From Serendipita indica DSM 11827 (lineage: Eukaryota > Basidiomycota > Agaricomycetes > Sebacinales > Serendipitaceae): a stretch of DNA of 64,000 nucleotides. Made by a program: the position numbers and the translations under genes. The notes beneath the pieces are model-generated. The model was not told the origin of the DNA. It saw only the letters and a list, made by a program, of their open reading frames with translations, and did not search any database. The stretch covers positions 2,418,001 to 2,482,000 of the forward strand of contig CAJVGD010000001.1 of assembly GCA_910890315.1 (NCBI GenBank). Reading direction: 5' to 3'. Below are positions 1 through 64,000 of the stretch, one piece after another (the stretch's first letter is position 1; the number at the start of each line of letters is the position of its first letter).

Positions 1-749
1 GGCTAGCTAGTGCCGACGAGCTGGCGTCCGGGTTAATGACGTTATCTTCAAGAGAACGCTGTAGAGATCCCACTGGACCAAGTGGAGGGAATGAATATTC
101 GTCAATTACTGTCAAGCTTGGGAGAGGCTTGAAGACCCGTCGACGAAGCCGGTCACCCAGGGAACTACGTGCGTGGGTCAGTCGGCGGAGGGGATAATGG
201 CGTGAGACGGTTAGGAGCAGCTTCGAGCGCATGGACCGATACTGCTGGAGATGCGTATTGGGACGTAGTTATCATCATTCCCGGCGATGCGCTCCAGTTG
301 CTGTATGGAGACGCATTGACAGAACGAAGCAGTGTGTAGCGGAGACACCTGCTGGGATGTTGTGATCATGAGGCTAGGTGAGGCCGAGTAGTTACTCCAC
401 GGCGAAGCGTGAGCGATATACGGAGAGGCGTTGACAGATGGCGTATGGTGTGGAGCCGACTGATGAAAATTTGTCCCTATGAGACCGGGGAAGCCCAGTA
501 GTTGTTCCATAAGGGGTCCCGTGCGACATACGGGGAGGCGCCGTGTTCTACAAGCAGTTGCGAACCGAGAGGTGAGCGTCCTGGATCACTATCATGATTG
601 AGCGAGTCCCTTGACCAGTAATCAGAATGATTGAATCCATTATGGTCGTAGATGCAAATGCAGCGATGAACGCACAAGCAAAGAGACGTCAAAATCTCAG
701 AACCACTCACCTCCCCTGTATTATAGTTACAAGGACAACGAAATACCAT
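1..749 (-). pseudogene. F-box-like gene copy, 5' leader part only, runs off left edge
   Basis: Reading from 749 downwards, the translation matches the first ~150 residues of the F-box-like paralogue at 1763-3658. It carries repeated A-S-P-W-S-N-Y-S-A-S-P blocks, one LMITTSQQVSP motif (about 345-420) and a second, MMITTSQYASP, in another frame (about 250-300). Near 100-180 a third frame resumes the family sequence (SSLGDRL...FKPLPSL). At least two frame changes separate the pieces, so no continuous product is possible as written. The segment at 480-600 repeats the A-S-P/W-N-Y block a third time, as an internal tandem duplication. The F-box and LRR-like parts would lie left of the window. An assembly error could explain one break but hardly all. 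Confidence 0.7.
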
Positions 750-1762
750 GTCGAGTACACTTCACCACACTAAAAGTCCGGCCATTCACGTTCAGTCCTC
801 ACACCCTCTCCAAAGTTTAGGCTATTCTCCTCGCTAGGGTCTTCCGGCTCTTACCAAGTCGTAGCTCAACATCGTCGTGCCATCAAATCAAATATAAAGA
901 AAACGAGCTGTCACGAGACGGTACCGTTCAAGGATCAGCCTCTGGGAGAAGTGGGCGAGCGTGGGTCCCTATGAGATTGTGGACATGTACAACTTGACAC
1001 GGAACGCACTATATCTCAAAACAGCGCGTGAAATGGGTCAACAGTGAAAGACACGTCTCATAGAGGACCCATTTAGTATCCCGAAGTGGTCCACTCCCTC
1101 CCTAGTGATACTCTCTTTGCCTGACGTTGGACCAAGGACTTTGATGCACCAGAGTCCGCGTCAAAGGACACGTCCGCCGCTGCCGTCGCGCCTACAGGGT
1201 TCCTGTACCTCTACCACGCCGAACTTGTCCAATGCGAATTACACCGGTGCCGCGTTTTGGCGCTACAGTGCGCTCATTGTCCTCTCGCGCACGACTGATT
1301 GGTATTTCCAGCGCAGCGGAGTCCGCAAAAGGACGCCATTCTCTCCAATGGCACGTCGAATCATCCGAGCGGCAAGGTGAATTCGGGTATCGTCTACGGT
1401 GCGTCCTTCCTTGTCGGTCGAAACTAGATTGAGTGTTAATGGGTTTGCAGGCGATTATTAGTTCGTCACCAAGGCAGGGAATATGCTCCTCAACTTGGGT
1501 CTAGCGAGCTGCTGAAGTTTGGTTTCCTGTCGATTCATCATGGGCATTTTGTAGTTACGGCCAACCTACGACGTGACGCTCTTGGCATCGTTGGGTGAAC
1601 TTTTGGTGTACTAACGAATTGCATTACGTACTAATAGGGGAATTCTCAGAATGTAAACGCAATATCGTGATTCATTGCCAGGTCCTATTACCACAAAAAT
1701 GAAATAAAAAAACAGAAAACGTAGTGCCCTGTAGCGGCACTATCATCTCGCCAATTTCCAAA
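750..1762. other. Spacer with duplicated promoter sequence
   Basis: No gene is supported here. About 790-870 resembles about 3790-3870, and about 1125-1190 resembles about 4130-4195 (shared core ctttgatg, then caaaggac). Both pairs are upstream DNA of neighbouring minus-strand F-box-like copies, so the tandem duplication unit included the 5' flank. The open frames at 1105-1432 fall in this duplicated flank and are not conserved in the other copy. Confidence 0.5.
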
Positions 1763-3658
1763 CTACACCCCGTCGGAACGTCTCAGTGGACGGCCAAAGT
1801 ACTTGAGCGAAATAGTACTGAGCTGCTCTGCATTCTCGTGACCCCTGAGCTGAATATGTTGCTTGTAGATGTACTCCCAGCTGAGAGTTGGGCCAGGCTG
1901 TCGCGCATGAGCTGTATTTGAGCCTTGGTGTCGTCCCCGAACAGGGTGAGGCCTGTTTGTTCGTTTGTGGATGAGAAAGAGGAATAGAACCGCTGGAATA
2001 GAAAACTGAGGATGGCAGCAATAAAGGTACTCGGTGCCTTAATAACTTTGATTTTCCTTGCGTTTGTAAAGAGTTCAATGATTGTGGCCTTGAGGAGGGA
2101 TGGGGGGAGTCTAAGAGGAGAATCAGCCCGGAGTGACATAATGAATGTACTTAGTTTCTGTAGGGAGAGGTTGGAGACATAAGCGAATACCGCGGTGCTG
2201 TCGACCCCCGGGATGAGCTCGAGTGTATGGAGGCAAGGGAGGCAAAGAGGGACGACGAGCGTGGCGAGTGAACCAATGGTAAGTTTCTGTAAATTTGCCC
2301 AGGTTTCGATTTCTGTGAGATCACCTAAAATCTCCATCCGCCCTGCTCGCTGCCATCTTCTGTGTATAGGATTCCACTTGAAAAACTCTTCGAGATGAAG
2401 CCTGTATGTGTTTTCAAGGTTTGGAATCCGTGGAAGTAAGCAGCTGCATAGATAGATTGTCCTCAGTGAACTACTAAAGCCTCGGAATATTGGTGGAAGC
2501 TGTGACGTATTGAATCGGGCAAGGTCAGTGTCACCCATTTGATATTTTCAAGCTCGAGCGATTCGAGGGATCGCAGGTTCAGGTCGAATATCCCGTTGAG
2601 GTGCGAGCTAGCCAAAGCTCTGGCATTACCGTCGAGGCGGTGGATGATTGTGAAAACGTTGGGCGACATCCGTAGACGAGAGTTTTTATACCTACAACGC
2701 GAAGGCGTCCGGTGAACTGCCGTAATCAACGAATCAGCATCCCGGAGATGCGCCATAATACCTCCCGTCTTGATTTGAGAAAATCGGCCAGCACCGGTTC
2801 TCGACGACTTGGGCGAGAGGATAGTTCGTTGGTCTTGGATACTGATATCGGTCAGGAATTGAGCTCGAGTATAATGCCTGTGAATCCGCGATATCCACGT
2901 TTTGACGTCTTGCCCGTCAATAAGAGTGATATAGACCTTGGCCCATATACTCTCATGGCGCTCACCTGTATCTCTCCAGTGCCTGCATACTTGAATTAGT
3001 GTTTCAGGGGTCGCGAATGGCGAACCACTGGTGTCTCGCAGCAAACTCTCAGCGTAGAAGTCGAATATTCGCTGAAGAATGCTCTGAGAGAGAGTGCTAG
3101 CACGTCGCAAGCAGGCGCTGGAAACATCCGAAATGCTTCCATCAATCTGTCTGTCACGTCCATCCGGCGTTGAAGAGTTGTTTCCACCAAGGTGGAGCTG
3201 TCGACATCATTCCCGTTTGGTGAGAGTATTGGAGATTCGTCAACGGCAGTCAATCCTGGGAGAGGTTTTGAGGCCGGTCGAGCAGCGCCTGTGTGCAAGT
3301 CTACTGGCGGAGCAGCAAGCATTGCTGTGCGCTTGGGAGTGGATCGAAGAGGAGAATTAAAAGGGATTGCTGGGGATGCATGTTGGGATGTAGTTATCAT
3401 CATCCCCGGCGATACACTCCAGTTGCTGTACGGAGAGGCTGCGGTAGAACCAAATGATTTGCATTGAGGGGACGCGTGCTGTGAAGTTGTGACCATGAGG
3501 TCAGGAGAAGCCGAGTAGTTGCTCCATGGCGAAGCGTGCGTAGCATTCGGCGAGACGCTATATTCTACACGCAGTCGAGGGCCCCAAGGTAATGCTACTG
3601 GGTCGTTATCGTAGCCCCCTGATTCTTCTTGAGTCTGGGTGGTGATCATTTGATCCAT
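1763..3658 (-). pseudogene. F-box-like/LRR-like protein gene, frame-broken
   Basis: The first in-frame ATG is at 3658 (MDQMITTQ). The leader holds two copies of the shared motif, LMVTTSQHASP and MMITTSQHASP, each after an A-S-P-[WY]-S-N block. The F-box (TLSQSILQRIFDFYAESL) and the R-H-W region follow, then the block ending SLELEN and an LRR-like C-terminal half with WNPIHRRWQ. Compared with the intact paralogues at 4565-6493 and 11537-13435, the frame changes near 3100 (just before the F-box), near 2535 (after LELENIKW) and near 1880 (before the ENAEQLSTISLKYF tail). There are no splice consensus sites at these places, so I read them as indels. If the protein were made it would be a putative SCF substrate adaptor. 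Confidence 0.75.
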
Positions 3659-4564
3659 CAAGCTGGTAGATACAAGTGAGGGGCTAGTCAAAATCTCGGA
3701 GCCACTCGCCTCCCCTCCTTATTGTAGAGAATCTCGAGAAATTATCGCCCTGAGTGTACTTGTGCGTAGTATAAAACGTGATTTCTCGTGTTCAGTTGAA
3801 CTCCGGCCAAATTTCAAGCATACACTCCTGCTCCCAAGTGTCTTCCAACCTTCGCAAGCTCGAAACTCACCTTGTTCTTACCATTTAGTCAACTAGAGAG
3901 AGCCAACAATACTTTCACTTTACAGGCTATGAATGTTTTGCTCGAGTTTCGCCCGGTAGACATGGTCCTATGGGTGGTCTACTTGGCGTTCTATGGCTTT
4001 GCGACCACGTACAAATTGAAATACCTACCGTCTATTTTCGAACTACTCATTCAAGCAGTCAACGATGGCTAAAGCATTCCCCAGAGGATCCATCCGGTAT
4101 CTCAAAAAATACCAACCTCGTTTTCTGATTGTCAATGATCCAAGAACTTTGATGCGTCAGAGCCAGTATCAAAGGACGTGTTCGCGTCGCCGCTATAATC
4201 AAGAAATACAATACGGAGATAGCATTCGTCATGCAAGTGAGAGTGTGACGGATTGAGGAAGGGAGGCGGAATTTACGCATCCGGCTTTCTTACCGCTCCG
4301 GCTGAGATCATTTATTCATCGCCTAGGCGTCATAGACAGGCATTATGTGGTGAAGGCTATACAGTCTATGGGCTCAATGTCACGAGCGTGGAGCTAATAG
4401 GAGCTGGAGTCATGTCGCGGATGTGATAGAGGACTTTCAGGTTAGCTGAGGTGTCAAATTTAGGCCAGGAGTGGATGAAAAGCCACAAAGATGCAATGAA
4501 TAGTCGCAATATCATGTATACGGGGCTACAGGCCAAGAAGGAACCACTCTGCTGTCAAATACTG
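3659..4564. other. Spacer between F-box-like copies
   Basis: I find no supported gene. It contains the second copies of the duplicated upstream blocks (about 3790-3870 and 4130-4195) seen at about 790-870 and 1125-1190. Short open frames at 3872-4072 and 4065-4280 lie in this flank and lack family matches in the window. Confidence 0.4.
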
Positions 4565-6493
4565 CTATTTTCTCGGCTGAATGATGAAAGAGGGGGCCAT
4601 CAGAATAATAATTGTGGCAGCGAGGGGAATCAGCCACCAGCCGACTACACCATCACAAACCACCTCTGGCACTTTTTGTCGTGTTGATGTGACTATCTTC
4701 GGACATGTCAACTGCCGATGTTCGAAGTATACATCAAAGTGCTCATAAGCTATATTCCAAAGCTGCATTCCGCTCTCATCGCCGGTGAGTGATATTTGTA
4801 TGTCACTTCGGTTGTCACGTAGAAGGAGGTGCCTTGGTTTTTCTGTCGAGGGCGGAGAACGAGAGGAATGCTCGTATAGGAAGAGAAGAACGCTGATGAG
4901 GATGGTTCTCGGTGCTGATATGACCTTAATCCTCGTTGCACTTGAGAAGAAACCGTTAGTAGCATACAGGAGCGGCCTTTGGGTAGATAGCAAGCATCGA
5001 GGGGCGAAATGGGTAAAACACGTAGCTGGCGATGAGATGACCAGGGTATGCAAACTCTCCAAGCAGAGGCTGGAGATGTACGAGAGTACCATGGATTCAT
5101 CTTCCTGCCGTACTATGACTTCCAATGTATGGAGGGACGGCAGACAGAAAGGAACGAGATTTGCGGTGAGCGGACCGATAGTGAAAGTTTGTAGATAGGT
5201 CCAAACTTTCAGCTCCACAACGTCAAACAAGTCAATTTTCTGGCCGACTGGCTCCCATTTATGGCGTAGTGGATTCCAGTGAAAGCAATGTTCGAGATGC
5301 AGCTCATAAGGCTTGTCGAGGTCTGGGACCTTTGGAAGGAAGCAGTTGTAGAGGCGGAGCATCTTAAATGAGCTGCCAAGCCCTTTGAATATGTGTGGAA
5401 GTTTGGGGTAATAATTGGAATCTCCGACTGCCGGTTTGACCCATCCAACATTTTCTAGCTCGAGAGATTCGAGAAAATGAAGCTCAGTGGGAAATATTCT
5501 GTTGAGGTAAGAGCTGGCTATCACTTTCGCATCGCCATCAAGTAAGTGAATCATCTCGGGAAAGAACGGCGGCATCACCAGCCGAAAGCTCTTATGTCTA
5601 CAGTCGGACATGATTGTATAGAGCTCTGTAGTTAAGGAGACTATATCGTTGAGACGGGCTAGAAAACCCCCTCGAGGTTTAGGCTGGTCAAGAGTAGTAC
5701 CAGCGTTCAGTAACCAGTACAAGCTGCGATCTCGTTGGTCTTGAATGCTGATATGCACCGGGAACGAAGCTCGAATAGGCCATCTCCTGATTCGCGCTTT
5801 CCACTTTTCGATGTCATGCATGTTAGTAAGAGTGATGTATACCTTGGACCATATATTCTCATAATCCTGCGCTACGCTTTTCCAGTGGCTACAGATGTGC
5901 AGTAGTGTCTCAAGGGCTGCAAATGGTGAAGAGCTTGCGTCTCGTTGCAAGTCGGCAGCGTAGAAAAAAAATACTCGCTGAAGAATGTCTCGAGGGAGGG
6001 TGTCAGCATGAGATAAACGCCTAGCGGCGATATTAGCTACTCCAATCACTTCACCAAGCTGCTTGTCAAGACTCTTCTCCGCGGAGGAATGGACGTCCGG
6101 TATCGTCTCAAAGCCCGGGACGCGATTTGAACGTGAAATAGACACCGGTGATTCGATAATCATACCCAATCTTTGAGGAGATTCAGCAAATGGATCGGTG
6201 GTGAGGGAAGCACGCATTCGAAGGTCGACATCCGGTGCGGCGGACATCAGAGTGCGGTCAGGGGCTACTTTCAGTTGATGATCGGGTAATGCAGGAGATG
6301 CTTGTTGGGATGAGGTAATCATCAAACTCATGGGTGATGCAGACTGCTCGCTTAAAGCCGAGCTACTTGTCACAGTGAGCGAACCTCTGGCTGATGGATT
6401 GATTGAATGGTTAGGATGGCAACTTTGGACGATGGAGCCCACATCAGCAGTTTCCATGGCCGCTGAGAGGTGGGCGGGTTTAAGTTGGCACAT
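4565..6493 (-). CDS. F-box-like/LRR-like protein with unusual hydrophobic C-terminus
   Basis: Single-exon ORF of 642 aa. Residues 51-67 carry the shared leader motif (SLMITSSQQASP). The F-box-like domain is at about 165-216 (LPRDILQRVFFFYA ... CSHW ... IWSKVYITL), a form common in Agaricomycete F-box-like proteins. The region from about 330 onward has short LRR-like repeats (FLESLELENVGW, LPSLHTLEVI, LESLHTLVIS). F-box proteins of this type are expected to bridge SKP1 to a substrate; neither partner is visible here. Unlike its paralogues, the last ~30 residues form a hydrophobic stretch (GWWLIPLAATIIILMAP) that could be a C-terminal membrane anchor. Start: ATG 6493 is the first in frame, but a Met at 6457 (MET) is conserved in all intact copies and may be the real start. 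A good donor upstream near 6657 suggests a leader intron. Confidence 0.8.
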   Translation of the reverse strand: MCQLKPAHLSAAMETADVGSIVQSCHPNHSINPSARGSLTVTSSSALSEQSASPMSLMITSSQQASPALPDHQLKVAPDRTLMSAAPDVDLRMRASLTTDPFAESPQRLGMIIESPVSISRSNRVPGFETIPDVHSSAEKSLDKQLGEVIGVANIAARRLSHADTLPRDILQRVFFFYAADLQRDASSSPFAALETLLHICSHWKSVAQDYENIWSKVYITLTNMHDIEKWKARIRRWPIRASFPVHISIQDQRDRSLYWLLNAGTTLDQPKPRGGFLARLNDIVSLTTELYTIMSDCRHKSFRLVMPPFFPEMIHLLDGDAKVIASSYLNRIFPTELHFLESLELENVGWVKPAVGDSNYYPKLPHIFKGLGSSFKMLRLYNCFLPKVPDLDKPYELHLEHCFHWNPLRHKWEPVGQKIDLFDVVELKVWTYLQTFTIGPLTANLVPFCLPSLHTLEVIVRQEDESMVLSYISSLCLESLHTLVISSPATCFTHFAPRCLLSTQRPLLYATNGFFSSATRIKVISAPRTILISVLLFLYEHSSRSPPSTEKPRHLLLRDNRSDIQISLTGDESGMQLWNIAYEHFDVYFEHRQLTCPKIVTSTRQKVPEVVCDGVVGWWLIPLAATIIILMAPSFIIQPRK

Positions 6494-6861
6494 ATCACTG
6501 ACATGCTCTGGTTCACGTTATGAATCGAGAGGATGAGGCTGGAATCAGGTGAGGCTGGCATAAAACAAGGCTGGAATGAAATCAAGTATTTGGATTGGAA
6601 AGGGATGCATTAAAAAGTGGATGTACAAGATTCGAGCCACCAATAGTCGTATACTTACATGGATGCCATTGTTGAAAGCGCCCCAATACTCCTCCAAACT
6701 GAGCCCAAGTCCTCAAGTTCGGCAAGATTAGTGGTTTAGAGAAGGTTAGGTGAAGGCACGAGCTACATAGCCATAATATAGGAAAAGAACGTCCCAAACT
6801 TGAAACTTATCCCCCGTATTCCTCGCGGTGTGGATATACTCGTCTTTGTATACGTTGAATA
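6494..6861 (-). other. Upstream leader of the 4565-6493 gene, possible 5' intron
   Basis: Read on the minus strand, gtaagtatac begins near 6657 and several acceptors (for example ttccag near 6545) lie before the ATG. A non-coding or very short first exon is therefore possible. The open frame at 6582-6797 does not match any paralogue. Confidence 0.3.
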
Positions 6862-8679
6862 TCACCACGAGGGTTGAACAAGTGAAACAAAAAAGTGACG
6901 AAGTGCAATAACTTCGAGCTGCTCCATGCTCTCATCACCCGTGAGCGATATTTGCAACTTGTGCGGATGCTCATACAGAGTAAGTTGCTTCGGTGTGTCT
7001 GTAGGTGGCCCAGAGTGGTAGTTGCGTTCGTATAGGAAACGCAGAATGCTGATGAGAACCGTTCGCGGTGCTTCGATGTTCATAATTCTTTTAGCCTTTG
7101 TAAAAAGCGCAGTCGTTCCATTCTTGATGTGTTCAGGCTGCATAGATATGGGGATTTGAGGAGTGAAAGGGGTATCTGGCCATGATATAATAAGTGTATG
7201 TAGATTCTCTAGTGAGAGGTTAGTGATATGTGAGAGAACTGTGGACTCGTGGCCCCACCACGCTATGATCTCAAGCGTATGGAGGGACGGAGTATATAAC
7301 GGGACAAGGTACTTGGTGAGTGGACCAATAGTTAGCTTCTGTAGATCCGTACAGATTCGCATCTCTAGGTCATGCGAACCGTTTATCTGACCGACTGGCT
7401 CCCATTGTCGGCGTAGCGAATTCCAGTGAAAACAATGTTCAAGTTGAAGCTCATATGGGTTACTGGGATACAGAAGCTTCGGGGTGAAGCAGTTGTACAA
7501 GCGAAGTGTCTTGAGCGAACGGTGGGGTATTCGGAAGATGGGTGGAAGTTGGGAGTAGCTGAAAGTTGAGATCCAACCTATATTTTCGAGCTCCAGTGAT
7601 TCCAGAAACTGCTGATCAAGGCAGAATATGCGGTTGAGATACGAGCTGGCGAGCTCTCTCGCACTACCACCCTGAAGTTGGTCAATGATCGCGACAAAGT
7701 TGGGTGGCATGGCGAGACGAAAGCTCCTACACACGCAACGGGACGCGGTACTATGTAGCTCCATTATCAAAGAGACCAAATCATTGAGCTGGGCGATAAA
7801 TTGTTGAGTCTTGAACTGACGGTAAGGCTCGGCACCGGCGTTGAGTGGTTGGTACAAACTGAGATCTCGTTGGTCTTGGATACTGATATCCATTAGAGAC
7901 TGAGTGCGCTCGCGATATCGCCTAATTCGTGCCATCCACTTTCCAACGTCCTGCTTGTTGGTAAGTGTGACATAGACCTTGGCCCACATATGCTCATAGC
8001 CTTCAGCCACCTTTCTCCAGTGCCTACAAACATGCAGGAGCGTCTCAAGAGTCGCAAAGGGTGAGTGACTTGCATCTCGCCGCAGGTTGTTGGCATAGAA
8101 GTCGAATATTCGCTGGAGAATGTCGCGGGAAAGCGTATTAGCATGTTTCGAATGGATATTCGGTACCTGTACGACTGAAACTATAGTGTCAATCTGCTCA
8201 TCACGACCCTCTGGCCTGGAAGAGTCGGCGACCATGGACGAGAAGCGATTGGTACTACCTCGGAGCAGACTGGATACGGCAGATTCTGGAGCCATTCTCG
8301 ATGATCGGTGACGACGAGTGACCGGGCGTGGGATAGCGAGCGAGGTGCGTGTGTGTAACCCGATTTGTGGGGCAGTAAATATCGTCGTGCGGTCAAAAGC
8401 AACTTCGAGAGGATGAACTGAGGGGGCTGGAGAGGCTTGCTGGGAAGTGGTGATCAGCAAGCCCATGGATGACGCCGACGACCCAGAAAACGCGCTCAAG
8501 CGTGAACTACTGGTTATAGTGGAGGAAGCTGAGTTTGCTGCACGAGCTCTTCGAGGTCTAGTAAGGAGGTTTTGGGCAACGAGCAGCATAGAGGGGTGTT
8601 CCATCGCCACTCTGAAATGGACGCGGTTCAAGTTGTTGGCGCCGATACCGCTCAGCTTCGATTGAGGACTGACGTTCAA
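6862..8679 (-). CDS. F-box-like/LRR-like protein
   Basis: Intact single-exon ORF of 605 aa. The shared leader motif is at 66-84 (SSMGLLITTSQQASP), followed by the family block LEVAFDRTTIFTAPQIGLHTRTSL. The F-box-like domain is at about 181-235 (NTLSRDILQRIFDFYANNL, VCRHWRKVAEGYEHMW). The C-terminal half has LRR-like repeats, including FLESLELENIGW, YTPSLHTLEIIAWWGHES and LENLHTLIISWPD, and the tail LQISLTGDES. Residues 26-28 (MEH) match the conserved internal Met of the family, so the protein may be 25 residues shorter. Inferred role: a substrate-recognition subunit of an SCF-type ubiquitin ligase. No catalytic residues are expected. The substrate is unknown. Confidence 0.82.
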   Translation of the reverse strand: MNVSPQSKLSGIGANNLNRVHFRVAMEHPSMLLVAQNLLTRPRRARAANSASSTITSSSRLSAFSGSSASSMGLLITTSQQASPAPSVHPLEVAFDRTTIFTAPQIGLHTRTSLAIPRPVTRRHRSSRMAPESAVSSLLRGSTNRFSSMVADSSRPEGRDEQIDTIVSVVQVPNIHSKHANTLSRDILQRIFDFYANNLRRDASHSPFATLETLLHVCRHWRKVAEGYEHMWAKVYVTLTNKQDVGKWMARIRRYRERTQSLMDISIQDQRDLSLYQPLNAGAEPYRQFKTQQFIAQLNDLVSLIMELHSTASRCVCRSFRLAMPPNFVAIIDQLQGGSARELASSYLNRIFCLDQQFLESLELENIGWISTFSYSQLPPIFRIPHRSLKTLRLYNCFTPKLLYPSNPYELQLEHCFHWNSLRRQWEPVGQINGSHDLEMRICTDLQKLTIGPLTKYLVPLYTPSLHTLEIIAWWGHESTVLSHITNLSLENLHTLIISWPDTPFTPQIPISMQPEHIKNGTTALFTKAKRIMNIEAPRTVLISILRFLYERNYHSGPPTDTPKQLTLYEHPHKLQISLTGDESMEQLEVIALRHFFVSLVQPSW

Positions 8680-8766
8680 GTTTACTGAGACGAGATATGC
8701 AGGTAAATCCTATTACATATGCAATTATAATACAATACCAAGGCTAAGGAGTGGTGGAGTGAAATT

Positions 8767-9302
8767 CTAAGGCCGCCATAATGCCGCGAGTATAGACCCT
8801 AGATCTAAGCTAGTGCTTCTCATTGTTCGTTGCGTTGATATAAGAGTCGTTGGGTATGCAGAGTGCCAATAAGGGTGCGGGGCCAAAGTACCTGAATGGC
8901 GATTGAGATACCGGGAATCCGTTAGTAACTCTCGGAAGTGTGAAAGGTTTTGCTGGATGTCGACCAACAGGGCTATTGACTGAAGCGGGTGTATGTGCAG
9001 GCCAACCTGCGGAGCGGCAAGCATGGAAGTGCGGTAGGGAGGGATTCATGAGGATGAATAGAAGGTGATGAAGATGCTTGTTAGGAAGTGATGATCATTA
9101 GACCTATGGATGACGAAGACCACATGCTCTTCCCTGATATACTCGTCCCGTCGGCAGATAAACCAATAACTGATGGAGCGTTTGAAGGCATAGGGCGTGA
9201 ATTGTGGGAACCGAAGGCTGGATAAGGGTGGTCCATGGCCACCAGTCGAATGTAGTCGGGTTCAAGATGCTGGCGACAACACGCCCAAGTCCAATGCAGC
9301 AC
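8767..9302 (-). pseudogene. F-box-like internal-deletion derivative
   Basis: The leader is recognisable (VAMDHPYPAFG; a damaged motif SSSIGLMIITS; LPRVTNGFPVSQSP), but at about 8890 it joins directly to the extreme C-terminal tail of the family. That tail is PYWHSAYPTT then TSLDLGSILAALWRP, and the last 15 residues are identical to the tail of the neighbour at 9436-11364. The whole F-box and LRR-like part, about 1.3 kb in relatives, is missing. The leader is also split over frames. The identical tail implies a recent event, probably unequal exchange within the array or an internal deletion. Confidence 0.75.
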
Positions 9303-9435
9303 TGAAGCGGTTCATAGTTCAAAGTCTAAAGACACTAAAACATGTTATTGGATCTCGGTCTTCTATCTAAACGCATAAATGTACGCTAATTGTGGTACAA
9401 TACCAAAGGAGAGCATAACAGAGGGGATGAGAGCT

Positions 9436-11364
9436 CTAAGGACGCCATAATGCCGCAAGGATAGACCCTAGATCCAGGCTAGTACCTCGTATTGATCGCC
9501 TCCTCGATACATGAGCCGTCGGGTATGTCGAGTGCCAATAGGGGAGGGAGAGATCGAAATACCCAAGCGCGATATCTTGAAGCTGCCTTTTGGTCTCGTC
9601 ACCCGTGAGTGAGATTCGTAGTCCCCTGCCGGTGCTCACATAGAGTAAGATCCTGTGGCTTTTCCGTCGATGATGAAGGAGAGGAGCGCTCGTATAGGAA
9701 GCGGAGCATGCTGATGAGCACTGTCTTCGGCGCTTCGATGACCTTGATCTTCTTTGCGTTTGAAAAGAATGCGGCAGTTGCATCCACGGTTGGTTCAGGT
9801 TGGATAGGTGACAGGAGATGGGGGGTGAGATGGGCGAAACGAATGTGTGGCGATGATATAATAAGCGTATGTAGATTGCCTAAAGGTATATTCAAATATG
9901 TGAAAGTGTTGTCGATTCATGTCCCCACCACGCTATGATCTCTAACGTATGGAGGGATGCAACGTGGAAAGGGGCAATACGTGCGGTGAGAGGACCGATA
10001 GTGAGCTTCTGTAAATCCATCCAGACTTTTACTTCATCAAGGTCATTCAGGGTGCTTATCTGGCCGACTGACTCCCATTGTTTGTGCGATGGGTTCCACT
10101 GAAAGCAGTGTTCGAGATAGAGCTCGCACGGTTTGTCGAGATTTGGGATCTTGGGGAGGAAGCAGTTGTAGAGACGAAGTACCTTGAGCGGGCTGCTAAG
10201 TCCTTGGAATATAGGTGGAAGTTGCTGGTAGTTGAATTTGCGTGCTGTGGGCGTGATCCATGCAACATTTTCTAGCTCAAGCGATTCAAGGAATCGCAGA
10301 TCAAGGTGAAATATCCTGTTGAGTAACGAGCTAGCTAATAACCGCGCATCGTCATCTAGTTGTTCAACGATTTCGACAAAGCTGGGTGGCATGGATAGCC
10401 GAAAGCCCTTATACCTGCAACGTGAGATAATACTATGAAGCTCGGTGGTCAGTAAAGCGATATCCTTAAGATGGGCAAGAAACCCTCGGGTCTTGAGTTG
10501 ACGGTAGAGGTCAAGATCAGCGCCGGTGTTCAATATTCTGGGGGAAGTAAGATCTCGCTGGTCCTGGATACTGATGTCTGTGAGGAGTTGGGCTCGAGCA
10601 AAACATTTCTTGATCCGCGGTATCCATCTCCCAACGTCGTGCTCGTCGATAAGAGTGATATACACCTTGGTCCATATACTCTCGTGACATTCTGCTGCAT
10701 CTTTCCAGCATTTGCAGACTTGGAGTAATGTTTCGGGAGTTGCGAATGGCGAACGACTGGTGTCTTGCCGCAGGCTGTCCGCATAGAAGTCGAATATTCG
10801 CTGAAGAATGCTTTGAGGAAGAGTATTAACAGGGTTTAAATATCTTTTGGGGGCTGATGGGACCCAAGGGAATCGATAAAGTCCACCCGACGTCCCAGGG
10901 ATAGTGTCCGCGAAAGTGGAGCGATTGGCACCATTCGAAGGCGATTGTAGTACCGGATATCCGTTAATAACTCTCCATCGTGTTAGAGGTCTCGAGAGAG
11001 GTCGGCCAAACGGGTCACCGAGAGAAGTGCGTGTGTGCAGGCCGACCTGCGGAGCAGGAAACATGGCAGTGCGGTCAGGAACGACTTCAAGAGGGTGAAT
11101 AGATGGTGTTGGAGACGCATGTTGGGATGTGGTGACCATTAGACCCACGGAGGATCCAGACCATACGCTCCGGGCTGACGAACTATTCGTCCCAGCGAAT
11201 GATCTCCCGGCTGACGAAGCATCAGAGCGCCTAGAATAGGAACGTTGGGTGACAACGGCCATAGAGGAGTAATCCATGGCTATCGCCGAATACGGGCAGA
11301 TCCAAGTTGGCGCAGGCTCAAAATGTCCTCCGCGAGGATATGAGACAAGAATGATATTGTACAT
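9436..11364 (-). pseudogene. F-box-like/LRR-like protein gene, two frame breaks
   Basis: ATG at 11364 opens a 490-aa frame with the leader motif at about 70-85 (SSVGLMVTTSQHASP). The conserved internal Met is residue 30 (MDY). The F-box is TLPQSILQRIFDFYADSL, followed by VCKCWKDAAECHESIW and LRR-like repeats up to EIIAWWGHESTTLSHI. The family sequence then continues in another frame from about 9893 (NIPLGNLHTLIISSPH) and in a third from about 9625 (LRISLTGDET ... GTSLDLGSILAALWRP). Each change is one base relative to the paralogues and lacks splice signals. Frame 1 alone would give a protein short of the last ~140 residues, which might still carry an F-box. With so few changes, a recent pseudogene or assembly errors are both possible. 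Confidence 0.7.
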
Positions 11365-11460
11365 TGGAGCTAGTACAGCACTCTATCTGCCTGTAGAGCT
11401 AGAACTATCACCAGTCCTTTGCTCATACCGAAGCGTTCATCAACGGTAAAGCCCTTCCCT

Positions 11461-11470
11461 TATTTATACA
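11461..11470 (-). promoter_or_regulatory. TATA-like box upstream of the 9436-11364 gene
   Basis: The minus strand reads tgtataaata about 100 nt upstream of the ATG at 11364. Position and sequence fit a core promoter TATA element; this is inference from sequence only. Confidence 0.4.
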
Positions 11471-11536
11471 GACTACAGACCTCTCGGCGACTTCAGTGAG
11501 TTCCGAAAGCTTCAAGCAGGATGGCAAAATTACATA

Positions 11537-13435
11537 TCAGATAGGTGACATAATGTCTCCAAAAATAGGTTCGAGATCTACGCTAGTCCCTCGATTCACT
11601 CGTCGAGTGGCTATGCCCGTCATCGGAGACGTAGAGTGCCAATAAGGGAGGGTGAGATGAAAGTGCCGAAGCGCAATATCCTTGAGCTGCTTGGCACTCT
11701 CATCGCCGGTGAGCGATATTCGTAGTTTGTGTGCTTTTTCATATAAAATTAGATGTCTTGTTTCGTTTCTGAATGGTGAAAGGGTGGAGGCGTGCTCGTG
11801 TAAAAGGCTGAGAATACTGACGAGGATCGTTCTCGGCGCCTCGATGACTTTAACCACCCTTGCATTTGCAAACAAGTCGGTGATTCCGTTCTTGATCGTG
11901 TCAAGCTGGGTAGAAGTAGGAAGCGGAGGAGAAAGATGGGCAAAACGAGTGTCTGGCCAGGATATAATGAGTGTATGTAGACTCTCTAAGGAGAGTGTAG
12001 ATATGTGGGTGAGTGCTATGTGCTCATGACCCCACCAAACTATGATCTCGAATGTACGAAGGGATGGGAGATAGAGAGGTACGATGGGCGCGGTGAGTGG
12101 GCCGATAGTGAGCGTTTGTAGATCTGTCCAGACTTGCATTTCTATGAGATCGTTCGAGTCATTTCTCTGACCAGCTGTTTCCCATTGTTTGCGTGATCCA
12201 TTCCAGTGAGAGCAATATTCGAGGTGAAGCCTGTGTGGTCCATCGAGCATGGGAAGGGTTGGAAGATGGCAATTGTACAGATCAAGCACTTTGATCGAGG
12301 TGATAAACCATTGAAATATCGGTGGAAGTTGGGAATGGGCGAAGCTACCATCAGTAGGTGATATCCATCCGACATTCTCGAGCTCGAGTGACTCGAGAAA
12401 TAGCATCTTGAGCGGGAATATACTGTTGAGGTGCGAACAGGCCACGTCTTTGGCGTCACCATCGAGTTGGTTGATGACTTCGGGAAAGTTGGACGGCATG
12501 GCGAGGCGAAAGCTCCTCCACCTGAGCGTACCCCAGCCATTATCCATGTTTCCTTCCAGTTCTGTTATCAAAGAGACCAGATCATTGAGGTGAGCGAGAA
12601 ATGCTGCGGGGTTCGAAAGCCCAGAAGGGTCGGTGGGAGGTTCGCACGAGCTGAGATCTCTTCCGTCTCGGATGCTGATATCCATAAAAGTGTGTGCGCT
12701 GATACGTCCTCGTCGTCTCCTGATCCGAGTTAACCATCTTCCGACGTCGCGTTGATTAAACAGGACGATGTGAAATTTGGCCCACATAGCCCCATGCTGC
12801 TCAGCAACGTCTCTCCAGCGACTACATACAAGAAGCAGTGTCTCGAGGCTTGCGAATGGCAAGTAATTCACATCTAGCCACAGGTTCTCGGCATAAAAGT
12901 CGAATATTCGCACGAGAATGTCTCGAGGAAGGGTATTAGTGTGATTTGAGTGCTTGACTGGGACATTGGCCCCATCAAACGGCTCTTCTGACACTGATGA
13001 CTGTTCAGACTCGGACTCAGAGTCCGGAGCCTTGAGTCTCTTCGCATGATCCCCCGCGATATTAGACACTGGAGACTCTGAAATAGCTCTCAGTTTGCGG
13101 TGAAGTCGAACCAATGGGCTATTGAAGGAGGCGCGGGTACGCAGGCCAATATGCGAGGCGGCATACATTGCGGCACGGGTGGTGCCCGCTTTAAGGGGGT
13201 GATCCAGAGAGGAAGGTGATGCATGTTGCGAAGTGGTGATCATCAGACTCATTGGCGATGCCGAGAACGCGCTTCCTCCCGAACTGCTCGTTGCGGCAGA
13301 TGGACTCGCTAGTGATGCATCTGTTGGATGGCGAGGATGCGGAGGCCTCGCAGCGAAGCCTAAGACTATATCTTCCATGGCCACCGCCGAGGGTGGACAG
13401 GTCCAAGTCCGACAACGACGGTTCGGGAAGGCCAA
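11537..13435 (-). CDS. F-box-like/LRR-like protein with acidic linker
   Basis: Intact single-exon ORF of 632 aa. The shared leader motif is at 58-74 (SASPMSLMITTSQHASP). A linker holding an acidic Ser/Glu tract (DSESESEQSSVSEE) precedes the F-box-like domain (TLPRDILVRIFDFYAENL ... VCSRWRDVAEQHGAMWAKF). The C-terminal half has LRR-like repeats (FLESLELENVGW, LPSLRTFEIIVWWGHEH, LESLHTLIISWPD) and ends with the family tail LRISLTGDESAKQLKDIALRHF. Residue 20 is the conserved internal Met (MED), an alternative start. The acidic tract is absent from the neighbours. Likely an SCF-type adaptor; the substrate is unknown. Confidence 0.83.
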   Translation of the reverse strand: MAFPNRRCRTWTCPPSAVAMEDIVLGFAARPPHPRHPTDASLASPSAATSSSGGSAFSASPMSLMITTSQHASPSSLDHPLKAGTTRAAMYAASHIGLRTRASFNSPLVRLHRKLRAISESPVSNIAGDHAKRLKAPDSESESEQSSVSEEPFDGANVPVKHSNHTNTLPRDILVRIFDFYAENLWLDVNYLPFASLETLLLVCSRWRDVAEQHGAMWAKFHIVLFNQRDVGRWLTRIRRRRGRISAHTFMDISIRDGRDLSSCEPPTDPSGLSNPAAFLAHLNDLVSLITELEGNMDNGWGTLRWRSFRLAMPSNFPEVINQLDGDAKDVACSHLNSIFPLKMLFLESLELENVGWISPTDGSFAHSQLPPIFQWFITSIKVLDLYNCHLPTLPMLDGPHRLHLEYCSHWNGSRKQWETAGQRNDSNDLIEMQVWTDLQTLTIGPLTAPIVPLYLPSLRTFEIIVWWGHEHIALTHISTLSLESLHTLIISWPDTRFAHLSPPLPTSTQLDTIKNGITDLFANARVVKVIEAPRTILVSILSLLHEHASTLSPFRNETRHLILYEKAHKLRISLTGDESAKQLKDIALRHFHLTLPYWHSTSPMTGIATRRVNRGTSVDLEPIFGDIMSPI

Positions 13436-13713
13436 TTGAAAGATAGAAATGAGACACGTACCTTCTAATCATTGTCATTACATACGATTGGACTTGCTAC
13501 GAATCGTTTATCTCACGGAAGGCCCTGGTGGAAATGCAAACAAGTGGTCGGAACGGAAAACCCTATCCAAAGTTGACACTTATGAGGGCACTATCACCGA
13601 ACACCATGACATTTCACTCGCTAATGAAATCGAGTAAGAAGTTCCCCATGTCCAGAGGGCCATCTATGCCCTCGCGGAGTACGAAGAGCCCTAGAGCTAC
13701 CAACCAATATTTG

Positions 13714-13992
13714 TTAATTAATATCCACCTTTGGAGGAACAGAGTCGAAAGAATATACAGATGCTACTAGAGAGGCGTGTTGGGATGTAGTTATCATTAG
13801 ACCCGGTAATGCACTCCAACTGCTGTGAGGAGAGGAGCTGACAGAGCCGAATGGTGCACAGTATGGAGATGCCTGCTGTGATGTTTTTACAATGAGATCA
13901 GAAGAAGTTGAATAAAGGCTATAAGTTGAAGCTTGTGCAAGATATGGCCCCTCGCTGTACGTCGCAGGTGGATGCAGTGCGTGAGACAACAA
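13714..13992 (-). pseudogene. Motif-only fragment of the F-box-like leader
   Basis: A 92-aa frame contains the double-motif leader of the 1763-3658 copy (SSDLIVKTSQQASPYCAPFGSV, then LPGLMITTSQHAS) and stops at 13714 with no F-box behind it. Upstream on the same strand, a different frame at 13887-14170 reads like real protein (LNITQFNISQLSSEFTVSS, then SIVQEVLKDQVAAVASER), but I found no clean splice joining it to the motif. It could be a solo leader remnant at the edge of the array, or a 3' exon captured by the neighbouring NB-ARC gene. Confidence 0.5.
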
Positions 13993-14053
13993 TCGTGTAC
14001 TGTGACCATGGCCGTCTTGTTCCTTTCACTAGCCACCGCGGCCACCTGGTCCT

Positions 14054-16661
14054 TCAAGACCTCTTGAACAATGGAGGGCCCGCTTCTGGGGATTGAAGAC
14101 ACTGTGAACTCACTTGAGAGTTGCGAGATGTTGAACTGTGTGATGTTGAGAGTCGAAAATGGCTGGATCTCCGCGTCGACGCAATTCTGCGTCGCTGGGA
14201 AAGATCTGGGATCCCCATCCAGTCTCTTTTTAGATCCACGCGGTTGTACGCTGGTCCTGGCATGATCAAGAGCTCAAAGGAGGCTCGATCATTTACATGA
14301 AGGTTTCCCCAATGAGAAGACAGCGCGCGTATATGGGGAATAAGATGTCCATGAAGTCGTCCGCCCTCGCGACCGGAACCACAGCAGAGTAATATGACCA
14401 TAGCGTTTCGATATATGATGAATTCACTCTCCTGCAGTCGTTCTTGGGCCCAGGTCCGAACGAGTGGGTGCATGCTGAGCACGCGGTTTTGATCACCGTC
14501 TTCAGAAAGGGTCACAAGGAAAATGGTCTGAAGCTCGACCAAAACTTCGTCGAAATTATCTTCCGCCCATTCTCCAGTACGACAAAGCATGCCGTGAAGA
14601 AGAATTGTCGTACGTCGAAACTCGTCACCCCTGTCCAAAACAGTCACTGGATCGAGGAGGAAGTGATGCTCGGCTGCGAGCTCGATGAGAGCTGGTGGAA
14701 AGTTTCGGTAATGGCCAAAGGAGAATATATGGAGATATTGTTGGGCCAGAGGAGAGAGCCTTTCGGACATGAGGTCGAGGGATGTATATAAGGTGGTTTG
14801 ATATTTGTCTCGTTGCTCCGGCAGCGGATGTATAAGGATGCGCCGAGGACTTTTCCTTAGGCGGCTGAGATAGTCACCCAGGCAGTGGTGTGGCTTAATG
14901 TAGCCCCCAGCTTGGATCAGCGCGACGGGAAGATAACCCAGTTCTTCAGCAATACTGAAGGTTATATTAGTTTGTTCATTTGTTGCGCTCTGCCCAGGCG
15001 GTAGAATGACTTTCAGCAGCGCCTTTACCGCCTCTTTTGGAGTCATTTCCCCTAATTCCAGATGGGCCTCTGTTGCCAGGTTCCCTAGTGCCCTATTTCG
15101 CGTAGAGATGAGGATAAAGGCATGTGTAGACTGGGGAAAGTAGTTGGCGATCGCTACTGAGCGATCATCCACATTGTCGAAGATGATGAGATACTTTCCG
15201 TCTGTCTGTTCGTCCCATTTATCCAGAATCTTGAGTGCATCATATATCGTGCGACAGGTATGACCCAATTCTCGAACTCTGGCAACCAGGTTGCCTGCAA
15301 CGGTCTGAATCGAGCTACCATCAATGTAAAAACCGTGTTTGAACCTGGGATAAGTCAGATTAGCGACTTGAGGTCCACTGAATCGTACCAATTGGCGTTC
15401 TGATGGGCAAAGTGGAGCAGCAACTGAGTCTTGCCCACACCTGCCATCCCTGAAACTACCACGATACATGGCCCTAAGACGGATCCTCCGAGCAACCACT
15501 TATTGAGCCGCTCCTTTTTGTAGACGAGCAACAAAGAATGCGGAGAGGGCAGGTAGACTATGGTTGTTGCCCCTAGGTTTCGCTTTCAGTTGAGCTATGA
15601 AGTGTTATAATTTAAAAAGTCGGTTGTATCCTGGACTAACCGATTTCTCTGGCGTTAGCTGACCAGCGAGTCGACCCGTCTGTAAGCAATCATGGACTCG
15701 ACTCTGTACCCTCTCCTCATAGAGAAAACGATTTGTAATACTTATTATCTGAGAGAATATCTGTGGTGGTGCAGGCCTATATCCCAATCCGCTTTCAACA
15801 GAGAATCGATAATATCCTTGGTTCATTGAGATGGTGCTTTTCAATTCTGTTGCCATTCGGTCGTTCTCTGCCAAAACGTAGTCTATAGGATCCTCGAAAG
15901 GGCCAGATTTCTCGAGATTGGTACGTGTCAAGATGGACGGTCGGCCGTAGCCTAGACTGATAAGAAGGGAAATAGTGCTAGCCTGGGGATAATACGAAGC
16001 AACTTCTGCAATGACTTCTCGTATCGAATTGTTAAGGGCCAATCCTGCTCACCCGTACTCCTCTGCAAATTCGGATTGTTCCACAGTAATAGGATCAAAT
16101 AGTGGAGTGCCCCAACTCGCCTGTATGGCCTCGACTACTGAGATGTCCGACGATGATTCCTGACATCTATAGGTTCTGAATCGCCGGAAATACTGTTTGT
16201 TGGTCGATGGTGATGCAAAAACGAATCTGCACCTTATCAGTGGTTTCCTCTGCATGTCGCGAGACATACCCTATACAGTTGCCGTTGCTGCCTAGCAGTC
16301 GCATTTCTCCTGGTTTTCCATATTGTCAGAGAATTTTCTTGATTTCCTCCGTGAGAAGCTGCGTCCGTTGCTTGCTATTACTGCGAGTATCGGTGAAGAT
16401 GGCCATGTATAGATCATAAAATGCTTCTTTTGCCTCTTTTACCGTCATTTTGAGCACGATGAAGAAGAGTGCTATGATAGCGCTGGTCCCGGAACCCACA
16501 ATGAAGTGGAAGTAATCACAAGGGGGCCAGATCGGGATTTGGGTGCTCTTCTCCATCATAAAAACCAATATTGTAAAGCAGATATCCCAGTATTTCCAAT
16601 TGTGAGAACGCACGAACGTCGCCATGATCTGCAAGGCCGTCTCGCTCGCGTGCATGATCAT
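14054..16661 (-). pseudogene. Patatin-like/NB-ARC STAND protein (NLR-like), decayed
   Basis: The N-terminal part matches patatin-like phospholipases: DYFHFIVGSGTSAIIALF, where GTSTGG is expected; then FVFASPSTNKQYFRRFRTYR, ASWGTPLFDPI, ALNNSIREVIAEV and ISLGYGRPSI. An NB-ARC module follows: Walker A GMAGVGKTQLL (about 15415-15450), Walker B KYLIIFDNVDD, ILISTRNRAL, a GLPL-like LGYLPVALIQAGGYI, and MHPLVRTWAQERL. Known: fungal patatin-NB-ARC proteins are NLR-type sensors thought to act in non-self recognition. A 44-nt intron (15345-15388) gives NANW-FKHGFYIDGSS. Defects: the GxSxG nucleophile elbow reads GTSAI; in-frame TGA codons fall at about 16049 (after EEYG) and at about 15596 if a likely intron is removed; no TPR or ankyrin tail is visible after the MHP motif. 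The Gly-rich loop upstream of 16661 is too degraded to call. Confidence 0.65.
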
Positions 16662-18894
16662 TTTAAACGCTGATTGGAGCTACGCACCTAAAACGAGAAT
16701 ACAAAGCCCCTCTACTACAGCAGGGAGCTCCATCAGATATTCTACAGGCTCTCAAAGACACGTTATGTTGGCCAAGCCGACGCGGGTGGCTGACAAGAAC
16801 TGGCCCCTACTCGCCACCACGCCTTATACGTAACCGGACAAAGGATTGAACGTTTTCCACTTAAATCTAGAGGAGAGAACATACAGGTTTTCAACAATTC
16901 TCCTCCATCTCTCATAGTACAGATACAAACTAGAGTATTCCCCCAAGTACGTTTCTACGTAGATAGGAACTGGGTTCCTCATGTCCAGTTCGCATACATT
17001 CAGATCGAATTTAGCGTTACCCTCCTGCTTGCCGGGGTCTTTTAGCTCACACAACTTGAGAGGGCTACTATCGTATCCACCTCTCATATACTCCCATACC
17101 GTTTCTCGCCAAGTGAACCCAGTCCTTCATTTGTGACCATCTTCTCGGTAAACTCGACCAGAAAAGCACGCTTGATATTCAATTAAGTAACCAGCCTTGT
17201 GATGAAGAGACTTGCTTGGATGTTGTGGGCCCGACAATCTCGCTTCATAGTTCCGAACTGTTTAGTCGAGCCCGAGTAACCAACGCAAGTTGACACGACA
17301 TCTTTCGTTTCTGAATAGTGCAGCAGTCCATCGCCGACATTGGAAACTGGCATTGGAAAGTGGGTTTCTCCAGCATTGCCACGACGAGCTGGAGTGAGAA
17401 AAACCCCACATGACGACAGTGTCAAATGTTTATTCTGTTCGCGCTTCTCAATCCTGTCGTGATCCTAGTTGAATCCAGAGCACTATGCAAAGTGGCCCGT
17501 CTCAGACCCCAGCCGCCAGCCTCGCCATGTCCAGAGGCCGGCGGGTCAGCAGACCGTTTCACCCTCCTCAAAATCTCCATATCATGAGACCATTTCACAC
17601 ATGAATTAGGTCTATTCTGCTCTTAAGGACAGGCCAAGGCCAGGCGCGTGAATACCCCGGAAACCCGCAGAACCGACACATGAGGAATCCTGGCCGGAGA
17701 TGGAAGGTTTCGGTGAGCAGGTTATTTCGCCGAATCTCCATTTTACCGGGAAGTGGGAAACGGTACATAAGAGGTGGCGCCTTTGGCCTGTCACCAAAGG
17801 TGGAGCGTGACCTATGGTCCCCACGAAACATTCGCTACCACCGTCGACGAGGCGTAGCCGTCTATTGTTCTCCTCCTCGTCAATCCAATACTCGTAAATC
17901 ATCGAGAAATACACCTGTTAGCGTCGGAATCATGCCCACGGTACGTCAAATTTCGACACTATCGCCGAAGCGCCACTCGGGTGTGTTGCTGACGACGTTT
18001 ATTGCGTATCTCCTCGTCCCTTGGTCTATAGTTCATGCTCGGCGAAAATGAAGAAGAGAATTCGAGCATTGAGGCCATAAACACAACTTTGGAGGACACT
18101 CCCGTATGTACCCCTGAATACCCGCGCAGCATGTTGCCTTTCTAACCAGCTCTTCGCTCCAGGATCTCTCAACCGCACAACACTCATCACCCAAACAATG
18201 TCTACGCCAAAGGGACGCCCAACTCTCAACTGCGTCCCTTCCAACCATCTACGAGTCGTCGCCAAAAGAGAATAGCCGTCTACGTCGAAATTATGCGTTT
18301 TCCAACCTTGAACAACTGCGACTTTAAATACCACTCTTGTCTTGTCCCTCGCGTTCCACCCCTCTCAATGTACTCTTTATCACATTCTTGTATTGTTTGA
18401 ACCAAATGTATAATAGGCTTGCAAAACTAATGGACAGGCACCATGCCATCCTCGTACAAAGAAAAAACCGTCGTCTACACGGCGTCCAAGAAAAGAGATA
18501 AACGAATAAACATCAGGCGGTCAACGGGATGGGCGTAGCGAATCAAATGTGACAGAAGAAAAGAGGTGCGCTACAGGGATGTGATTACAAGTGGATAGAG
18601 TCATGACGAGTTTCGGGACGAGACGTTGCGGGCGTGAGCGAATGAGTAGACGAGAAACCCGGCGGGGTTATAGCCGCTACTAGTGATGTATAAGAAAAGT
18701 GTCCACGAGTTGCCAGAAAACGAGGGGCGCATATGTTTTGTAAAAGAATGGGCTGAGCGGATGGCGCTCGCGGAAAGGAGAGGATGGCGGCAAGCTCTGA
18801 TTTCATGAGTCGAAAGAAAGAACACAAGTAGTGTTCGATGCAGAGTTGAAATGTCCATGGAGAGTGAGGAAGGTCGTCGAGCTTTGCGTACTTT
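16662..18894. other. Spacer, no supported gene
   Basis: Open frames of 80-125 codons occur on both strands (for example 16824-17087 -, 17612-17914 -, 17680-18051 +, 18026-18334 -). I recognise no domain in them and see no paralogue in the window. The frame at 16824-17087 could be an upstream exon of the NB-ARC gene, but nothing shows it. Confidence 0.35.
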
Positions 18895-21072
18895 TTACGA
18901 CTGGGCGGTGCTCTTGCGCTTTTGTGGTCGACGCTTGTGGTCTTGGAGATACTGGCTCGCAAAGAAGCGTTGTCCACTACAAGAGAATATCAGCGCCAGA
19001 TCCGACAGCACAGAGGGAGAAAAACGTACCATGGTGCACCAGAGGTCTGGCTCTTCAGGCAACCGTCATCGCAGGCATACGGGCGATGTCCAAGATGTCG
19101 CCGAACGTGCTCAATTGCCCGTTCAACCCGCTCAAATTGCTTTTCTGAACGATCGCACTGCGCGTGGTGCCCACCAAACAAGCATCGCCAATGGCTGCCA
19201 TTCTCATCCTGCACCAGAAAGACGGTGTAAATGGAGCGCCCCACCATGCCGAGCCCACGGGCTGCGGGATCAGAGAGCGACTCGATCCGGGGCTCCTGCT
19301 CGTGGTTGTAATACCATGGCTGACCGAGGATTTCATCCAAGATGGCACGTCGCTTCCTCGAGTCTTCGTCATGGCCGCAGAAAGAGGCGTCGAGCAACTG
19401 CTGATCAACGTCCAGGCGCTGACCAGGGAAACGAGTGGAATTCCTCAGCGCCGGCGAGGTCTGAGACCGCTCAAAGTCCGAGGGCGGCTCGCTCGGGGAT
19501 GTTTGAGGAAGAGGTGAGCCGATGACACCGTTGGAAGAGCCAAAGGGAGCGGGCATGTACACCTTGTGGTTGACATCGATGATTGTGTTGAAGTCTGGCG
19601 CGGACACGAGCCCGTTGGCGGAGTAGTTCACGTAGTCGGGTCCAGGCAGAGCGTAGCCCGGATATCGAGAATGAGAGTTGGGGTTCTGCTGTGGGGACGA
19701 GTGGGGGGGCATGGCGGGCGACCGAGCGGGATGGCTATAATATGGGACGAGATTAGGGGTTCCTTGGATATACGGTTGTTCCATATGTGGTGAGCGAGGG
19801 TGAATTTGGATTGTGGTCGACATGGGGTCGGGGGCAAAAGTGTTGTAGTACGCCGCAGGGTTTGGGGGACTATACGTCTGGTGATCGATACTGTACTGCG
19901 GATGGTACGCGTCTGGATGTCTGGAGAGCCCGACATTTGTATGTGGGCCCTCGGCGACAGAGGCCACCGGGCGCTGGTCATCAGTCGAAGGGGGCAGTGA
20001 GAGAAAACCAATGTCGTGACTGAGAAAGAACAATGTCAGTGTACATTCTCGTGAGCAAGAGGATGGGAACCGTATCTTACCTCGCGGCGGCTATTTTACC
20101 GCCCGGGGGAGCAACTGCTGGGAGGCCTCGCTCGGAGGCCGCATGCGCCGGTGAATACATTCCGTCATCTGGAATAAGTGAACACGCGTCAGTTGAGATC
20201 GACAGACACAGTATGCCATGAATGCCTTACAATTGTACAGTTCACCGTGGGAGTACTGGGCAGGCATATGTGCTAACCCTAGACTAGATGTGACCGAGGT
20301 GATATTGCCGTATGCATCGAACGAGTGGCCGTCGAGTTGGTGCGGCTCCGACCAATATCTGCCGTTGTCCATGGTCGACGTCGGAAGGGAGGACGGCGGG
20401 TTTGAAGAAAGAAGAAGCGAAGCTATGGGAGGGGCGTGGTCAGTGAAAGTTGGTGCAGCAGACAGCAAGGCAGACATACGAGCGTCTGTCGTTGTAGTCG
20501 TTGTCGTCGTACGCCGAGTGCGTCCACTGCGGGCAGCCGTAGGGCTCCGGATGGAGGGAGGAGGAGAAGAGATATTCGTGACGATGGAGACAGGAGAGAC
20601 GACAGGATGCTTGGTATAAGAACCATTGCGAGTGTGTCGACTCTGCCGCGGTGATTGGTACATTGGAATCTGTGTCACTGCATTCGTGGCGACGTGGCCG
20701 GAGGGCGGGGTACCGGAATACAGTGTCGCATTCGAATGGAGATACGAGTTGGTTCCTGGGCCCAAAGTTGATGGCGGCAGCGCGAGGTCGGCTCCAATGT
20801 TGGGCCTGTTGTTTGAAATTCGACGCCGATCATAGTCATTTCTGGGGCGACCAAGTTGGGCGCCTTGAATGGTTTTCCTGCGGACAAGTGGAGACACTGC
20901 CCGTCCGCTTGCTGTGAAGTACTCAGATCCTGGTCAGAGGCGAACTGCGGCCATACTAACCTTTGGCCAAGCCCGCAGACTGCTGGGGATGAGATGCAAT
21001 CCGCTCCGTAGGGTTCTCCTGACTCCCTCGATAGGACACGGAGGCCCTGTTGCGACGGTTGAGCTGGCTCAT
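18895..21072 (-). CDS. C2H2-type zinc-finger regulator, 650 aa, five exons
   Basis: Exons on the minus strand: 20961-21072, 20231-20911, 20081-20168, 19030-20019 and 18895-18976. All four introns are GT-AG, 49-62 nt, and the frame closes exactly (1953 nt). The protein starts MSQLNRRNRASVSYRGSQ. The first ~490 residues are Pro/Ser/Tyr-rich and disordered, typical of transcription-factor activation regions. A C-terminal module (about 495-645) begins RLDVDQQLLDASF and ends in fingers WRCLF...C, HVRRHLGHRPYACDDGC and CGQRFFASQYLQDHKRR. The last intron splits the Cys codon of APCGQRFF (TG|T). The module resembles the C-terminus of the 24798-28627 gene, so both belong to one regulator family. Target genes are unknown. 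Confidence 0.85.
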
Positions 21073-22848
21073 GGAAATCCGATAAAAAAAGCGAAAGCAA
21101 TGCTGATGAGCGAGTATGATTGGTTACTAATGTGTGTAAGCAATTGGTATGATTTGAGCAGGCGGAGCGAGCAATGCGCACCAATAGTTGGGTCTACTGA
21201 TGCCGAGCGAGCAGTTTCGCCTAGGGAAAGTCGAGTGGCGTATCCAACACGAGTAGATGGAGTAAAGAGCGTAAAGTGTGTATTGCCGATGCTTGGCGAC
21301 GACGTCTAGAAGACGCAGTGATTTTGGATGTGAGATGGACGAAAGAGAGTGTGCAAATGGGGAGGCTGGACCATCAGTTGCGGCCCAGAAGGTCAGGCAG
21401 GGCCTCAAATATTGAGTCAAAGCTTTAGAGCTGCCGAGCCACACTCACTAGTCGTCGGGCTTTGAATGCGGGCACTGGGTCCGCACTCGAGCGCGGCGCA
21501 ATCGAAAGGGCGGTCCGCTGACTTGATCATGGATGGTAGATACGCCACCTCATAGGTCATTGATGAGCCCCGTTTGCGTTGTGCTCCGGAGTTGCACAAG
21601 GCGCGGTGGATGCGATGTCCCTCTACAGCCGTCCTTCACTGCAAAGGGACCTCATTGTGGCCTCATCCGACGGAATTCGCGCCCTCAAAGTCCATTTTGA
21701 ATTTGTTTTAAGACATTCGTGAGACGATTTGCGGGCTGTTCACGAGCTCTGTGTGGGCTGTGGCTACAAGCGCTCGCAGGAATATTTGCGGCCACCACCA
21801 ACCTTGCAGTCGAAAACCCGAATCTGCAGGGCCGATTAGCGTTTACAAGACCATCTTCCACCAAGGATTCGCTCACCATTACGTCGGCGTGAACAGGCGT
21901 TTGCAAATCCCCTACGTCCCAAGGCGCCGACTTGGGCCAGAGTCACGTCCTTGGCTACCAATTGACCTGGCATCTAAACCATCCTACATCATTTGTGCCC
22001 TTTCTCGCGGCCATTCGGCCCAGTCCGTCGGTTCGACCCTGCGTCAGCTCGCCGGAAGAGATGAACAGAGTTTCCGCCACGACGGAGTTATCTTTGCACC
22101 GGGGCTCGACTTTGTGTCTTGTTACATCTTAGCATTCCAGACCTTTGGAAAACAGCACGATCAGCTTACTGGGGATTCCAGGGAGCTGGGCTCTGATCGA
22201 TGTACCAGCTCCGGCATTTGTTGCTACGCATTGTTTCTATTCGCTTTACATGTATTGCTGGCATATTTGCTCATATTAGCCAACTCCCCTCACTTGCATT
22301 TACCAAACTCGTACCGGTCAGTTATCCCTTGAGAATGCCCAACGTGTCGTGTTTCTACTCCTCAGTAACGATCTGCCAGTGATGATCGACAGAGGCCCCG
22401 CTCAGGGGGCCAGTAACTGTCCAGCATTTGGTTGACTGCTCAGCGAAGAGACGCATTCTCGTTGATGGAGGGGCCCAAAGACGTCCATTTGAAGTATATA
22501 GAACTGCCCAATTGTAATCACACCAACTGCGTCGTTCAGACAAGTACCCAAGATGCACACGCGGTCTTGGGACGGTCGAAGGTCCACGAGTGCTCGGTCG
22601 TCAGAAACGCGAGACTCGACAAGGGCTCTAGATGTGTCTATCTACAACTTGTTATATCGACTCTAAATCTTTTATCAAAGAGTGATCAATTGCTTGCACC
22701 TTACCAGCACGGATTCCCAACTCTCCCTTCCCCCGGTTATTCTAAGATTACATGTCGAGGCAAATAGCATGATCTACTAATGACGACTGTAGACCAGGAA
22801 CGTAGTTTGTGCTTCTTACTTCTGAGCCATCTGCAGTCGAGTGGATTC
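21073..22848. other. Spacer, no supported gene
   Basis: Upstream region of the 18895-21072 regulator. The longest frame (21751-22332, +, 193 codons) has no recognisable domain, no splice-supported extension and no paralogue here. I do not call it a gene. Confidence 0.35.
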
Positions 22849-23345
22849 TTACCAGTCAATGTTCTGTTCTGGAGTATTATCGGATACATCTGGATCGTAT
22901 AGTACATTGCATATCGTAGAAGTTACTTCAGCTACAACTCCACAGTCGAATCTTGACGGGGTACTCGGTGGTTCAAGCTCCTCGGCGCAGAACTCGTCGT
23001 TCCCTGACTGTCGTTGAATAGCAATGTAGTACTCGAAGCTATATTGCATCAAATTATTTGCATTGACCGGTCATATGGACTCACCGTGCCTAGGGTACGT
23101 CAGGTCTCATTTCATGGTCAACCGCGGGAACCAAGCTGCGAAACAAGGTGAATTCAAACTGAATGAGATATGAAGATTGATCGAATCTGACCTTTGTTCT
23201 GCGCATGAATCTTGAAACGCAGTTCAGGCTGATAGGTATCAGGTATGAGCAGGTCATATGATCCCTGCTTCTCCATGCCCGTTAAGGTATCACGCGTATC
23301 ATCGTGCACGCATCCTATCTCCGATATAGGGTCTGGTTGCCCTCC
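22849..23345 (-). pseudogene. Remnant of an unrecognised multi-exon gene
   Basis: Two stretches read like real protein. The first (about 23190-23345) runs DPISEIGCVHDDTRDTLTG, then MEKQGSYDLLIPDTYQPELR and FKIHAQNK. It ends at a good donor (gtcaga), and an acceptor (tttcgcag) near 23148 allows AWFPRLTMK and a stop. The second (22849-23052) runs YSFEYYIAIQRQSGNDEF and on to VLYDPDVSDNTPEQNIDW, preceded by an acceptor (caatatag). I could not join them in one frame and saw no start, so this may be a decayed gene or one exon pair of a gene I cannot model. The family is not recognised. Confidence 0.35.
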
Positions 23346-24797
23346 TAGCCGACCTGCCGAACCCCCTCCCCTCCAACAAGCAACGTAGACGCGTGGTCAG
23401 CAGCCCCATTGTTTCAGTCTCCGAAGGACATATGACACATGGTCTCCATATCGACGCTTACACATCGTGCCACCCACTCCCCCAGACAGGTGAAGATGGG
23501 CGTACATCACACCGGAGGGCACGGCGTACGTAGAAGATGGGCGATTCAGTCACTAATATTGACATATGTCCGTGAAAATTCTCGCATGGCCGCTAACGGA
23601 TTCGGACATTCTCGGCGAAGCTGGGACAGTTTGCTGGGAGACTGTGCAGGTACGGATGAAGCATCTCCAATCTTCCGGTGTGTGATATATCATGCGGTAT
23701 ACCTGAGCATTCGACTTCATTTCCCAGTCCTCACAGAGTCCAGTTTCGGCGCGATAGGGGAAGAGTCCCAATACCTGGCAGGGGTGTAATCACGCCATTT
23801 ATCACTATCACACAGTCCCATCTTTGACTTTCATCACATGGAGCCTCCCCAGAACATGGGCTAGGCTCCAGTCACTTCTCATTCGATGCTCCTCGCACAA
23901 CGAAGGTCCACATGGCGATTGCTGAAATGCATTATTATATCAGGAAATGAAGCTATAGGTTGATTGGGCCCTGCGACTAAGCTTCGACGCTGCCTTGAGC
24001 CTGGGCCACCCCCTTACCTGCAGTATTTCGACCTCGTCGAGCCGAAAAACAGCCGCGCCAAGCTTTCTTCTGCATTCTCCTCGCTTGAATCGTGTCGAAA
24101 ATACGAGTCTTGCGACGTCGGAAGTCGACCGGAGTTGGACTCTTTTGACGCCGACCTAGCGTCCGACCGTCGCTCGAGAGGCTGCATCCCGGAATACGTT
24201 CGTGATTATTGGAATAGACTAAACGTGGTCATCTTCGACTATTCCTCGTCAGAAATGAGCTCGAGCAGGAAGAGTGAGGCATAAGGAAAGCTGTTTGACG
24301 TTACCAAAGACAGCAATTGAGCCTATGAAGTCAATAATCACTGCATATTTCCAACCATTTGTTGCTTCCAGCTAGAGCATGGAGAAGACGAACGCGGGGG
24401 TACTAATATAAGACTTGCTTCGCGAACTGAAATTAGTGTCCATTATCAGCTGATCTGCCGATTTCACCTCGTATTAAGACGTCAGGAGCCTGCAACGTTT
24501 GTCCGTCTTCGTGTCCACTTTGAGGCGCGCCGGCCGGATATTGGCCTTGACCGCACTTTGGACCCTTCCTCGACCTTGAATTTTCACGAAACACGCACCA
24601 ATTCTCTCCCGAAACTATCTACTACGCCATTTTTCTACCATTTCATCGTCTAAGCTGGCCCGCCACGACCAACGTTTTCCAAATCGCGCGCTATCTCGGC
24701 GACCGACGAGCTTTGTGGGACCAGCGCCGTGAAGAGCGACAAAGTATAACATATAGAAGTATATAGGCCCATTACCTGTAACATACGGGCTGCAGAC
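23346..24797. other. Intergenic; 5' region of the large regulator
   Basis: No gene is supported. Frames at 23439-23789 (+) and 23964-24284 (+) have no recognisable domain. The last few hundred bases before 24798 are presumably the promoter and leader of the plus-strand regulator. Confidence 0.35.
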
Positions 24798-27700
24798 ATG
24801 GCTACAAACGTCTCGAGCTATGGAATCGACGGCGGCGCAATGCACGCCTCTCAAGTGGATCCATATACGGGTAGAGTGATCAATGGACGTCGGAAAGACG
24901 CATTAGACTCGCAGAATACGCACGGAAACGCGTTTAACAGTGAGTATTGCCCGCCACCCTCCCCGATTGCACAGAAACGGAAACGCTGACCGATTACTGC
25001 CCTCTATGCTGCACTCTCAATCGCTCCATTATGTTATTAGATGCCATAAATGCCGCACATGCGCGTTCATCGAGCTCTGGTTCGCGCGCTCCGCCAAAGG
25101 AATTACTCGTTCATGGCAGTGCGCTTGGAGCAACATTGGCGAATGCTGGGAGTTCTCTAGGGGATTTAGGGTATGCAAACGCTCAGTATAACCCTCGCGA
25201 TACGTCCTCATTCCTGAACCCGGGGAGCAATCATCTCGGCCATCGACCGGACCTCAAGCTCAACCTTTCCAACCAGCAAGGTTCCATGCAACACGAGATC
25301 GCCGCTGCAATAAACTCTGCGTTTCAAATGAATGGCCACGGGTTAGGATTGGAGAATCCTCAACCCAACCCTCAGCAGCTATCAGACAATGTTGAAGGCG
25401 GTTCCAACCACCTTTCATTTATTCCAAACACCCTTTCGCCCCTCTCAGCAGCTACCCCCCTCCACCCGAGTTCCCAGCCACACTCACCCAGTGCAGACCA
25501 AGTACCGCCTGCCAGCCCCTTTCAGATATCGCCACACAGTCCATTCTCCTTCTCGCCTGACGGTGCTCACTCTGCCGTAGGACTCTCTCCGCTATTTCAA
25601 CAGCCCACCCAATCCCCCGTCTCGCTCTCCCCTCATTTTGGCCCTAGCCAATCGTCACGCGAGCCTTCACCCATTCGACCTTCCTCTGCCAACCCACACA
25701 CCAGACACGGAAAGCAGTGGACGGTAGACAGCGTACCATTGGGCGGAGACCTTTCGCGGTGGCAGTCGGGTAAGATGCGCGGTCGTTCGTCGGTTCCGAG
25801 GACGAACACGGCGAGTGGTTCCCTCAGCTGGGAATACGGCGCTCAGGATCCGAGTGCGAGTCCAAACTCGACTGTACATCATGGTGGGCATGGTCGCTTT
25901 GCCAGTGGGACGCAGATTCCTCGCTCGCCAAATCTTCATGCACGGAACCCCAGCGGCAATCAGACTAAGCGGAATGACGCCGTTGAGAGCCGCTTCCAGC
26001 GTGGTCGAGGACATAGTGTTGGGAGTGTGCCGGAGAACAATAGTGTCATGGCTCGCGCTGGTAGTAATGCACCCAGAAGTAGGGGAACTAGTCCGTACAT
26101 GGTTCCATCGTCTCTTCCGGGTATGTCTTGCCTTCTACTTCGGCCACGATTGCTCACATTTAATAGGACATCGCGCCAACGACGCCTTGTCCGTGCCTTT
26201 GACAGACCTGACTATCCCCGGTATCCCTGGTGGATTGGCATTGACAGTAGAAAACCTCGCCCTGAACAACGCCGCATATCCCAACAGCTTGATGGGACTC
26301 AACATCCAAAGAGCTTCCAGCCACGTTGGCAGTGTCAGCGACTTGGGAGACGTCAATGGACCAGAGGGCTCAGGCCTCACGACCAGCGAGTTCCAGTTTG
26401 ATATATCTCACTCCTCGCACCTCCTTGCTCCACCAGTCCCGTCTCCGCGCACACCTCAGTCGGGTCCCCTCGGATCGCCACATCTATCGCCCATTTCTCC
26501 CCATCTCCTTTCGTCTCAGCTCGATTTTATGTTTCCATTCGAGGCACCCTCTCCTGGCCAACAGCTTCCTCCTCCTTCGCCGATAGAACCTATCAGCGGC
26601 GCCTCGAGCCCCTTCCATGCCACAAGCCCCCTAGCAAGCCCTCTCTACCGATCTCCCAACGAACTCCCCATGAATACCAATGGACCACTGTCATTGGACG
26701 TCCCGTTGTTTGACGATCTTGGCAGCGGACTGTTCGCCGGAAGCTCGCCTCCTGTTGGTCTAGCGTCTACCAGCAACGCGAGCCTGGCTCAACTAGGTGG
26801 CTCCGCAGAACAGTCGTGGAATCTACTCGACGTGTCAAACGCACAGGCGCAAGCCAATCAGATTAGACGTATGGAAGAAGAGACGCGAATGCAGCTCGAC
26901 AGTTTCCTCGACCCTCCAACCAGCGAGCAGCATACCCAAATCGGGGAGAATTTCGGTGGAAACATGCTTGGAACTTCGTTTGGACTGGGTCTCGACGGTA
27001 GCCAGCTAGGAACTCAATCCCAAGGGACCGATTCGCTCTCCAACTTTCACCTTATACCATCCCCCCAAACTCTCAACGAGGTCCTTCCGTCGCCGGTAGG
27101 AGCGCGTACACCTGAATCTCTAATGCATCCCGATCTCTTCCAGCCCAGCGTCGGTAATGGCATACACGACGCCGCTGGGTATGGTTCCTCGCTCACCGGC
27201 TCCACCTCTTCACCAGCACCTAGCGCATCGGTTGGCTTTGATGGACAGGGTATCGACCTTGCATCCCTCCCTATCGATGTCCTGCAAGCGCTGCAACAAC
27301 AGCAGGCGCTCGCGTCGTTGCAAGATATGCAATCCAATTCATCAAATACGCTCGAAGTTCCGAAAGCAAAGCGACCCAACCCGTCGCGACGCAGATCGCG
27401 AAGCGCATTAGACGCCCCCTTCTATCGCGGCCAGAACAACGTTCAAGCTCAGTTGAATCCGTTGTTCACTTCTGTCGGTGGAGGAAGTCCACATGCTGCT
27501 CCACTCTCTGCTCATCCTGATTTCGTGGATGAGAATACCGTACTTGGGGGGCCTGGTCCGAGTCAAGTAAGAGCGCGCCATAGTGCCAGTGCCGCCATGT
27601 CGACTATGCATAAACGCGCGCATAGTAGCTTTGACCCGCCTCCGGCCATCAGCGTAACAAACTGGGACTCTGATCGCATTCCGTCCATTTCTCAAACCCA

Positions 27701-28627
27701 ACGACCCAATATATCTCATTCTCTCAGTATGACGCCCTCAGGCGAGTCGTACCAAGCATCGGCCAGCGCGCTACATCCAACGCAAACACTACTGCAGCAT
27801 AATCCACAGGTACCACCTCTTGTACACTCGACTACCTACCCGCCGCCAAACCCTGTTCCGACGCTGCCCAATTCTGTTGTTGGTGGTGCGAGCGTTCAGC
27901 GCGTTTCCTCCCACAAGGCGAGGCAACAAGGACAGCGACATGAGATTAATCAAAAGCTGCTAGACGATGCATTCACGTCGCGCGGCTTCTTCCCGGACCC
28001 CGCGCTACGACGGCTGTTTGAGCTCATCCTGTGTACGCAGTTCTACAAGGACGAGTCACTCGAGCCCATGCTTGGTACGCCAGAGGCTGATGCGCTCCTT
28101 GAGCAAATCCGACTCGTTGCTCCGCACGACGCTCGGTTCGCGCCAAGGGATCCGTCGACGGAGACGGCGCCTGCGGAGAGTGCGGATAGGGATACGCAGT
28201 CTATCTATATGCTCTTTACGGAGAATAACGAGTGTCTGATATGTGGGAAGAAGACGGATCGGAGTGGACGTGCTTTGGGTCACGTTCGCTCCGATATCAA
28301 CCACAGGCCATATCACTGCACATGCGACAAGTGCCGAAACGGTAACAAGTGAGTCCATTCGAACTCGAAGGAGGTAATTCCTAATCATTGATTACTAGCC
28401 CTCGCAAGTTTTTCTCAGACAACTTGCTCGACGACCACCTCAAGGGTCAAACGCATAAACAGAAGTGTACTATATGGTAATTCGGGCTAGTTCGTCGTCT
28501 CAACACTGTCTAACCAGTTCACAGTGGCAACCTCTTCCGACGCGGTGGCATGAAGCGACATATGAACTCGAAGCATCCAAACATCGAGTATCACCAGACT
28601 GGTGATGACCAAGATAACGAAGAATAA
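24798..28627 (+). CDS. Large C2H2 zinc-finger regulator, 1194 aa, five exons
   Basis: Exons: 24798-24939, 25041-26120, 26167-28348, 28399-28476 and 28525-28627; the frame closes exactly (3585 nt). It begins MATNVSSYGIDGGAMHASQV. Most of the protein is Ser/Pro/Gln-rich and disordered, with a short Gln run (LQALQQQQALASLQ). From about residue 1000 a conserved C-terminal module starts (QKLLDDAFTSRGFFPDPALRRLFELIL), then fingers ECLICGKKTDRSG...HVRSDINHRPYHC, CDKC...FFSDNLLDDHLKGQTH and CTICGNLFRRGGMKRHMNSKH. The final intron splits a zinc Cys codon (TG|T). A nuclear DNA-binding regulator is inferred. Its 3' half has been copied to 31.7-33.1 kb, and its C-terminal module recurs in the 33494-34546 gene, so it looks like the parent of local derivatives. 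Confidence 0.88.
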
Positions 28628-28737
28628 TAGACGATTTCAACGCACGAATCGTGCTTACGGACCTTTATTTCCTCTCTCCTTGTGGATGGACCAATTTATT
28701 TACTACTCGTGTGTTGTTTTGTAGATCTGTGATCAAC

Positions 28738-28830
28738 GTTCCCAGCAATGATACCTCTGCGAGAGAGTCGTCTCGATAAGACTCGCTAGAGATTGAAGCT
28801 CCTCGATATTGACGAAGTATTCTCGACGTC
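28738..28830 (+). repeat. 3'-flank repeat, copy 1 of 3
   Basis: The block cagcaatgatacctctg ... gataag ... tattgacgaagtattct after the large regulator recurs, diverged, at about 29886-29975. Its first part recurs at about 33205-33225. All three copies follow C2H2 gene 3' ends, so they are flanks carried along with gene duplication. Confidence 0.55.
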
Positions 28831-28844
28831 GTGATAACCATGAA

Positions 28845-29875
28845 ATGTCCTCCTAGGCTCGCAAAGAGTATTCCACACAGCACCTCTGCGTCTCTGAACC
28901 AGCTTGCCCGCTACGGCCCAGGTCGATAGGGGCGCCTGAATGATGCATATTTCGTCGCCTACATCTCCTAGTAAGTATCTATATCGCCTCTTTGTACCGC
29001 TCTATACTGGATTCCTCCTGTGCCCCACCTCCATTCCAATCCCTCGCCAGCGCGTTCTTCTCCTCCTGTCAATACTAGTCTCGCCGCTTGCATCGACGCC
29101 ACTCCTAGCCATGCGCACATTTACAAGCAGTTTACCGAAGCGCAAAAAATGGCAGTCAGTGGCATCTTCAAGTACACGAAAGATCATCCAAAGGCAGCCA
29201 TTCCGGAGACGTATATGACCTCGGAGCTCGCGGAGATTAACGACGGCCGTGGACATTACTTGATTGGCACCTGTGCTACGGAGAAGACGATGACGCTCAT
29301 CGGTCACCTTTGCGACCACATTTTGAACAAGCACTTTGACTACCGACCGTTCGCATGCAGGGTCTGGGATGGTTGCGCATTACCAAGCTTCCATGACTGA
29401 CTCGCTTGCAAGCACTCTTTCTTTCTCCAGATAAAGTGGTCTAAAGAGACATTCTTACACCTATATGCAGCCCACAGTGCCAAAATTGTTCAAAGTTGTT
29501 TACAAGCGACTGCGAAATTGAGCGCCATAGACGGCAAACCCACGGAAAATGCATATCTCCGTCAGAGCTGTCACGTCTCTCGCCATACTTAGGCCATAGT
29601 CAACCACATCCCAGCTCATTATTCCCCACGACCATCGCAATCCCACCATTCCCGTCCCTTTCTTCGGGGTCCGATTATGCACCCACAAGTCGCTCCTCAG
29701 AATCGCATTTTCACGGCCATTCGCTTAACTCATATCCAAATGGCTCCTTAAGGTCCCCGACAAATAGCGGCTCATCTCTCTTTGGTGACATGAGTCATTT
29801 TGACCAGAAACCTCCAACTCCACCCCTACCGTTGCCGTGGGTGACTATGAAGAGCTAGGGATCTTTGGCAGACTC
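28845..29875 (+). pseudogene. Zinc-finger gene copy with permuted segment order
   Basis: Pieces of the 57230-58982 family occur in frame-broken form. First exon: SIPHSTSASLNQLARYG (28850-28930), then an early stop. Finger domain: YKQFTEAQKMAVSGIFKYT...YLIGTC...HILNKHFDYRPFAC (29115-29360). Second finger: CQNCSKLFTSDCEIERHRRQTHG (29475-29545). Ser/Pro-rich segment: HFHGHSLNSYPNGSLRSPTN...FDQKPPTPP, then EELGIFG in another frame (29700-29875). In the intact relative the HGHSLNSYLNG segment precedes the finger domain; here it follows the last finger. The first Cys of CLIG is Tyr, and the expected donor after FACRVW is absent. Decay and rearrangement are both clear. Confidence 0.65.
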
Positions 29876-30190
29876 GGTCTCTTCACAGCGATGATATCTC
29901 TGAGAGATGGTCGCTCGTCGATAAGCCTCCATACAGATAGAGATTCTAATTGACATTGACTGCGTATTCTTATTGAGAGAAGGCGAAACGCTTTTTCTAT
30001 CGTATTTATGCATCTTTACTTACACTCTGCTGTTTTGAGTCGTCACCGGACTAGAATCCCGGCTGAGCCATCCACAGCCCAAGAGACTGTCAACGTCCTT
30101 GGAGCCGAACTCTACTTTCGACCCGGCCTTATAACATCTCTGCTAGAGTCAGGTCTTCTCTATAATACAGATTCGACCATACTTGGGTCA

Positions 30191-31042
30191 ATGAACACGG
30201 CAAGGATATCTAGAAGGAGTCCCACATGCGATAAAGAGGAGCAGGATACGCTACAAGCCTCAAATGGTCGATATGCATCACCCTGGAGCCATGAATCATC
30301 CATATCAATGGATCTAATGATCACGATATCCCAATGTGCATCGCCGCGTCTAAGCAGCAGTCGATCAATATCTCCATGGAGTCGTGAGTAGATGCCAGTG
30401 ACAATTGTGATGCTCATCTTAAATTAAATGCTTCATTAGATGAAGAAATGCTGGAAGAAGACGACAGAATGCATATTTCCCTTCCCGTTCCCAACCGACA
30501 GCATCCCCCATCGACACCTCTCACAGCGTGCAACTTGAGGTCCATTTCATTCGACGAGAGCGAGAACCTATCTCTCCTCTTCAGTTCCCAGCAGGAATAT
30601 AGACAGTCGAGACCACGTCAAGAACAGGCTCCGTCGGTGGAAATGAACAGTGTCGATGATACCAAGATACCATCAAGGTCTACGACACTACGCAAACCCC
30701 GAAGTAAAGCGATCAGTCCTCAACAATCTCTCCAAACCAGTCCAAACAAACGTGCGCGAGAAGAGGTGGACGAAAATGACACTCCGCGAAAGCGCAGATC
30801 ACGAGAAAATTCATCTATTAACACCTCTACAATTGAACCAAAGCCCCCACGGCTAATCCGAGCGGAGCACTTTGGGAATACGCGATTCAAATGTCGCCTC
30901 TGGTACGACATGCTCTCATACTCTGCCTGTTTTCTGAATCTATTTTAGTCCATTCTCCTACCGTGATAAACAAGGACTCAGCCGTCACTGGCGGACTCAT
31001 GCGCTCGACGAATTTGCATGCCCTGTGGCGACATCCTCATGA
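30191..31042 (+). CDS. Leader-motif C2H2 protein, 249 aa, last finger truncated
   Basis: Exons: 30191-30383, 30440-30902 and 30949-31042. ATG 30191 (MNTARIS) is chosen because sister genes start at a similar distance before the motif; the frame is open back to 30008. The leader has YASPWSHESS, then MDLMITISQCASP, the same module as in the F-box-like proteins. The middle is basic and Ser-rich (NKRAREEVDENDTPRKRR, a plausible nuclear signal). The first finger is RFKCRLC...LSRHWRTHALDEFACP, with the intron splitting the second Cys codon (TG|T). The second finger breaks off: compared with 44568-45817 four bases are missing after TTTGCATGCCC, so the frame stops at 31042, and the rest (CGDILMNDQSLRIHRH) is readable in another frame. 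Possibly a recent pseudogene. Confidence 0.6.
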
Positions 31043-31339
31043 ACGATCAATCACTACGGATACATCGTCACTCGACCCATTTGAAGAAGAGAATTACGGT
31101 CAAATCACTTCGTCGTCTCCCTTGAGCAATAATCCGGCCGTGCAGGTAGCGACAACCTCATGTGTATAAACCATTCTTCTCGAAGCACCGCTCAGGAATA
31201 TATTATTCATCGATTATTCTGACGTAGATAACCTTAGACTATTAGAGGCTACCGTTGCACTTGTTTGTTCCTGTCCGAAGGCTCAGCGCTTTCGACGCCG
31301 ACCATATCTCGCAATTTGATCACGTACTTAAATTTCACC

Positions 31340-33091
31340 ATGAGCACAGGAGAAATCTCAGAAACCTCTGTTATTGAGGAGTCTGGTTGGCCATTGATCC
31401 ACCACGCACGATCAATGTCCATGATGGAAGGATCTATATCTTCGACGGGCCTTATGATTACGACGTCACAATGCGCCTCTCCTAGTTCAAGAAGTGAGCA
31501 TGATATTACAGAACTCTGGGCACAACAGCAGTACGCTCTTCATTATGATGGGCAAATGCTTAGCCCTTTGTCCCTTTTCCAACCAGATCTATCGCCCCTG
31601 GACGAAAAAGTGACATCATTCAGACCATAATCAGATCCTCCACCGTACCCAATCGATTGCATGTGAAGGTGAACATCACGTTGGACAAGGACACATGGGA
31701 GCAAATTCGTCTCCTTGAATGGCCTGAATTTCAAAATATATGTACCAAAAGTATGACGAAAGCAATGAGCAGCAGCAGCAGCACCAGGTGTTTGCCGCGC
31801 CACCGCAAGTGCAGTTCAACTCGTCACGCTCGAACATGCTCGAGGTTCCCGGGCTGAAGCGAACGAAACTACGGCGACCTCAATCACAGAGTGCATTGGA
31901 GATACCCCTTCACCTTGGACAGAAGAACGTTCAAGGTCAATTAGATACAGGCATCGCACCTACGGCACCGCTCTATGCTCATCTTGATTCCGCTGAAGTG
32001 AGCAACGTTCTTGGAGGATCGGGTCCGAGTCAGGAGCGGACACGGCGTAGTGCGAGTGCCGCCTTATCCGTGATGCATAAACACGCGCATAGTAGTTTCG
32101 AACCCCCCTCCCACCATCAACGTAACCGACTGGGACTCTGATCGTGTTCCATCTATCTCGCAAACGCAACGACCTGACATTCCGCATTCTCTCGGCAGGA
32201 TGCCCCAGGACAGTCGTCTCAAGCACATATCAGCATGCTATATCCTAAGCAGGCATTGCTTCGGTATAGTCCACCGACTTCTCCTCTTGTACACTTGGAT
32301 ATGTATCCACCATCAAACCCTGTTCCGACGCTACCCAATGCATGTGGTGCGAGCGTCCAGCGTGTATCATCACTCAAGGCGCGACAACAAGGACAACGAC
32401 ATGAAATCAAACCAAAGATGCTGGACGAGGCATTCACCCCTCGCGGGTTCTTCCCGGACCCTGCTCTACGACGGTTGTTTGAGCTCATCCTGTCGACTCA
32501 GTTCTACAAGGATGAGTTACTCGAGCCCATGCTCGGTACACCTGAAGCCGATGCGGTCCTGGAACAAATTCGCCATGTTGCTCCTCACGACCCACGGTTT
32601 GCACCGGGGGATCCTTCGTCGGCTGACACGACGGCTGCGGAGAATGCGGATAGAGATACTCAGTCCATCTATGTGCTATTTTACAGAGAAAAATCATTGC
32701 TTGGTCTGTGGGAAGAAGATGGATCAGAGTGGGCGTGCATTGGGTCACGTTCGGTCAGATATCAACCACAGGCCGTATCACTGCACATGCGACAAGTGCC
32801 GAAACGGGAACAAGTGAGTCCATTCGAACTCGAAGGAAGTAATCCTTAATCATTGATTACTAGCCCTCGCAAGTTTTTCTCAGACAACTGGCTCGACGAT
32901 CATCTCAAGGTCCAAACACATAAGTAGAAATGTAGTATATGGTACGTTGGACTACTTCCTTTGCTCGACGTTGTCTGACACGTTCTTAGTGGCAACCTGA
33001 TCCGACGGGCTGGCATGAAGCGGTACATGAGCTCGAAGCATCCAAACTTCGAGCATCAACAGACTGGTGACAATCAAGATAACGAGAAATG
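31340..33091 (+). pseudogene. Chimera: leader-motif gene joined to copied 3' half of the large regulator
   Basis: ATG 31340 opens MSTGEISETS with the motif STGLMITTSQCASP. A related segment continues in another frame (VNITLDKDTWEQIRLLEWPE, like VLLDKETWELIRHLEWSE in the 35082 gene). From about 31745 the sequence becomes a close copy of the large regulator from about 27290 on (EVPGLKRTKLRRPQSQSALE; KMLDEAFTPRGFFPDPALRR), including its last introns and 3' flank. Several frame breaks and a stop in the copied fourth exon rule out a full product. Inferred: a duplicated block landed downstream of, or was fused into, a leader-motif gene and then decayed. Confidence 0.75.
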
Positions 33092-33235
33092 ATGGACAAT
33101 GTCAGCGCATGACTCTTATTTACGGACATTTAATTCCCCTCCTCCTTTTGGATGCACCAATTTATTTACTATCCGTGTTATTCTATAGATCTGTGTTCAC
33201 TGTTCACAGCAATGATACCTTTGTGTGCCTCCTCA
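31745..33235 (+). repeat. Segmental duplicate of about 27290-28760
   Basis: Coding parts, two intron positions, the shared gtgagtccattcgaactcg donor region and the 3' flank (caatttatttacta) are all recognisable in the same order as at 27290-28760. Intron conservation shows DNA-level duplication, not retrocopying. It differs by scattered substitutions and indels. Confidence 0.8.
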
Positions 33236-33493
33236 CACCACCCTTAACCTCGTTTTAATGAGCCTTGATGCGAGAGAAATTTCGCGCAGCATTCGGATCC
33301 ATAGTTGTTGTCTGTAGTATCTGCCCATCAACTTCCTTATTATATTTGGTTGTCACCGGATTAAAGCCATATCCAGAATCAACCAGCCCCTACAACTTGA
33401 CGCCGACCATATTGGAAACTGAACCCTATTCATAGTTTAACTCAAATCTTTTATTCCAACCATATAACTACAGATTTCTTCGTCGTGATAAAC

Positions 33494-34546
33494 ATGGAGA
33501 CCGAAAATGCGATGAAAAACACGCACATCGACAGTCACGAATCACCGTGGACTACGAGTAGGCAGTCGACACCCTGGAGGGAGGGATCTACCTTCTCGAT
33601 GGGCCTCATGATTACACCTTCTCAGTGTGGTTCCCCAAATACCAACCCACCTGTGTATCGGAGCACTCTCCTACAGCAGCAGGAGGCTGTCATCCTCCCC
33701 CCGGGACGCCTTCCAATGGTTTATCCGGCTGCTGTCATAGCGGAGCCCTCTATATCTCAAAGAGATTCCGCTGGATCCCCACGCTCACAGCAGTCAACGT
33801 TGATAAGAGTGGAGCTTGAACTAGACCAAGACATCCGGGAGAAAGTTCGCCAATTAGACTGGCGTCAATTTAGAATATACCAGTCACTAGAGCATGATAA
33901 AGTGGCGCAATTAGCGACACTTTCTAGCTTTTTGCTAGATCTGCCAAAACAGTCTTTAGCCCCCCAGGTGAGTCCTTCAGCCAAGATGAATAGGAAGGTA
34001 TCTGGACCAGATCTGCCAATTTGAATGTTTATCTCTTCCAGTCAGCTGAACACTGATCTACTGTTCATTTCCTATCAGGTGCCGACTGGTGATTTAGATT
34101 TGCCCCAAATCGTCGACTCAACTTCTCAACAAACCTCTCCCTCTCTGGCTCCGTATCCAATGCGACCAAAATCTCATGCAGACTTGCTGTTGCTCGACAA
34201 TGCGTTCACAGCACTTGGGTTCTTCCCTGACCCGAAACTACGGAGGCTCCTCGGCCTCATCCTGTCTTCGCAGTTCTATAAAGACGACAACTTGGAGCCA
34301 GTCTTGGGTACAAAACAGGGAGATGCCCTCATTGAGCAAGCGGGATTTGATCAGCTTCAGACGAGATTTCCGGGAACTGCGATCTCGGAATCGGCCTCAA
34401 TCTACTTGCTATTTGCCGATAATTACAAGTGTCTACTTTGTGGAAGACGATTGAAACAGAGGCAGGAGGTCCTGGGCCATGTTCGCTCGCATGTTGGCCA
34501 CCAGCCATATCACTGTGGCCATATACGATGCTGTCATACACTGTGA
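33494..34546 (+). CDS. Leader-motif protein with regulator-type C-terminal module, 313 aa
   Basis: Exons: 33494-33967 and 34079-34546 (phase-0 intron, acceptor cctatcag). It starts METENAMKNT; the leader reads SPWTTSRQSTPWREGS, then MGLMITPSQCGSP. The second exon carries the C-terminal module of the large regulator (LLLDNAFTALGFFPDPKLRRLLGLIL, SSQFYKDDNLEPVLG) and the first finger (KCLLCGRRL...HVRSHVGHQPYHC), ending CCHTL. The parent continues with two more fingers here; a degraded remnant (DLLYEHIVQSD) is visible at about 34608-34640 but is not clearly spliced in. So a leader module has been combined with a regulator finger module. Function is unknown; DNA binding with one remaining finger is doubtful. 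Confidence 0.65.
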
Positions 34547-35081
34547 GCGTTTCTTTATGGCGAAAAATAGTGACTGAAATTTCGCTGAAGCCCCTCCAAA
34601 TTCTGTTCAGAGGACCTACTGTACGAGCACATAGTACAAAGCGATAGTTGGTTTTAGCCTTTAACAACTTCTCAGGCATGCGTACTTCAGTTATGAGTTT
34701 GAAGAATTAGCACATCTGACTGTGAGAACATGTCAGAAACATAAGTGGAGAGCTCATCTAGTTGCTTAATTGAAGCGAATGGCCAGCGTCCCCAAAGTTC
34801 TACCTTCAGGGGGCGAGTCGCTGCCCATCGAAGCTTTGCTTCTCTGAACCTGACTTCAATTTGCTGTTATATTCATCTATATTGCCGTGAATTATCACCA
34901 AACCCTGCGAGGGCTCGGGAAGGCGAAATTGGCTATGACCGTATATATCCACAGTCCCAGAAGAGACAATGATATTTCCATATATTTACTCGGCGGATAT
35001 AATGAGATGCTCTGTAGTTTAGTGTGACGTTTTTCTTCGCAGACAACTTGGCGCTGACCGTCTTCTCTAGTAAAACGAGTC
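34547..35081 (+). other. Degraded 3' remnant and spacer
   Basis: The first ~100 bases hold a recognisable but degraded continuation of the finger region of the 33494 gene. The rest is upstream DNA of the 35082 gene. No other gene is supported. Confidence 0.4.
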
Positions 35082-35834
35082 ATGGAGACAGAGGGTCCCA
35101 CAAAATATCCAGAATATGATGAATCTGGTCGATTGCTTAATAGTAGGCCCCCTTCGTCGTTAAGGGAAGGGTCGGTATACTCGATGGGTCTTATGATCAC
35201 GACATCTCAGTGCGGCTCTCCGCAAACAAGAAACAGTGACATAAGTTCAAAAGAAGACTGGACACGGCGACCATACTCCGCTCAATATGGGGGAGTGATG
35301 GCGGTCCCTTCAGGCCACCTTCAATCCGACTTATCATCTATACCTGAGGATACAGAAGTGATCCAGATCACACTTTCGGATCGATCTTACGCCTTACTCA
35401 ATCAATCGCAATTGAAAACGAACGTTCTGTTGGACAAGGAAACCTGGGAGCTGATTCGTCACCTTGAATGGTCTGAGCTTCAGAGCTACTTATCCCTCAG
35501 ACCGAATCAACTCAATCAAGGTCTGCACCTGCACCGTAGCTATGATCATCTCCGCGGGCAGTTCACCCTAGCGCAGCTACCGGCTGCCAACGCAATATTC
35601 AAATACATGACGGACCATCCGTTTACACCCATACCGAATGAGTACATTACCCCAGAACTTGCGGAGGTCAATCGCGGTCATGGGCGGTGTTTGATTGACG
35701 AGTGTGCCACACGGACATGGCCAAAACGCGCCGACTACGTCGAGAATCATATTAGGAGTAAGCACTTTGAGAGTCCAGTCTTACCTCTGTATAATTCAGT
35801 ACGCTTCTCTTCTATTGCCAACGTAACGTATTGA
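35082..35834 (+). CDS. Leader-motif protein fused to the CLIG-type finger domain, 250 aa
   Basis: It starts METEGPTKYPEYDESG. The leader motif is MGLMITTSQCGSP at about 35-48. The middle has TNVLLDKETWELIRHLEWSE. The C-terminal part is the domain shared with the 43-47 and 55-59 kb genes: AIFKYMTDHPFTPIPNEYIT, ELAEVNRGHGRCLIDEC, ENHIRSKHFE, so the Cys pair and both His are kept. After KHFE the sequence departs from the family, and the frame ends at 35834. A possible intron (gtacgcttct ... ctgattag) leads to a weak copy of the next finger (REIDLKIYFQTHG) that lacks proper ligands. So finger 1 is intact and the later fingers have decayed. Confidence 0.65.
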   Translation: METEGPTKYPEYDESGRLLNSRPPSSLREGSVYSMGLMITTSQCGSPQTRNSDISSKEDWTRRPYSAQYGGVMAVPSGHLQSDLSSIPEDTEVIQITLSDRSYALLNQSQLKTNVLLDKETWELIRHLEWSELQSYLSLRPNQLNQGLHLHRSYDHLRGQFTLAQLPAANAIFKYMTDHPFTPIPNEYITPELAEVNRGHGRCLIDECATRTWPKRADYVENHIRSKHFESPVLPLYNSVRFSSIANVTY

Positions 35835-36656
35835 CGGCTGATTAGCCATACAAGTAAGGGAAATCGACCTCAAGATATATTTTCAAACTCATGGCAGCCG
35901 AGAGGGTTGCCAATGTGTTCAGTCCTATACGCACATTTTGATAGCGTGCGGGACCATCTATACTAGAGCCTGCAGGAGCACGGACGCTTGGCACCGATCA
36001 CATACGGTGCTCGGCCGTTCATTTATTCCTAATTATATCCCACTCTTCGACTCCAATTCGATACACGCAACAACGTATCTATCCTACTGGGATAGTACCG
36101 ATATTTACATAAAGGCTTCAACTCCTCTTGTGACGATCCTCAATTTTGGGACTTTATTTGGCCCCGAATCCTCGCTTTCATCCTCTCGCTTCCATTCTCA
36201 TGACTTATGTTGCTCTGATGGATCTGCTGCCCAAAGGCAACCACTCATACAGATCGCTTGTCTAGATTTCACCTCTGGAGCGCAGTACATCCTGCGGGAG
36301 CGAAGAAATGTTCAACTCGTGCGCCGACCGACGTACTCCGAGTATCCGTTGCTCTATATTCAATTTGCAAATATGTTTTGCTCGGACATATATCTAGTGC
36401 CAATTAAATATCGAGCAGTCTGGGAACGTACCAATTGAGAGTGGATGGAATTCGATGTGTTTGTCAATGGTTTTCTCGATTCATACTACTCGTCAGTGAT
36501 TTCGAGACTTTGGCAAATTTATGATTGGCTGGAAGTGGCGCAGATTAGTCAAACCTCCGGATCGGCTTACCCATCGTTTGTCCGGCATGATGACCGCAAC
36601 TTGGACCCAACTACTTGGTCGCACTCCACCTATATTTTTCTTCGGTCTTCTTTATC
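35835..36656. other. Spacer with finger remnant, then 5' region of the DSBA gene
   Basis: About 35850-35940 still shows a faint second-finger remnant on the plus strand. The open frame 35938-36438 (+) has no recognisable domain. Nothing else is supported. Confidence 0.35.
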
Positions 36657-37541
36657 ATGTCGTTAGCACGCAAAGCGGTCAATGTGGTCGTCACGGCCGA
36701 CTCGATTTGCCCGTAGGTCCCATCCGCCGAGGTTTTACGCCTCTGATGAAGAGCTCTCTTTAGATTCTGTTACCTCGGATACACGAAACTCAACAAGGCT
36801 GTCGCCACTGCAAAAAGCAAGAATCTTCCGTTGGATATTACCGTGCGCTTTGTACCATATCAAGTAAGCCTGGATTCCATTGCTTACCACGTTCTTACCT
36901 TGTCGATATCGACAGTTGGACCCCTCCCTTCCTACGACATACGCCGTTTCCAAACGCGACCATTATCAAAACAAATTTGGCGCCGCGCGTTTCGCGCAAA
37001 TGGAGCCATTCATGCAATCCAGGTTTGCATCAGAGGGCCTCAGCATCACCTACGAGGGGATGCTCCGTCAAACAACTCTCTCGCACCGTCTCATCGCCAA
37101 GGCTTTTCACGTCGGCGGAGAAAGTCTACAGCAGCGCGTCATCGAAGAAGTGTACAAGACGTATTTCAGCCAAGGCAAAGATATCGGCGATGTCGCCGTG
37201 TTGGCTCCTATCGCTGCTCAGACGGGTGTTTTCAAGGATGAAGAACAGGCCAAGGCATGGTTGGAAGGCAGTGAGGGTGTAGAAGAGTACGAGAGAGGGA
37301 TTCTTGAAGCGCAGAATTCGGGGATCAGTGGCGTACCATTCTTCAAGTGTGTCGACAGTTTACTATCCTCACTGTCAAGGACTAACACCCGAACTATAGG
37401 ATTAACGACAAGTGGGCCATCTCCGGTGCGCAGGATACTGAACTTTTTGTTAGCGTATGTATATTCTCCGATAATATGGTGTAGACGTACTCATCTGATT
37501 CTTAGGTATTCGAACGAATCGCAAGCGGCAAGCTCATATAA
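36657..37541 (+). CDS. DSBA-like thioredoxin-fold oxidoreductase, 225 aa, five exons
   Basis: Exons: 36657-36712, 36764-36863, 36916-37346, 37400-37454 and 37506-37541; the frame closes exactly (678 nt). The protein starts MSLARKAVNVVVTADSICPF. The active-site C-x-x-C is CPFC at 18-21, in the normal place after the first beta strand. ITVRFVPYQLDPSLP follows, then the helical insertion of the DSBA/FrnE family, and a cis-Pro loop GISGVPFF at about 188-195 with FKINDKWAISGAQ. Known: this family catalyses thiol-disulfide or glutathione-type reactions; the exact substrate cannot be read. No signal peptide, so probably cytosolic. Both flanking genes are unrelated. The standard CPWC is here CPFC. 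Confidence 0.92.
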
Positions 37542-38017
37542 ATGGCATTGTTTCATCTAGACCAGGGATTAGAGAAGAATTCTACCAATTCCATGCTACT
37601 ATGGATACAGTGAATGACGATTTGTATGACTTAATTATGCTGACGAATCGGTGTCTATAGAGGGGACGTAGGGGCTATCGTGGTGTTTGAGTAAGAACCA
37701 GAGGCTCCTTTGGGGGAGAAAGGAATGCGTCGTCTTTCTTTGCAAGTTGATCCTTGCGCTCTGTTGATGAGGAGCTCAAAATCTCGTCACAGGCAGTCTT
37801 CATGGACGGCGTTGTGCTGGCGACGCTCAGTCTTGATGCATATCCCCGCCTACGGCTTTCTCCAGAGGAAGGGACAGTGGTCGATAAATAAGCCTGAGGT
37901 ATGAGAATGTGGGAGAAGTCGAGAGGGTTGCGTTTGTTTGTATAGGAGAAAGGGTGCGAGCTGTAGACGAGGAACTCGGGGTTCTAGAGTGGGAAGCCGT
38001 CGGTGGGACGGGCATCA
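37542..38017. other. Intergenic between convergent genes
   Basis: 3' flanks of the plus-strand DSBA gene and the minus-strand membrane protein. A frame at 37827-38054 (-) is Ser/Thr/Pro-rich and might be an alternative 3' extension of the membrane-protein gene, but I found no convincing splice. Confidence 0.3.
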
Positions 38018-39388
38018 TCACAGCCGAGGGCGACAGACTGGCGTGGAGATACACCGGTCATAGGGAGTCTCCATCGAAGGTACAGGCTCGAGATAGGCAA
38101 TGTGATATGGCGAAGGTGGTCGCACAAAACTGATTGACGAACTATGATAGTGACCACTGTCGACTCGTGCGTAATCGTATTCGTCGCGATTCTGGAGATT
38201 CCGATTCCATGTATCCCTTTGTCTCTTCTCCTCGGCCCGCTTCCGCCTGTGTGCCTCAATCCCATTGGCAATTCCATCGCGGATCTTGCACCATAGGTAG
38301 TGCAGACAACCGCATAGGATTAAGAAGCCGATACAACATGCAATTGTCACACCGATGATCCCCCCGACAGATAGAAGCGGTGGCGGTTCATCGAGAATTG
38401 GTAACGCCGCAGAAATCGTTCGATTGAGACACGCCAGAAAGGACGTAGGCGTCTGCGTGTATGACAGGTACGCATCAACCTGTGTCTGGATAAATGTAGG
38501 CAGTGGAGTGGATGCGTTCCATCCAAAGTCTACCGTCTCGTTGAGCGGCGGGAAGGTATATGTATTGTTGTATTGGGTTGTGGCAATCGCAAACGACGAG
38601 GAACGATACCACTGGATGACGTTTTCAAAATAGGGTAAACTTGCATTCGCCGTATTGCTCGAGTTGAAAGGAAGAATCGGCCTACTGTCGATGCCACATC
38701 CGTATTCTGTCGTCCGTGAATCTGCGAGTACACTCGCAAGAGCAGTGACACTCTCGATATCTCCAATCATCCAGTACGACTCTTGCGTTCTCGTCGTTGT
38801 GCCGTTTACGGTGACATTGACGCTCGTCAAGTTCCATACACCAGACTTGGCGGCAAGTTCCATGATGACCTGTGGACCGCCAGGTCTTTGCGCATCTATT
38901 GTCGAGTTTCCACCATACTCCTCGCAGTCTCTATGACCCATCCAGTAGATAGGCCAGAAACCAAACGGGAAAGAGTCTCCTCGCCCTCCTCCTCCTCCAG
39001 GGTAGCCGCTGCCATAGGTGCGCGTTCCGGGGACTTGAGCACGTGTCCCTCCGCCCATGCTACGTCCAGCAAAGACTGACGGGGAAGAGAGAGTAAACGG
39101 TTTCCCGCCGCCACCGCCGAAAAAGTTTGCATAACGCCCGTTTGTGTTAATACCGGGCGCACCGACGGCGCGGAATCCTGTATCCCCGCTACCGCCTCTA
39201 CCCATTCCACTACCTCCTCGCGTTGAGGAAGAACCTCGTATTCCCCCACCTCCTCGAACCCCGCCGCCTTTTGCGAGTAGAGTCCGCTTGAGAGCCTTGG
39301 TTCGAGTATGGAAAGTGTTGAGCGTGAGTCCCGAAGCGGCGCCAGCTAGGAGGGCTAGCCAGAAGAAGAAGAATGGTTTTATGTGCAT
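38018..39388 (-). CDS. Secreted/membrane glycine-rich type I protein, 456 aa
   Basis: ATG 39388 (MHIKPFFFFWLALLAGAASG) gives a clear signal peptide. It is the first ATG in frame; the frame extends further up without one. A Gly-rich, partly basic region follows (VRGGGGIRG, FFGGGGGKPF, YPGGGGGRG), then an extracellular domain with many N-glycosylation sequons (NSTI, NLTS, NVTV, NGTT) and Cys residues. A single membrane helix (GGIIGVTIACCIGFLILCGC) is followed by a basic cytoplasmic tail (HRRKRAEEKRQRD) ending CRPRL. I recognise no named family; the layout fits a surface sensor or cell-wall-associated protein. No second exon is needed. Confidence 0.75.
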   Translation of the reverse strand: MHIKPFFFFWLALLAGAASGLTLNTFHTRTKALKRTLLAKGGGVRGGGGIRGSSSTRGGSGMGRGGSGDTGFRAVGAPGINTNGRYANFFGGGGGKPFTLSSPSVFAGRSMGGGTRAQVPGTRTYGSGYPGGGGGRGDSFPFGFWPIYWMGHRDCEEYGGNSTIDAQRPGGPQVIMELAAKSGVWNLTSVNVTVNGTTTRTQESYWMIGDIESVTALASVLADSRTTEYGCGIDSRPILPFNSSNTANASLPYFENVIQWYRSSSFAIATTQYNNTYTFPPLNETVDFGWNASTPLPTFIQTQVDAYLSYTQTPTSFLACLNRTISAALPILDEPPPLLSVGGIIGVTIACCIGFLILCGCLHYLWCKIRDGIANGIEAHRRKRAEEKRQRDTWNRNLQNRDEYDYARVDSGHYHSSSISFVRPPSPYHIAYLEPVPSMETPYDRCISTPVCRPRL

Positions 39389-39542
39389 GTTGAGCAGTCC
39401 CGCTCGTACTAGCGGAGTAATACCACGGATCTTGAGAGGTGATCTAGAGGTATAATATGTGGTCGAGAATGAGCAAGCTGACGAGGAAAATCGAGCGGCG
39501 AGGGTGAGTGAGGATGTTGAGCACGAGGTAGTCCTCACCGAC

Positions 39543-39549
39543 TTTATAC
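39543..39549 (-). promoter_or_regulatory. TATA-like box for the glycine-rich membrane protein
   Basis: The minus strand reads tgtataaagt about 155 nt upstream of the ATG at 39388. This supports the downstream ATG as start, because the open frame above it lies in the expected leader. Confidence 0.4.
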
Positions 39550-40604
39550 AGCCCTTTCAGATTGGTCTAGATGGCTAGGCTCTATTGCTTTGACAGTGGC
39601 GAGTGGCAAGCTGTGTGATGTTTGCACAATGGCCACGGCAGGCTCAGCGAACAAAAGAGTCGGTCGTACAGGGTTTCTTCATGTTCGCCTCACTCTGTCT
39701 CCTTCACATTTAGTGATATTAATCCCTTGCAGCACAAGGCATGTTTACGCGGTTGACAGCTTGTTTTAGGCTAGCCTGACAATCTCGCCAACCATCCAGC
39801 TCAGCATTACACCCGAGCTTCTGCCCACATACACGCGTTTCAGGCCCATCAACATTAAATTTGTCGATCACACGACTCACTTATCCACCGTATGTTCGTT
39901 AGTAACGACCATTGCAACTGGTCAACATACGACCAGAAAAATGGCCATATGACTCTTACTTTTAGCTTCCCAGACTGGACCCTCAATATTCGAACGCTCA
40001 GGAGGCGGCGGAAGCGCTCAGCGACGTCAAACTCCGCCTCAATGCCGCCTGCCCTCAAGCCACCAGCGCATTTTCAGATTCGGCTAGAAGTAGACCAACA
40101 CACAGTTCGTCAGACATGCCAGAGCAGGGCAGTTTTGCAGTGTAGAAAGTGTTCGAGATTCACAGGACCCAAACGGTGTACTATACAAACGCGTCAAAAC
40201 GCCGGGATATGATATGCATGGTCATGGCGTGTTTTTTGAATCGATATATGCGGGGAGTGGGTTGGAAACAGCGCGCCGCACCCCCTCCGAGATGCTGCAT
40301 GGGATTGTTCCTAACCTGCCCAGCAAGCGGTATGAATAAATTGTGGACGAGTAGACAGGTTCGGCTTAAATAAAGAAAATTAACATAGGCAGGTGTCAGT
40401 CTGATTTTCCGAGTCGACCTGCTGGCGGCATAGGGGCTGCAGACAAAGTGCTGGTGCCATTATGGTGCTCTGTGCAAATAAAGGGTCTCTTCCTGACCCC
40501 ACGCAAGGCACGCTCCTCAAGAGCCAGCGGGACGCTGTCCAACAGCCTACCCGACGTCTCACCTTGCTAGTAAACGGTGAGTGTGTAAGTCACCTTGACC
40601 CAGA
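39550..40604. other. Spacer, no supported gene
   Basis: Frames at 39855-40058 (-) and 39892-40212 (+) are short and have no recognisable domain. Probably the 5' region of the membrane-protein gene and the 3' region of the next regulator. Confidence 0.35.
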
Positions 40605-42805
40605 CTAGCTGGACGGCCACTCCCACTTCCCAGGGGTGTGATCCTCAGCGAGGGACCATCCATGCTCGTAGTCAGCCGGTGTCTGTCCCGACCAATGGAG
40701 ACGTGTCGGATCCATATCACCCATGGAGAGACTCGAGGTACGCTGCTGACGTCTGCTGGATTCGGGTGCGTTCACAAATTGGCCGGAAACAAGAGAGCGG
40801 CTCGAGGTCGGCTGACCGGTGAGCTGCTCCAGCCCCAAGGTCCCCGTAAAACCGTATAGCTGATCAGCAGGTTGAAGTTGGTTACTGTGGGACCCCAAAG
40901 AGGTCGAGGCCTGCGACCGATAGGCATATTCAAGAGGGCTGGAAGCGGCCACTGACGAGCATTCTTGTGAAATCGCTGACGAGGCACCATGCGTAGATTC
41001 CAGATAGGACTCGTTGAGCAAGTCTAGAGCCTCGTCAAAACTAGGTGGCTCCCACTGAAAGGGTATATTCCATGCGTCATCTAGGAGGTCCGGGTTGGCG
41101 TTCCCAATGCCACCTAATAGTGGAATTGACTGTATTGAAGGTGGGAGCGTCGAGTACTGCGAGCTATTAGCAAAGGCTCCACCCGCAGATGTAGAGGCGC
41201 TGTAGAGGTTTGGTGCAGGGTGCTCAGATGCATGTTGCTCCGGGTTCAAATTGTACGTGTTACCGGGGTAGCTCTCTGGGAAGGGGTCGAGATACTGATC
41301 AAATGAATCGTCCGCAGGTCGAGAGTACGAGGTCAACTCAGCCTTCTGCGAGTTCGCGGGGAGCTCGACGTGAATCCCAGTACCTCGATTGGGGCTCGAG
41401 AGTGGTTGTTCGATTCGAATCGGTGATGATACATTTGACGGAGCGAATGAGGTTGACCATGGTGAGCCTGGTGATGCCATAACAGAGGAGGGTGATGACA
41501 TGATGTGGTCACACTGAAGGGACAAATCGGGATACTCGGATGCAGACGGGAAGATAGGCGGGTGTCCAGTAGGCGGGGGCGGTGGAGCGAGCAATGGTGG
41601 CCCAGCCGACGACAATGTGGCTACTTGCGCATTTCGAGCCGCTTTCGATCGAGCCGACGTGGCTCGTTGAATCCTTGTGACGGTACGGGGTTTGCTCTGC
41701 GTAGATACGCCGTGCTTCTTCTCGTGTCGCTTCAAATCAAAGCTATGATTGTACACCTTTTCGCTGGAATGGATTCAACACGACGTAGAGAACTGTCAAA
41801 TATAGAAACACGCACCATCCAGGCGACTTGCACTTCCAGGTCATCCCACCTACATGCTTCGACACGACATGCTCCGCCGCACTCTGCACCTCCTTGAACG
41901 GCTTGGGCATCTGGCATCCGTCAAACTGGCAAATGACTGACTCTACACCGCCCTTGGCACCTATGGTCGCACGAATGTTGACCAACATGGGCAAGCGAGC
42001 TTGTTTCCTAATAAAATCTCGCACCCACAGGAGAACCTTGAGATGTGCGACCCACGAGTTGCCGGCATAGAGCCAGACAAGCTTCTGATGGTAGGCGTCG
42101 AGCTTTGCCGCGGTCATGAGGAACCACACGACATCGCGCAGGGTTGGGCGTCGACGGGGTGGTGTGCGGACGACCCGATACCGAGATGGACGGGATGATG
42201 ATTGGACGAGGGCGGATGAGGACGCGGGAGGCTGGGAGTTGGACAGAGGACGTGAGGGGGCGTGGCCGCCCCGACCGCAGAGATTCCGGGATTGAATGTC
42301 AGATGATTCTGCCTCGAGCTTGTAGAGTGCATTTTGGACCAATGGCCGTGCGTAGCCTGAGGGCTGGAACGTGGGCGAAGTTGCTAGTTGGGTTTTGATC
42401 AATTCATTCCGCTTGTCAGGAGTACGCCCTTGAGCGCTCGGTCGCATCCATTGTACTGGAGATGCGTAGCTCTGAAGAGTTATTGATTGGAAGAAATGCT
42501 TTGTTTCCTGTTCTCGTTTGATGGCTGCCGTTGGGTACGGCGCCGCCGCCTTTGCTTGGATTGCAGCTGAGTGGCATCGACAATCATGGTCAAGATTTAC
42601 AGATTAAATAAATGTCAACATCTAGAAAGTACAGGAATCGCTACTGACCTTGTCTACGAGGCCTGCTGTGCGCTACCGGCTGGGGTGCTGGGCTTCGATC
42701 GCCCGCGACTGACAAGGTGCTGGGGCCATTCGCCTGTGGGATGAGATGACGTTTCGACGTAGATTTATTTGCTGCAGACATCGACGAGTTGCTTGGAGAG
42801 GCCAT
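40605..42805 (-). CDS. C2H2-type regulator, 687 aa, three exons
   Basis: Exons on the minus strand: 42649-42805, 41812-42566 and 40605-41756; the frame closes exactly (2064 nt). It starts MASPSNSSMSAANKSTSKRH. A helical region (VVWFLMTAAKLDAYHQKLVW, FIRKQARLPMLVNIRATIG) precedes the fingers ICQFDGCQMPKPFKE...HVVSKHVGGMTWKC and CKSPGWCVYNHSFDLKRHEKKHG. The second intron falls inside the last finger; donor TGC|gtgttt keeps the frame, although gtgcgt just upstream looks stronger. The remainder is Ser/Pro/Gln-rich and disordered. The H-x(4)-H-x(5)-W-K-C spacing links it loosely to the other finger genes here, but it lacks the leader motif. Likely a nuclear regulator; targets unknown. Confidence 0.82.
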
Positions 42806-43110
42806 GCGGCCTGAAGTTGGATGCGGTAGGGACCAAGCTTGCCAGTTGGCTTTGCGCTCATTTGGGTTCTTTTGACCCGCCTTGCGGCGAGGTTGACCGG
42901 AACAAGTATCTTAAATGATAAAATAATGCAGATAAACGCGTAAAACACGCGCAAGTCGCGACCGAAATAAACTATACAGTAATGTATGACAAAGGGGACT
43001 TTCAGCACATGCACAATCAATACCCGCCCGACTCTAGCAGTCTCGTAGGTTATTGGCCTAAGGACAATATATTCTTGAGCGGTGCTTCGAGAAGAATGTT
43101 CCATGTACAT

Positions 43111-44273
43111 CTACTTGCGTGGCCAGGTGATCGTTCGGGGGAGAAGATGACGCGGTTTGGCGGTAATGGTCTTCTTCGATTGGGTCAAGTGACTGTGTAT
43201 CTGCAGTGATTGGTCGCTAATGAGAATGTCGCCACAGGTCGGGCACGCAAACTCGTCGAGCGCGTGAGTCCGCCAGTGGCGGCCGAATCCATCTTGATGA
43301 TGAACATAAGATAATGAGCTGAAATAGAGTCAGAAGGAGGCAGAGTGTACGAGCATGACGCGCCAGAGGCGACATTTGAACGGCGCACTCTTAAAGTGTT
43401 CCTCTCGGATATGCTCACACAGAAGATCAATGCATTGCCATGATCGATCTTTGTCTAATCCATCTTTCGTAATATCGCTTATAGGCGTTAAATGGGCATT
43501 CTTGTAGGCGATGAGTTTATATCCACATTGTCCAATAAGACACTGTCCATACTCTCCGCATATCTCCGCAATCTCCCGTGTAATGAGGGAAAGAGGGAGA
43601 AGTGTATCTGGATTATCGTTGATGAGCCGTTGGATCAGGCGAGCAGCTGGAAGTTGCTCTGGAGTAAACAGGGTGTGCGACGTCGGATGTCCATGGGCCA
43701 GTCGTGGATCGAGGGATAGGGACTCGAAAGCCGCTTCTACTTTTCATAATCCTTGGTACCGACGTCCATGTCCACCTCTAATGAGTTGGGACATGTCAGT
43801 GTCTCTGCGAGGGAAAAGGTGTCTGCATTGGCCCGTTCCTGTGCGTCATAGATTATGTTCATGATATCCAAGGTCGAATTATCCTCTTCTCCGGCTGTCG
43901 GTTCGATTGGGTCCTCTCGTGCATTAGGCCAAACTGCAGGCGTTGGAGAGCCCGGTCTCGAGATATAGGCTATTATACGGTCGTTAGGAGGAAATAAAGT
44001 TATCAAGGAGCGTCTATGGTCGTTGTCGGTAGAGGCAAGGTTGCCCTCTACCCATAAGTCAAGTTGTGCGAGCTCGGGACTCGCAGAAGGTGAAGCTTGC
44101 TGAGAGCTAGTGATGAAAAGGTTTGACGAAACTGAGGAACTGATTGTAGACGTCGTATGGGATTGGGCCCAACTAGCTCGCTTCGAAGACAGCATCTGCT
44201 GGAGCGCACCAAGTCGTGAGGATACAGACGGCGAATGGAGTAACGAGCGTTCTGTACTTGGAGGTTCAGTCAT
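43111..44273 (-). pseudogene. Leader-motif C2H2 gene, copy 1 of 3, one frame break
   Basis: ATG 44273 (MTEPPSTERS) matches the starts of its two sisters. The leader motif is SSNLFITSSQQASPSASPEL, nearly identical in its core to the F-box-like LMITSSQQASP. The frame ends after VGTKDYEK, but one base over (near 43738) the family sequence resumes: VEAAFESLSLDP, LPAARLIQRLINDNPD, EICGEYGQCLIGQCG, CEHIREEHFK, APFKC. The intron 43319-43363 starts with GC instead of GT and splits the Cys codon (TG|C). The last exon (43111-43318) has HWRTHALDEFACPTCGDILI and ends TWPRK. One frameshift only, so recent decay or an assembly error. Confidence 0.65.
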
Positions 44274-44567
44274 TGCTAACCGTCTCTGCGGTAGAACGAG
44301 CACGAAGGGGCCGGGTTCAGGTTGGCGCCACTTGACGCGCCACGAGAAACCGGGCTACTTACACAAGCTATCTATAAGGACACGTTCTACCTAGTACACT
44401 GAATGGTATTATCACTTACCCTGACTTTGTGACAAGGCAAAGGTATTTCTCTGGGGAATTCATGTGCTATTATCATCTGTCAATACAAGAAAAGGCGCAG
44501 AACATAAGTAGGATGTAGCTTTTGGCGTATCTTCGGGTACAATCGTTCCATGTCCATGAGGATTTCG

Positions 44568-45817
44568 TTACTTGCGCGGCCGGGATCCCAATCGGGGGAA
44601 AAGACGAAACAGTTTAGACGTCCTAGTCCCTTTTGAACTATTTGAATGACGGTGAACCCGCAGCGATACATCGCTAATGAGAATGTCGCCACAGGTCGGG
44701 CACGCAAACTCGCCGACCGCATGCGTCCGCCAGTGGCGACTGAGCTCGTCTTGACTCATGTACGACGCTGGACTGGGGAGGTGGTCAGAAAAAGAGAGAG
44801 TATATAGTCCATAACGCACCAGAGGCGGCACCTGAATAGCATTTGTTCAAAGTGTCGATCCCGGATGTGACCACAAAGGATATCAATCCGTCTCCGTGAT
44901 GAATCCTTTACCAATTCCTCGTCCGTGACGTCATTCGTAGATGTCAAACAGGCAATCTTGTACGTGATACGTCCAAGGCCGCACTTTCCGATAAGACACC
45001 ATCCATGTTCTCCGTAAATCTCTGCAATCTCCTTGGTGATGAGAAAAAGAGGTAAAGACGTGTCAGGATTAGCTTGGATGAACCGTTGGATATGGCGAGC
45101 AGCTGGCAGCTGCGTCGGCGTAAACGAGTTTGTCACGAGGGCATCCAGAGAGCGCTTTGTCGTATCGGGGAACCTAAGCCTCCCAATCGTCTTTGTGCGC
45201 CACGTCGGTCCTCGAATCAACCCACTATTCCCGAGCGGCGGTGGCTCGAGCGAAAGGACCTCGAGTACTGGCCTAAACTCTTTGCGATCCTCAGCAGTAA
45301 CGTTCATCTCCGTCTCGAGAGAGTTGGGGCACGTCAGCGTCTCGGTGAGTGAAAGCGCGTCTGTGCTGGCCGGTCTTCGTCTACTATACGCTGTCGCCGA
45401 GGTATCGAGGCGAGACTCGTGGTCCACTTGCTCTTCGTTCCCCGTCGATTCCATGGGGGATTTTAGAGATGGCGAAGACCGATGGATTACTGACCCCGGT
45501 CTCACAGCCCGAATCGTCGTCTGGTCATCAACAGACTGGATAGTTACTAGCGAACACCCCCCAACACTCGCCACGCAAGCAGGCCTGCTTTCTCTGCCCG
45601 AGCATTGGGTCAGCCGACCCGCCAGCTCGGCACTACCAGCTGGCGTACACGGCTGAGAGGTGCCGATATAAATGTCTGGAGAAGGCGATGAACTAACGTT
45701 GGATGTCCTGTTAGAGGGCACTCGACAGAGCCGCCTCAAAGACCAAGACCTCCTGGTTCCCGACGACGTAGACGAGGAGCGGAAGAGTGAACAAGTATTG
45801 CTAGGAAATTCAGCCAT
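44568..45817 (-). CDS. Leader-motif C2H2 protein, copy 2 of 3, 400 aa
   Basis: Exons: 44820-45817 and 44568-44772; the frame closes exactly (1203 nt). It starts MAEFPSNTCSLFRSSSTSSG. The leader motif is diverged (SPDIYIGTSQPCTPAGSAEL). Next come LTETLTCPNSLETEMNV and the domain FTPTQLPAARHIQRFIQANP, LITKEIAEIYGEHGWCLIGKC, then LCGHIRDRHFEQMLFRCRLC. The intron splits the second Cys codon of that finger (TG|T). The second exon gives YMSQDELSRHWRTHAVGEF, then ACPTCGDILISDVSLRVHRH and a basic tail. Three fingers in all: an atypical C-x4-C...H-x4-H plus two classical ones. A DNA-binding role is inferred. Confidence 0.83.
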
Positions 45818-46064
45818 ATTACTGCTGCATGAGCGTGTCCGTTGTTTAAAGAAAGTAGGAGGAAGAAGGCGGAATCAAGACGGATGCCACCGTTTGACGC
45901 GGTACCGAGAATTAAGGGCTCGAGGTGGGGGCCGCCGTCCAAGCAATAGAAAAGTACGTAATCATGATCGATGTTGTACACAAAGTAAAATTAAGGTTGT
46001 CTACTTTAGAATAAGTGTGTCATCCGTCCAATCTAGCAATCCACAAGACGTTACAGGGACTTGA

Positions 46065-47282
46065 CTATTTGCGAGGTACTGTACGAACGAGAAGACGACG
46101 TAATTTGGATGTGATAGTCTTCTTCGCATGCTTTGCAAGCTGATGCTGCTGTAGTACTGCCTCATCGACAAAGGTATCTTCACAAACCGGACACGCAAAC
46201 TCGCCGACTGGATGAGTCTGCGAGTGGCGGTCGAGTTCGCCTTGGTTGATATATGATGCTGGGCTATAAGATGATTAGACAGGTGCAAACTATTCGAGCC
46301 GAGCGTACCATTGGGAGCATTTGAACGGCATCTGTTCAAAATGTCGGTCTCGAATGTGACCACAGAGAACATCAATCCTCTTGCGTGATTGATCTCTCTC
46401 CAATTCCTCGTCCGTAACGTGATAGGTAGACGTCAAACGAGCAATCTTATACGAGATGCGTTCGAGGCCGCACTTTCCAATAAGACACCAGCCATATTCT
46501 CCATAGATTTCTGCAATCTCCTTTGTGATGAGAAAAAGAGGAAGAGGTGTGTCGGGGTTGTCTTGGATGAACCGTTGAATGGAGCGTGCGGCCGGGAGCT
46601 GCGCGGGCGTAAATGCATTGGTGACGAGGGCATAGAGCGCACGCGTCGTCGGCTCGGGGAGCGCAAGAGTTGAAATTGTTGACGTGCGCAGCGTCGGATA
46701 GCGACTCTGCCGAGGGAGTCTAGACGGCGGTGGGTAGAGGGCCAGAAGTTCTAGTGCTTTTGCTAGTGCTTCTTGGTCCTCGGGCTCGACGTTTATCTCC
46801 GCCTCGAGCGAATTCCGCCGTGTCAGCGTCTCTTTGAGAGAGAGGCCGTCGTCGTTCATTATCTTTGGTTGGTGTGTCATTGTCAGCGTCGATCTGCTCG
46901 TCATTGCCTCTTCTGTGATGGGCGACTCTAGCGGTCTCTCCACCAGAGTCACCCGCGGTCGCCAAAGTGTCTCTGTTAGCGAGCGTCGTCGTGGAATATA
47001 GACATTTGTCTCGTTATCAAGAGATGCATCTTCGGCATTTACCACGTTTGTGCGGTTACTCCGTCGACGCAGAAGATCTCTCAGCTCGGGACTTCCAGAG
47101 GGTGTGCCCTGCTGAGAGCTGGTGATGCCTAGATAGTCCGAAGGAGATGAGCTGACGGCAGATGTTCTGCTTGAATGCGCCCAGCTCGCGCGTTTCGACC
47201 GTGAGCGGACGAGTGCGCTCAACGGCGACGATGTAGATGGTGAACGTGAAAGTGAGGGATTATTACTAAGGAGTGTAGTCAT
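46065..47282 (-). CDS. Leader-motif C2H2 protein, copy 3 of 3, 390 aa
   Basis: Exons: 46309-47282 and 46065-46263; the frame closes exactly (1173 nt). It starts MTTLLSNNPSLSRSPSTSSP. The leader motif is SPSDYLGITSSQQGTPSGSPEL. The domain is FTPAQLPAARSIQRFIQDNP, LITKEIAEIYGEYGWCLIGKC, LCGHIRDRHFEQMPFKC. The intron splits a Cys codon (TG|C). The second exon reads YINQGELDRHSQTHPVGEF, then ACPVCEDTFVDEAVLQQHQL and a basic tail (KHAKKTITSKLRRLLVRTV). The order and strand match its two neighbours, so the three arose by tandem duplication. The upstream DNA keeps a block (ttggcgcggcac) resembling that of copy 1. Confidence 0.84.
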
Positions 47283-47437
47283 ATTGTCACTTCATGGGCG
47301 GGCTTTCCTTGTCGACAGCGGGAAGAGGTCGGGTTCAAATTGCTGCGTCGTTGGCGCGGCACCCAGCATTTACCGACAATGTGCAACACAGTATAAAGAC
47401 GTTTCTACAAGACATTATACACGAATTATACCATTGA

Positions 47438-48720
47438 TTAAGACACATTCCAGGCGTGATCAGCCACTGAGCCTTCATTGCTGACAGAGTCTGTCTCTTT
47501 GACGGCATCCTCGACAGGTGGCGGTCGCTTACCCATCAATCCCTCTACGACTTCCAGAGGTGGCTTCTCCAACGATTTTAGACTGAGAATATGAACAGTG
47601 GCAGTCAGAGGAACGTCCTCTCCAAACAACCGCGGCTGAAACTCTTCCTTGACTCGTCCCATCGCCGGGCTACGACCGCACCAGCGACGCGCCTACAATC
47701 GTCGACATACTGGCTTTGCTGGGTGGCGAGGCAGTGTTTTGAGCAGAGACGACTCCAGCCACAATCGTTACTCCGAATGGAGATGAAACAATGGTCATGC
47801 ATGACGATTCAACGGTCGTTGTGACATTGCTGGTGAGAAAGGATAGAATGGACGAGGAAGACAAGAACGACGGAGACGATTCGAGTGGAGTATCTCCCAA
47901 GGACGTTTGCGTGGATTCAGGCTGCTGGGTTCCCTTTGGCGTGTTGGAAGATGGGGTACTGGTCGACAGAGGAAGAGCCCCTAGAGCGAGCTGTAGAGAG
48001 ATTTTCGATATAGATCCCCATGCTATGGCATTGTCCCTCGTCACAATATCCTGATTTCACATCAGAATTGCGGTCGAAGCGTCCGAATCCAACACGAGTG
48101 TCCCGTTTTGCTGAACCGTGCTTGGACTTACAGCTAGAAGCAGGTCAGCCATAAAGCTCGGGCCGGCGAAACGCCATGTAAAAGTACCACATACTGTGAT
48201 GTTTACGGAGAATACATTGCCGCCAATCGACTCTAAAAACGTCCGGTTTCCTTCTAGAGGGAGACTCGTCGAAGGTGACATCAGACAGCCAGTCCATGCG
48301 TAGGAGCTATTAAGGTAAGCATTTGTCAGGCTAGTTGTTGATACACGTACAAGTCCATCGTCTATCCCACAACCCAGTGAGTTGACCCCGACATGCGATG
48401 CAACGCCTCCCGCAAACTACAACGCAGGAGAAACCGAGTTCATACTTGCAGAGTTGAGGATAGAATCCCTTAAAGGTGACAATGTGAGCTGATGGCCAAT
48501 CCAACCCCACTGTAGAAACATACTCGAGGAGTCGAAAATCCAATCCGAAGCCCAAGGACCATTTGGCGGTGGTACGACGCTGATCTTGCTGAAATTTTCA
48601 TAAGAAACGAGTGAGGGAGCCATAGAGGGTGAGACGAAAGGTCGTATAGGGAAAGCACCACGTACCGGGCGCGAGAATTTCGAGCGTGCAGTGTAGGTCA
48701 GGGTACGTCTGACCGGTCAG
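47438..48720 (-). pseudogene. Single-pass membrane-protein family, copy 1 of 4, decayed
   Basis: From the 5' side: TYPDLHCTLEILAP, intron, SKISVVPPPNGPW and the following exon, then SLGCGIDDG, intron, SYAWTGCLMSPSTSLPLEG and NVFSVNITVCGTFTWRF, then TAILM. An in-frame TGA at 48057 interrupts the frame before NQDIVTRDNAIAWGSISK and a Ser/Thr-rich stalk. Where the sisters have a membrane helix (ASVIVGSVLGTASVLAGALI), this copy keeps only MSTIVGASLV before the frame stops. The tail (EEFQPRLFGEDVPLTA, EKPPLEVVEGLMGKRPPP) lies in another frame. So stalk and tail remain while the membrane segment is lost. Confidence 0.55.
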
Positions 48721-49017
48721 AAGGCTATGATTCTGTTAATAGATTCATTTGATTTCGGTCGTGGCACAGTTGGAATCGGCGGGCACTATTTCTGGTGGAC
48801 AGATGCTCCGCTGAGCAATTCGAGGCGCGCTCAGAGGCCTTTAGTGAATTTACGAATTGCATGAAAGTATTAGGGTGCAGATATGAGCGAAGCTGCAAGT
48901 CGGAAAATAGTGGACGGGTCCAAAACATTAGCAGGAGTCGCCGACAAAACTCGATATTATACACGTGAGTGGAACACAGCAGGTAGATCCTATGATACAG
49001 CAATAGGAAGAAAGATC

Positions 49018-50146
49018 TCACAGTGTAGGCAACCGACTCTTTTCGTATCGGACAAAGTTTGGCGACAAGGGTGGAGGCGGGAGAGGTCGTTTTGGCTCCG
49101 TAGGATCAACAGCCTTCGCTTCTATTTTGAGCGACGAATGCTTCAAAACGCCCCCTCCATGGAACGGCACAATGACGTTTGGTCCCTTTTGGGGGAGGAA
49201 CCTCTCCTTTGGTCGTCGTCGGACGTGTATTAGTCCTATAATGAAGATGGAGAGGAGAGATATGGCGCCAAGAATGGACCCAACAATGATAAGAGTTGTC
49301 ATGGGGAGACCTGTTGTTCGTCCAGAGGCGACGGCGATACCAGGTCCCTGGGTATTCTGCGAGGGCCCTCCAGCTGCATTCAAATCGCTCGGAAGCAGTA
49401 GATTGGTGAAGTTGGAGGCCATGGTAATAGTGTCGACGGAATCGGGAATAGTCGATAAAGCAGGATCAAATGCTATTGTGGATGCAGAAGGGCCATGCTC
49501 GCGGTTTCTGGGATCCACCGGTGCCGGTTGTTTGATTTGGATCATTGGCCGGCTCTTTCGGGGACATACTAAAGCTCATCCCAATCATATACGCGGATAT
49601 TTGTCCATACCCGGCACTGATGGATATAGAAAACGTGCCGTCTCCTCCAATTGTAAAATCACCAGTCTTGATTAGAGTGTAGCCCGCTATTCAGACATGA
49701 GAAAGGATACGTTTTAATGCCGTTACGCACCGTCTGGACATACAGGTATCGCCGAAGAAGTAGTACTGGTTCCAATAGTTGTCACCAGTTGGCGAGCAGC
49801 CCCCGGCGAGCTTGCACATGCCCTATATTGCCATTTGCTGGACCACGGTCAGCAAGTCCTCCACTTATCTTCTGTACACGCACTATGACATTGTTTGTCT
49901 CGGCCGCGCCAACTCTGGTCGCACTTTGAGCACTGCGACGAGGGTGCCACCAAAAAGCAGATAGTTGATAGTGGTAGAGTCTGTTGGCCGCGATCCTATG
50001 TAGCCTACGCGCATGTTTTGTTATGATCGACTTGGCCTTTTGCAATATTGCGTTGGCTTACAGCTCGAGTTTGCGCCGCACATCCAAGGACCACCGTCGG
50101 TGTGCGCAAGGTTGATCATCGATTGGAATTTGTCGTAGTCGGTCAT
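49018..50146 (-). pseudogene. Single-pass membrane-protein family, copy 2 of 4, one frame break
   Basis: Exons: 50062-50146 (MTDYDKFQSMINLAHTDGGPW), 49890-50004 (LLFGGTLVAVLKVRPELARP), 49731-49837 (KWQYRACASSPGAARQLVTT) and 49018-49686 (AGYTLIKTGDFTIGGDGTFS). Phases match the intact sister at 50811-52028 exon by exon. In the last exon the frame changes by one base near 49555, between FSMSPKEPAN and QPAPVDPRN. After that come a Ser/Thr stalk, the shared block SQNTQGPGIA, a membrane helix (MTTLIIVGSILGAISLLSIF), an RRR stop-transfer and a Pro-rich tail (PLPPPPLSPNF). A single indel, so an assembly error is possible. Confidence 0.65.
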
Positions 50147-50810
50147 ATAAGTCACAAAAGAGAGTTGTAGATATTTCACTGGGGTCAGAAATATCTCTCG
50201 GACCTTTAAGCTCCGTCCGTGCGAACATTGTAAACCGCGGCCTTCTTGTCCTTCATAATAGTGAGACCGTGAAACGGACATAATGTAATTCGGCGTCCCG
50301 TTTCGTGACTCGCTGTGCCCGGATTCAATAGCGTTCACTGGCTGGGCTACCGAAACCCTGAAGTACGACTCGATGAAGCTGCCTCGAAGAATCCGGTTCC
50401 TTGACTGACTTTCCTATTCCCCACTGGTATACCTCGGGTAAGGGCTACCGCCCCAGCACAGCGATCGCGCCTATACAAATCTCCAGCGATCGATGCCACG
50501 TAAAGCATGGGCGGTCGGCGAAACAAAATACTGTTGCATTGCACTTTGCCGCGATGGCCGAGCTCCGGACCCATCACAAGTCCAAATTCCGAACCGCCTA
50601 AGATTGATGGTCAATTCTAGGCGCAGTGACATGCTGACTAAGATGAATAGCGGATATCTAAACGAGATTGGGGTGAATATACGTGAGAAGGATTCTCGGT
50701 TGAGGATGAGTAGGGGTCCAAGTCGAAACGATCGTGAACCCCACTATTACAACATGTATTGTACAGATTAATTACATGAATGAAGTAAATTATCATTAAA
50801 TATACCGTCG
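50147..50810. other. Spacer in the membrane-protein array
   Basis: Upstream of copy 2 the frame stays open for ~60 codons (VKYLQLSFVTYMTDYD), which may include an unrecognised 5' exon. Otherwise I see no gene. Confidence 0.3.
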
Positions 50811-52028
50811 CTACCGACCCTTCTCGCCGAATACGACAGCTGATGGTCCAGGAGAAGCCGGAGTCGGAAGAGGTTGCTTTTGATCCTTAGAGGGTATAGT
50901 TGGGGCTTCATTCCTAGGTGATGCACTCTCCAGTGCATCTTCGTCGTAAAACGGCGTAATGCTAGGATGTACAGTCGTCGCCTTGGTTGTTTTCGCTTGT
51001 CTCGGACTTTTTCGCCTCGGTCGTCTCCGAAGGTATAGGAAAAGTATAAGGGCACCTGCGAGAACCGAAGCGGTCCCGAGAACGGACCCAACGATGACTG
51101 ATGCCCTGCCGGAATTGTTGGATGATTGCGGTGGTGTAGGCGCGACACCAGGTCCTTGGGTATTCTGTACGGATCCTTTTATCGTACTCGTTGAGACTCC
51201 AAATGGAGGTAGGGTGGAGAACGAGGCGGAGTCGGAAGGAGACGTCGTTGGTGCACCGTTTGATGCCATACCAGAGCCATTGGGGATGCCGGTGGTGTCA
51301 CCGAGACGGGATGATGTCAAAACCGAAGGAATAGGTGTCCCTGCAATTCCAGACGTCGGAATGTTGGCGGAGGAACCTCCTTGTGATGCACCGACTGGAG
51401 CTGGAGGATTACCGCTTGGTGACATTGTAAATCTCATCCCGGTGATATAAGCTACTATATGCCCATAACCTGCTGACATGTAGATAGAGAATGTCCCGTC
51501 GTATGAGATTGGAAATTCTCCGGTCATGGTCTGAGGTTGGCCCGCTGAGCGAAAGTGAGAGACAAGTGATACACAAATGCCAATACATACCTGTTGGGCA
51601 CGTTTGCAAAGTCAAGTAAGTGACATCACCTCCGACACTCACTAAAAGCGAATGACTCTGGATTGTCGCGCCAATGCATCCACTGAACTGCCATGTACTC
51701 CATCTCAACGTCAGTTATAGGCAAAAAAGGCACGTAAAATACTGACTATGACATTTTTTGACCTGGTCGCGCCAATTCTGGCTGTACTTTGAGCATCGCA
51801 CCGAGCATTCCGCCAAATGCCAGATACTCGGTGACTCCAGAATCAATATGCTGACGAGTTTCAAGACGACCTGTATTTCTCAGTCATTAGCAGTAAGCCT
51901 GTGGTATGTTGCCTCGACTTACAAAGCCCTGATCCGAACAAATCGCATGTCCAAGGCCCACCGTCGCCAAATGCAAAGTTGATTGTGGATTGAAAGTCAT
52001 CATAGTTTGTCACATATGGTGAAGACAT
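50811..52028 (-). CDS. Single-pass membrane protein, copy 3 of 4, intact, 356 aa
   Basis: Exons: 51923-52028, 51753-51870, 51591-51703 and 50811-51544; phases 1, 2, 1 and an exact frame (1071 nt). It starts MSSPYVTNYDDFQSTINFAF and has a conserved DGGPWTC. It continues TRQHIDSGVTEYLAFGGML, LKVQPELARPGQK, WSTWQFSGCIGATIQ, SLLVSVGGDVTYLTLQTCP and EFPISYDGTFSIYMSAGYGH, which looks like a beta-rich ectodomain. A Ser/Thr-rich stalk and SVQNTQGPGVAP precede the helix ASVIVGSVLGTASVLAGALI, then LRRRPRRKSPR and a Pro/Ser-rich tail (PLPTPASPGPSAVVFG). Topology would be outside-in, but no signal peptide is visible before MSSPY, so a 5' exon may be missing. Family not recognised; a surface recognition role is only a guess. 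Confidence 0.75.
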
Positions 52029-53091
52029 TGACTGCCCGCGCACCGCTGGACCAGAAAGCGGCGTCGGAGGTCAAGCTGGACTCGTGAGAACCTTTCACTT
52101 CTGGGCGCGCCTTGAATTGGTAGCGACCCTGGTGATATCAAAGGTGGCACAGGCTATCATAACAGTGGGAACATATCACTCCGAGGGCCACAAAGGGATT
52201 AAACAGATCCGTGCAACACGGTCAATCAAGTCATTCGGCACTACTTTATCTCGCATATGTTCAATGAAATTAATAGGAGACCATGCTTTAGACGCGCAAA
52301 GAGTCTGAGAAGACTGCCATAGCCATCCCAGTGAGACTTTTCACAACGTAAAAAGTGTAGAATTGCATATGCGACACGGCACGGCTGGTGCACTTCTTGG
52401 TCCTTCACCCTACACAATCTATTGGCCAGTATTAAGGGTCCATGGTCATAGCGACCAGAAGTCTGAAAGGAAGCGATCAAATAATCTCGTGGACACGATG
52501 ACGGAACTTGGGCGTGACGCGCGAGAAGGGAATTGCGCGCGTCTACTCGCAGCGAACCGAAATAAGCGTGACAAGCATCTAACACCTTCTACAAAAAGAT
52601 TAGGCACCTCTATAAGGAATCATGGCTCTACATCTTACGCACACTTACTCTTTTGGGCCATCTCCGCATAATCTGGGCGCGAGCGCATAGACCATGCGTT
52701 CATATGGTACCTTCTTTGCGCCCTAAGCCAGAGAAGAGCCAATATAATTAATCTAGCGCGCCTAAAATGCACCCACTACGGGCGTAGCCTGGTCTCTGCG
52801 AGAGTTTGGGTTCCCACTGCCACCTCAAGGATAATAATGGCATCAAAACATGTATCCAACCTCTCTTACATCAAATAGAACGGAATGGCGGAAGAGGACG
52901 TCCGATTACTTGTGTCAAATTCCCCAAAAATCGACTCGAGACTCGACCCAAATTCAGAGCATAGATGCAAAGATCTTATGGGAGTAAATTACCATCAAAA
53001 TTCTTCGGTTGGCCAACCTGGGCGCGCCCAAGAGCACATGCACTGACATTGCCTTTTGAATCCTCTCCTCCGACAACGACAACCCGTTTTC
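52029..53091. other. Spacer between divergent membrane-protein copies
   Basis: No gene supported. The frame 52241-52585 (-) shows no family match. The region separates the minus-strand copies from the plus-strand copy 4 and probably holds both promoters. Confidence 0.35.
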
Positions 53092-54213
53092 ATGACTGGT
53101 CGAGTCCCCACCACCGATTTTGGCAAGTTTCAAACGACTAGTGAGTTGTCCTACAGCGAAGGCGGGCCATGGTCTTGCGATCTTAACACGATCCTGTTTT
53201 GTAGGTTCACGGTCCTATTCTTCGGATTCTAAATCACCTGTTTGTCTACAGGTGAATTCCAGACACGACAGTACATCACCCCGACATCTGCTAATTTTAG
53301 CGCCTTTAATGCCTACTTCGGAGCACGTCTACAGGTGAAATGCGGCATCGCACAGCCAGGTCAGGGAATGATATAGTATGTAAAGGAGCCATATAGTTAT
53401 GATGCCTCATAAGGTTTCAGATAACTGGCCATGCCTCGCTTGCGGCGATCGTTCCTCCAACATAAGATCCAATTGTCCATTGGAGGCGACCAATTTACGC
53501 ATGACCTAGGTCTATGCCCTACAAGTTGGTAGCATTTTCTCTTAACTACAAGAGGGGACAGAGTCTAGTCGGGAGCACCGTCGCGAAGACTGGCAAGTTT
53601 ACCCTGGATAACGATTGGACATTTCTCATCATGATGGGAACTCGTACTGTTGTGCACATACGGCTCGTTGAGCTTGAAATATCTGTTAATCCATTCGGAG
53701 TACAAAAAATAAGTACAACCACCGGAGACGGAACGTCCACAAGCTCCAGAACGCTCTCTGAGGTATCAGATGCGACAAATTATACAAACATCAGCAACTT
53801 CGACACTCGACCCCAACAATCTCCCTGGCTTTACATGGAGTCGTAGCCAGGGGCAAGATTCAACGAGCCGCCTCCCGACAAACTCGATGCCAACTACTTC
53901 GGAGGTATCGATAAAGTCACCGGTAATAATAGGCTTAGTCTTTGGAGGCGTAGAGATTCTCATGTCTGCCGTTCTTCTCACCCTCTGGTGGCGAAGACGA
54001 CGGGCTACCTTGTCTAAAAGTGAAAGCCTTATTACCTCGTACATCCGTCCGTTTGTGTCCACTATTCAAAAGCAAGCAACTGGGCCTCCAGAATATGAGC
54101 CTCCGCCACCTCGCTGGGTCGCGCGGGTGTCTTATATGTCTCCATCCAGCCACCCAGTCACCACCCTCTGTCTTCTCAGATGGCCCGCCAGCTTATTAGA
54201 ATCGCAGAGGTAG
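53092..54213 (+). pseudogene. Single-pass membrane-protein family, copy 4 of 4, frame-broken
   Basis: First exon 53092-53200 (MTGRVPTTDFGKFQTTSEL, then YSEGGPWSCDL) and second from 53252 (FQTRQYITPTSANFSAFNAY) match copy 3 in phase. Later parts are present but not in one frame: NWPCLACG then LSIGGDQFTHDLGLCP (about 53430-53515), VAKTGKFTLDNDWTFLIM (about 53580-53640), and from about 53800 the stalk, the helix SPVIIGLVFGGVEILMSAVL and the WWRRRR stop-transfer. The tail is Pro-rich (PPEYEPPPPRW). At least two frame changes lack splice signals. This copy is on the opposite strand, so the family has also been inverted. Confidence 0.6.
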
Positions 54214-54887
54214 CCTAAGGGTGGTATTCTACAAAGAGGAAGGGCCGCCTATGGACGTTTCGGTCATACAGGAAACTTGTCAATCACAGTGGCTGATGCA
54301 AGAAGCTGCAGAACTACCTAACCCTGCTCTTCCAACCAGATAATTGTATCTCCCACCTTGAATAAGGTTTAACTCTAGAACTGTACTTTATGATGGTATC
54401 AATCTAGTTACTCGCTGGGATCTTCAATTACAAGCACATCTATAACGAGCTCGAATGTACAATAAGCCAGTGTCGGTCATTCTACCAAAGGTTACAGGGC
54501 TTAATTACCATGCTCGAACCACCACCTTAGTAGAAATGACCAAGCCGGCGAGCAGACATTATCAAACGTGTCAACGAGAAGGTGACCAATGTGCGCATAA
54601 ATGGACAGTAATTTGGTATCAAAAATCTCACGTGACGGAATTTGACTGAAGGGGGTGCCCTTTGTGCACATCTGGCCCCGCTTCTGCACGTCAGGTGGAC
54701 GCAAGAGACAGAAACGGGACGGCCGAAAATCAAAACTGATCTGGATAGGCAAGTATCTCCCGCGTTTCTACAAATAGGACCCCAAATTGAGACAAAAATC
54801 CTCATGAAGACAGAGACACCATTCCTGTCGCATGTTCACTTGGTAAATATGTCCTTTATGCACCAAGTTTGAGTCGGGGAGAAGATG
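54214..54887. other. Spacer, no supported gene
   Basis: Short overlapping frames at 54501-54872 on both strands have no family match. The last ~50 bases (about 54840-54887) resemble the 3' flank at about 57140-57229 and belong to the duplicated finger gene. Confidence 0.4.
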
Positions 54888-55994
54888 TTACAGGGATAAT
54901 TTGGACGAAAGCATCGATTTGCCATGCTTCTGCTGCATGTGCCTCTGGAGATTGTCGAAGCGGATGTACGACTTTGAGCACATCTGACACTCCATAGACT
55001 TTTCGTCATGAATTAGGGAATGTCTTTTGAGGTCATGCTCCCTAGAGAACGAATGATGACTTGAGAGCCAGTCAGTACTCGGCACCTTACGTAGGCACTG
55101 AATCGGAAACGTACCAAAAGTTGCAGGCATACGGGCGGGACTCAAAGTGCTTGTCGCGGATATGATCATATAAATGATCAACCCGCTTCATCTTGTCTTC
55201 TGCGGCGCATGGGCCAATCAGGCAGCGTCCACGAGTGCCCTTGATCTCTGCGAGCTCCGCGGTGATATAGGTGCAAGGAATAGCCGTCTTTGGGCTATTC
55301 ATCATGTACCTGATAATAGCACTAGCGGACGCTCGCTGCGCCTGGGTGAATTGACTATAGAGGTAGTTGTAGCTGGGGGCGGCAGATTGCATAAACTGCT
55401 CCTGGGCTGAAACGGCACGAGCAGGCTGCATGATCTGAGCTGTGAGAAGCGAGGGACCAGCGCCCTGCTGATGAATACTCTGAGAGGTGGAGGGTACGTG
55501 GTTCCCTGTGTGAACGTCGGGGTTAAACCCTGCGTTACGACCAGAGCCGGCTGCATTTGGAACAGACGCTGTGGTAGGAGACCCCATTGTCGGAGAGACC
55601 AAACTGGGATATGGAATCCCTACTTTCCAGGATGAGAGGAAAGGGGCGATGAACCGTGATCTGAACTAGCAGTCGTCTCGTCAATCGGCGCCAAGTGGCC
55701 TATGGACCCAACGTGGCCAGACATGTTGGCAGCAGAAAATTCTGGACAGAAAATTTCAGTTTCAGCCATTCATCTCACGCGCTGGCGAGGGATTGGAGCG
55801 GAGGTGGAGGGCATGAGGAGTCTGGCATAGAGCGGTGCAACGAGGCGATACAGATACTTACCAGGAGACGTAGCCGTCGAACCAAACATGAACTCAAGCT
55901 CCTCTATCGACCCTAGGCCGTAGCGGGCAAGCTGGTTGAGAGACGCGGAGGTGCAGTCTGGAATATTCCTTGTGGGTGTAGAGGGGAATCCCAC
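54888..55994 (-). pseudogene. CLIG-type C2H2 gene, shortened duplicate of 57230-58982
   Basis: Exon 1 (55862-55994) is nearly identical to that of the intact copy from TSASLNQLARYGLGSIEELE on, as is the following intron. Exon 2 begins at 55741 (EFSAANMSGHVGSIGHL) but lacks one base relative to the intact copy near 55620 (aaagtaggg versus aaagtacggg), which gives an immediate stop; the family frame resumes at IPYPSLVSPTMGS. About 215 residues of the Ser/Pro-rich middle are missing (AQEQFMQS joins PSYNYLYSQF). The finger domain is complete (GRCLIGPC...DHIRDKHFESRPYAC, then SFSREHDLKRHSLIHDEK and MECQMCSKSYIRFDNLQRH). So an expressed product would need a downstream start. Confidence 0.7.
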
Positions 55995-57229
55995 GATGGA
56001 TGCGTTGATAGCGGCGCCTAGGATGAGCGAGAGGGGAGGTAAACCAGGACCAGCAATGCTCTTGCAGATTGGCTTGTATCTTATACACAGTGTGCTCTAC
56101 AATGAAAAATTGAGCTGTATGAAGGATGCCTAATGCGTATTGTATCTGCAGGCACTCACCCCGCTTCACCTCACAGGGCACGCTACCTTGCTGGCATGCT
56201 CAACTCAACGCGTGCAGACAGTTGCTTTCTGAAGCCATATCATGTAGCGAGCACAGGTTTATTATTAGATGTGAACGATTGGCTGGCATCGAGTGTCAAT
56301 TACGCGACGTGATAGACTCTGAATCGTGTTATATGTGGCTTCCTACGGCTACGAGCTTCCTCGGGGTCTGGTATGTAGGAACGCATTTATCTATTTTCGG
56401 TGAGCTGTGCATTCCAATCATTTCGTAATGCTGGGCCCTTCGATACAGTCTAAGACACGTTCCTGTCTTATTACACATGACCTAACTGTACAAATAATCA
56501 TTATACTGTGCTCTACTAAAAACGTACAATGTCCTATCGTACACTCTCAGGCCATCACACCAACCAAAATCGTAAGTTCAACTCGCGATTTGCACGCATC
56601 CACACCACAAGAGACGAATTGACAACTCCCTGAGCGTCGCGATCGTCATAAATAAAGTGGATAAAGACGAGCCAGCGAGCCACACGGCGCAGAGCATTGA
56701 GAAGAGAGGATAGATGAGTGTCCCCGGCCAGGTACCATACTGCCACGTTCGCCAATGTGAAGCGACGGAGAGAGGAGCCATGGTGTGTATCAGTGCTTGA
56801 ACGCGGGTGTAAGAAAGAAAATGAACGAGAACGGAAAGAACGGAGAAGAAAGAGACCCGATACGATGTCAAAAGGAAACATCTAGGAGGTCCTGAGCGAG
56901 ACTGTACGAAATTAGCGTGCCGGGCGTCAATGGTTTGATAGCACGCCGCCCAGCACGTTCCAGATCCGATTCTTCGAGCCACATTCGGAGATACTTGGCG
57001 CAAGCTAGGAAAGGCAGAGACGGGAGAAACAAGGAGTCGAGACTGAGCCGAGTCGCAGAATCGAGGGTCGTCAAAAAGGCGAAGACGAGTCGAGCCGAAA
57101 GGTTTCATCCAGACATAGATACTATCCCGGTCGCACATTCATTTTTGGTGAAGACGTGGTTGTTTTGCACCAAGTGGGAGTCGGAGCGCGCTGTGGAGGC
57201 TAGGAGTCGCAAACGTCGGAGAGCCGGTG
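55995..57229. other. Spacer between the two finger-gene copies
   Basis: A minus-strand frame (56578-57138, 186 codons) contains hydrophobic stretches (YPLFSMLCAVWLAGSSLSTL) but no recognisable domain or paralogue. The end nearest 57229 is 3' flank shared with the other copy. No gene is called. Confidence 0.35.
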
Positions 57230-58982
57230 TCATAGGGAAAACTTGGACGAAAGCGTCGATTGGCCATGCTTCTGCTGCATGTGCCTCTGGAGATTGTCGA
57301 AGCGGGTGTACGACTTTGTGCACATCTGACACTCCATAGACTTTCCGTCATGAATTTGGGAATGTCTTTTGAGGTCATGCTCCCTAGAGAACGAATGATG
57401 ACTCGAGAGCCAGTCAGTACTCGGCGCTTTACGTAGGCACTGAATCGGAAACGTACCAGTGGTTGCAGGCATACGGACGGCACTCGAAGTGCTTGTCGCG
57501 GATATGATCATATAAATGATCAACCCGCTTCATCTTGTCTTCTGCGGCGGCGCACGAGCCAATTAGGCAGCGTCCACGAGTGCCCTTGATCTCTGCGAGC
57601 TCCCCAGTGATATAGGTGGAAGGAATAGCCATATTAGGGTGATCCATCATGTACTTGATGATCGCACTAGCGGACGCTTGCTGCGCCTGGGTGAATTGAC
57701 TATAGAGGTGGCCGTAGCTGGGAGTGGCACCAAGGGAGCCAACGAGGCGAGTAGTGCCACGTTGAGGAGAGACGGAAGGGAGGACAATATCCATTGGGAT
57801 AGGTGAGGTCGAAAGCAGGCTTGAGGAGGGAAAGGGAGAGATGGGCGACGTGTCCGCCATCATCCCTGATTCATATATACTAAGCGAACCAGGCATGTAG
57901 GGAGATGCACTAGAGGAGGTCGAGCTGCGACGGTGGTAGGGATGAGGACGCTGGACCGCACTCAGCGACAGACTCGGTGCTCGCAAAGAGTCACAGCGTC
58001 GCATTTGTGAATGATCGGACCCCGAAGGAGGCGAGAATGGTTGGATGGGGGGAGACGAGACTGACCCATTGCTGGGAAGACCGCTTGTGCCATCGCTGAT
58101 GTTGAAATCTAATCCACCAAAGATCCCAAATTCGTCATATTCCTCCACAGCAACGGTAGGAGTAGGAGGTGGAGGCTTCTGGTCAAATTGATTCATCTCA
58201 GCAAAGAGAGGTGAGCTGATGTTTGTGGGGGACTGTAAGAGGCCGTTGAGGTATGAGTTGAGTGAATGGCCATGAAAGGACGACTCTGCGGAATGAGTTG
58301 GGCTGAGGCCAGGATTGATCATGCTGCCCATGCTGAACGTCTTCAGGTGGGCATCGATCATGGCTACTGGAGATTGCGTAAGCTGCTCCTGGGCCGAAAG
58401 GGCACGAGAATGCTGCAAGATCTGAGCTGTGAGCAGCGAGAGGCCAGCGCCCTGCTGATGAATACTCTGAGAGGTGGAGGGTGCGTAGTTTGCTGTGTGA
58501 ACCTCGGCGTTAAATCCTGCGACATGACCAGCACCAGCTGCATTTGGAACAGACGCTGTGGTAGGAGACCCCATTGTCGGAGAGGCCAAACTGGGATATG
58601 GAATCCCGTACTTTCCAGGATGAGAGGAAAGGGGCGATGAAGCGTGATATGAACTAGCAGTCGCCTCATCAATCGGCGCCAAGTGGCCTGTGGACCCAAT
58701 GTGGCCAGACATGTTGGCAGCAGAAAATTCTGGACAGAAAATTTCAGTTTCAGTCATTTATCTCACGCGCTGGCGAGGGATTGGAGCGGAGGTGGAGGAC
58801 AGGAGGAGTCTGGCATAGAGCGGTGCAACGAGGCGATACAGATACTTACCAGGAGACGTAGCCGTCGAACCAAACATGAACTCAAGCTCCTCTATTGACC
58901 CTAGGCCGTAGCGGGCAAGCTGGTTGAGAGACGCGGAGGTGCGGCGTGGAATATTCTTTGCGGGCGTAGAGGCGTGGTCCAT
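57230..58982 (-). CDS. CLIG-type C2H2 zinc-finger protein, 525 aa, three exons
   Basis: Exons on the minus strand: 58850-58982, 57457-58729 and 57230-57401; the frame closes exactly (1578 nt). It starts MDHASTPAKNIPRRTSASLN. The middle is Ser/Pro-rich and disordered (HGHSLNSYLNGLLQSPTN, FDQKPPPPTP, RRSSTSSSASPY). From about residue 387: YSQFTQAQQASASAIIKYMM, TYITGELAEIKGTRGRCLIG, SC...DHIRDKHFECRPYAC; then CHHSFSREHDLKRHSQIH and CQMCTKSYTRFDNLQRHMQQ. The last intron (57402-57456) splits the second Cys codon of finger 2 (TG|T). Three fingers suggest a nuclear DNA-binding protein. It lacks the LMIT leader of its relatives at 30-47 kb and instead has the NQLARYG leader. Intact member of a tandem pair. 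Confidence 0.85.
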
Positions 58983-59180
58983 GGCGGGCGACGACGTGTA
59001 AAGCGAAGACGCTCGGGGGGGACTGTTGCTATGAATCGCTAGGACGTTGTGGGCAAATTTCAGAGGGGGCGCTCGTCACCGTCGATGACAGCGTCGAGCC
59101 GCAAAGGTGGCGGGGAAGAGGCGAAATTGTAAGAATGGATGAGGAGGTGATGGCTGGAGGTCGGGAAGATGCTGGACGGG

Positions 59181-59187
59181 CTTTATA
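59181..59187 (-). promoter_or_regulatory. TATA-like box for the 57230-58982 gene
   Basis: The minus strand reads aagtataaag about 200 nt upstream of the ATG at 58982. Plausible core promoter element; inference only. Confidence 0.35.
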
Positions 59188-60250
59188 CTTGTACCGACCT
59201 GAGGAGGAGGTTCAGTTTAAGAGCTTAGTCAACAAATGATAATGGACCAGACGACGTGGATAATTGAGTCCAGATCTGAACGAGTGATCGTACACAAGGC
59301 TATGGAGCCACATTCTTGCGGGTCAACGACGTCGGCCTCTATCTGAACCGTCTCAAAAATGCCAATAAATCAGATATCATCTCTGGGACGTAACGGAGTA
59401 CTGAATCAACTACTCCGTGGCATTTATCATGTTTCTCCTTTTTTTTCTTCAAGTCAAAAGGATGAGGCGGTCGCCAGCTGTGATCGGGCGGTCGTTCCAA
59501 AATGGGCCCGAGTTCAATACATGGCAAGTGTCATGGATAGCGATCGAGTCCAGCGTATATCCTCCAATCGAACGTTTACAGATTTCGCTTCCTCGGGAAG
59601 TTTCCTTCACTGAGCACGCGACACCGTCCCGTATCATCACGAGCGAAGCAATGCTCGTGGAAACGCAGGTTGATCGTGACTAGAAATGACTACGGGATAA
59701 TCATTCGCCCTTTACAAGCAGAGTACTCGCTTGGTCGAGCGTTGGCCGACTGCTTCCTTCGACCAGATGCGGAAATCTTGACCGTAGCTTCATGGTATAA
59801 TCAATTATTCGGGCACACTCTATTGTTGCTGTGATCGGTGTCTGAGCACCCCCAGCCTCCTCCCTGGTCCTGAGCGGGGAGTTTCTCCACGCGACTCCAG
59901 CCGGCCGATACTTTCTGATAACCGAGTCCTATGCATGAGATGCGTGAATCGTGGCTATGGAGGAATGTCGGGCGCTGGTCGTGAATCGGCCGTTCCTTTG
60001 ATAGACGTCGACAAACGTTCATACTTTACACTTTACGTCTTCACTTCATGTATTTGCATGAAATTACAGTGCACTTACACCATTTCTCGGGACTCGGAAC
60101 GAACACACCATCCTCAGCCCTCTACTTTGGATCATGGCGTACTCTGAAATACATGTGCATACTCATATTACAATAGGCTGAAAGGAGGTTATCGCTTGAC
60201 GCCATTATATCACCCTGCAGCCTCTTTGTCGGCGACCACTGATACAGCGT

Positions 60251-60266
60251 CCCGCCTTCGGGCGGG
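60251..60266. other. Perfect 6-bp stem with TTCG loop
   Basis: CCCGCC-TTCG-GGCGGG. As RNA this is a C/G-rich stem with a stable UUCG-type tetraloop. No gene context is visible, so it may be chance. Confidence 0.4.
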
Positions 60267-61916
60267 GTACCACGTGCGCTTCCTCTTATTCAAGCGTAAT
60301 ACCAGCGTAATAATGCTTACCTATATGCAGTGCAACTGGCGTGAGCTCTATTGCTGTTTGCCCGAGTCGACACCTCCACTGGGACCACGAACAAGGCCAT
60401 TGAACATACATCCTCTTCTTTGCGCTGATGCTAGGCGTGGCAAGCTCGTTGTGCTTGGAGTATTAGCCGAGCCATGCACGACTTCACACGGTCCGTCCTC
60501 CTTTCGTCCCGATCGATTCCGACCGCCGCCTCAGCGCAGATGCCAATTTTGGCAACGCTGGATGACCTAGAGTGGCAGAAAAGGCCATTCAGCATATGAG
60601 GTATGTATCAGAACATAGTCCAGCGCACAGTAGCGGATAAGCTTGGTATAAGAATCGACCAGCTCAAGGCGGGGGGGGGGTGGCTCGTACATCTTCTCAT
60701 TCAGTTTCAGAAGGAAAGCATAATTGCTCGGGAGATAACCATGGGGGGTTTCGGTTCTTTCGGTCGAGGCCGGAAAGGGTCCCTCAAAGCCAACTAGCAA
60801 CAGCCCAAATCGTCGTCCATTACGCCCTCTCTATGTAGCCTACGTCATCTGCGCACAGTAACTCTCCAGACCTCCACTACTGGCCAGCAAGTCGAGAGTC
60901 TGTCCGGCAGGTTGCGGGGGGTATGAATACACTGCTTCGATGCGGGGTGAGACCAATCAGCTCGGTCTTATCTCCCAGGCCCAATCTATCTCTAGGTATC
61001 CGCTGAACGTCTTCATGCGCTGTAATCTCCACTTGTTGCACGGTAGCTCGATGCGGTGGCTGGCACACATACCGTACAGTCTCCCAACCATTACGCAATC
61101 TGCGATACGGGACCTCAAACAAAAAAGCGCCTACTCAGTACCGTTGCTAATTTTCACTGCTGTTGGCTTGTTCGAGAGGCTGTGAACGGACCAGTGGCCA
61201 AAAGGCAGATCCCGGGAGGTAACGAGATCAAAGTCCGAAAAGAGTAGTGAATTCTAAATCTCAACCAGCTTTCAGAGTGACAGGGTCTCCTAACTACTAT
61301 TCATGTACTGCCGACCAGCTTGTCCTTGGCCCCGCAGTTACTGTGCTTCTCCCCAAATGCCTGGTAAATTCAGAAAGAGTATTGCTGCTACTGTGATAAT
61401 ATCTCTTGTGCAGCTTGTGGTCGCGTGAGACATCCCATCGGCTATACGGGCTTCCGAGAGTGGCCACAACGGCAGCCGAGAACGCTGACCCGACTCCCAT
61501 CGCCTGGCCTAGCTTTGCGAGACGAAAAGACTCGGAATCCGCTCGAAAACTCATCTAGACCATCCAAGAGAGGCATGATCCTCTAAAAGCGCCCCTATTT
61601 ATCCACCAAGCCCGTCACCAGCGCACGTGCGATCAACAGGCACTTACGGCGAGAGACCCAAGTGAAACATTTGAGGACATAGTTGTGCAGACAAAAGAAC
61701 GGTGCGTATTTCTACAACACATATGGCGCCAAACGACGTGCTGATGATGTTGGATCAACTTTGCAGAGCGCCACTTTGTCGAAAAACATCCGCTAGAATA
61801 AACACTAGAACCACAAGGCCACCTGTTACACTATAGTACTGTTCTAGTACGTCCAACTACCCAGCTTTGGCCCATCGAATGGCGACTGACATGGATTTGG
61901 CAGACATCCAGACAAG

Positions 61917-63231
61917 ATGCATAGAGGAAACTCCATCAAATTCATGGCTGGTAGGCTCGCTATGACTTGAACATGACAAGACTGCTTATTGTGCTCGTTC
62001 CAGGCAACAGTCATCCCGAAATGGCGCAGCTAATTGCAGATCGGTGAGTAGCGATACCTTTACTGGACGCTAATGACTGACATACTCTAGTCTTGGCATC
62101 AATATGACGCCGACGACCGTCAAAAAGTTCTCCAACGGCGAGACATCTGTTCGGATCCACGAATCTGTCCGAGACGAAGACGTGTTCATTCTCCAGACTG
62201 CATGTGGACCGAATTGCTCCGTGGATGACTCCCTCATGGAACTCTTGATCCTAATCTCGGCGTGCAAGACGGCTTCAGCACGTAGGATCACGGCCATCAT
62301 CCCCTTTTTCCCCTACTCGCGCTACTCGTTCAAGGACAAGTCTCGCGCACCCATCACGGCCAAGTTTGTCGCCAACATGCTCACGGTCGCCGGATGCGAC
62401 CATGTGATCACGATGGACCTCCATGCGTCGCAGATTCAAGGCTTTTTCGATATTCCCGTCGACAACTTGTACTCGGAACCGATTATGGTAGGGTTTATCA
62501 AGAGGTGGATCAAGGGCTGGAAGGAGAGTGTCATCGTCAGCCCGGACGCTGGTGGTGCAAAGCGTGCTAGTAGCGTCGCGAGCAAGCTGGGCGTGGAGCT
62601 TGCGATCATTCACCGTGAACCGGCCTAAGGGAAACATTGCCGAGCGCATGCAGGTCCTCGTTGGAGATGTGAGCGGCAAGGTATGTGGTTCCTTTCCCGA
62701 CTAGGGGTCTTCCAACTAAGCTGTGGGGAATAGATTGTGATCCTCTTGGATGACATGATCGATACTGGCGATACGCTTTCGTTGGCTACAAACACGCTCC
62801 ACGAAAACGGGGCAAGGGCCATTTTTGTCCTCGTCTCTCATTGCACCATGCAGCCCAACTCTTCCTCGCTCAAAAAGCTCTCTCAGCTCCCCATTGCGCG
62901 CCTCGTCGTCACCAACTCGCTTCCTCAGACACATCTGATGGAGGAAGTCAACGAGGAGACGAGAGATACCATTACGGACTCGACACCTGTCGACTCTCCG
63001 CGTACCACGAGCTCAAAGCTCGACTCTGGGTCCTCGGCTGGGTCAACGAATGGGTCGATGAATGGAAAATTGCCCAATGGTCCCTCACCGACCATGGGCG
63101 GAAAACTTACCGTGCTCGATATCAGTCCGCTTCTCGCAGAAAGTATCCGTAGGACTCATAATGGCGAGAGTATCAGTACTCTCTTTGGTGGATGGGCGGA
63201 GCGAGCCGGTATGACGGGTTCAGGTTTCTGA
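61917..63231 (+). CDS. PRS: Ribose-phosphate pyrophosphokinase (PRPP synthetase), one frame break
   Basis: Exons: 61917-61950, 62004-62043, 62091-62680 and 62734-63231. It starts [20 protein letters not shown], a normal N-terminus for the family. Diagnostic parts: [66 protein letters not shown] (about 174-183) and the PRPP-binding loop DDMIDTGDT (about 227-235). It makes PRPP from ribose 5-phosphate and ATP for nucleotide, His and Trp synthesis, in the cytosol. A Ser/Gly/Asn-rich insert ([14 protein letters not shown]) lies before the conserved C-terminus ([20 protein letters not shown]). Odd: at 62620-62621 GAACCGGCC has one C too many; without it REPA-stop becomes [12 protein letters not shown] and exon 3 ends in the phase exon 4 needs. 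Most likely an assembly error or a strain allele, as the rest is intact (386 aa). Confidence 0.88.
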
Positions 63232-64000
63232 GTTTTTGCGTAATTGATAGAGGACGTATATGAGAATTCTGTATCTCTAGTTTTGGTCTCGATAGCTGCG
63301 TTTCTAGATGGATCGGTAGCTTTTGGTCGCTTGATGCATTTTTCGCCACTATGGGTCTCCGATCGTCTTTTACGTCACTTTCGGCCTCAATCTACGCTTT
63401 ACATACGGCACCTTGCGCGCATCGAGCATTGAACGTGAATATAGATCCCGTGTGTGGACTTTGATTCTGGACGAGTTGTAGGACCGTGGGCGATATCTTT
63501 CTTCATTCTCAGTGTCATCGTTATGCTCATGCGCAGCCGACTTGATGGGCTGCCATGGGAGGCTGGAGGTATGAGGCGGGGAGATGCCATGCCACCCAGC
63601 CTCAATCCGATGCTCACGCTTCTACCTCTGCACGAAGAGGTAAAGTCATGGCGGATGACATGAAGCTTAGTCTGAGTCGAGCGGACCTCCCGAGCGTTGG
63701 TCGTCGGGGCTGCTCGTTTATACGACAAGTAGGCGGTATTCGGGTGAGAAGGCATTACAATCAGAAGTTATTTGATATCAAAATAACCTGTATCTCCTCG
63801 TGAAGCCCTAGTCAGGCCCTTACATTTTCGCGGGGGTGCCGGAACAAGGAATGTAAAAAGTGTAGCCAGCCCTCCTGAGTAGAGAAGGAGTATATATCTC
63901 CTTTATAGAGTGCACTGTGTGTCATTATGGTCATGAATCCACCGCGGAGCTCAATGTTATCCAAGTCAGTCTCCGCGCGCCCATGTGGCCGCGTGGACTG
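63232..64000. other. 3' flank, no supported gene
   Basis: Downstream of the PRPP synthetase gene. Short frames on both strands have no recognisable domain, and no tRNA-like fold was noticed. Confidence 0.35.

What the first reader, a model, noticed from the sequence alone, without database searches (positions are those of the whole stretch)
211..47282. One N-terminal motif shared by F-box-like and zinc-finger proteins
Consensus S-x-x-[LM]-[MLF]-[IV]-T-[TS]-S-Q-x-[AG]-S-P, often after A-S-P-W-S, is present in all the F-box-like copies (0-14 kb) and in seven zinc-finger loci (30191, 31340, 33494, 35082 on +; 44273, 45817, 47282 on -). It is always within about the first 90 residues, and the proteins share nothing else that I can see. 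Seen directly. Inferred: a mobile leader exon encoding a docking, degron or localisation signal; the S-Q and S-P sites could be phosphorylated together. It would tie putative ubiquitin-ligase adaptors to putative transcription factors through one partner.
Basis: partly seen in the sequence, partly recalled or inferred. Interest (0 to 1): 0.8.

Follow-up and report, generated by a model that had tools for sequence, protein, structure and literature searches.

The report
Short motif shared by unrelated proteins
A fungus, most likely a plant-root symbiont, carries the same short protein tag near the front of several otherwise unrelated protein families (ubiquitin-ligase adaptors, zinc-finger proteins and one unknown family), which suggests, but does not show, that one unknown partner handles them all.

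Summary
A 14-residue motif, [ST]-x-x-[LM]-x-[IV]-T-[TS]-S-Q-x-[AG]-[ST]-P, occurs 17 times in the window: 10 copies in the F-box-like array (two in a fragment) and one in each of the seven zinc-finger loci named. I curated 33 copies at 27 loci of the genome, including three tandem genes of a Pfam-less family on another contig. A strict DNA pattern gives 22 genome hits against 0 reversed. Profiles trained on one class recover much of the others; masking the motif removes the cross-class similarity. Between F-box and other classes the codons differ as much as codon usage predicts, so the peptide is conserved and no recent exon copy is seen. The motif lies inside long coding exons, so 'mobile leader exon' is not supported. 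S-Q (33 of 33) and [ST]-P (32 of 33) fit general kinase sites; no recalled specific motif class fits more than 4 of 33. Best reading: an undescribed short linear docking or phospho-switch motif with a common partner; partner and function are inferred. The organism is most likely Serendipita indica (plus recall).

The parts
246..381 (-). two motif copies (340-381 and 246-287) in different frames, at the start of a probably degenerate F-box-like gene that continues outside the window
3371..3508 (-). two in-frame motif copies (3467-3508, 3371-3412), 32 residues apart, in F-box-like gene 1783-3658 (three exons predicted)
6293..6334 (-). motif copy PMSLMITSSQQASP in F-box-like gene 4565-6493
   Evidence: PF12937 17.3 bits, below cut-off 24.3
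8428..8469 (-). motif copy SMGLLITTSQQASP in F-box-like gene 6862-8604
   Evidence: PF12937 16.3 bits, below cut-off
11110..11151 (-). motif copy SVGLMVTTSQHASP in F-box-like gene 9599-11364 (two exons predicted)
   Evidence: PF12937 22.8 bits, below cut-off
13214..13255 (-). motif copy PMSLMITTSQHASP in F-box-like gene 11537-13378
   Evidence: PF12937 34.5 bits, cut-off 24.3
13768..13905 (-). two motif copies (13864-13905, 13768-13809) in an orphan frame of 103 residues, one with L in place of the final P
30305..30346 (+). motif copy SMDLMITISQCASP preceded by ASPWS, zinc-finger gene 30008-30948 (two exons predicted; finger tail probably continues)
31442..31483 (+). motif copy STGLMITTSQCASP in open frame 31340-31630; the zinc-finger A region at about 32.3-32.8 kb is probably the same gene (join not shown)
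33596..33637 (+). motif copy SMGLMITPSQCGSP, zinc-finger A gene 33494-34546 (two exons predicted)
35181..35222 (+). motif copy SMGLMITTSQCGSP, zinc-finger B gene 35082-35834
44088..44129 (-). motif copy SSNLFITSSQQASP, zinc-finger B gene starting at 44273; domain region in a later exon (43.4-43.7 kb)
45641..45682 (-). motif copy SPDIYIGTSQPCTP, zinc-finger B gene 44756-45817
47100..47141 (-). motif copy SDYLGITSSQQGTP, zinc-finger B gene 46065-47282 (two exons predicted); C2H2 fingers over the Pfam cut-off in the spliced model

Best explanation
The feature is an undescribed short linear motif in the Ser-rich, probably disordered N-termini of at least three unrelated protein classes: F-box-like adaptors, zinc-finger proteins with two kinds of finger module, and an unannotated family. 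Shown: it is real, it is conserved at the amino-acid level, it is the only similarity found between the classes, and it is repeated two or three times in some F-box-like genes. Inferred: the hydrophobic core ([LM]-x-[IV]) docks as a short strand on one common partner, and the S-Q and [ST]-P sites are phosphorylated to switch that docking on or off; the S-x-x-x-[ST]-P spacing would also fit a GSK3-type kinase primed by a proline-directed kinase (recalled consensus). The partner would then set the stability or location of both ligase adaptors and putative transcription factors.
For: 22 strict genome hits vs 0 reversed. A profile trained on the 3 C2-contig copies alone ranks 12 of 17 F-box copies, 4 of 4 and 4 of 4 zinc-finger copies of two groups and 1 of 5 zinc-finger B copies before any unlisted one of 228,476 14-mers; the other four single-class profiles recover between 1 of 5 and all of each other class. 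Cross-class BLAST pairs go from 45 to 0 at E<=0.001 when the motif is masked; three shuffled sets gave 1, 1, 0. Same-codon rate of F-box with other classes 0.24-0.27 vs 0.26-0.28 expected (29 of the 33 copies used). Within classes the motif is 74, 90 and 71% identical against 43, 61 and 25% for the remainder (8 F-box, 3 zinc-finger A, 3 C2 models). S-Q in 33 of 33, [ST]-P in 32 of 33, S-x-x-x-[ST]-P in 32 of 33. pLDDT under 50 around the motif in both models. In-frame tandem copies 32-38 residues apart in F-box-like genes.
Against: No partner, phosphorylation or function was tested. Low pLDDT comes from 7-row alignments and is weak evidence of disorder. In zinc-finger B genes the motif is hardly better kept than the folded part (51 vs 49%), and its core is loosest there. 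Eight regions holding paralogues of the F-box and finger classes show no motif (best scores 3.0-7.9), so the domains do not need it. Four of ten class pairs share codons more than expected (C2 family with the two zinc-finger groups 0.40 and 0.42 vs 0.28; the 30-35 kb group with zinc-finger A 0.35 and with B 0.33 vs 0.27-0.28), which leaves room for shared descent. The genome has at least 150 F-box-like matches (150 of 372 candidates scored) and the strict pattern hits only this subfamily.
Confidence: 0.5

Rival explanations
1. On origin, not excluding the best explanation: common descent. An ancestral N-terminal segment was joined to different C-terminal domains by gene fusion or unequal recombination in the cluster, and everything but the motif has diverged since.
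For: F-box-like and many zinc-finger carriers lie in one region of contig C1, 2.406-2.490 Mb. Genes at 33.5 and 35.1 kb share about their first 140-150 residues (46 of 151 identical, E=4e-13) but end in different finger modules. ASPWS plus the motif recurs in F-box-like genes and in the 30.3 kb zinc-finger gene, and four of ten class pairs share codons above expectation.
Against: With the motif masked no cross-class similarity remains; between F-box and other classes the only DNA matches are 37 and 40 nt at the motif itself; F-box codons are at expectation against the other classes.
Confidence: 0.4
2. On origin, not excluding the best explanation: convergence. The motif arose separately in each class because each needs the same partner.
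For: Only the motif is shared. That short linear motifs can arise de novo is reviewed in PMC4654906 (title and start of abstract seen in the listing).
Against: Fourteen positions with several near-invariant columns, plus the ASPWS extension in two classes, is long for pure convergence.
Confidence: 0.35
3. A calcineurin-docking (PxIxIT-type) site, as in NFAT and Crz1 (recalled).
For: 4 of 33 copies fit the strict expression; shuffled maximum 2.
Against: 29 of 33 fail it, and the most conserved part (S-Q-x-x-[ST]-P) lies outside it.
Confidence: 0.07
4. A DNA- or RNA-level element (repeat, regulatory or mobile) that happens to be translated.
For: Many copies in one region.
Against: Synonymous codons vary while residues stay fixed.
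Confidence: 0.02
5. Chance similarity of Ser-rich N-termini.
For: The first 120 residues are 15-31% Ser+Thr.
Against: 23 of 25 models exceed all shuffles of their class; single-class profiles recover other classes.
Confidence: 0.01

Closest known systems
Short linear motifs in general (docking sites and degrons shared by unrelated proteins)
   Same: Short, outside folded domains, shared by unrelated proteins, sometimes repeated, conserved as an island
   Different: None of the 14 recalled non-kinase expressions tested fits more than 4 of 33 copies
PxIxIT calcineurin-docking motif (recalled)
   Same: Alternating hydrophobic residues followed by T, next to S-P sites
   Different: P at position 2 in only 13 of 33; the conserved S-Q-x-x-[ST]-P lies outside
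SPOP-binding consensus of MATH domains (recalled)
   Same: Hydrophobic-polar-[ST]-[ST] order in I-T-[TS]-S
   Different: Next residue is Q in 33 of 33; 0 of 33 fit
PIKK (S/T-Q), proline-directed (S/T-P) and GSK3 (S-x-x-x-pS) sites (recalled)
   Same: Present in 33, 32 and 32 of 33 copies
   Different: Very general consensuses; phosphorylation not tested
Crinkler-type effectors: one N-terminus, many C-terminal domains (recalled)
   Same: One front part, varied back parts
   Different: Shared part here is 14 residues; secretion signals were not looked for and no sequence comparison with Crinklers was made

Membership tests
Short linear motif | lies in a disordered region | tested here: inconclusive
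   pLDDT < 50 around the motif in the F-box and zinc-finger B models, but from 7-row alignments
Short linear motif | conserved island against its flanks | tested here: met
   74/90/71% vs flanks of 32-51% in three classes; zinc-finger B 51 vs 44 and 29%
Short linear motif | occurs in unrelated proteins | tested here: met
Short linear motif | binds a partner or is modified | not testable with these tools
   no interaction or phosphorylation data
F-box protein (SCF adaptor) | F-box domain | tested here: met
   PF12937 over cut-off in 1 of 4 full window copies tested (34.5 bits), below it in 3 (16.3-22.8)
F-box protein (SCF adaptor) | LRR-like substrate domain | tested here: inconclusive
   best Foldseek hits are LRR F-box proteins (COI1, MAX2, FBXL2), none at E <= 0.001
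F-box protein (SCF adaptor) | binds Skp1 | not testable with these tools
   -
C2H2 zinc-finger protein | C2H2 finger | tested here: met
   one zinc-finger B model (46065-47282): zf-C2H2 25.7 bits (cut-off 25.2), zf-C2H2_4 31.0 (27); the zinc-finger A model 33494-34546 reaches 15.1, below cut-off. Four Cys/His columns invariant in 7 zinc-finger B sequences
PxIxIT calcineurin-docking motif | P-x-[IVLF]-x-[IVLF]-hydrophilic | tested here: not met
   4 of 33
SPOP/MATH-binding degron | [AVP]-x-[ST]-[ST]-[ST] | tested here: not met
   0 of 33
Cdc4/FBW7 phosphodegron | hydrophobic-TP-x-x-[ST] | tested here: not met
   0 of 33
mobile leader exon | separate short first exon, recently copied | tested here: not met
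   motif inside long open frames shared with the domain region in eight genes; codons of F-box vs others at expectation

The most novel reading that the evidence does not exclude
The F-box-like proteins of the cluster themselves read this motif: the zinc-finger proteins and the C2-contig family are their substrates, and the copies at the F-box proteins' own N-termini act as built-in pseudosubstrates or autodegrons. The cluster would then encode a self-contained, lineage-specific circuit of ligase adaptors and transcription factors keyed by one peptide.
Probability: 0.1. Interest if true: 0.8.

Novelty: new member of a known kind. Interest (0 to 1): 0.52.

Why it matters
If the motif has one partner, a single peptide bait would connect a set of putative ubiquitin-ligase adaptors and putative regulators in a fungus (most likely a mutualistic root symbiont) to one signalling input, and the prediction can be tested directly with a 20-residue peptide. 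It is also a clean example of one orphan linear motif kept in otherwise unrelated paralogue families, useful for asking how such motifs spread.

Tried and rejected
Rejected: a recently copied leader exon. Shared promoter DNA: 6 cross-class against 62 within-class DNA matches at E<=0.01; the one long cross-class match (214 nt, 31 kb and 44 kb loci) lies, by position, in the finger-coding 3' ends of neighbouring genes (inferred), the others are 26-51 nt. Specific motif classes PxIxIT (two expressions), SPOP, FBW7, USP7, BRCT, FHA, PIP, LIR, LxCxE, EH1, SIM, TRAF2 and TRAF3: at most 4 of 33 (all expressions recalled, none from a database). Extra genome hits C5:633855 (60-residue frame), C2:970574 (stops close by) and C22:258072 (looks to my eye like a transposase) were judged chance. 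A one-mismatch genome pattern gave 70 hits vs 37 reversed; after 22 exact ones and 8 at loci already known, 40 remain, about what the control gives, so no further class shows at this sensitivity. No PDB chain matched a motif profile at E<=10. The string ITTSQ is in 1 paper of the library, an unrelated one; searches on the organism with F-box, zinc finger or gene family, and on shared motifs (listings seen only) showed nothing on this motif. Fold search of the zinc-finger B model gave no match at E<=0.001.

Limits and dropped rows. No relatives of this genome are held, so other species could not be tested. Gene models come from a small splice predictor that I wrote and are approximate; its model of the 0.2 kb gene starts after the motif, so that gene is not among the 25. 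The 33 copies are a curated list: left out were the degenerate C48:93462 (score 19.1) and rows scoring 13.2 and lower (C1:2486512, C48:71242, C2:221492). One search used 29 of the 33 (three F-box fragment copies and the weak copy at C1:2416168 left out). In one search the 45 kb model began after the motif; from then on I used the whole open frame. An earlier count gave 254 identical residues for the transporter; about 245 is the better reading.

Full report
Where the window is. It lies in a 24.7 Mb assembly in 55 contigs, at C1:2418001-2482000. A phosphate-transporter stretch of the same assembly is identical over about 245 consecutive residues to PDB chain 7sp5_A, 'Phosphate transporter'. That this entry is the Serendipita (Piriformospora) indica transporter is recalled; the call prints no organism. 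In the P. indica genome paper (PMC3192844; passages seen) F-box is among the expanded domains; 'zinc finger' does not occur in its main text, and the passages shown say nothing on this motif.

The observation. Outside the window the strict pattern adds F-box-like copies at C1:2.416 Mb and C48:95 kb, zinc-finger copies at C1:2.484-2.490 Mb and three on C2:217-223 kb. A relaxed pattern (30 hits vs 11 reversed) adds C1:2.4069 Mb and two zinc-finger B genes on C20. I use 33 copies at 27 loci: 17 F-box-like (9 genes, 2 fragments), 4 in zinc-finger genes at 30-35 kb, 4 at C1:2.484-2.490 Mb, 5 in zinc-finger B genes, 3 in the C2 family.

More than chance. The strict pattern gives 22 vs 0. A profile built from one class alone finds others at the top of 228,476 14-mers. 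Copies ranked before the first unlisted 14-mer, in the order F-box, 30-35 kb, 2.484-2.490 Mb, zinc-finger B, C2: trained on C2, 12 of 17, 4 of 4, 4 of 4, 1 of 5 (own 3 of 3); trained on F-box, own 17, 4 of 4, 3 of 4, 1 of 5, 1 of 3; trained on 30-35 kb, 15 of 17, own 4, 4 of 4, 2 of 5, 3 of 3; trained on 2.484-2.490 Mb, 14 of 17, 4 of 4, own 4, 2 of 5, 3 of 3; trained on zinc-finger B, 12 of 17, 3 of 4, 4 of 4, own 5, 3 of 3. Against shuffled N-termini, with training on the other classes, 23 of 25 gene models exceed the maximum of their class; the two that do not are on C48.

Nothing else is shared between classes. Cross-class BLAST of the N-terminal parts of 25 models gives 45 pairs at E<=0.001 and 178 at E<=0.1; with the motif masked 0 and 1; in three shuffled sets 1, 1, 0 and 13, 5, 8. 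Within the zinc-finger genes, those at 33.5 and 35.1 kb share about their first 140-150 residues but carry different finger modules.

The level of conservation. At identical residues F-box-like and other classes use the same codon at 0.24-0.27, where codon usage alone predicts 0.26-0.28. Four of the ten class pairs are higher than expected: C2 family with 30-35 kb 0.40 and with 2.484-2.490 Mb 0.42, 30-35 kb with 2.484-2.490 Mb 0.35 and with zinc-finger B 0.33 (29 of 33 copies). Residues are fixed while codons drift, so selection acts on the peptide. Within classes the motif is the best-kept stretch in F-box-like, 2.484-2.490 Mb and C2 genes, and about equal to the remainder in zinc-finger B. 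In seven F-box-like proteins the part before the F-box has seven invariant positions, five in the motif and one next to it.

The carriers. F-box-like: PF12937 over cut-off in one of four window copies and below it in three; the model has low confidence up to residue 148 and then resembles LRR F-box proteins weakly. The genome has at least 150 F-box-like matches (150 of 372 candidates scored); the strict motif is seen only in this subfamily. Zinc-finger B: one spliced model has C2H2 fingers over the Pfam cut-off. Zinc-finger A: a C2H2-like module below cut-off. C2 family: three tandem genes, two scanned, no Pfam match; a search with the first exon of one finds the other two and nothing else at E<=0.01. 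Regions with paralogues that lack the motif exist.

Exon structure. In F-box-like genes and several zinc-finger B genes motif and domain region share one open frame. In the zinc-finger A model at 33.5 kb the motif is in a 504-base first exon with 120 further residues after it. This speaks against a small mobile leader exon; models are predictions.

How it may work (inferred). Hydrophobic-x-[IV]-T-[TS]-S-Q-x-small-[ST]-P in a Ser-rich tail, repeated in frame two or three times at 32-38 residue spacing in some F-box-like genes, is what a docking peptide with phosphorylatable flanks looks like. S-Q in 33 of 33 and [ST]-P in 32 of 33 make a two-kinase switch plausible. Of 14 recalled specific expressions none fits more than 4 of 33. 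The partner is unknown. Old common descent and convergence are both open.

Verdict. A real, protein-level, orphan short linear motif across at least three unrelated classes; the leader-exon part is not supported; the function is untested.

Noticed in passing
window 33494-34546 and 35082-35834: Neighbouring genes share about their first 140-150 residues (46 of 151 identical) but end in different zinc-finger modules: a C-terminal exchange.
   Followed up: partly
window 13768-13905 (-): Orphan frame of 103 residues with two motif copies upstream of an intact F-box-like gene; one copy has lost the final proline: probably a gene remnant.
   Followed up: no
window 14054-15469 (-): Open frame that to my eye resembles an NB-ARC/NLR-type protein (recalled; Pfam scan gave no family), next to the F-box-like array.
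   Followed up: partly
C2:214001-224766 (L042, L043, L044, L070): Three tandem genes with the motif, two scanned without a Pfam match, sharing further stretches such as QSVES and LPSFxxxLQSVG: possibly a new regulator family.
   Followed up: partly
window 55087-58757 (-): Zinc-finger B paralogues without the motif; they carry a weak look-alike, SLLTAQ.
   Followed up: no
window 37000-37560 (+) and 62104-62628 (+): Ordinary flanking genes: DSBA-like thioredoxin domain and ribose-phosphate pyrophosphokinase N-terminal domain.
   Followed up: yes
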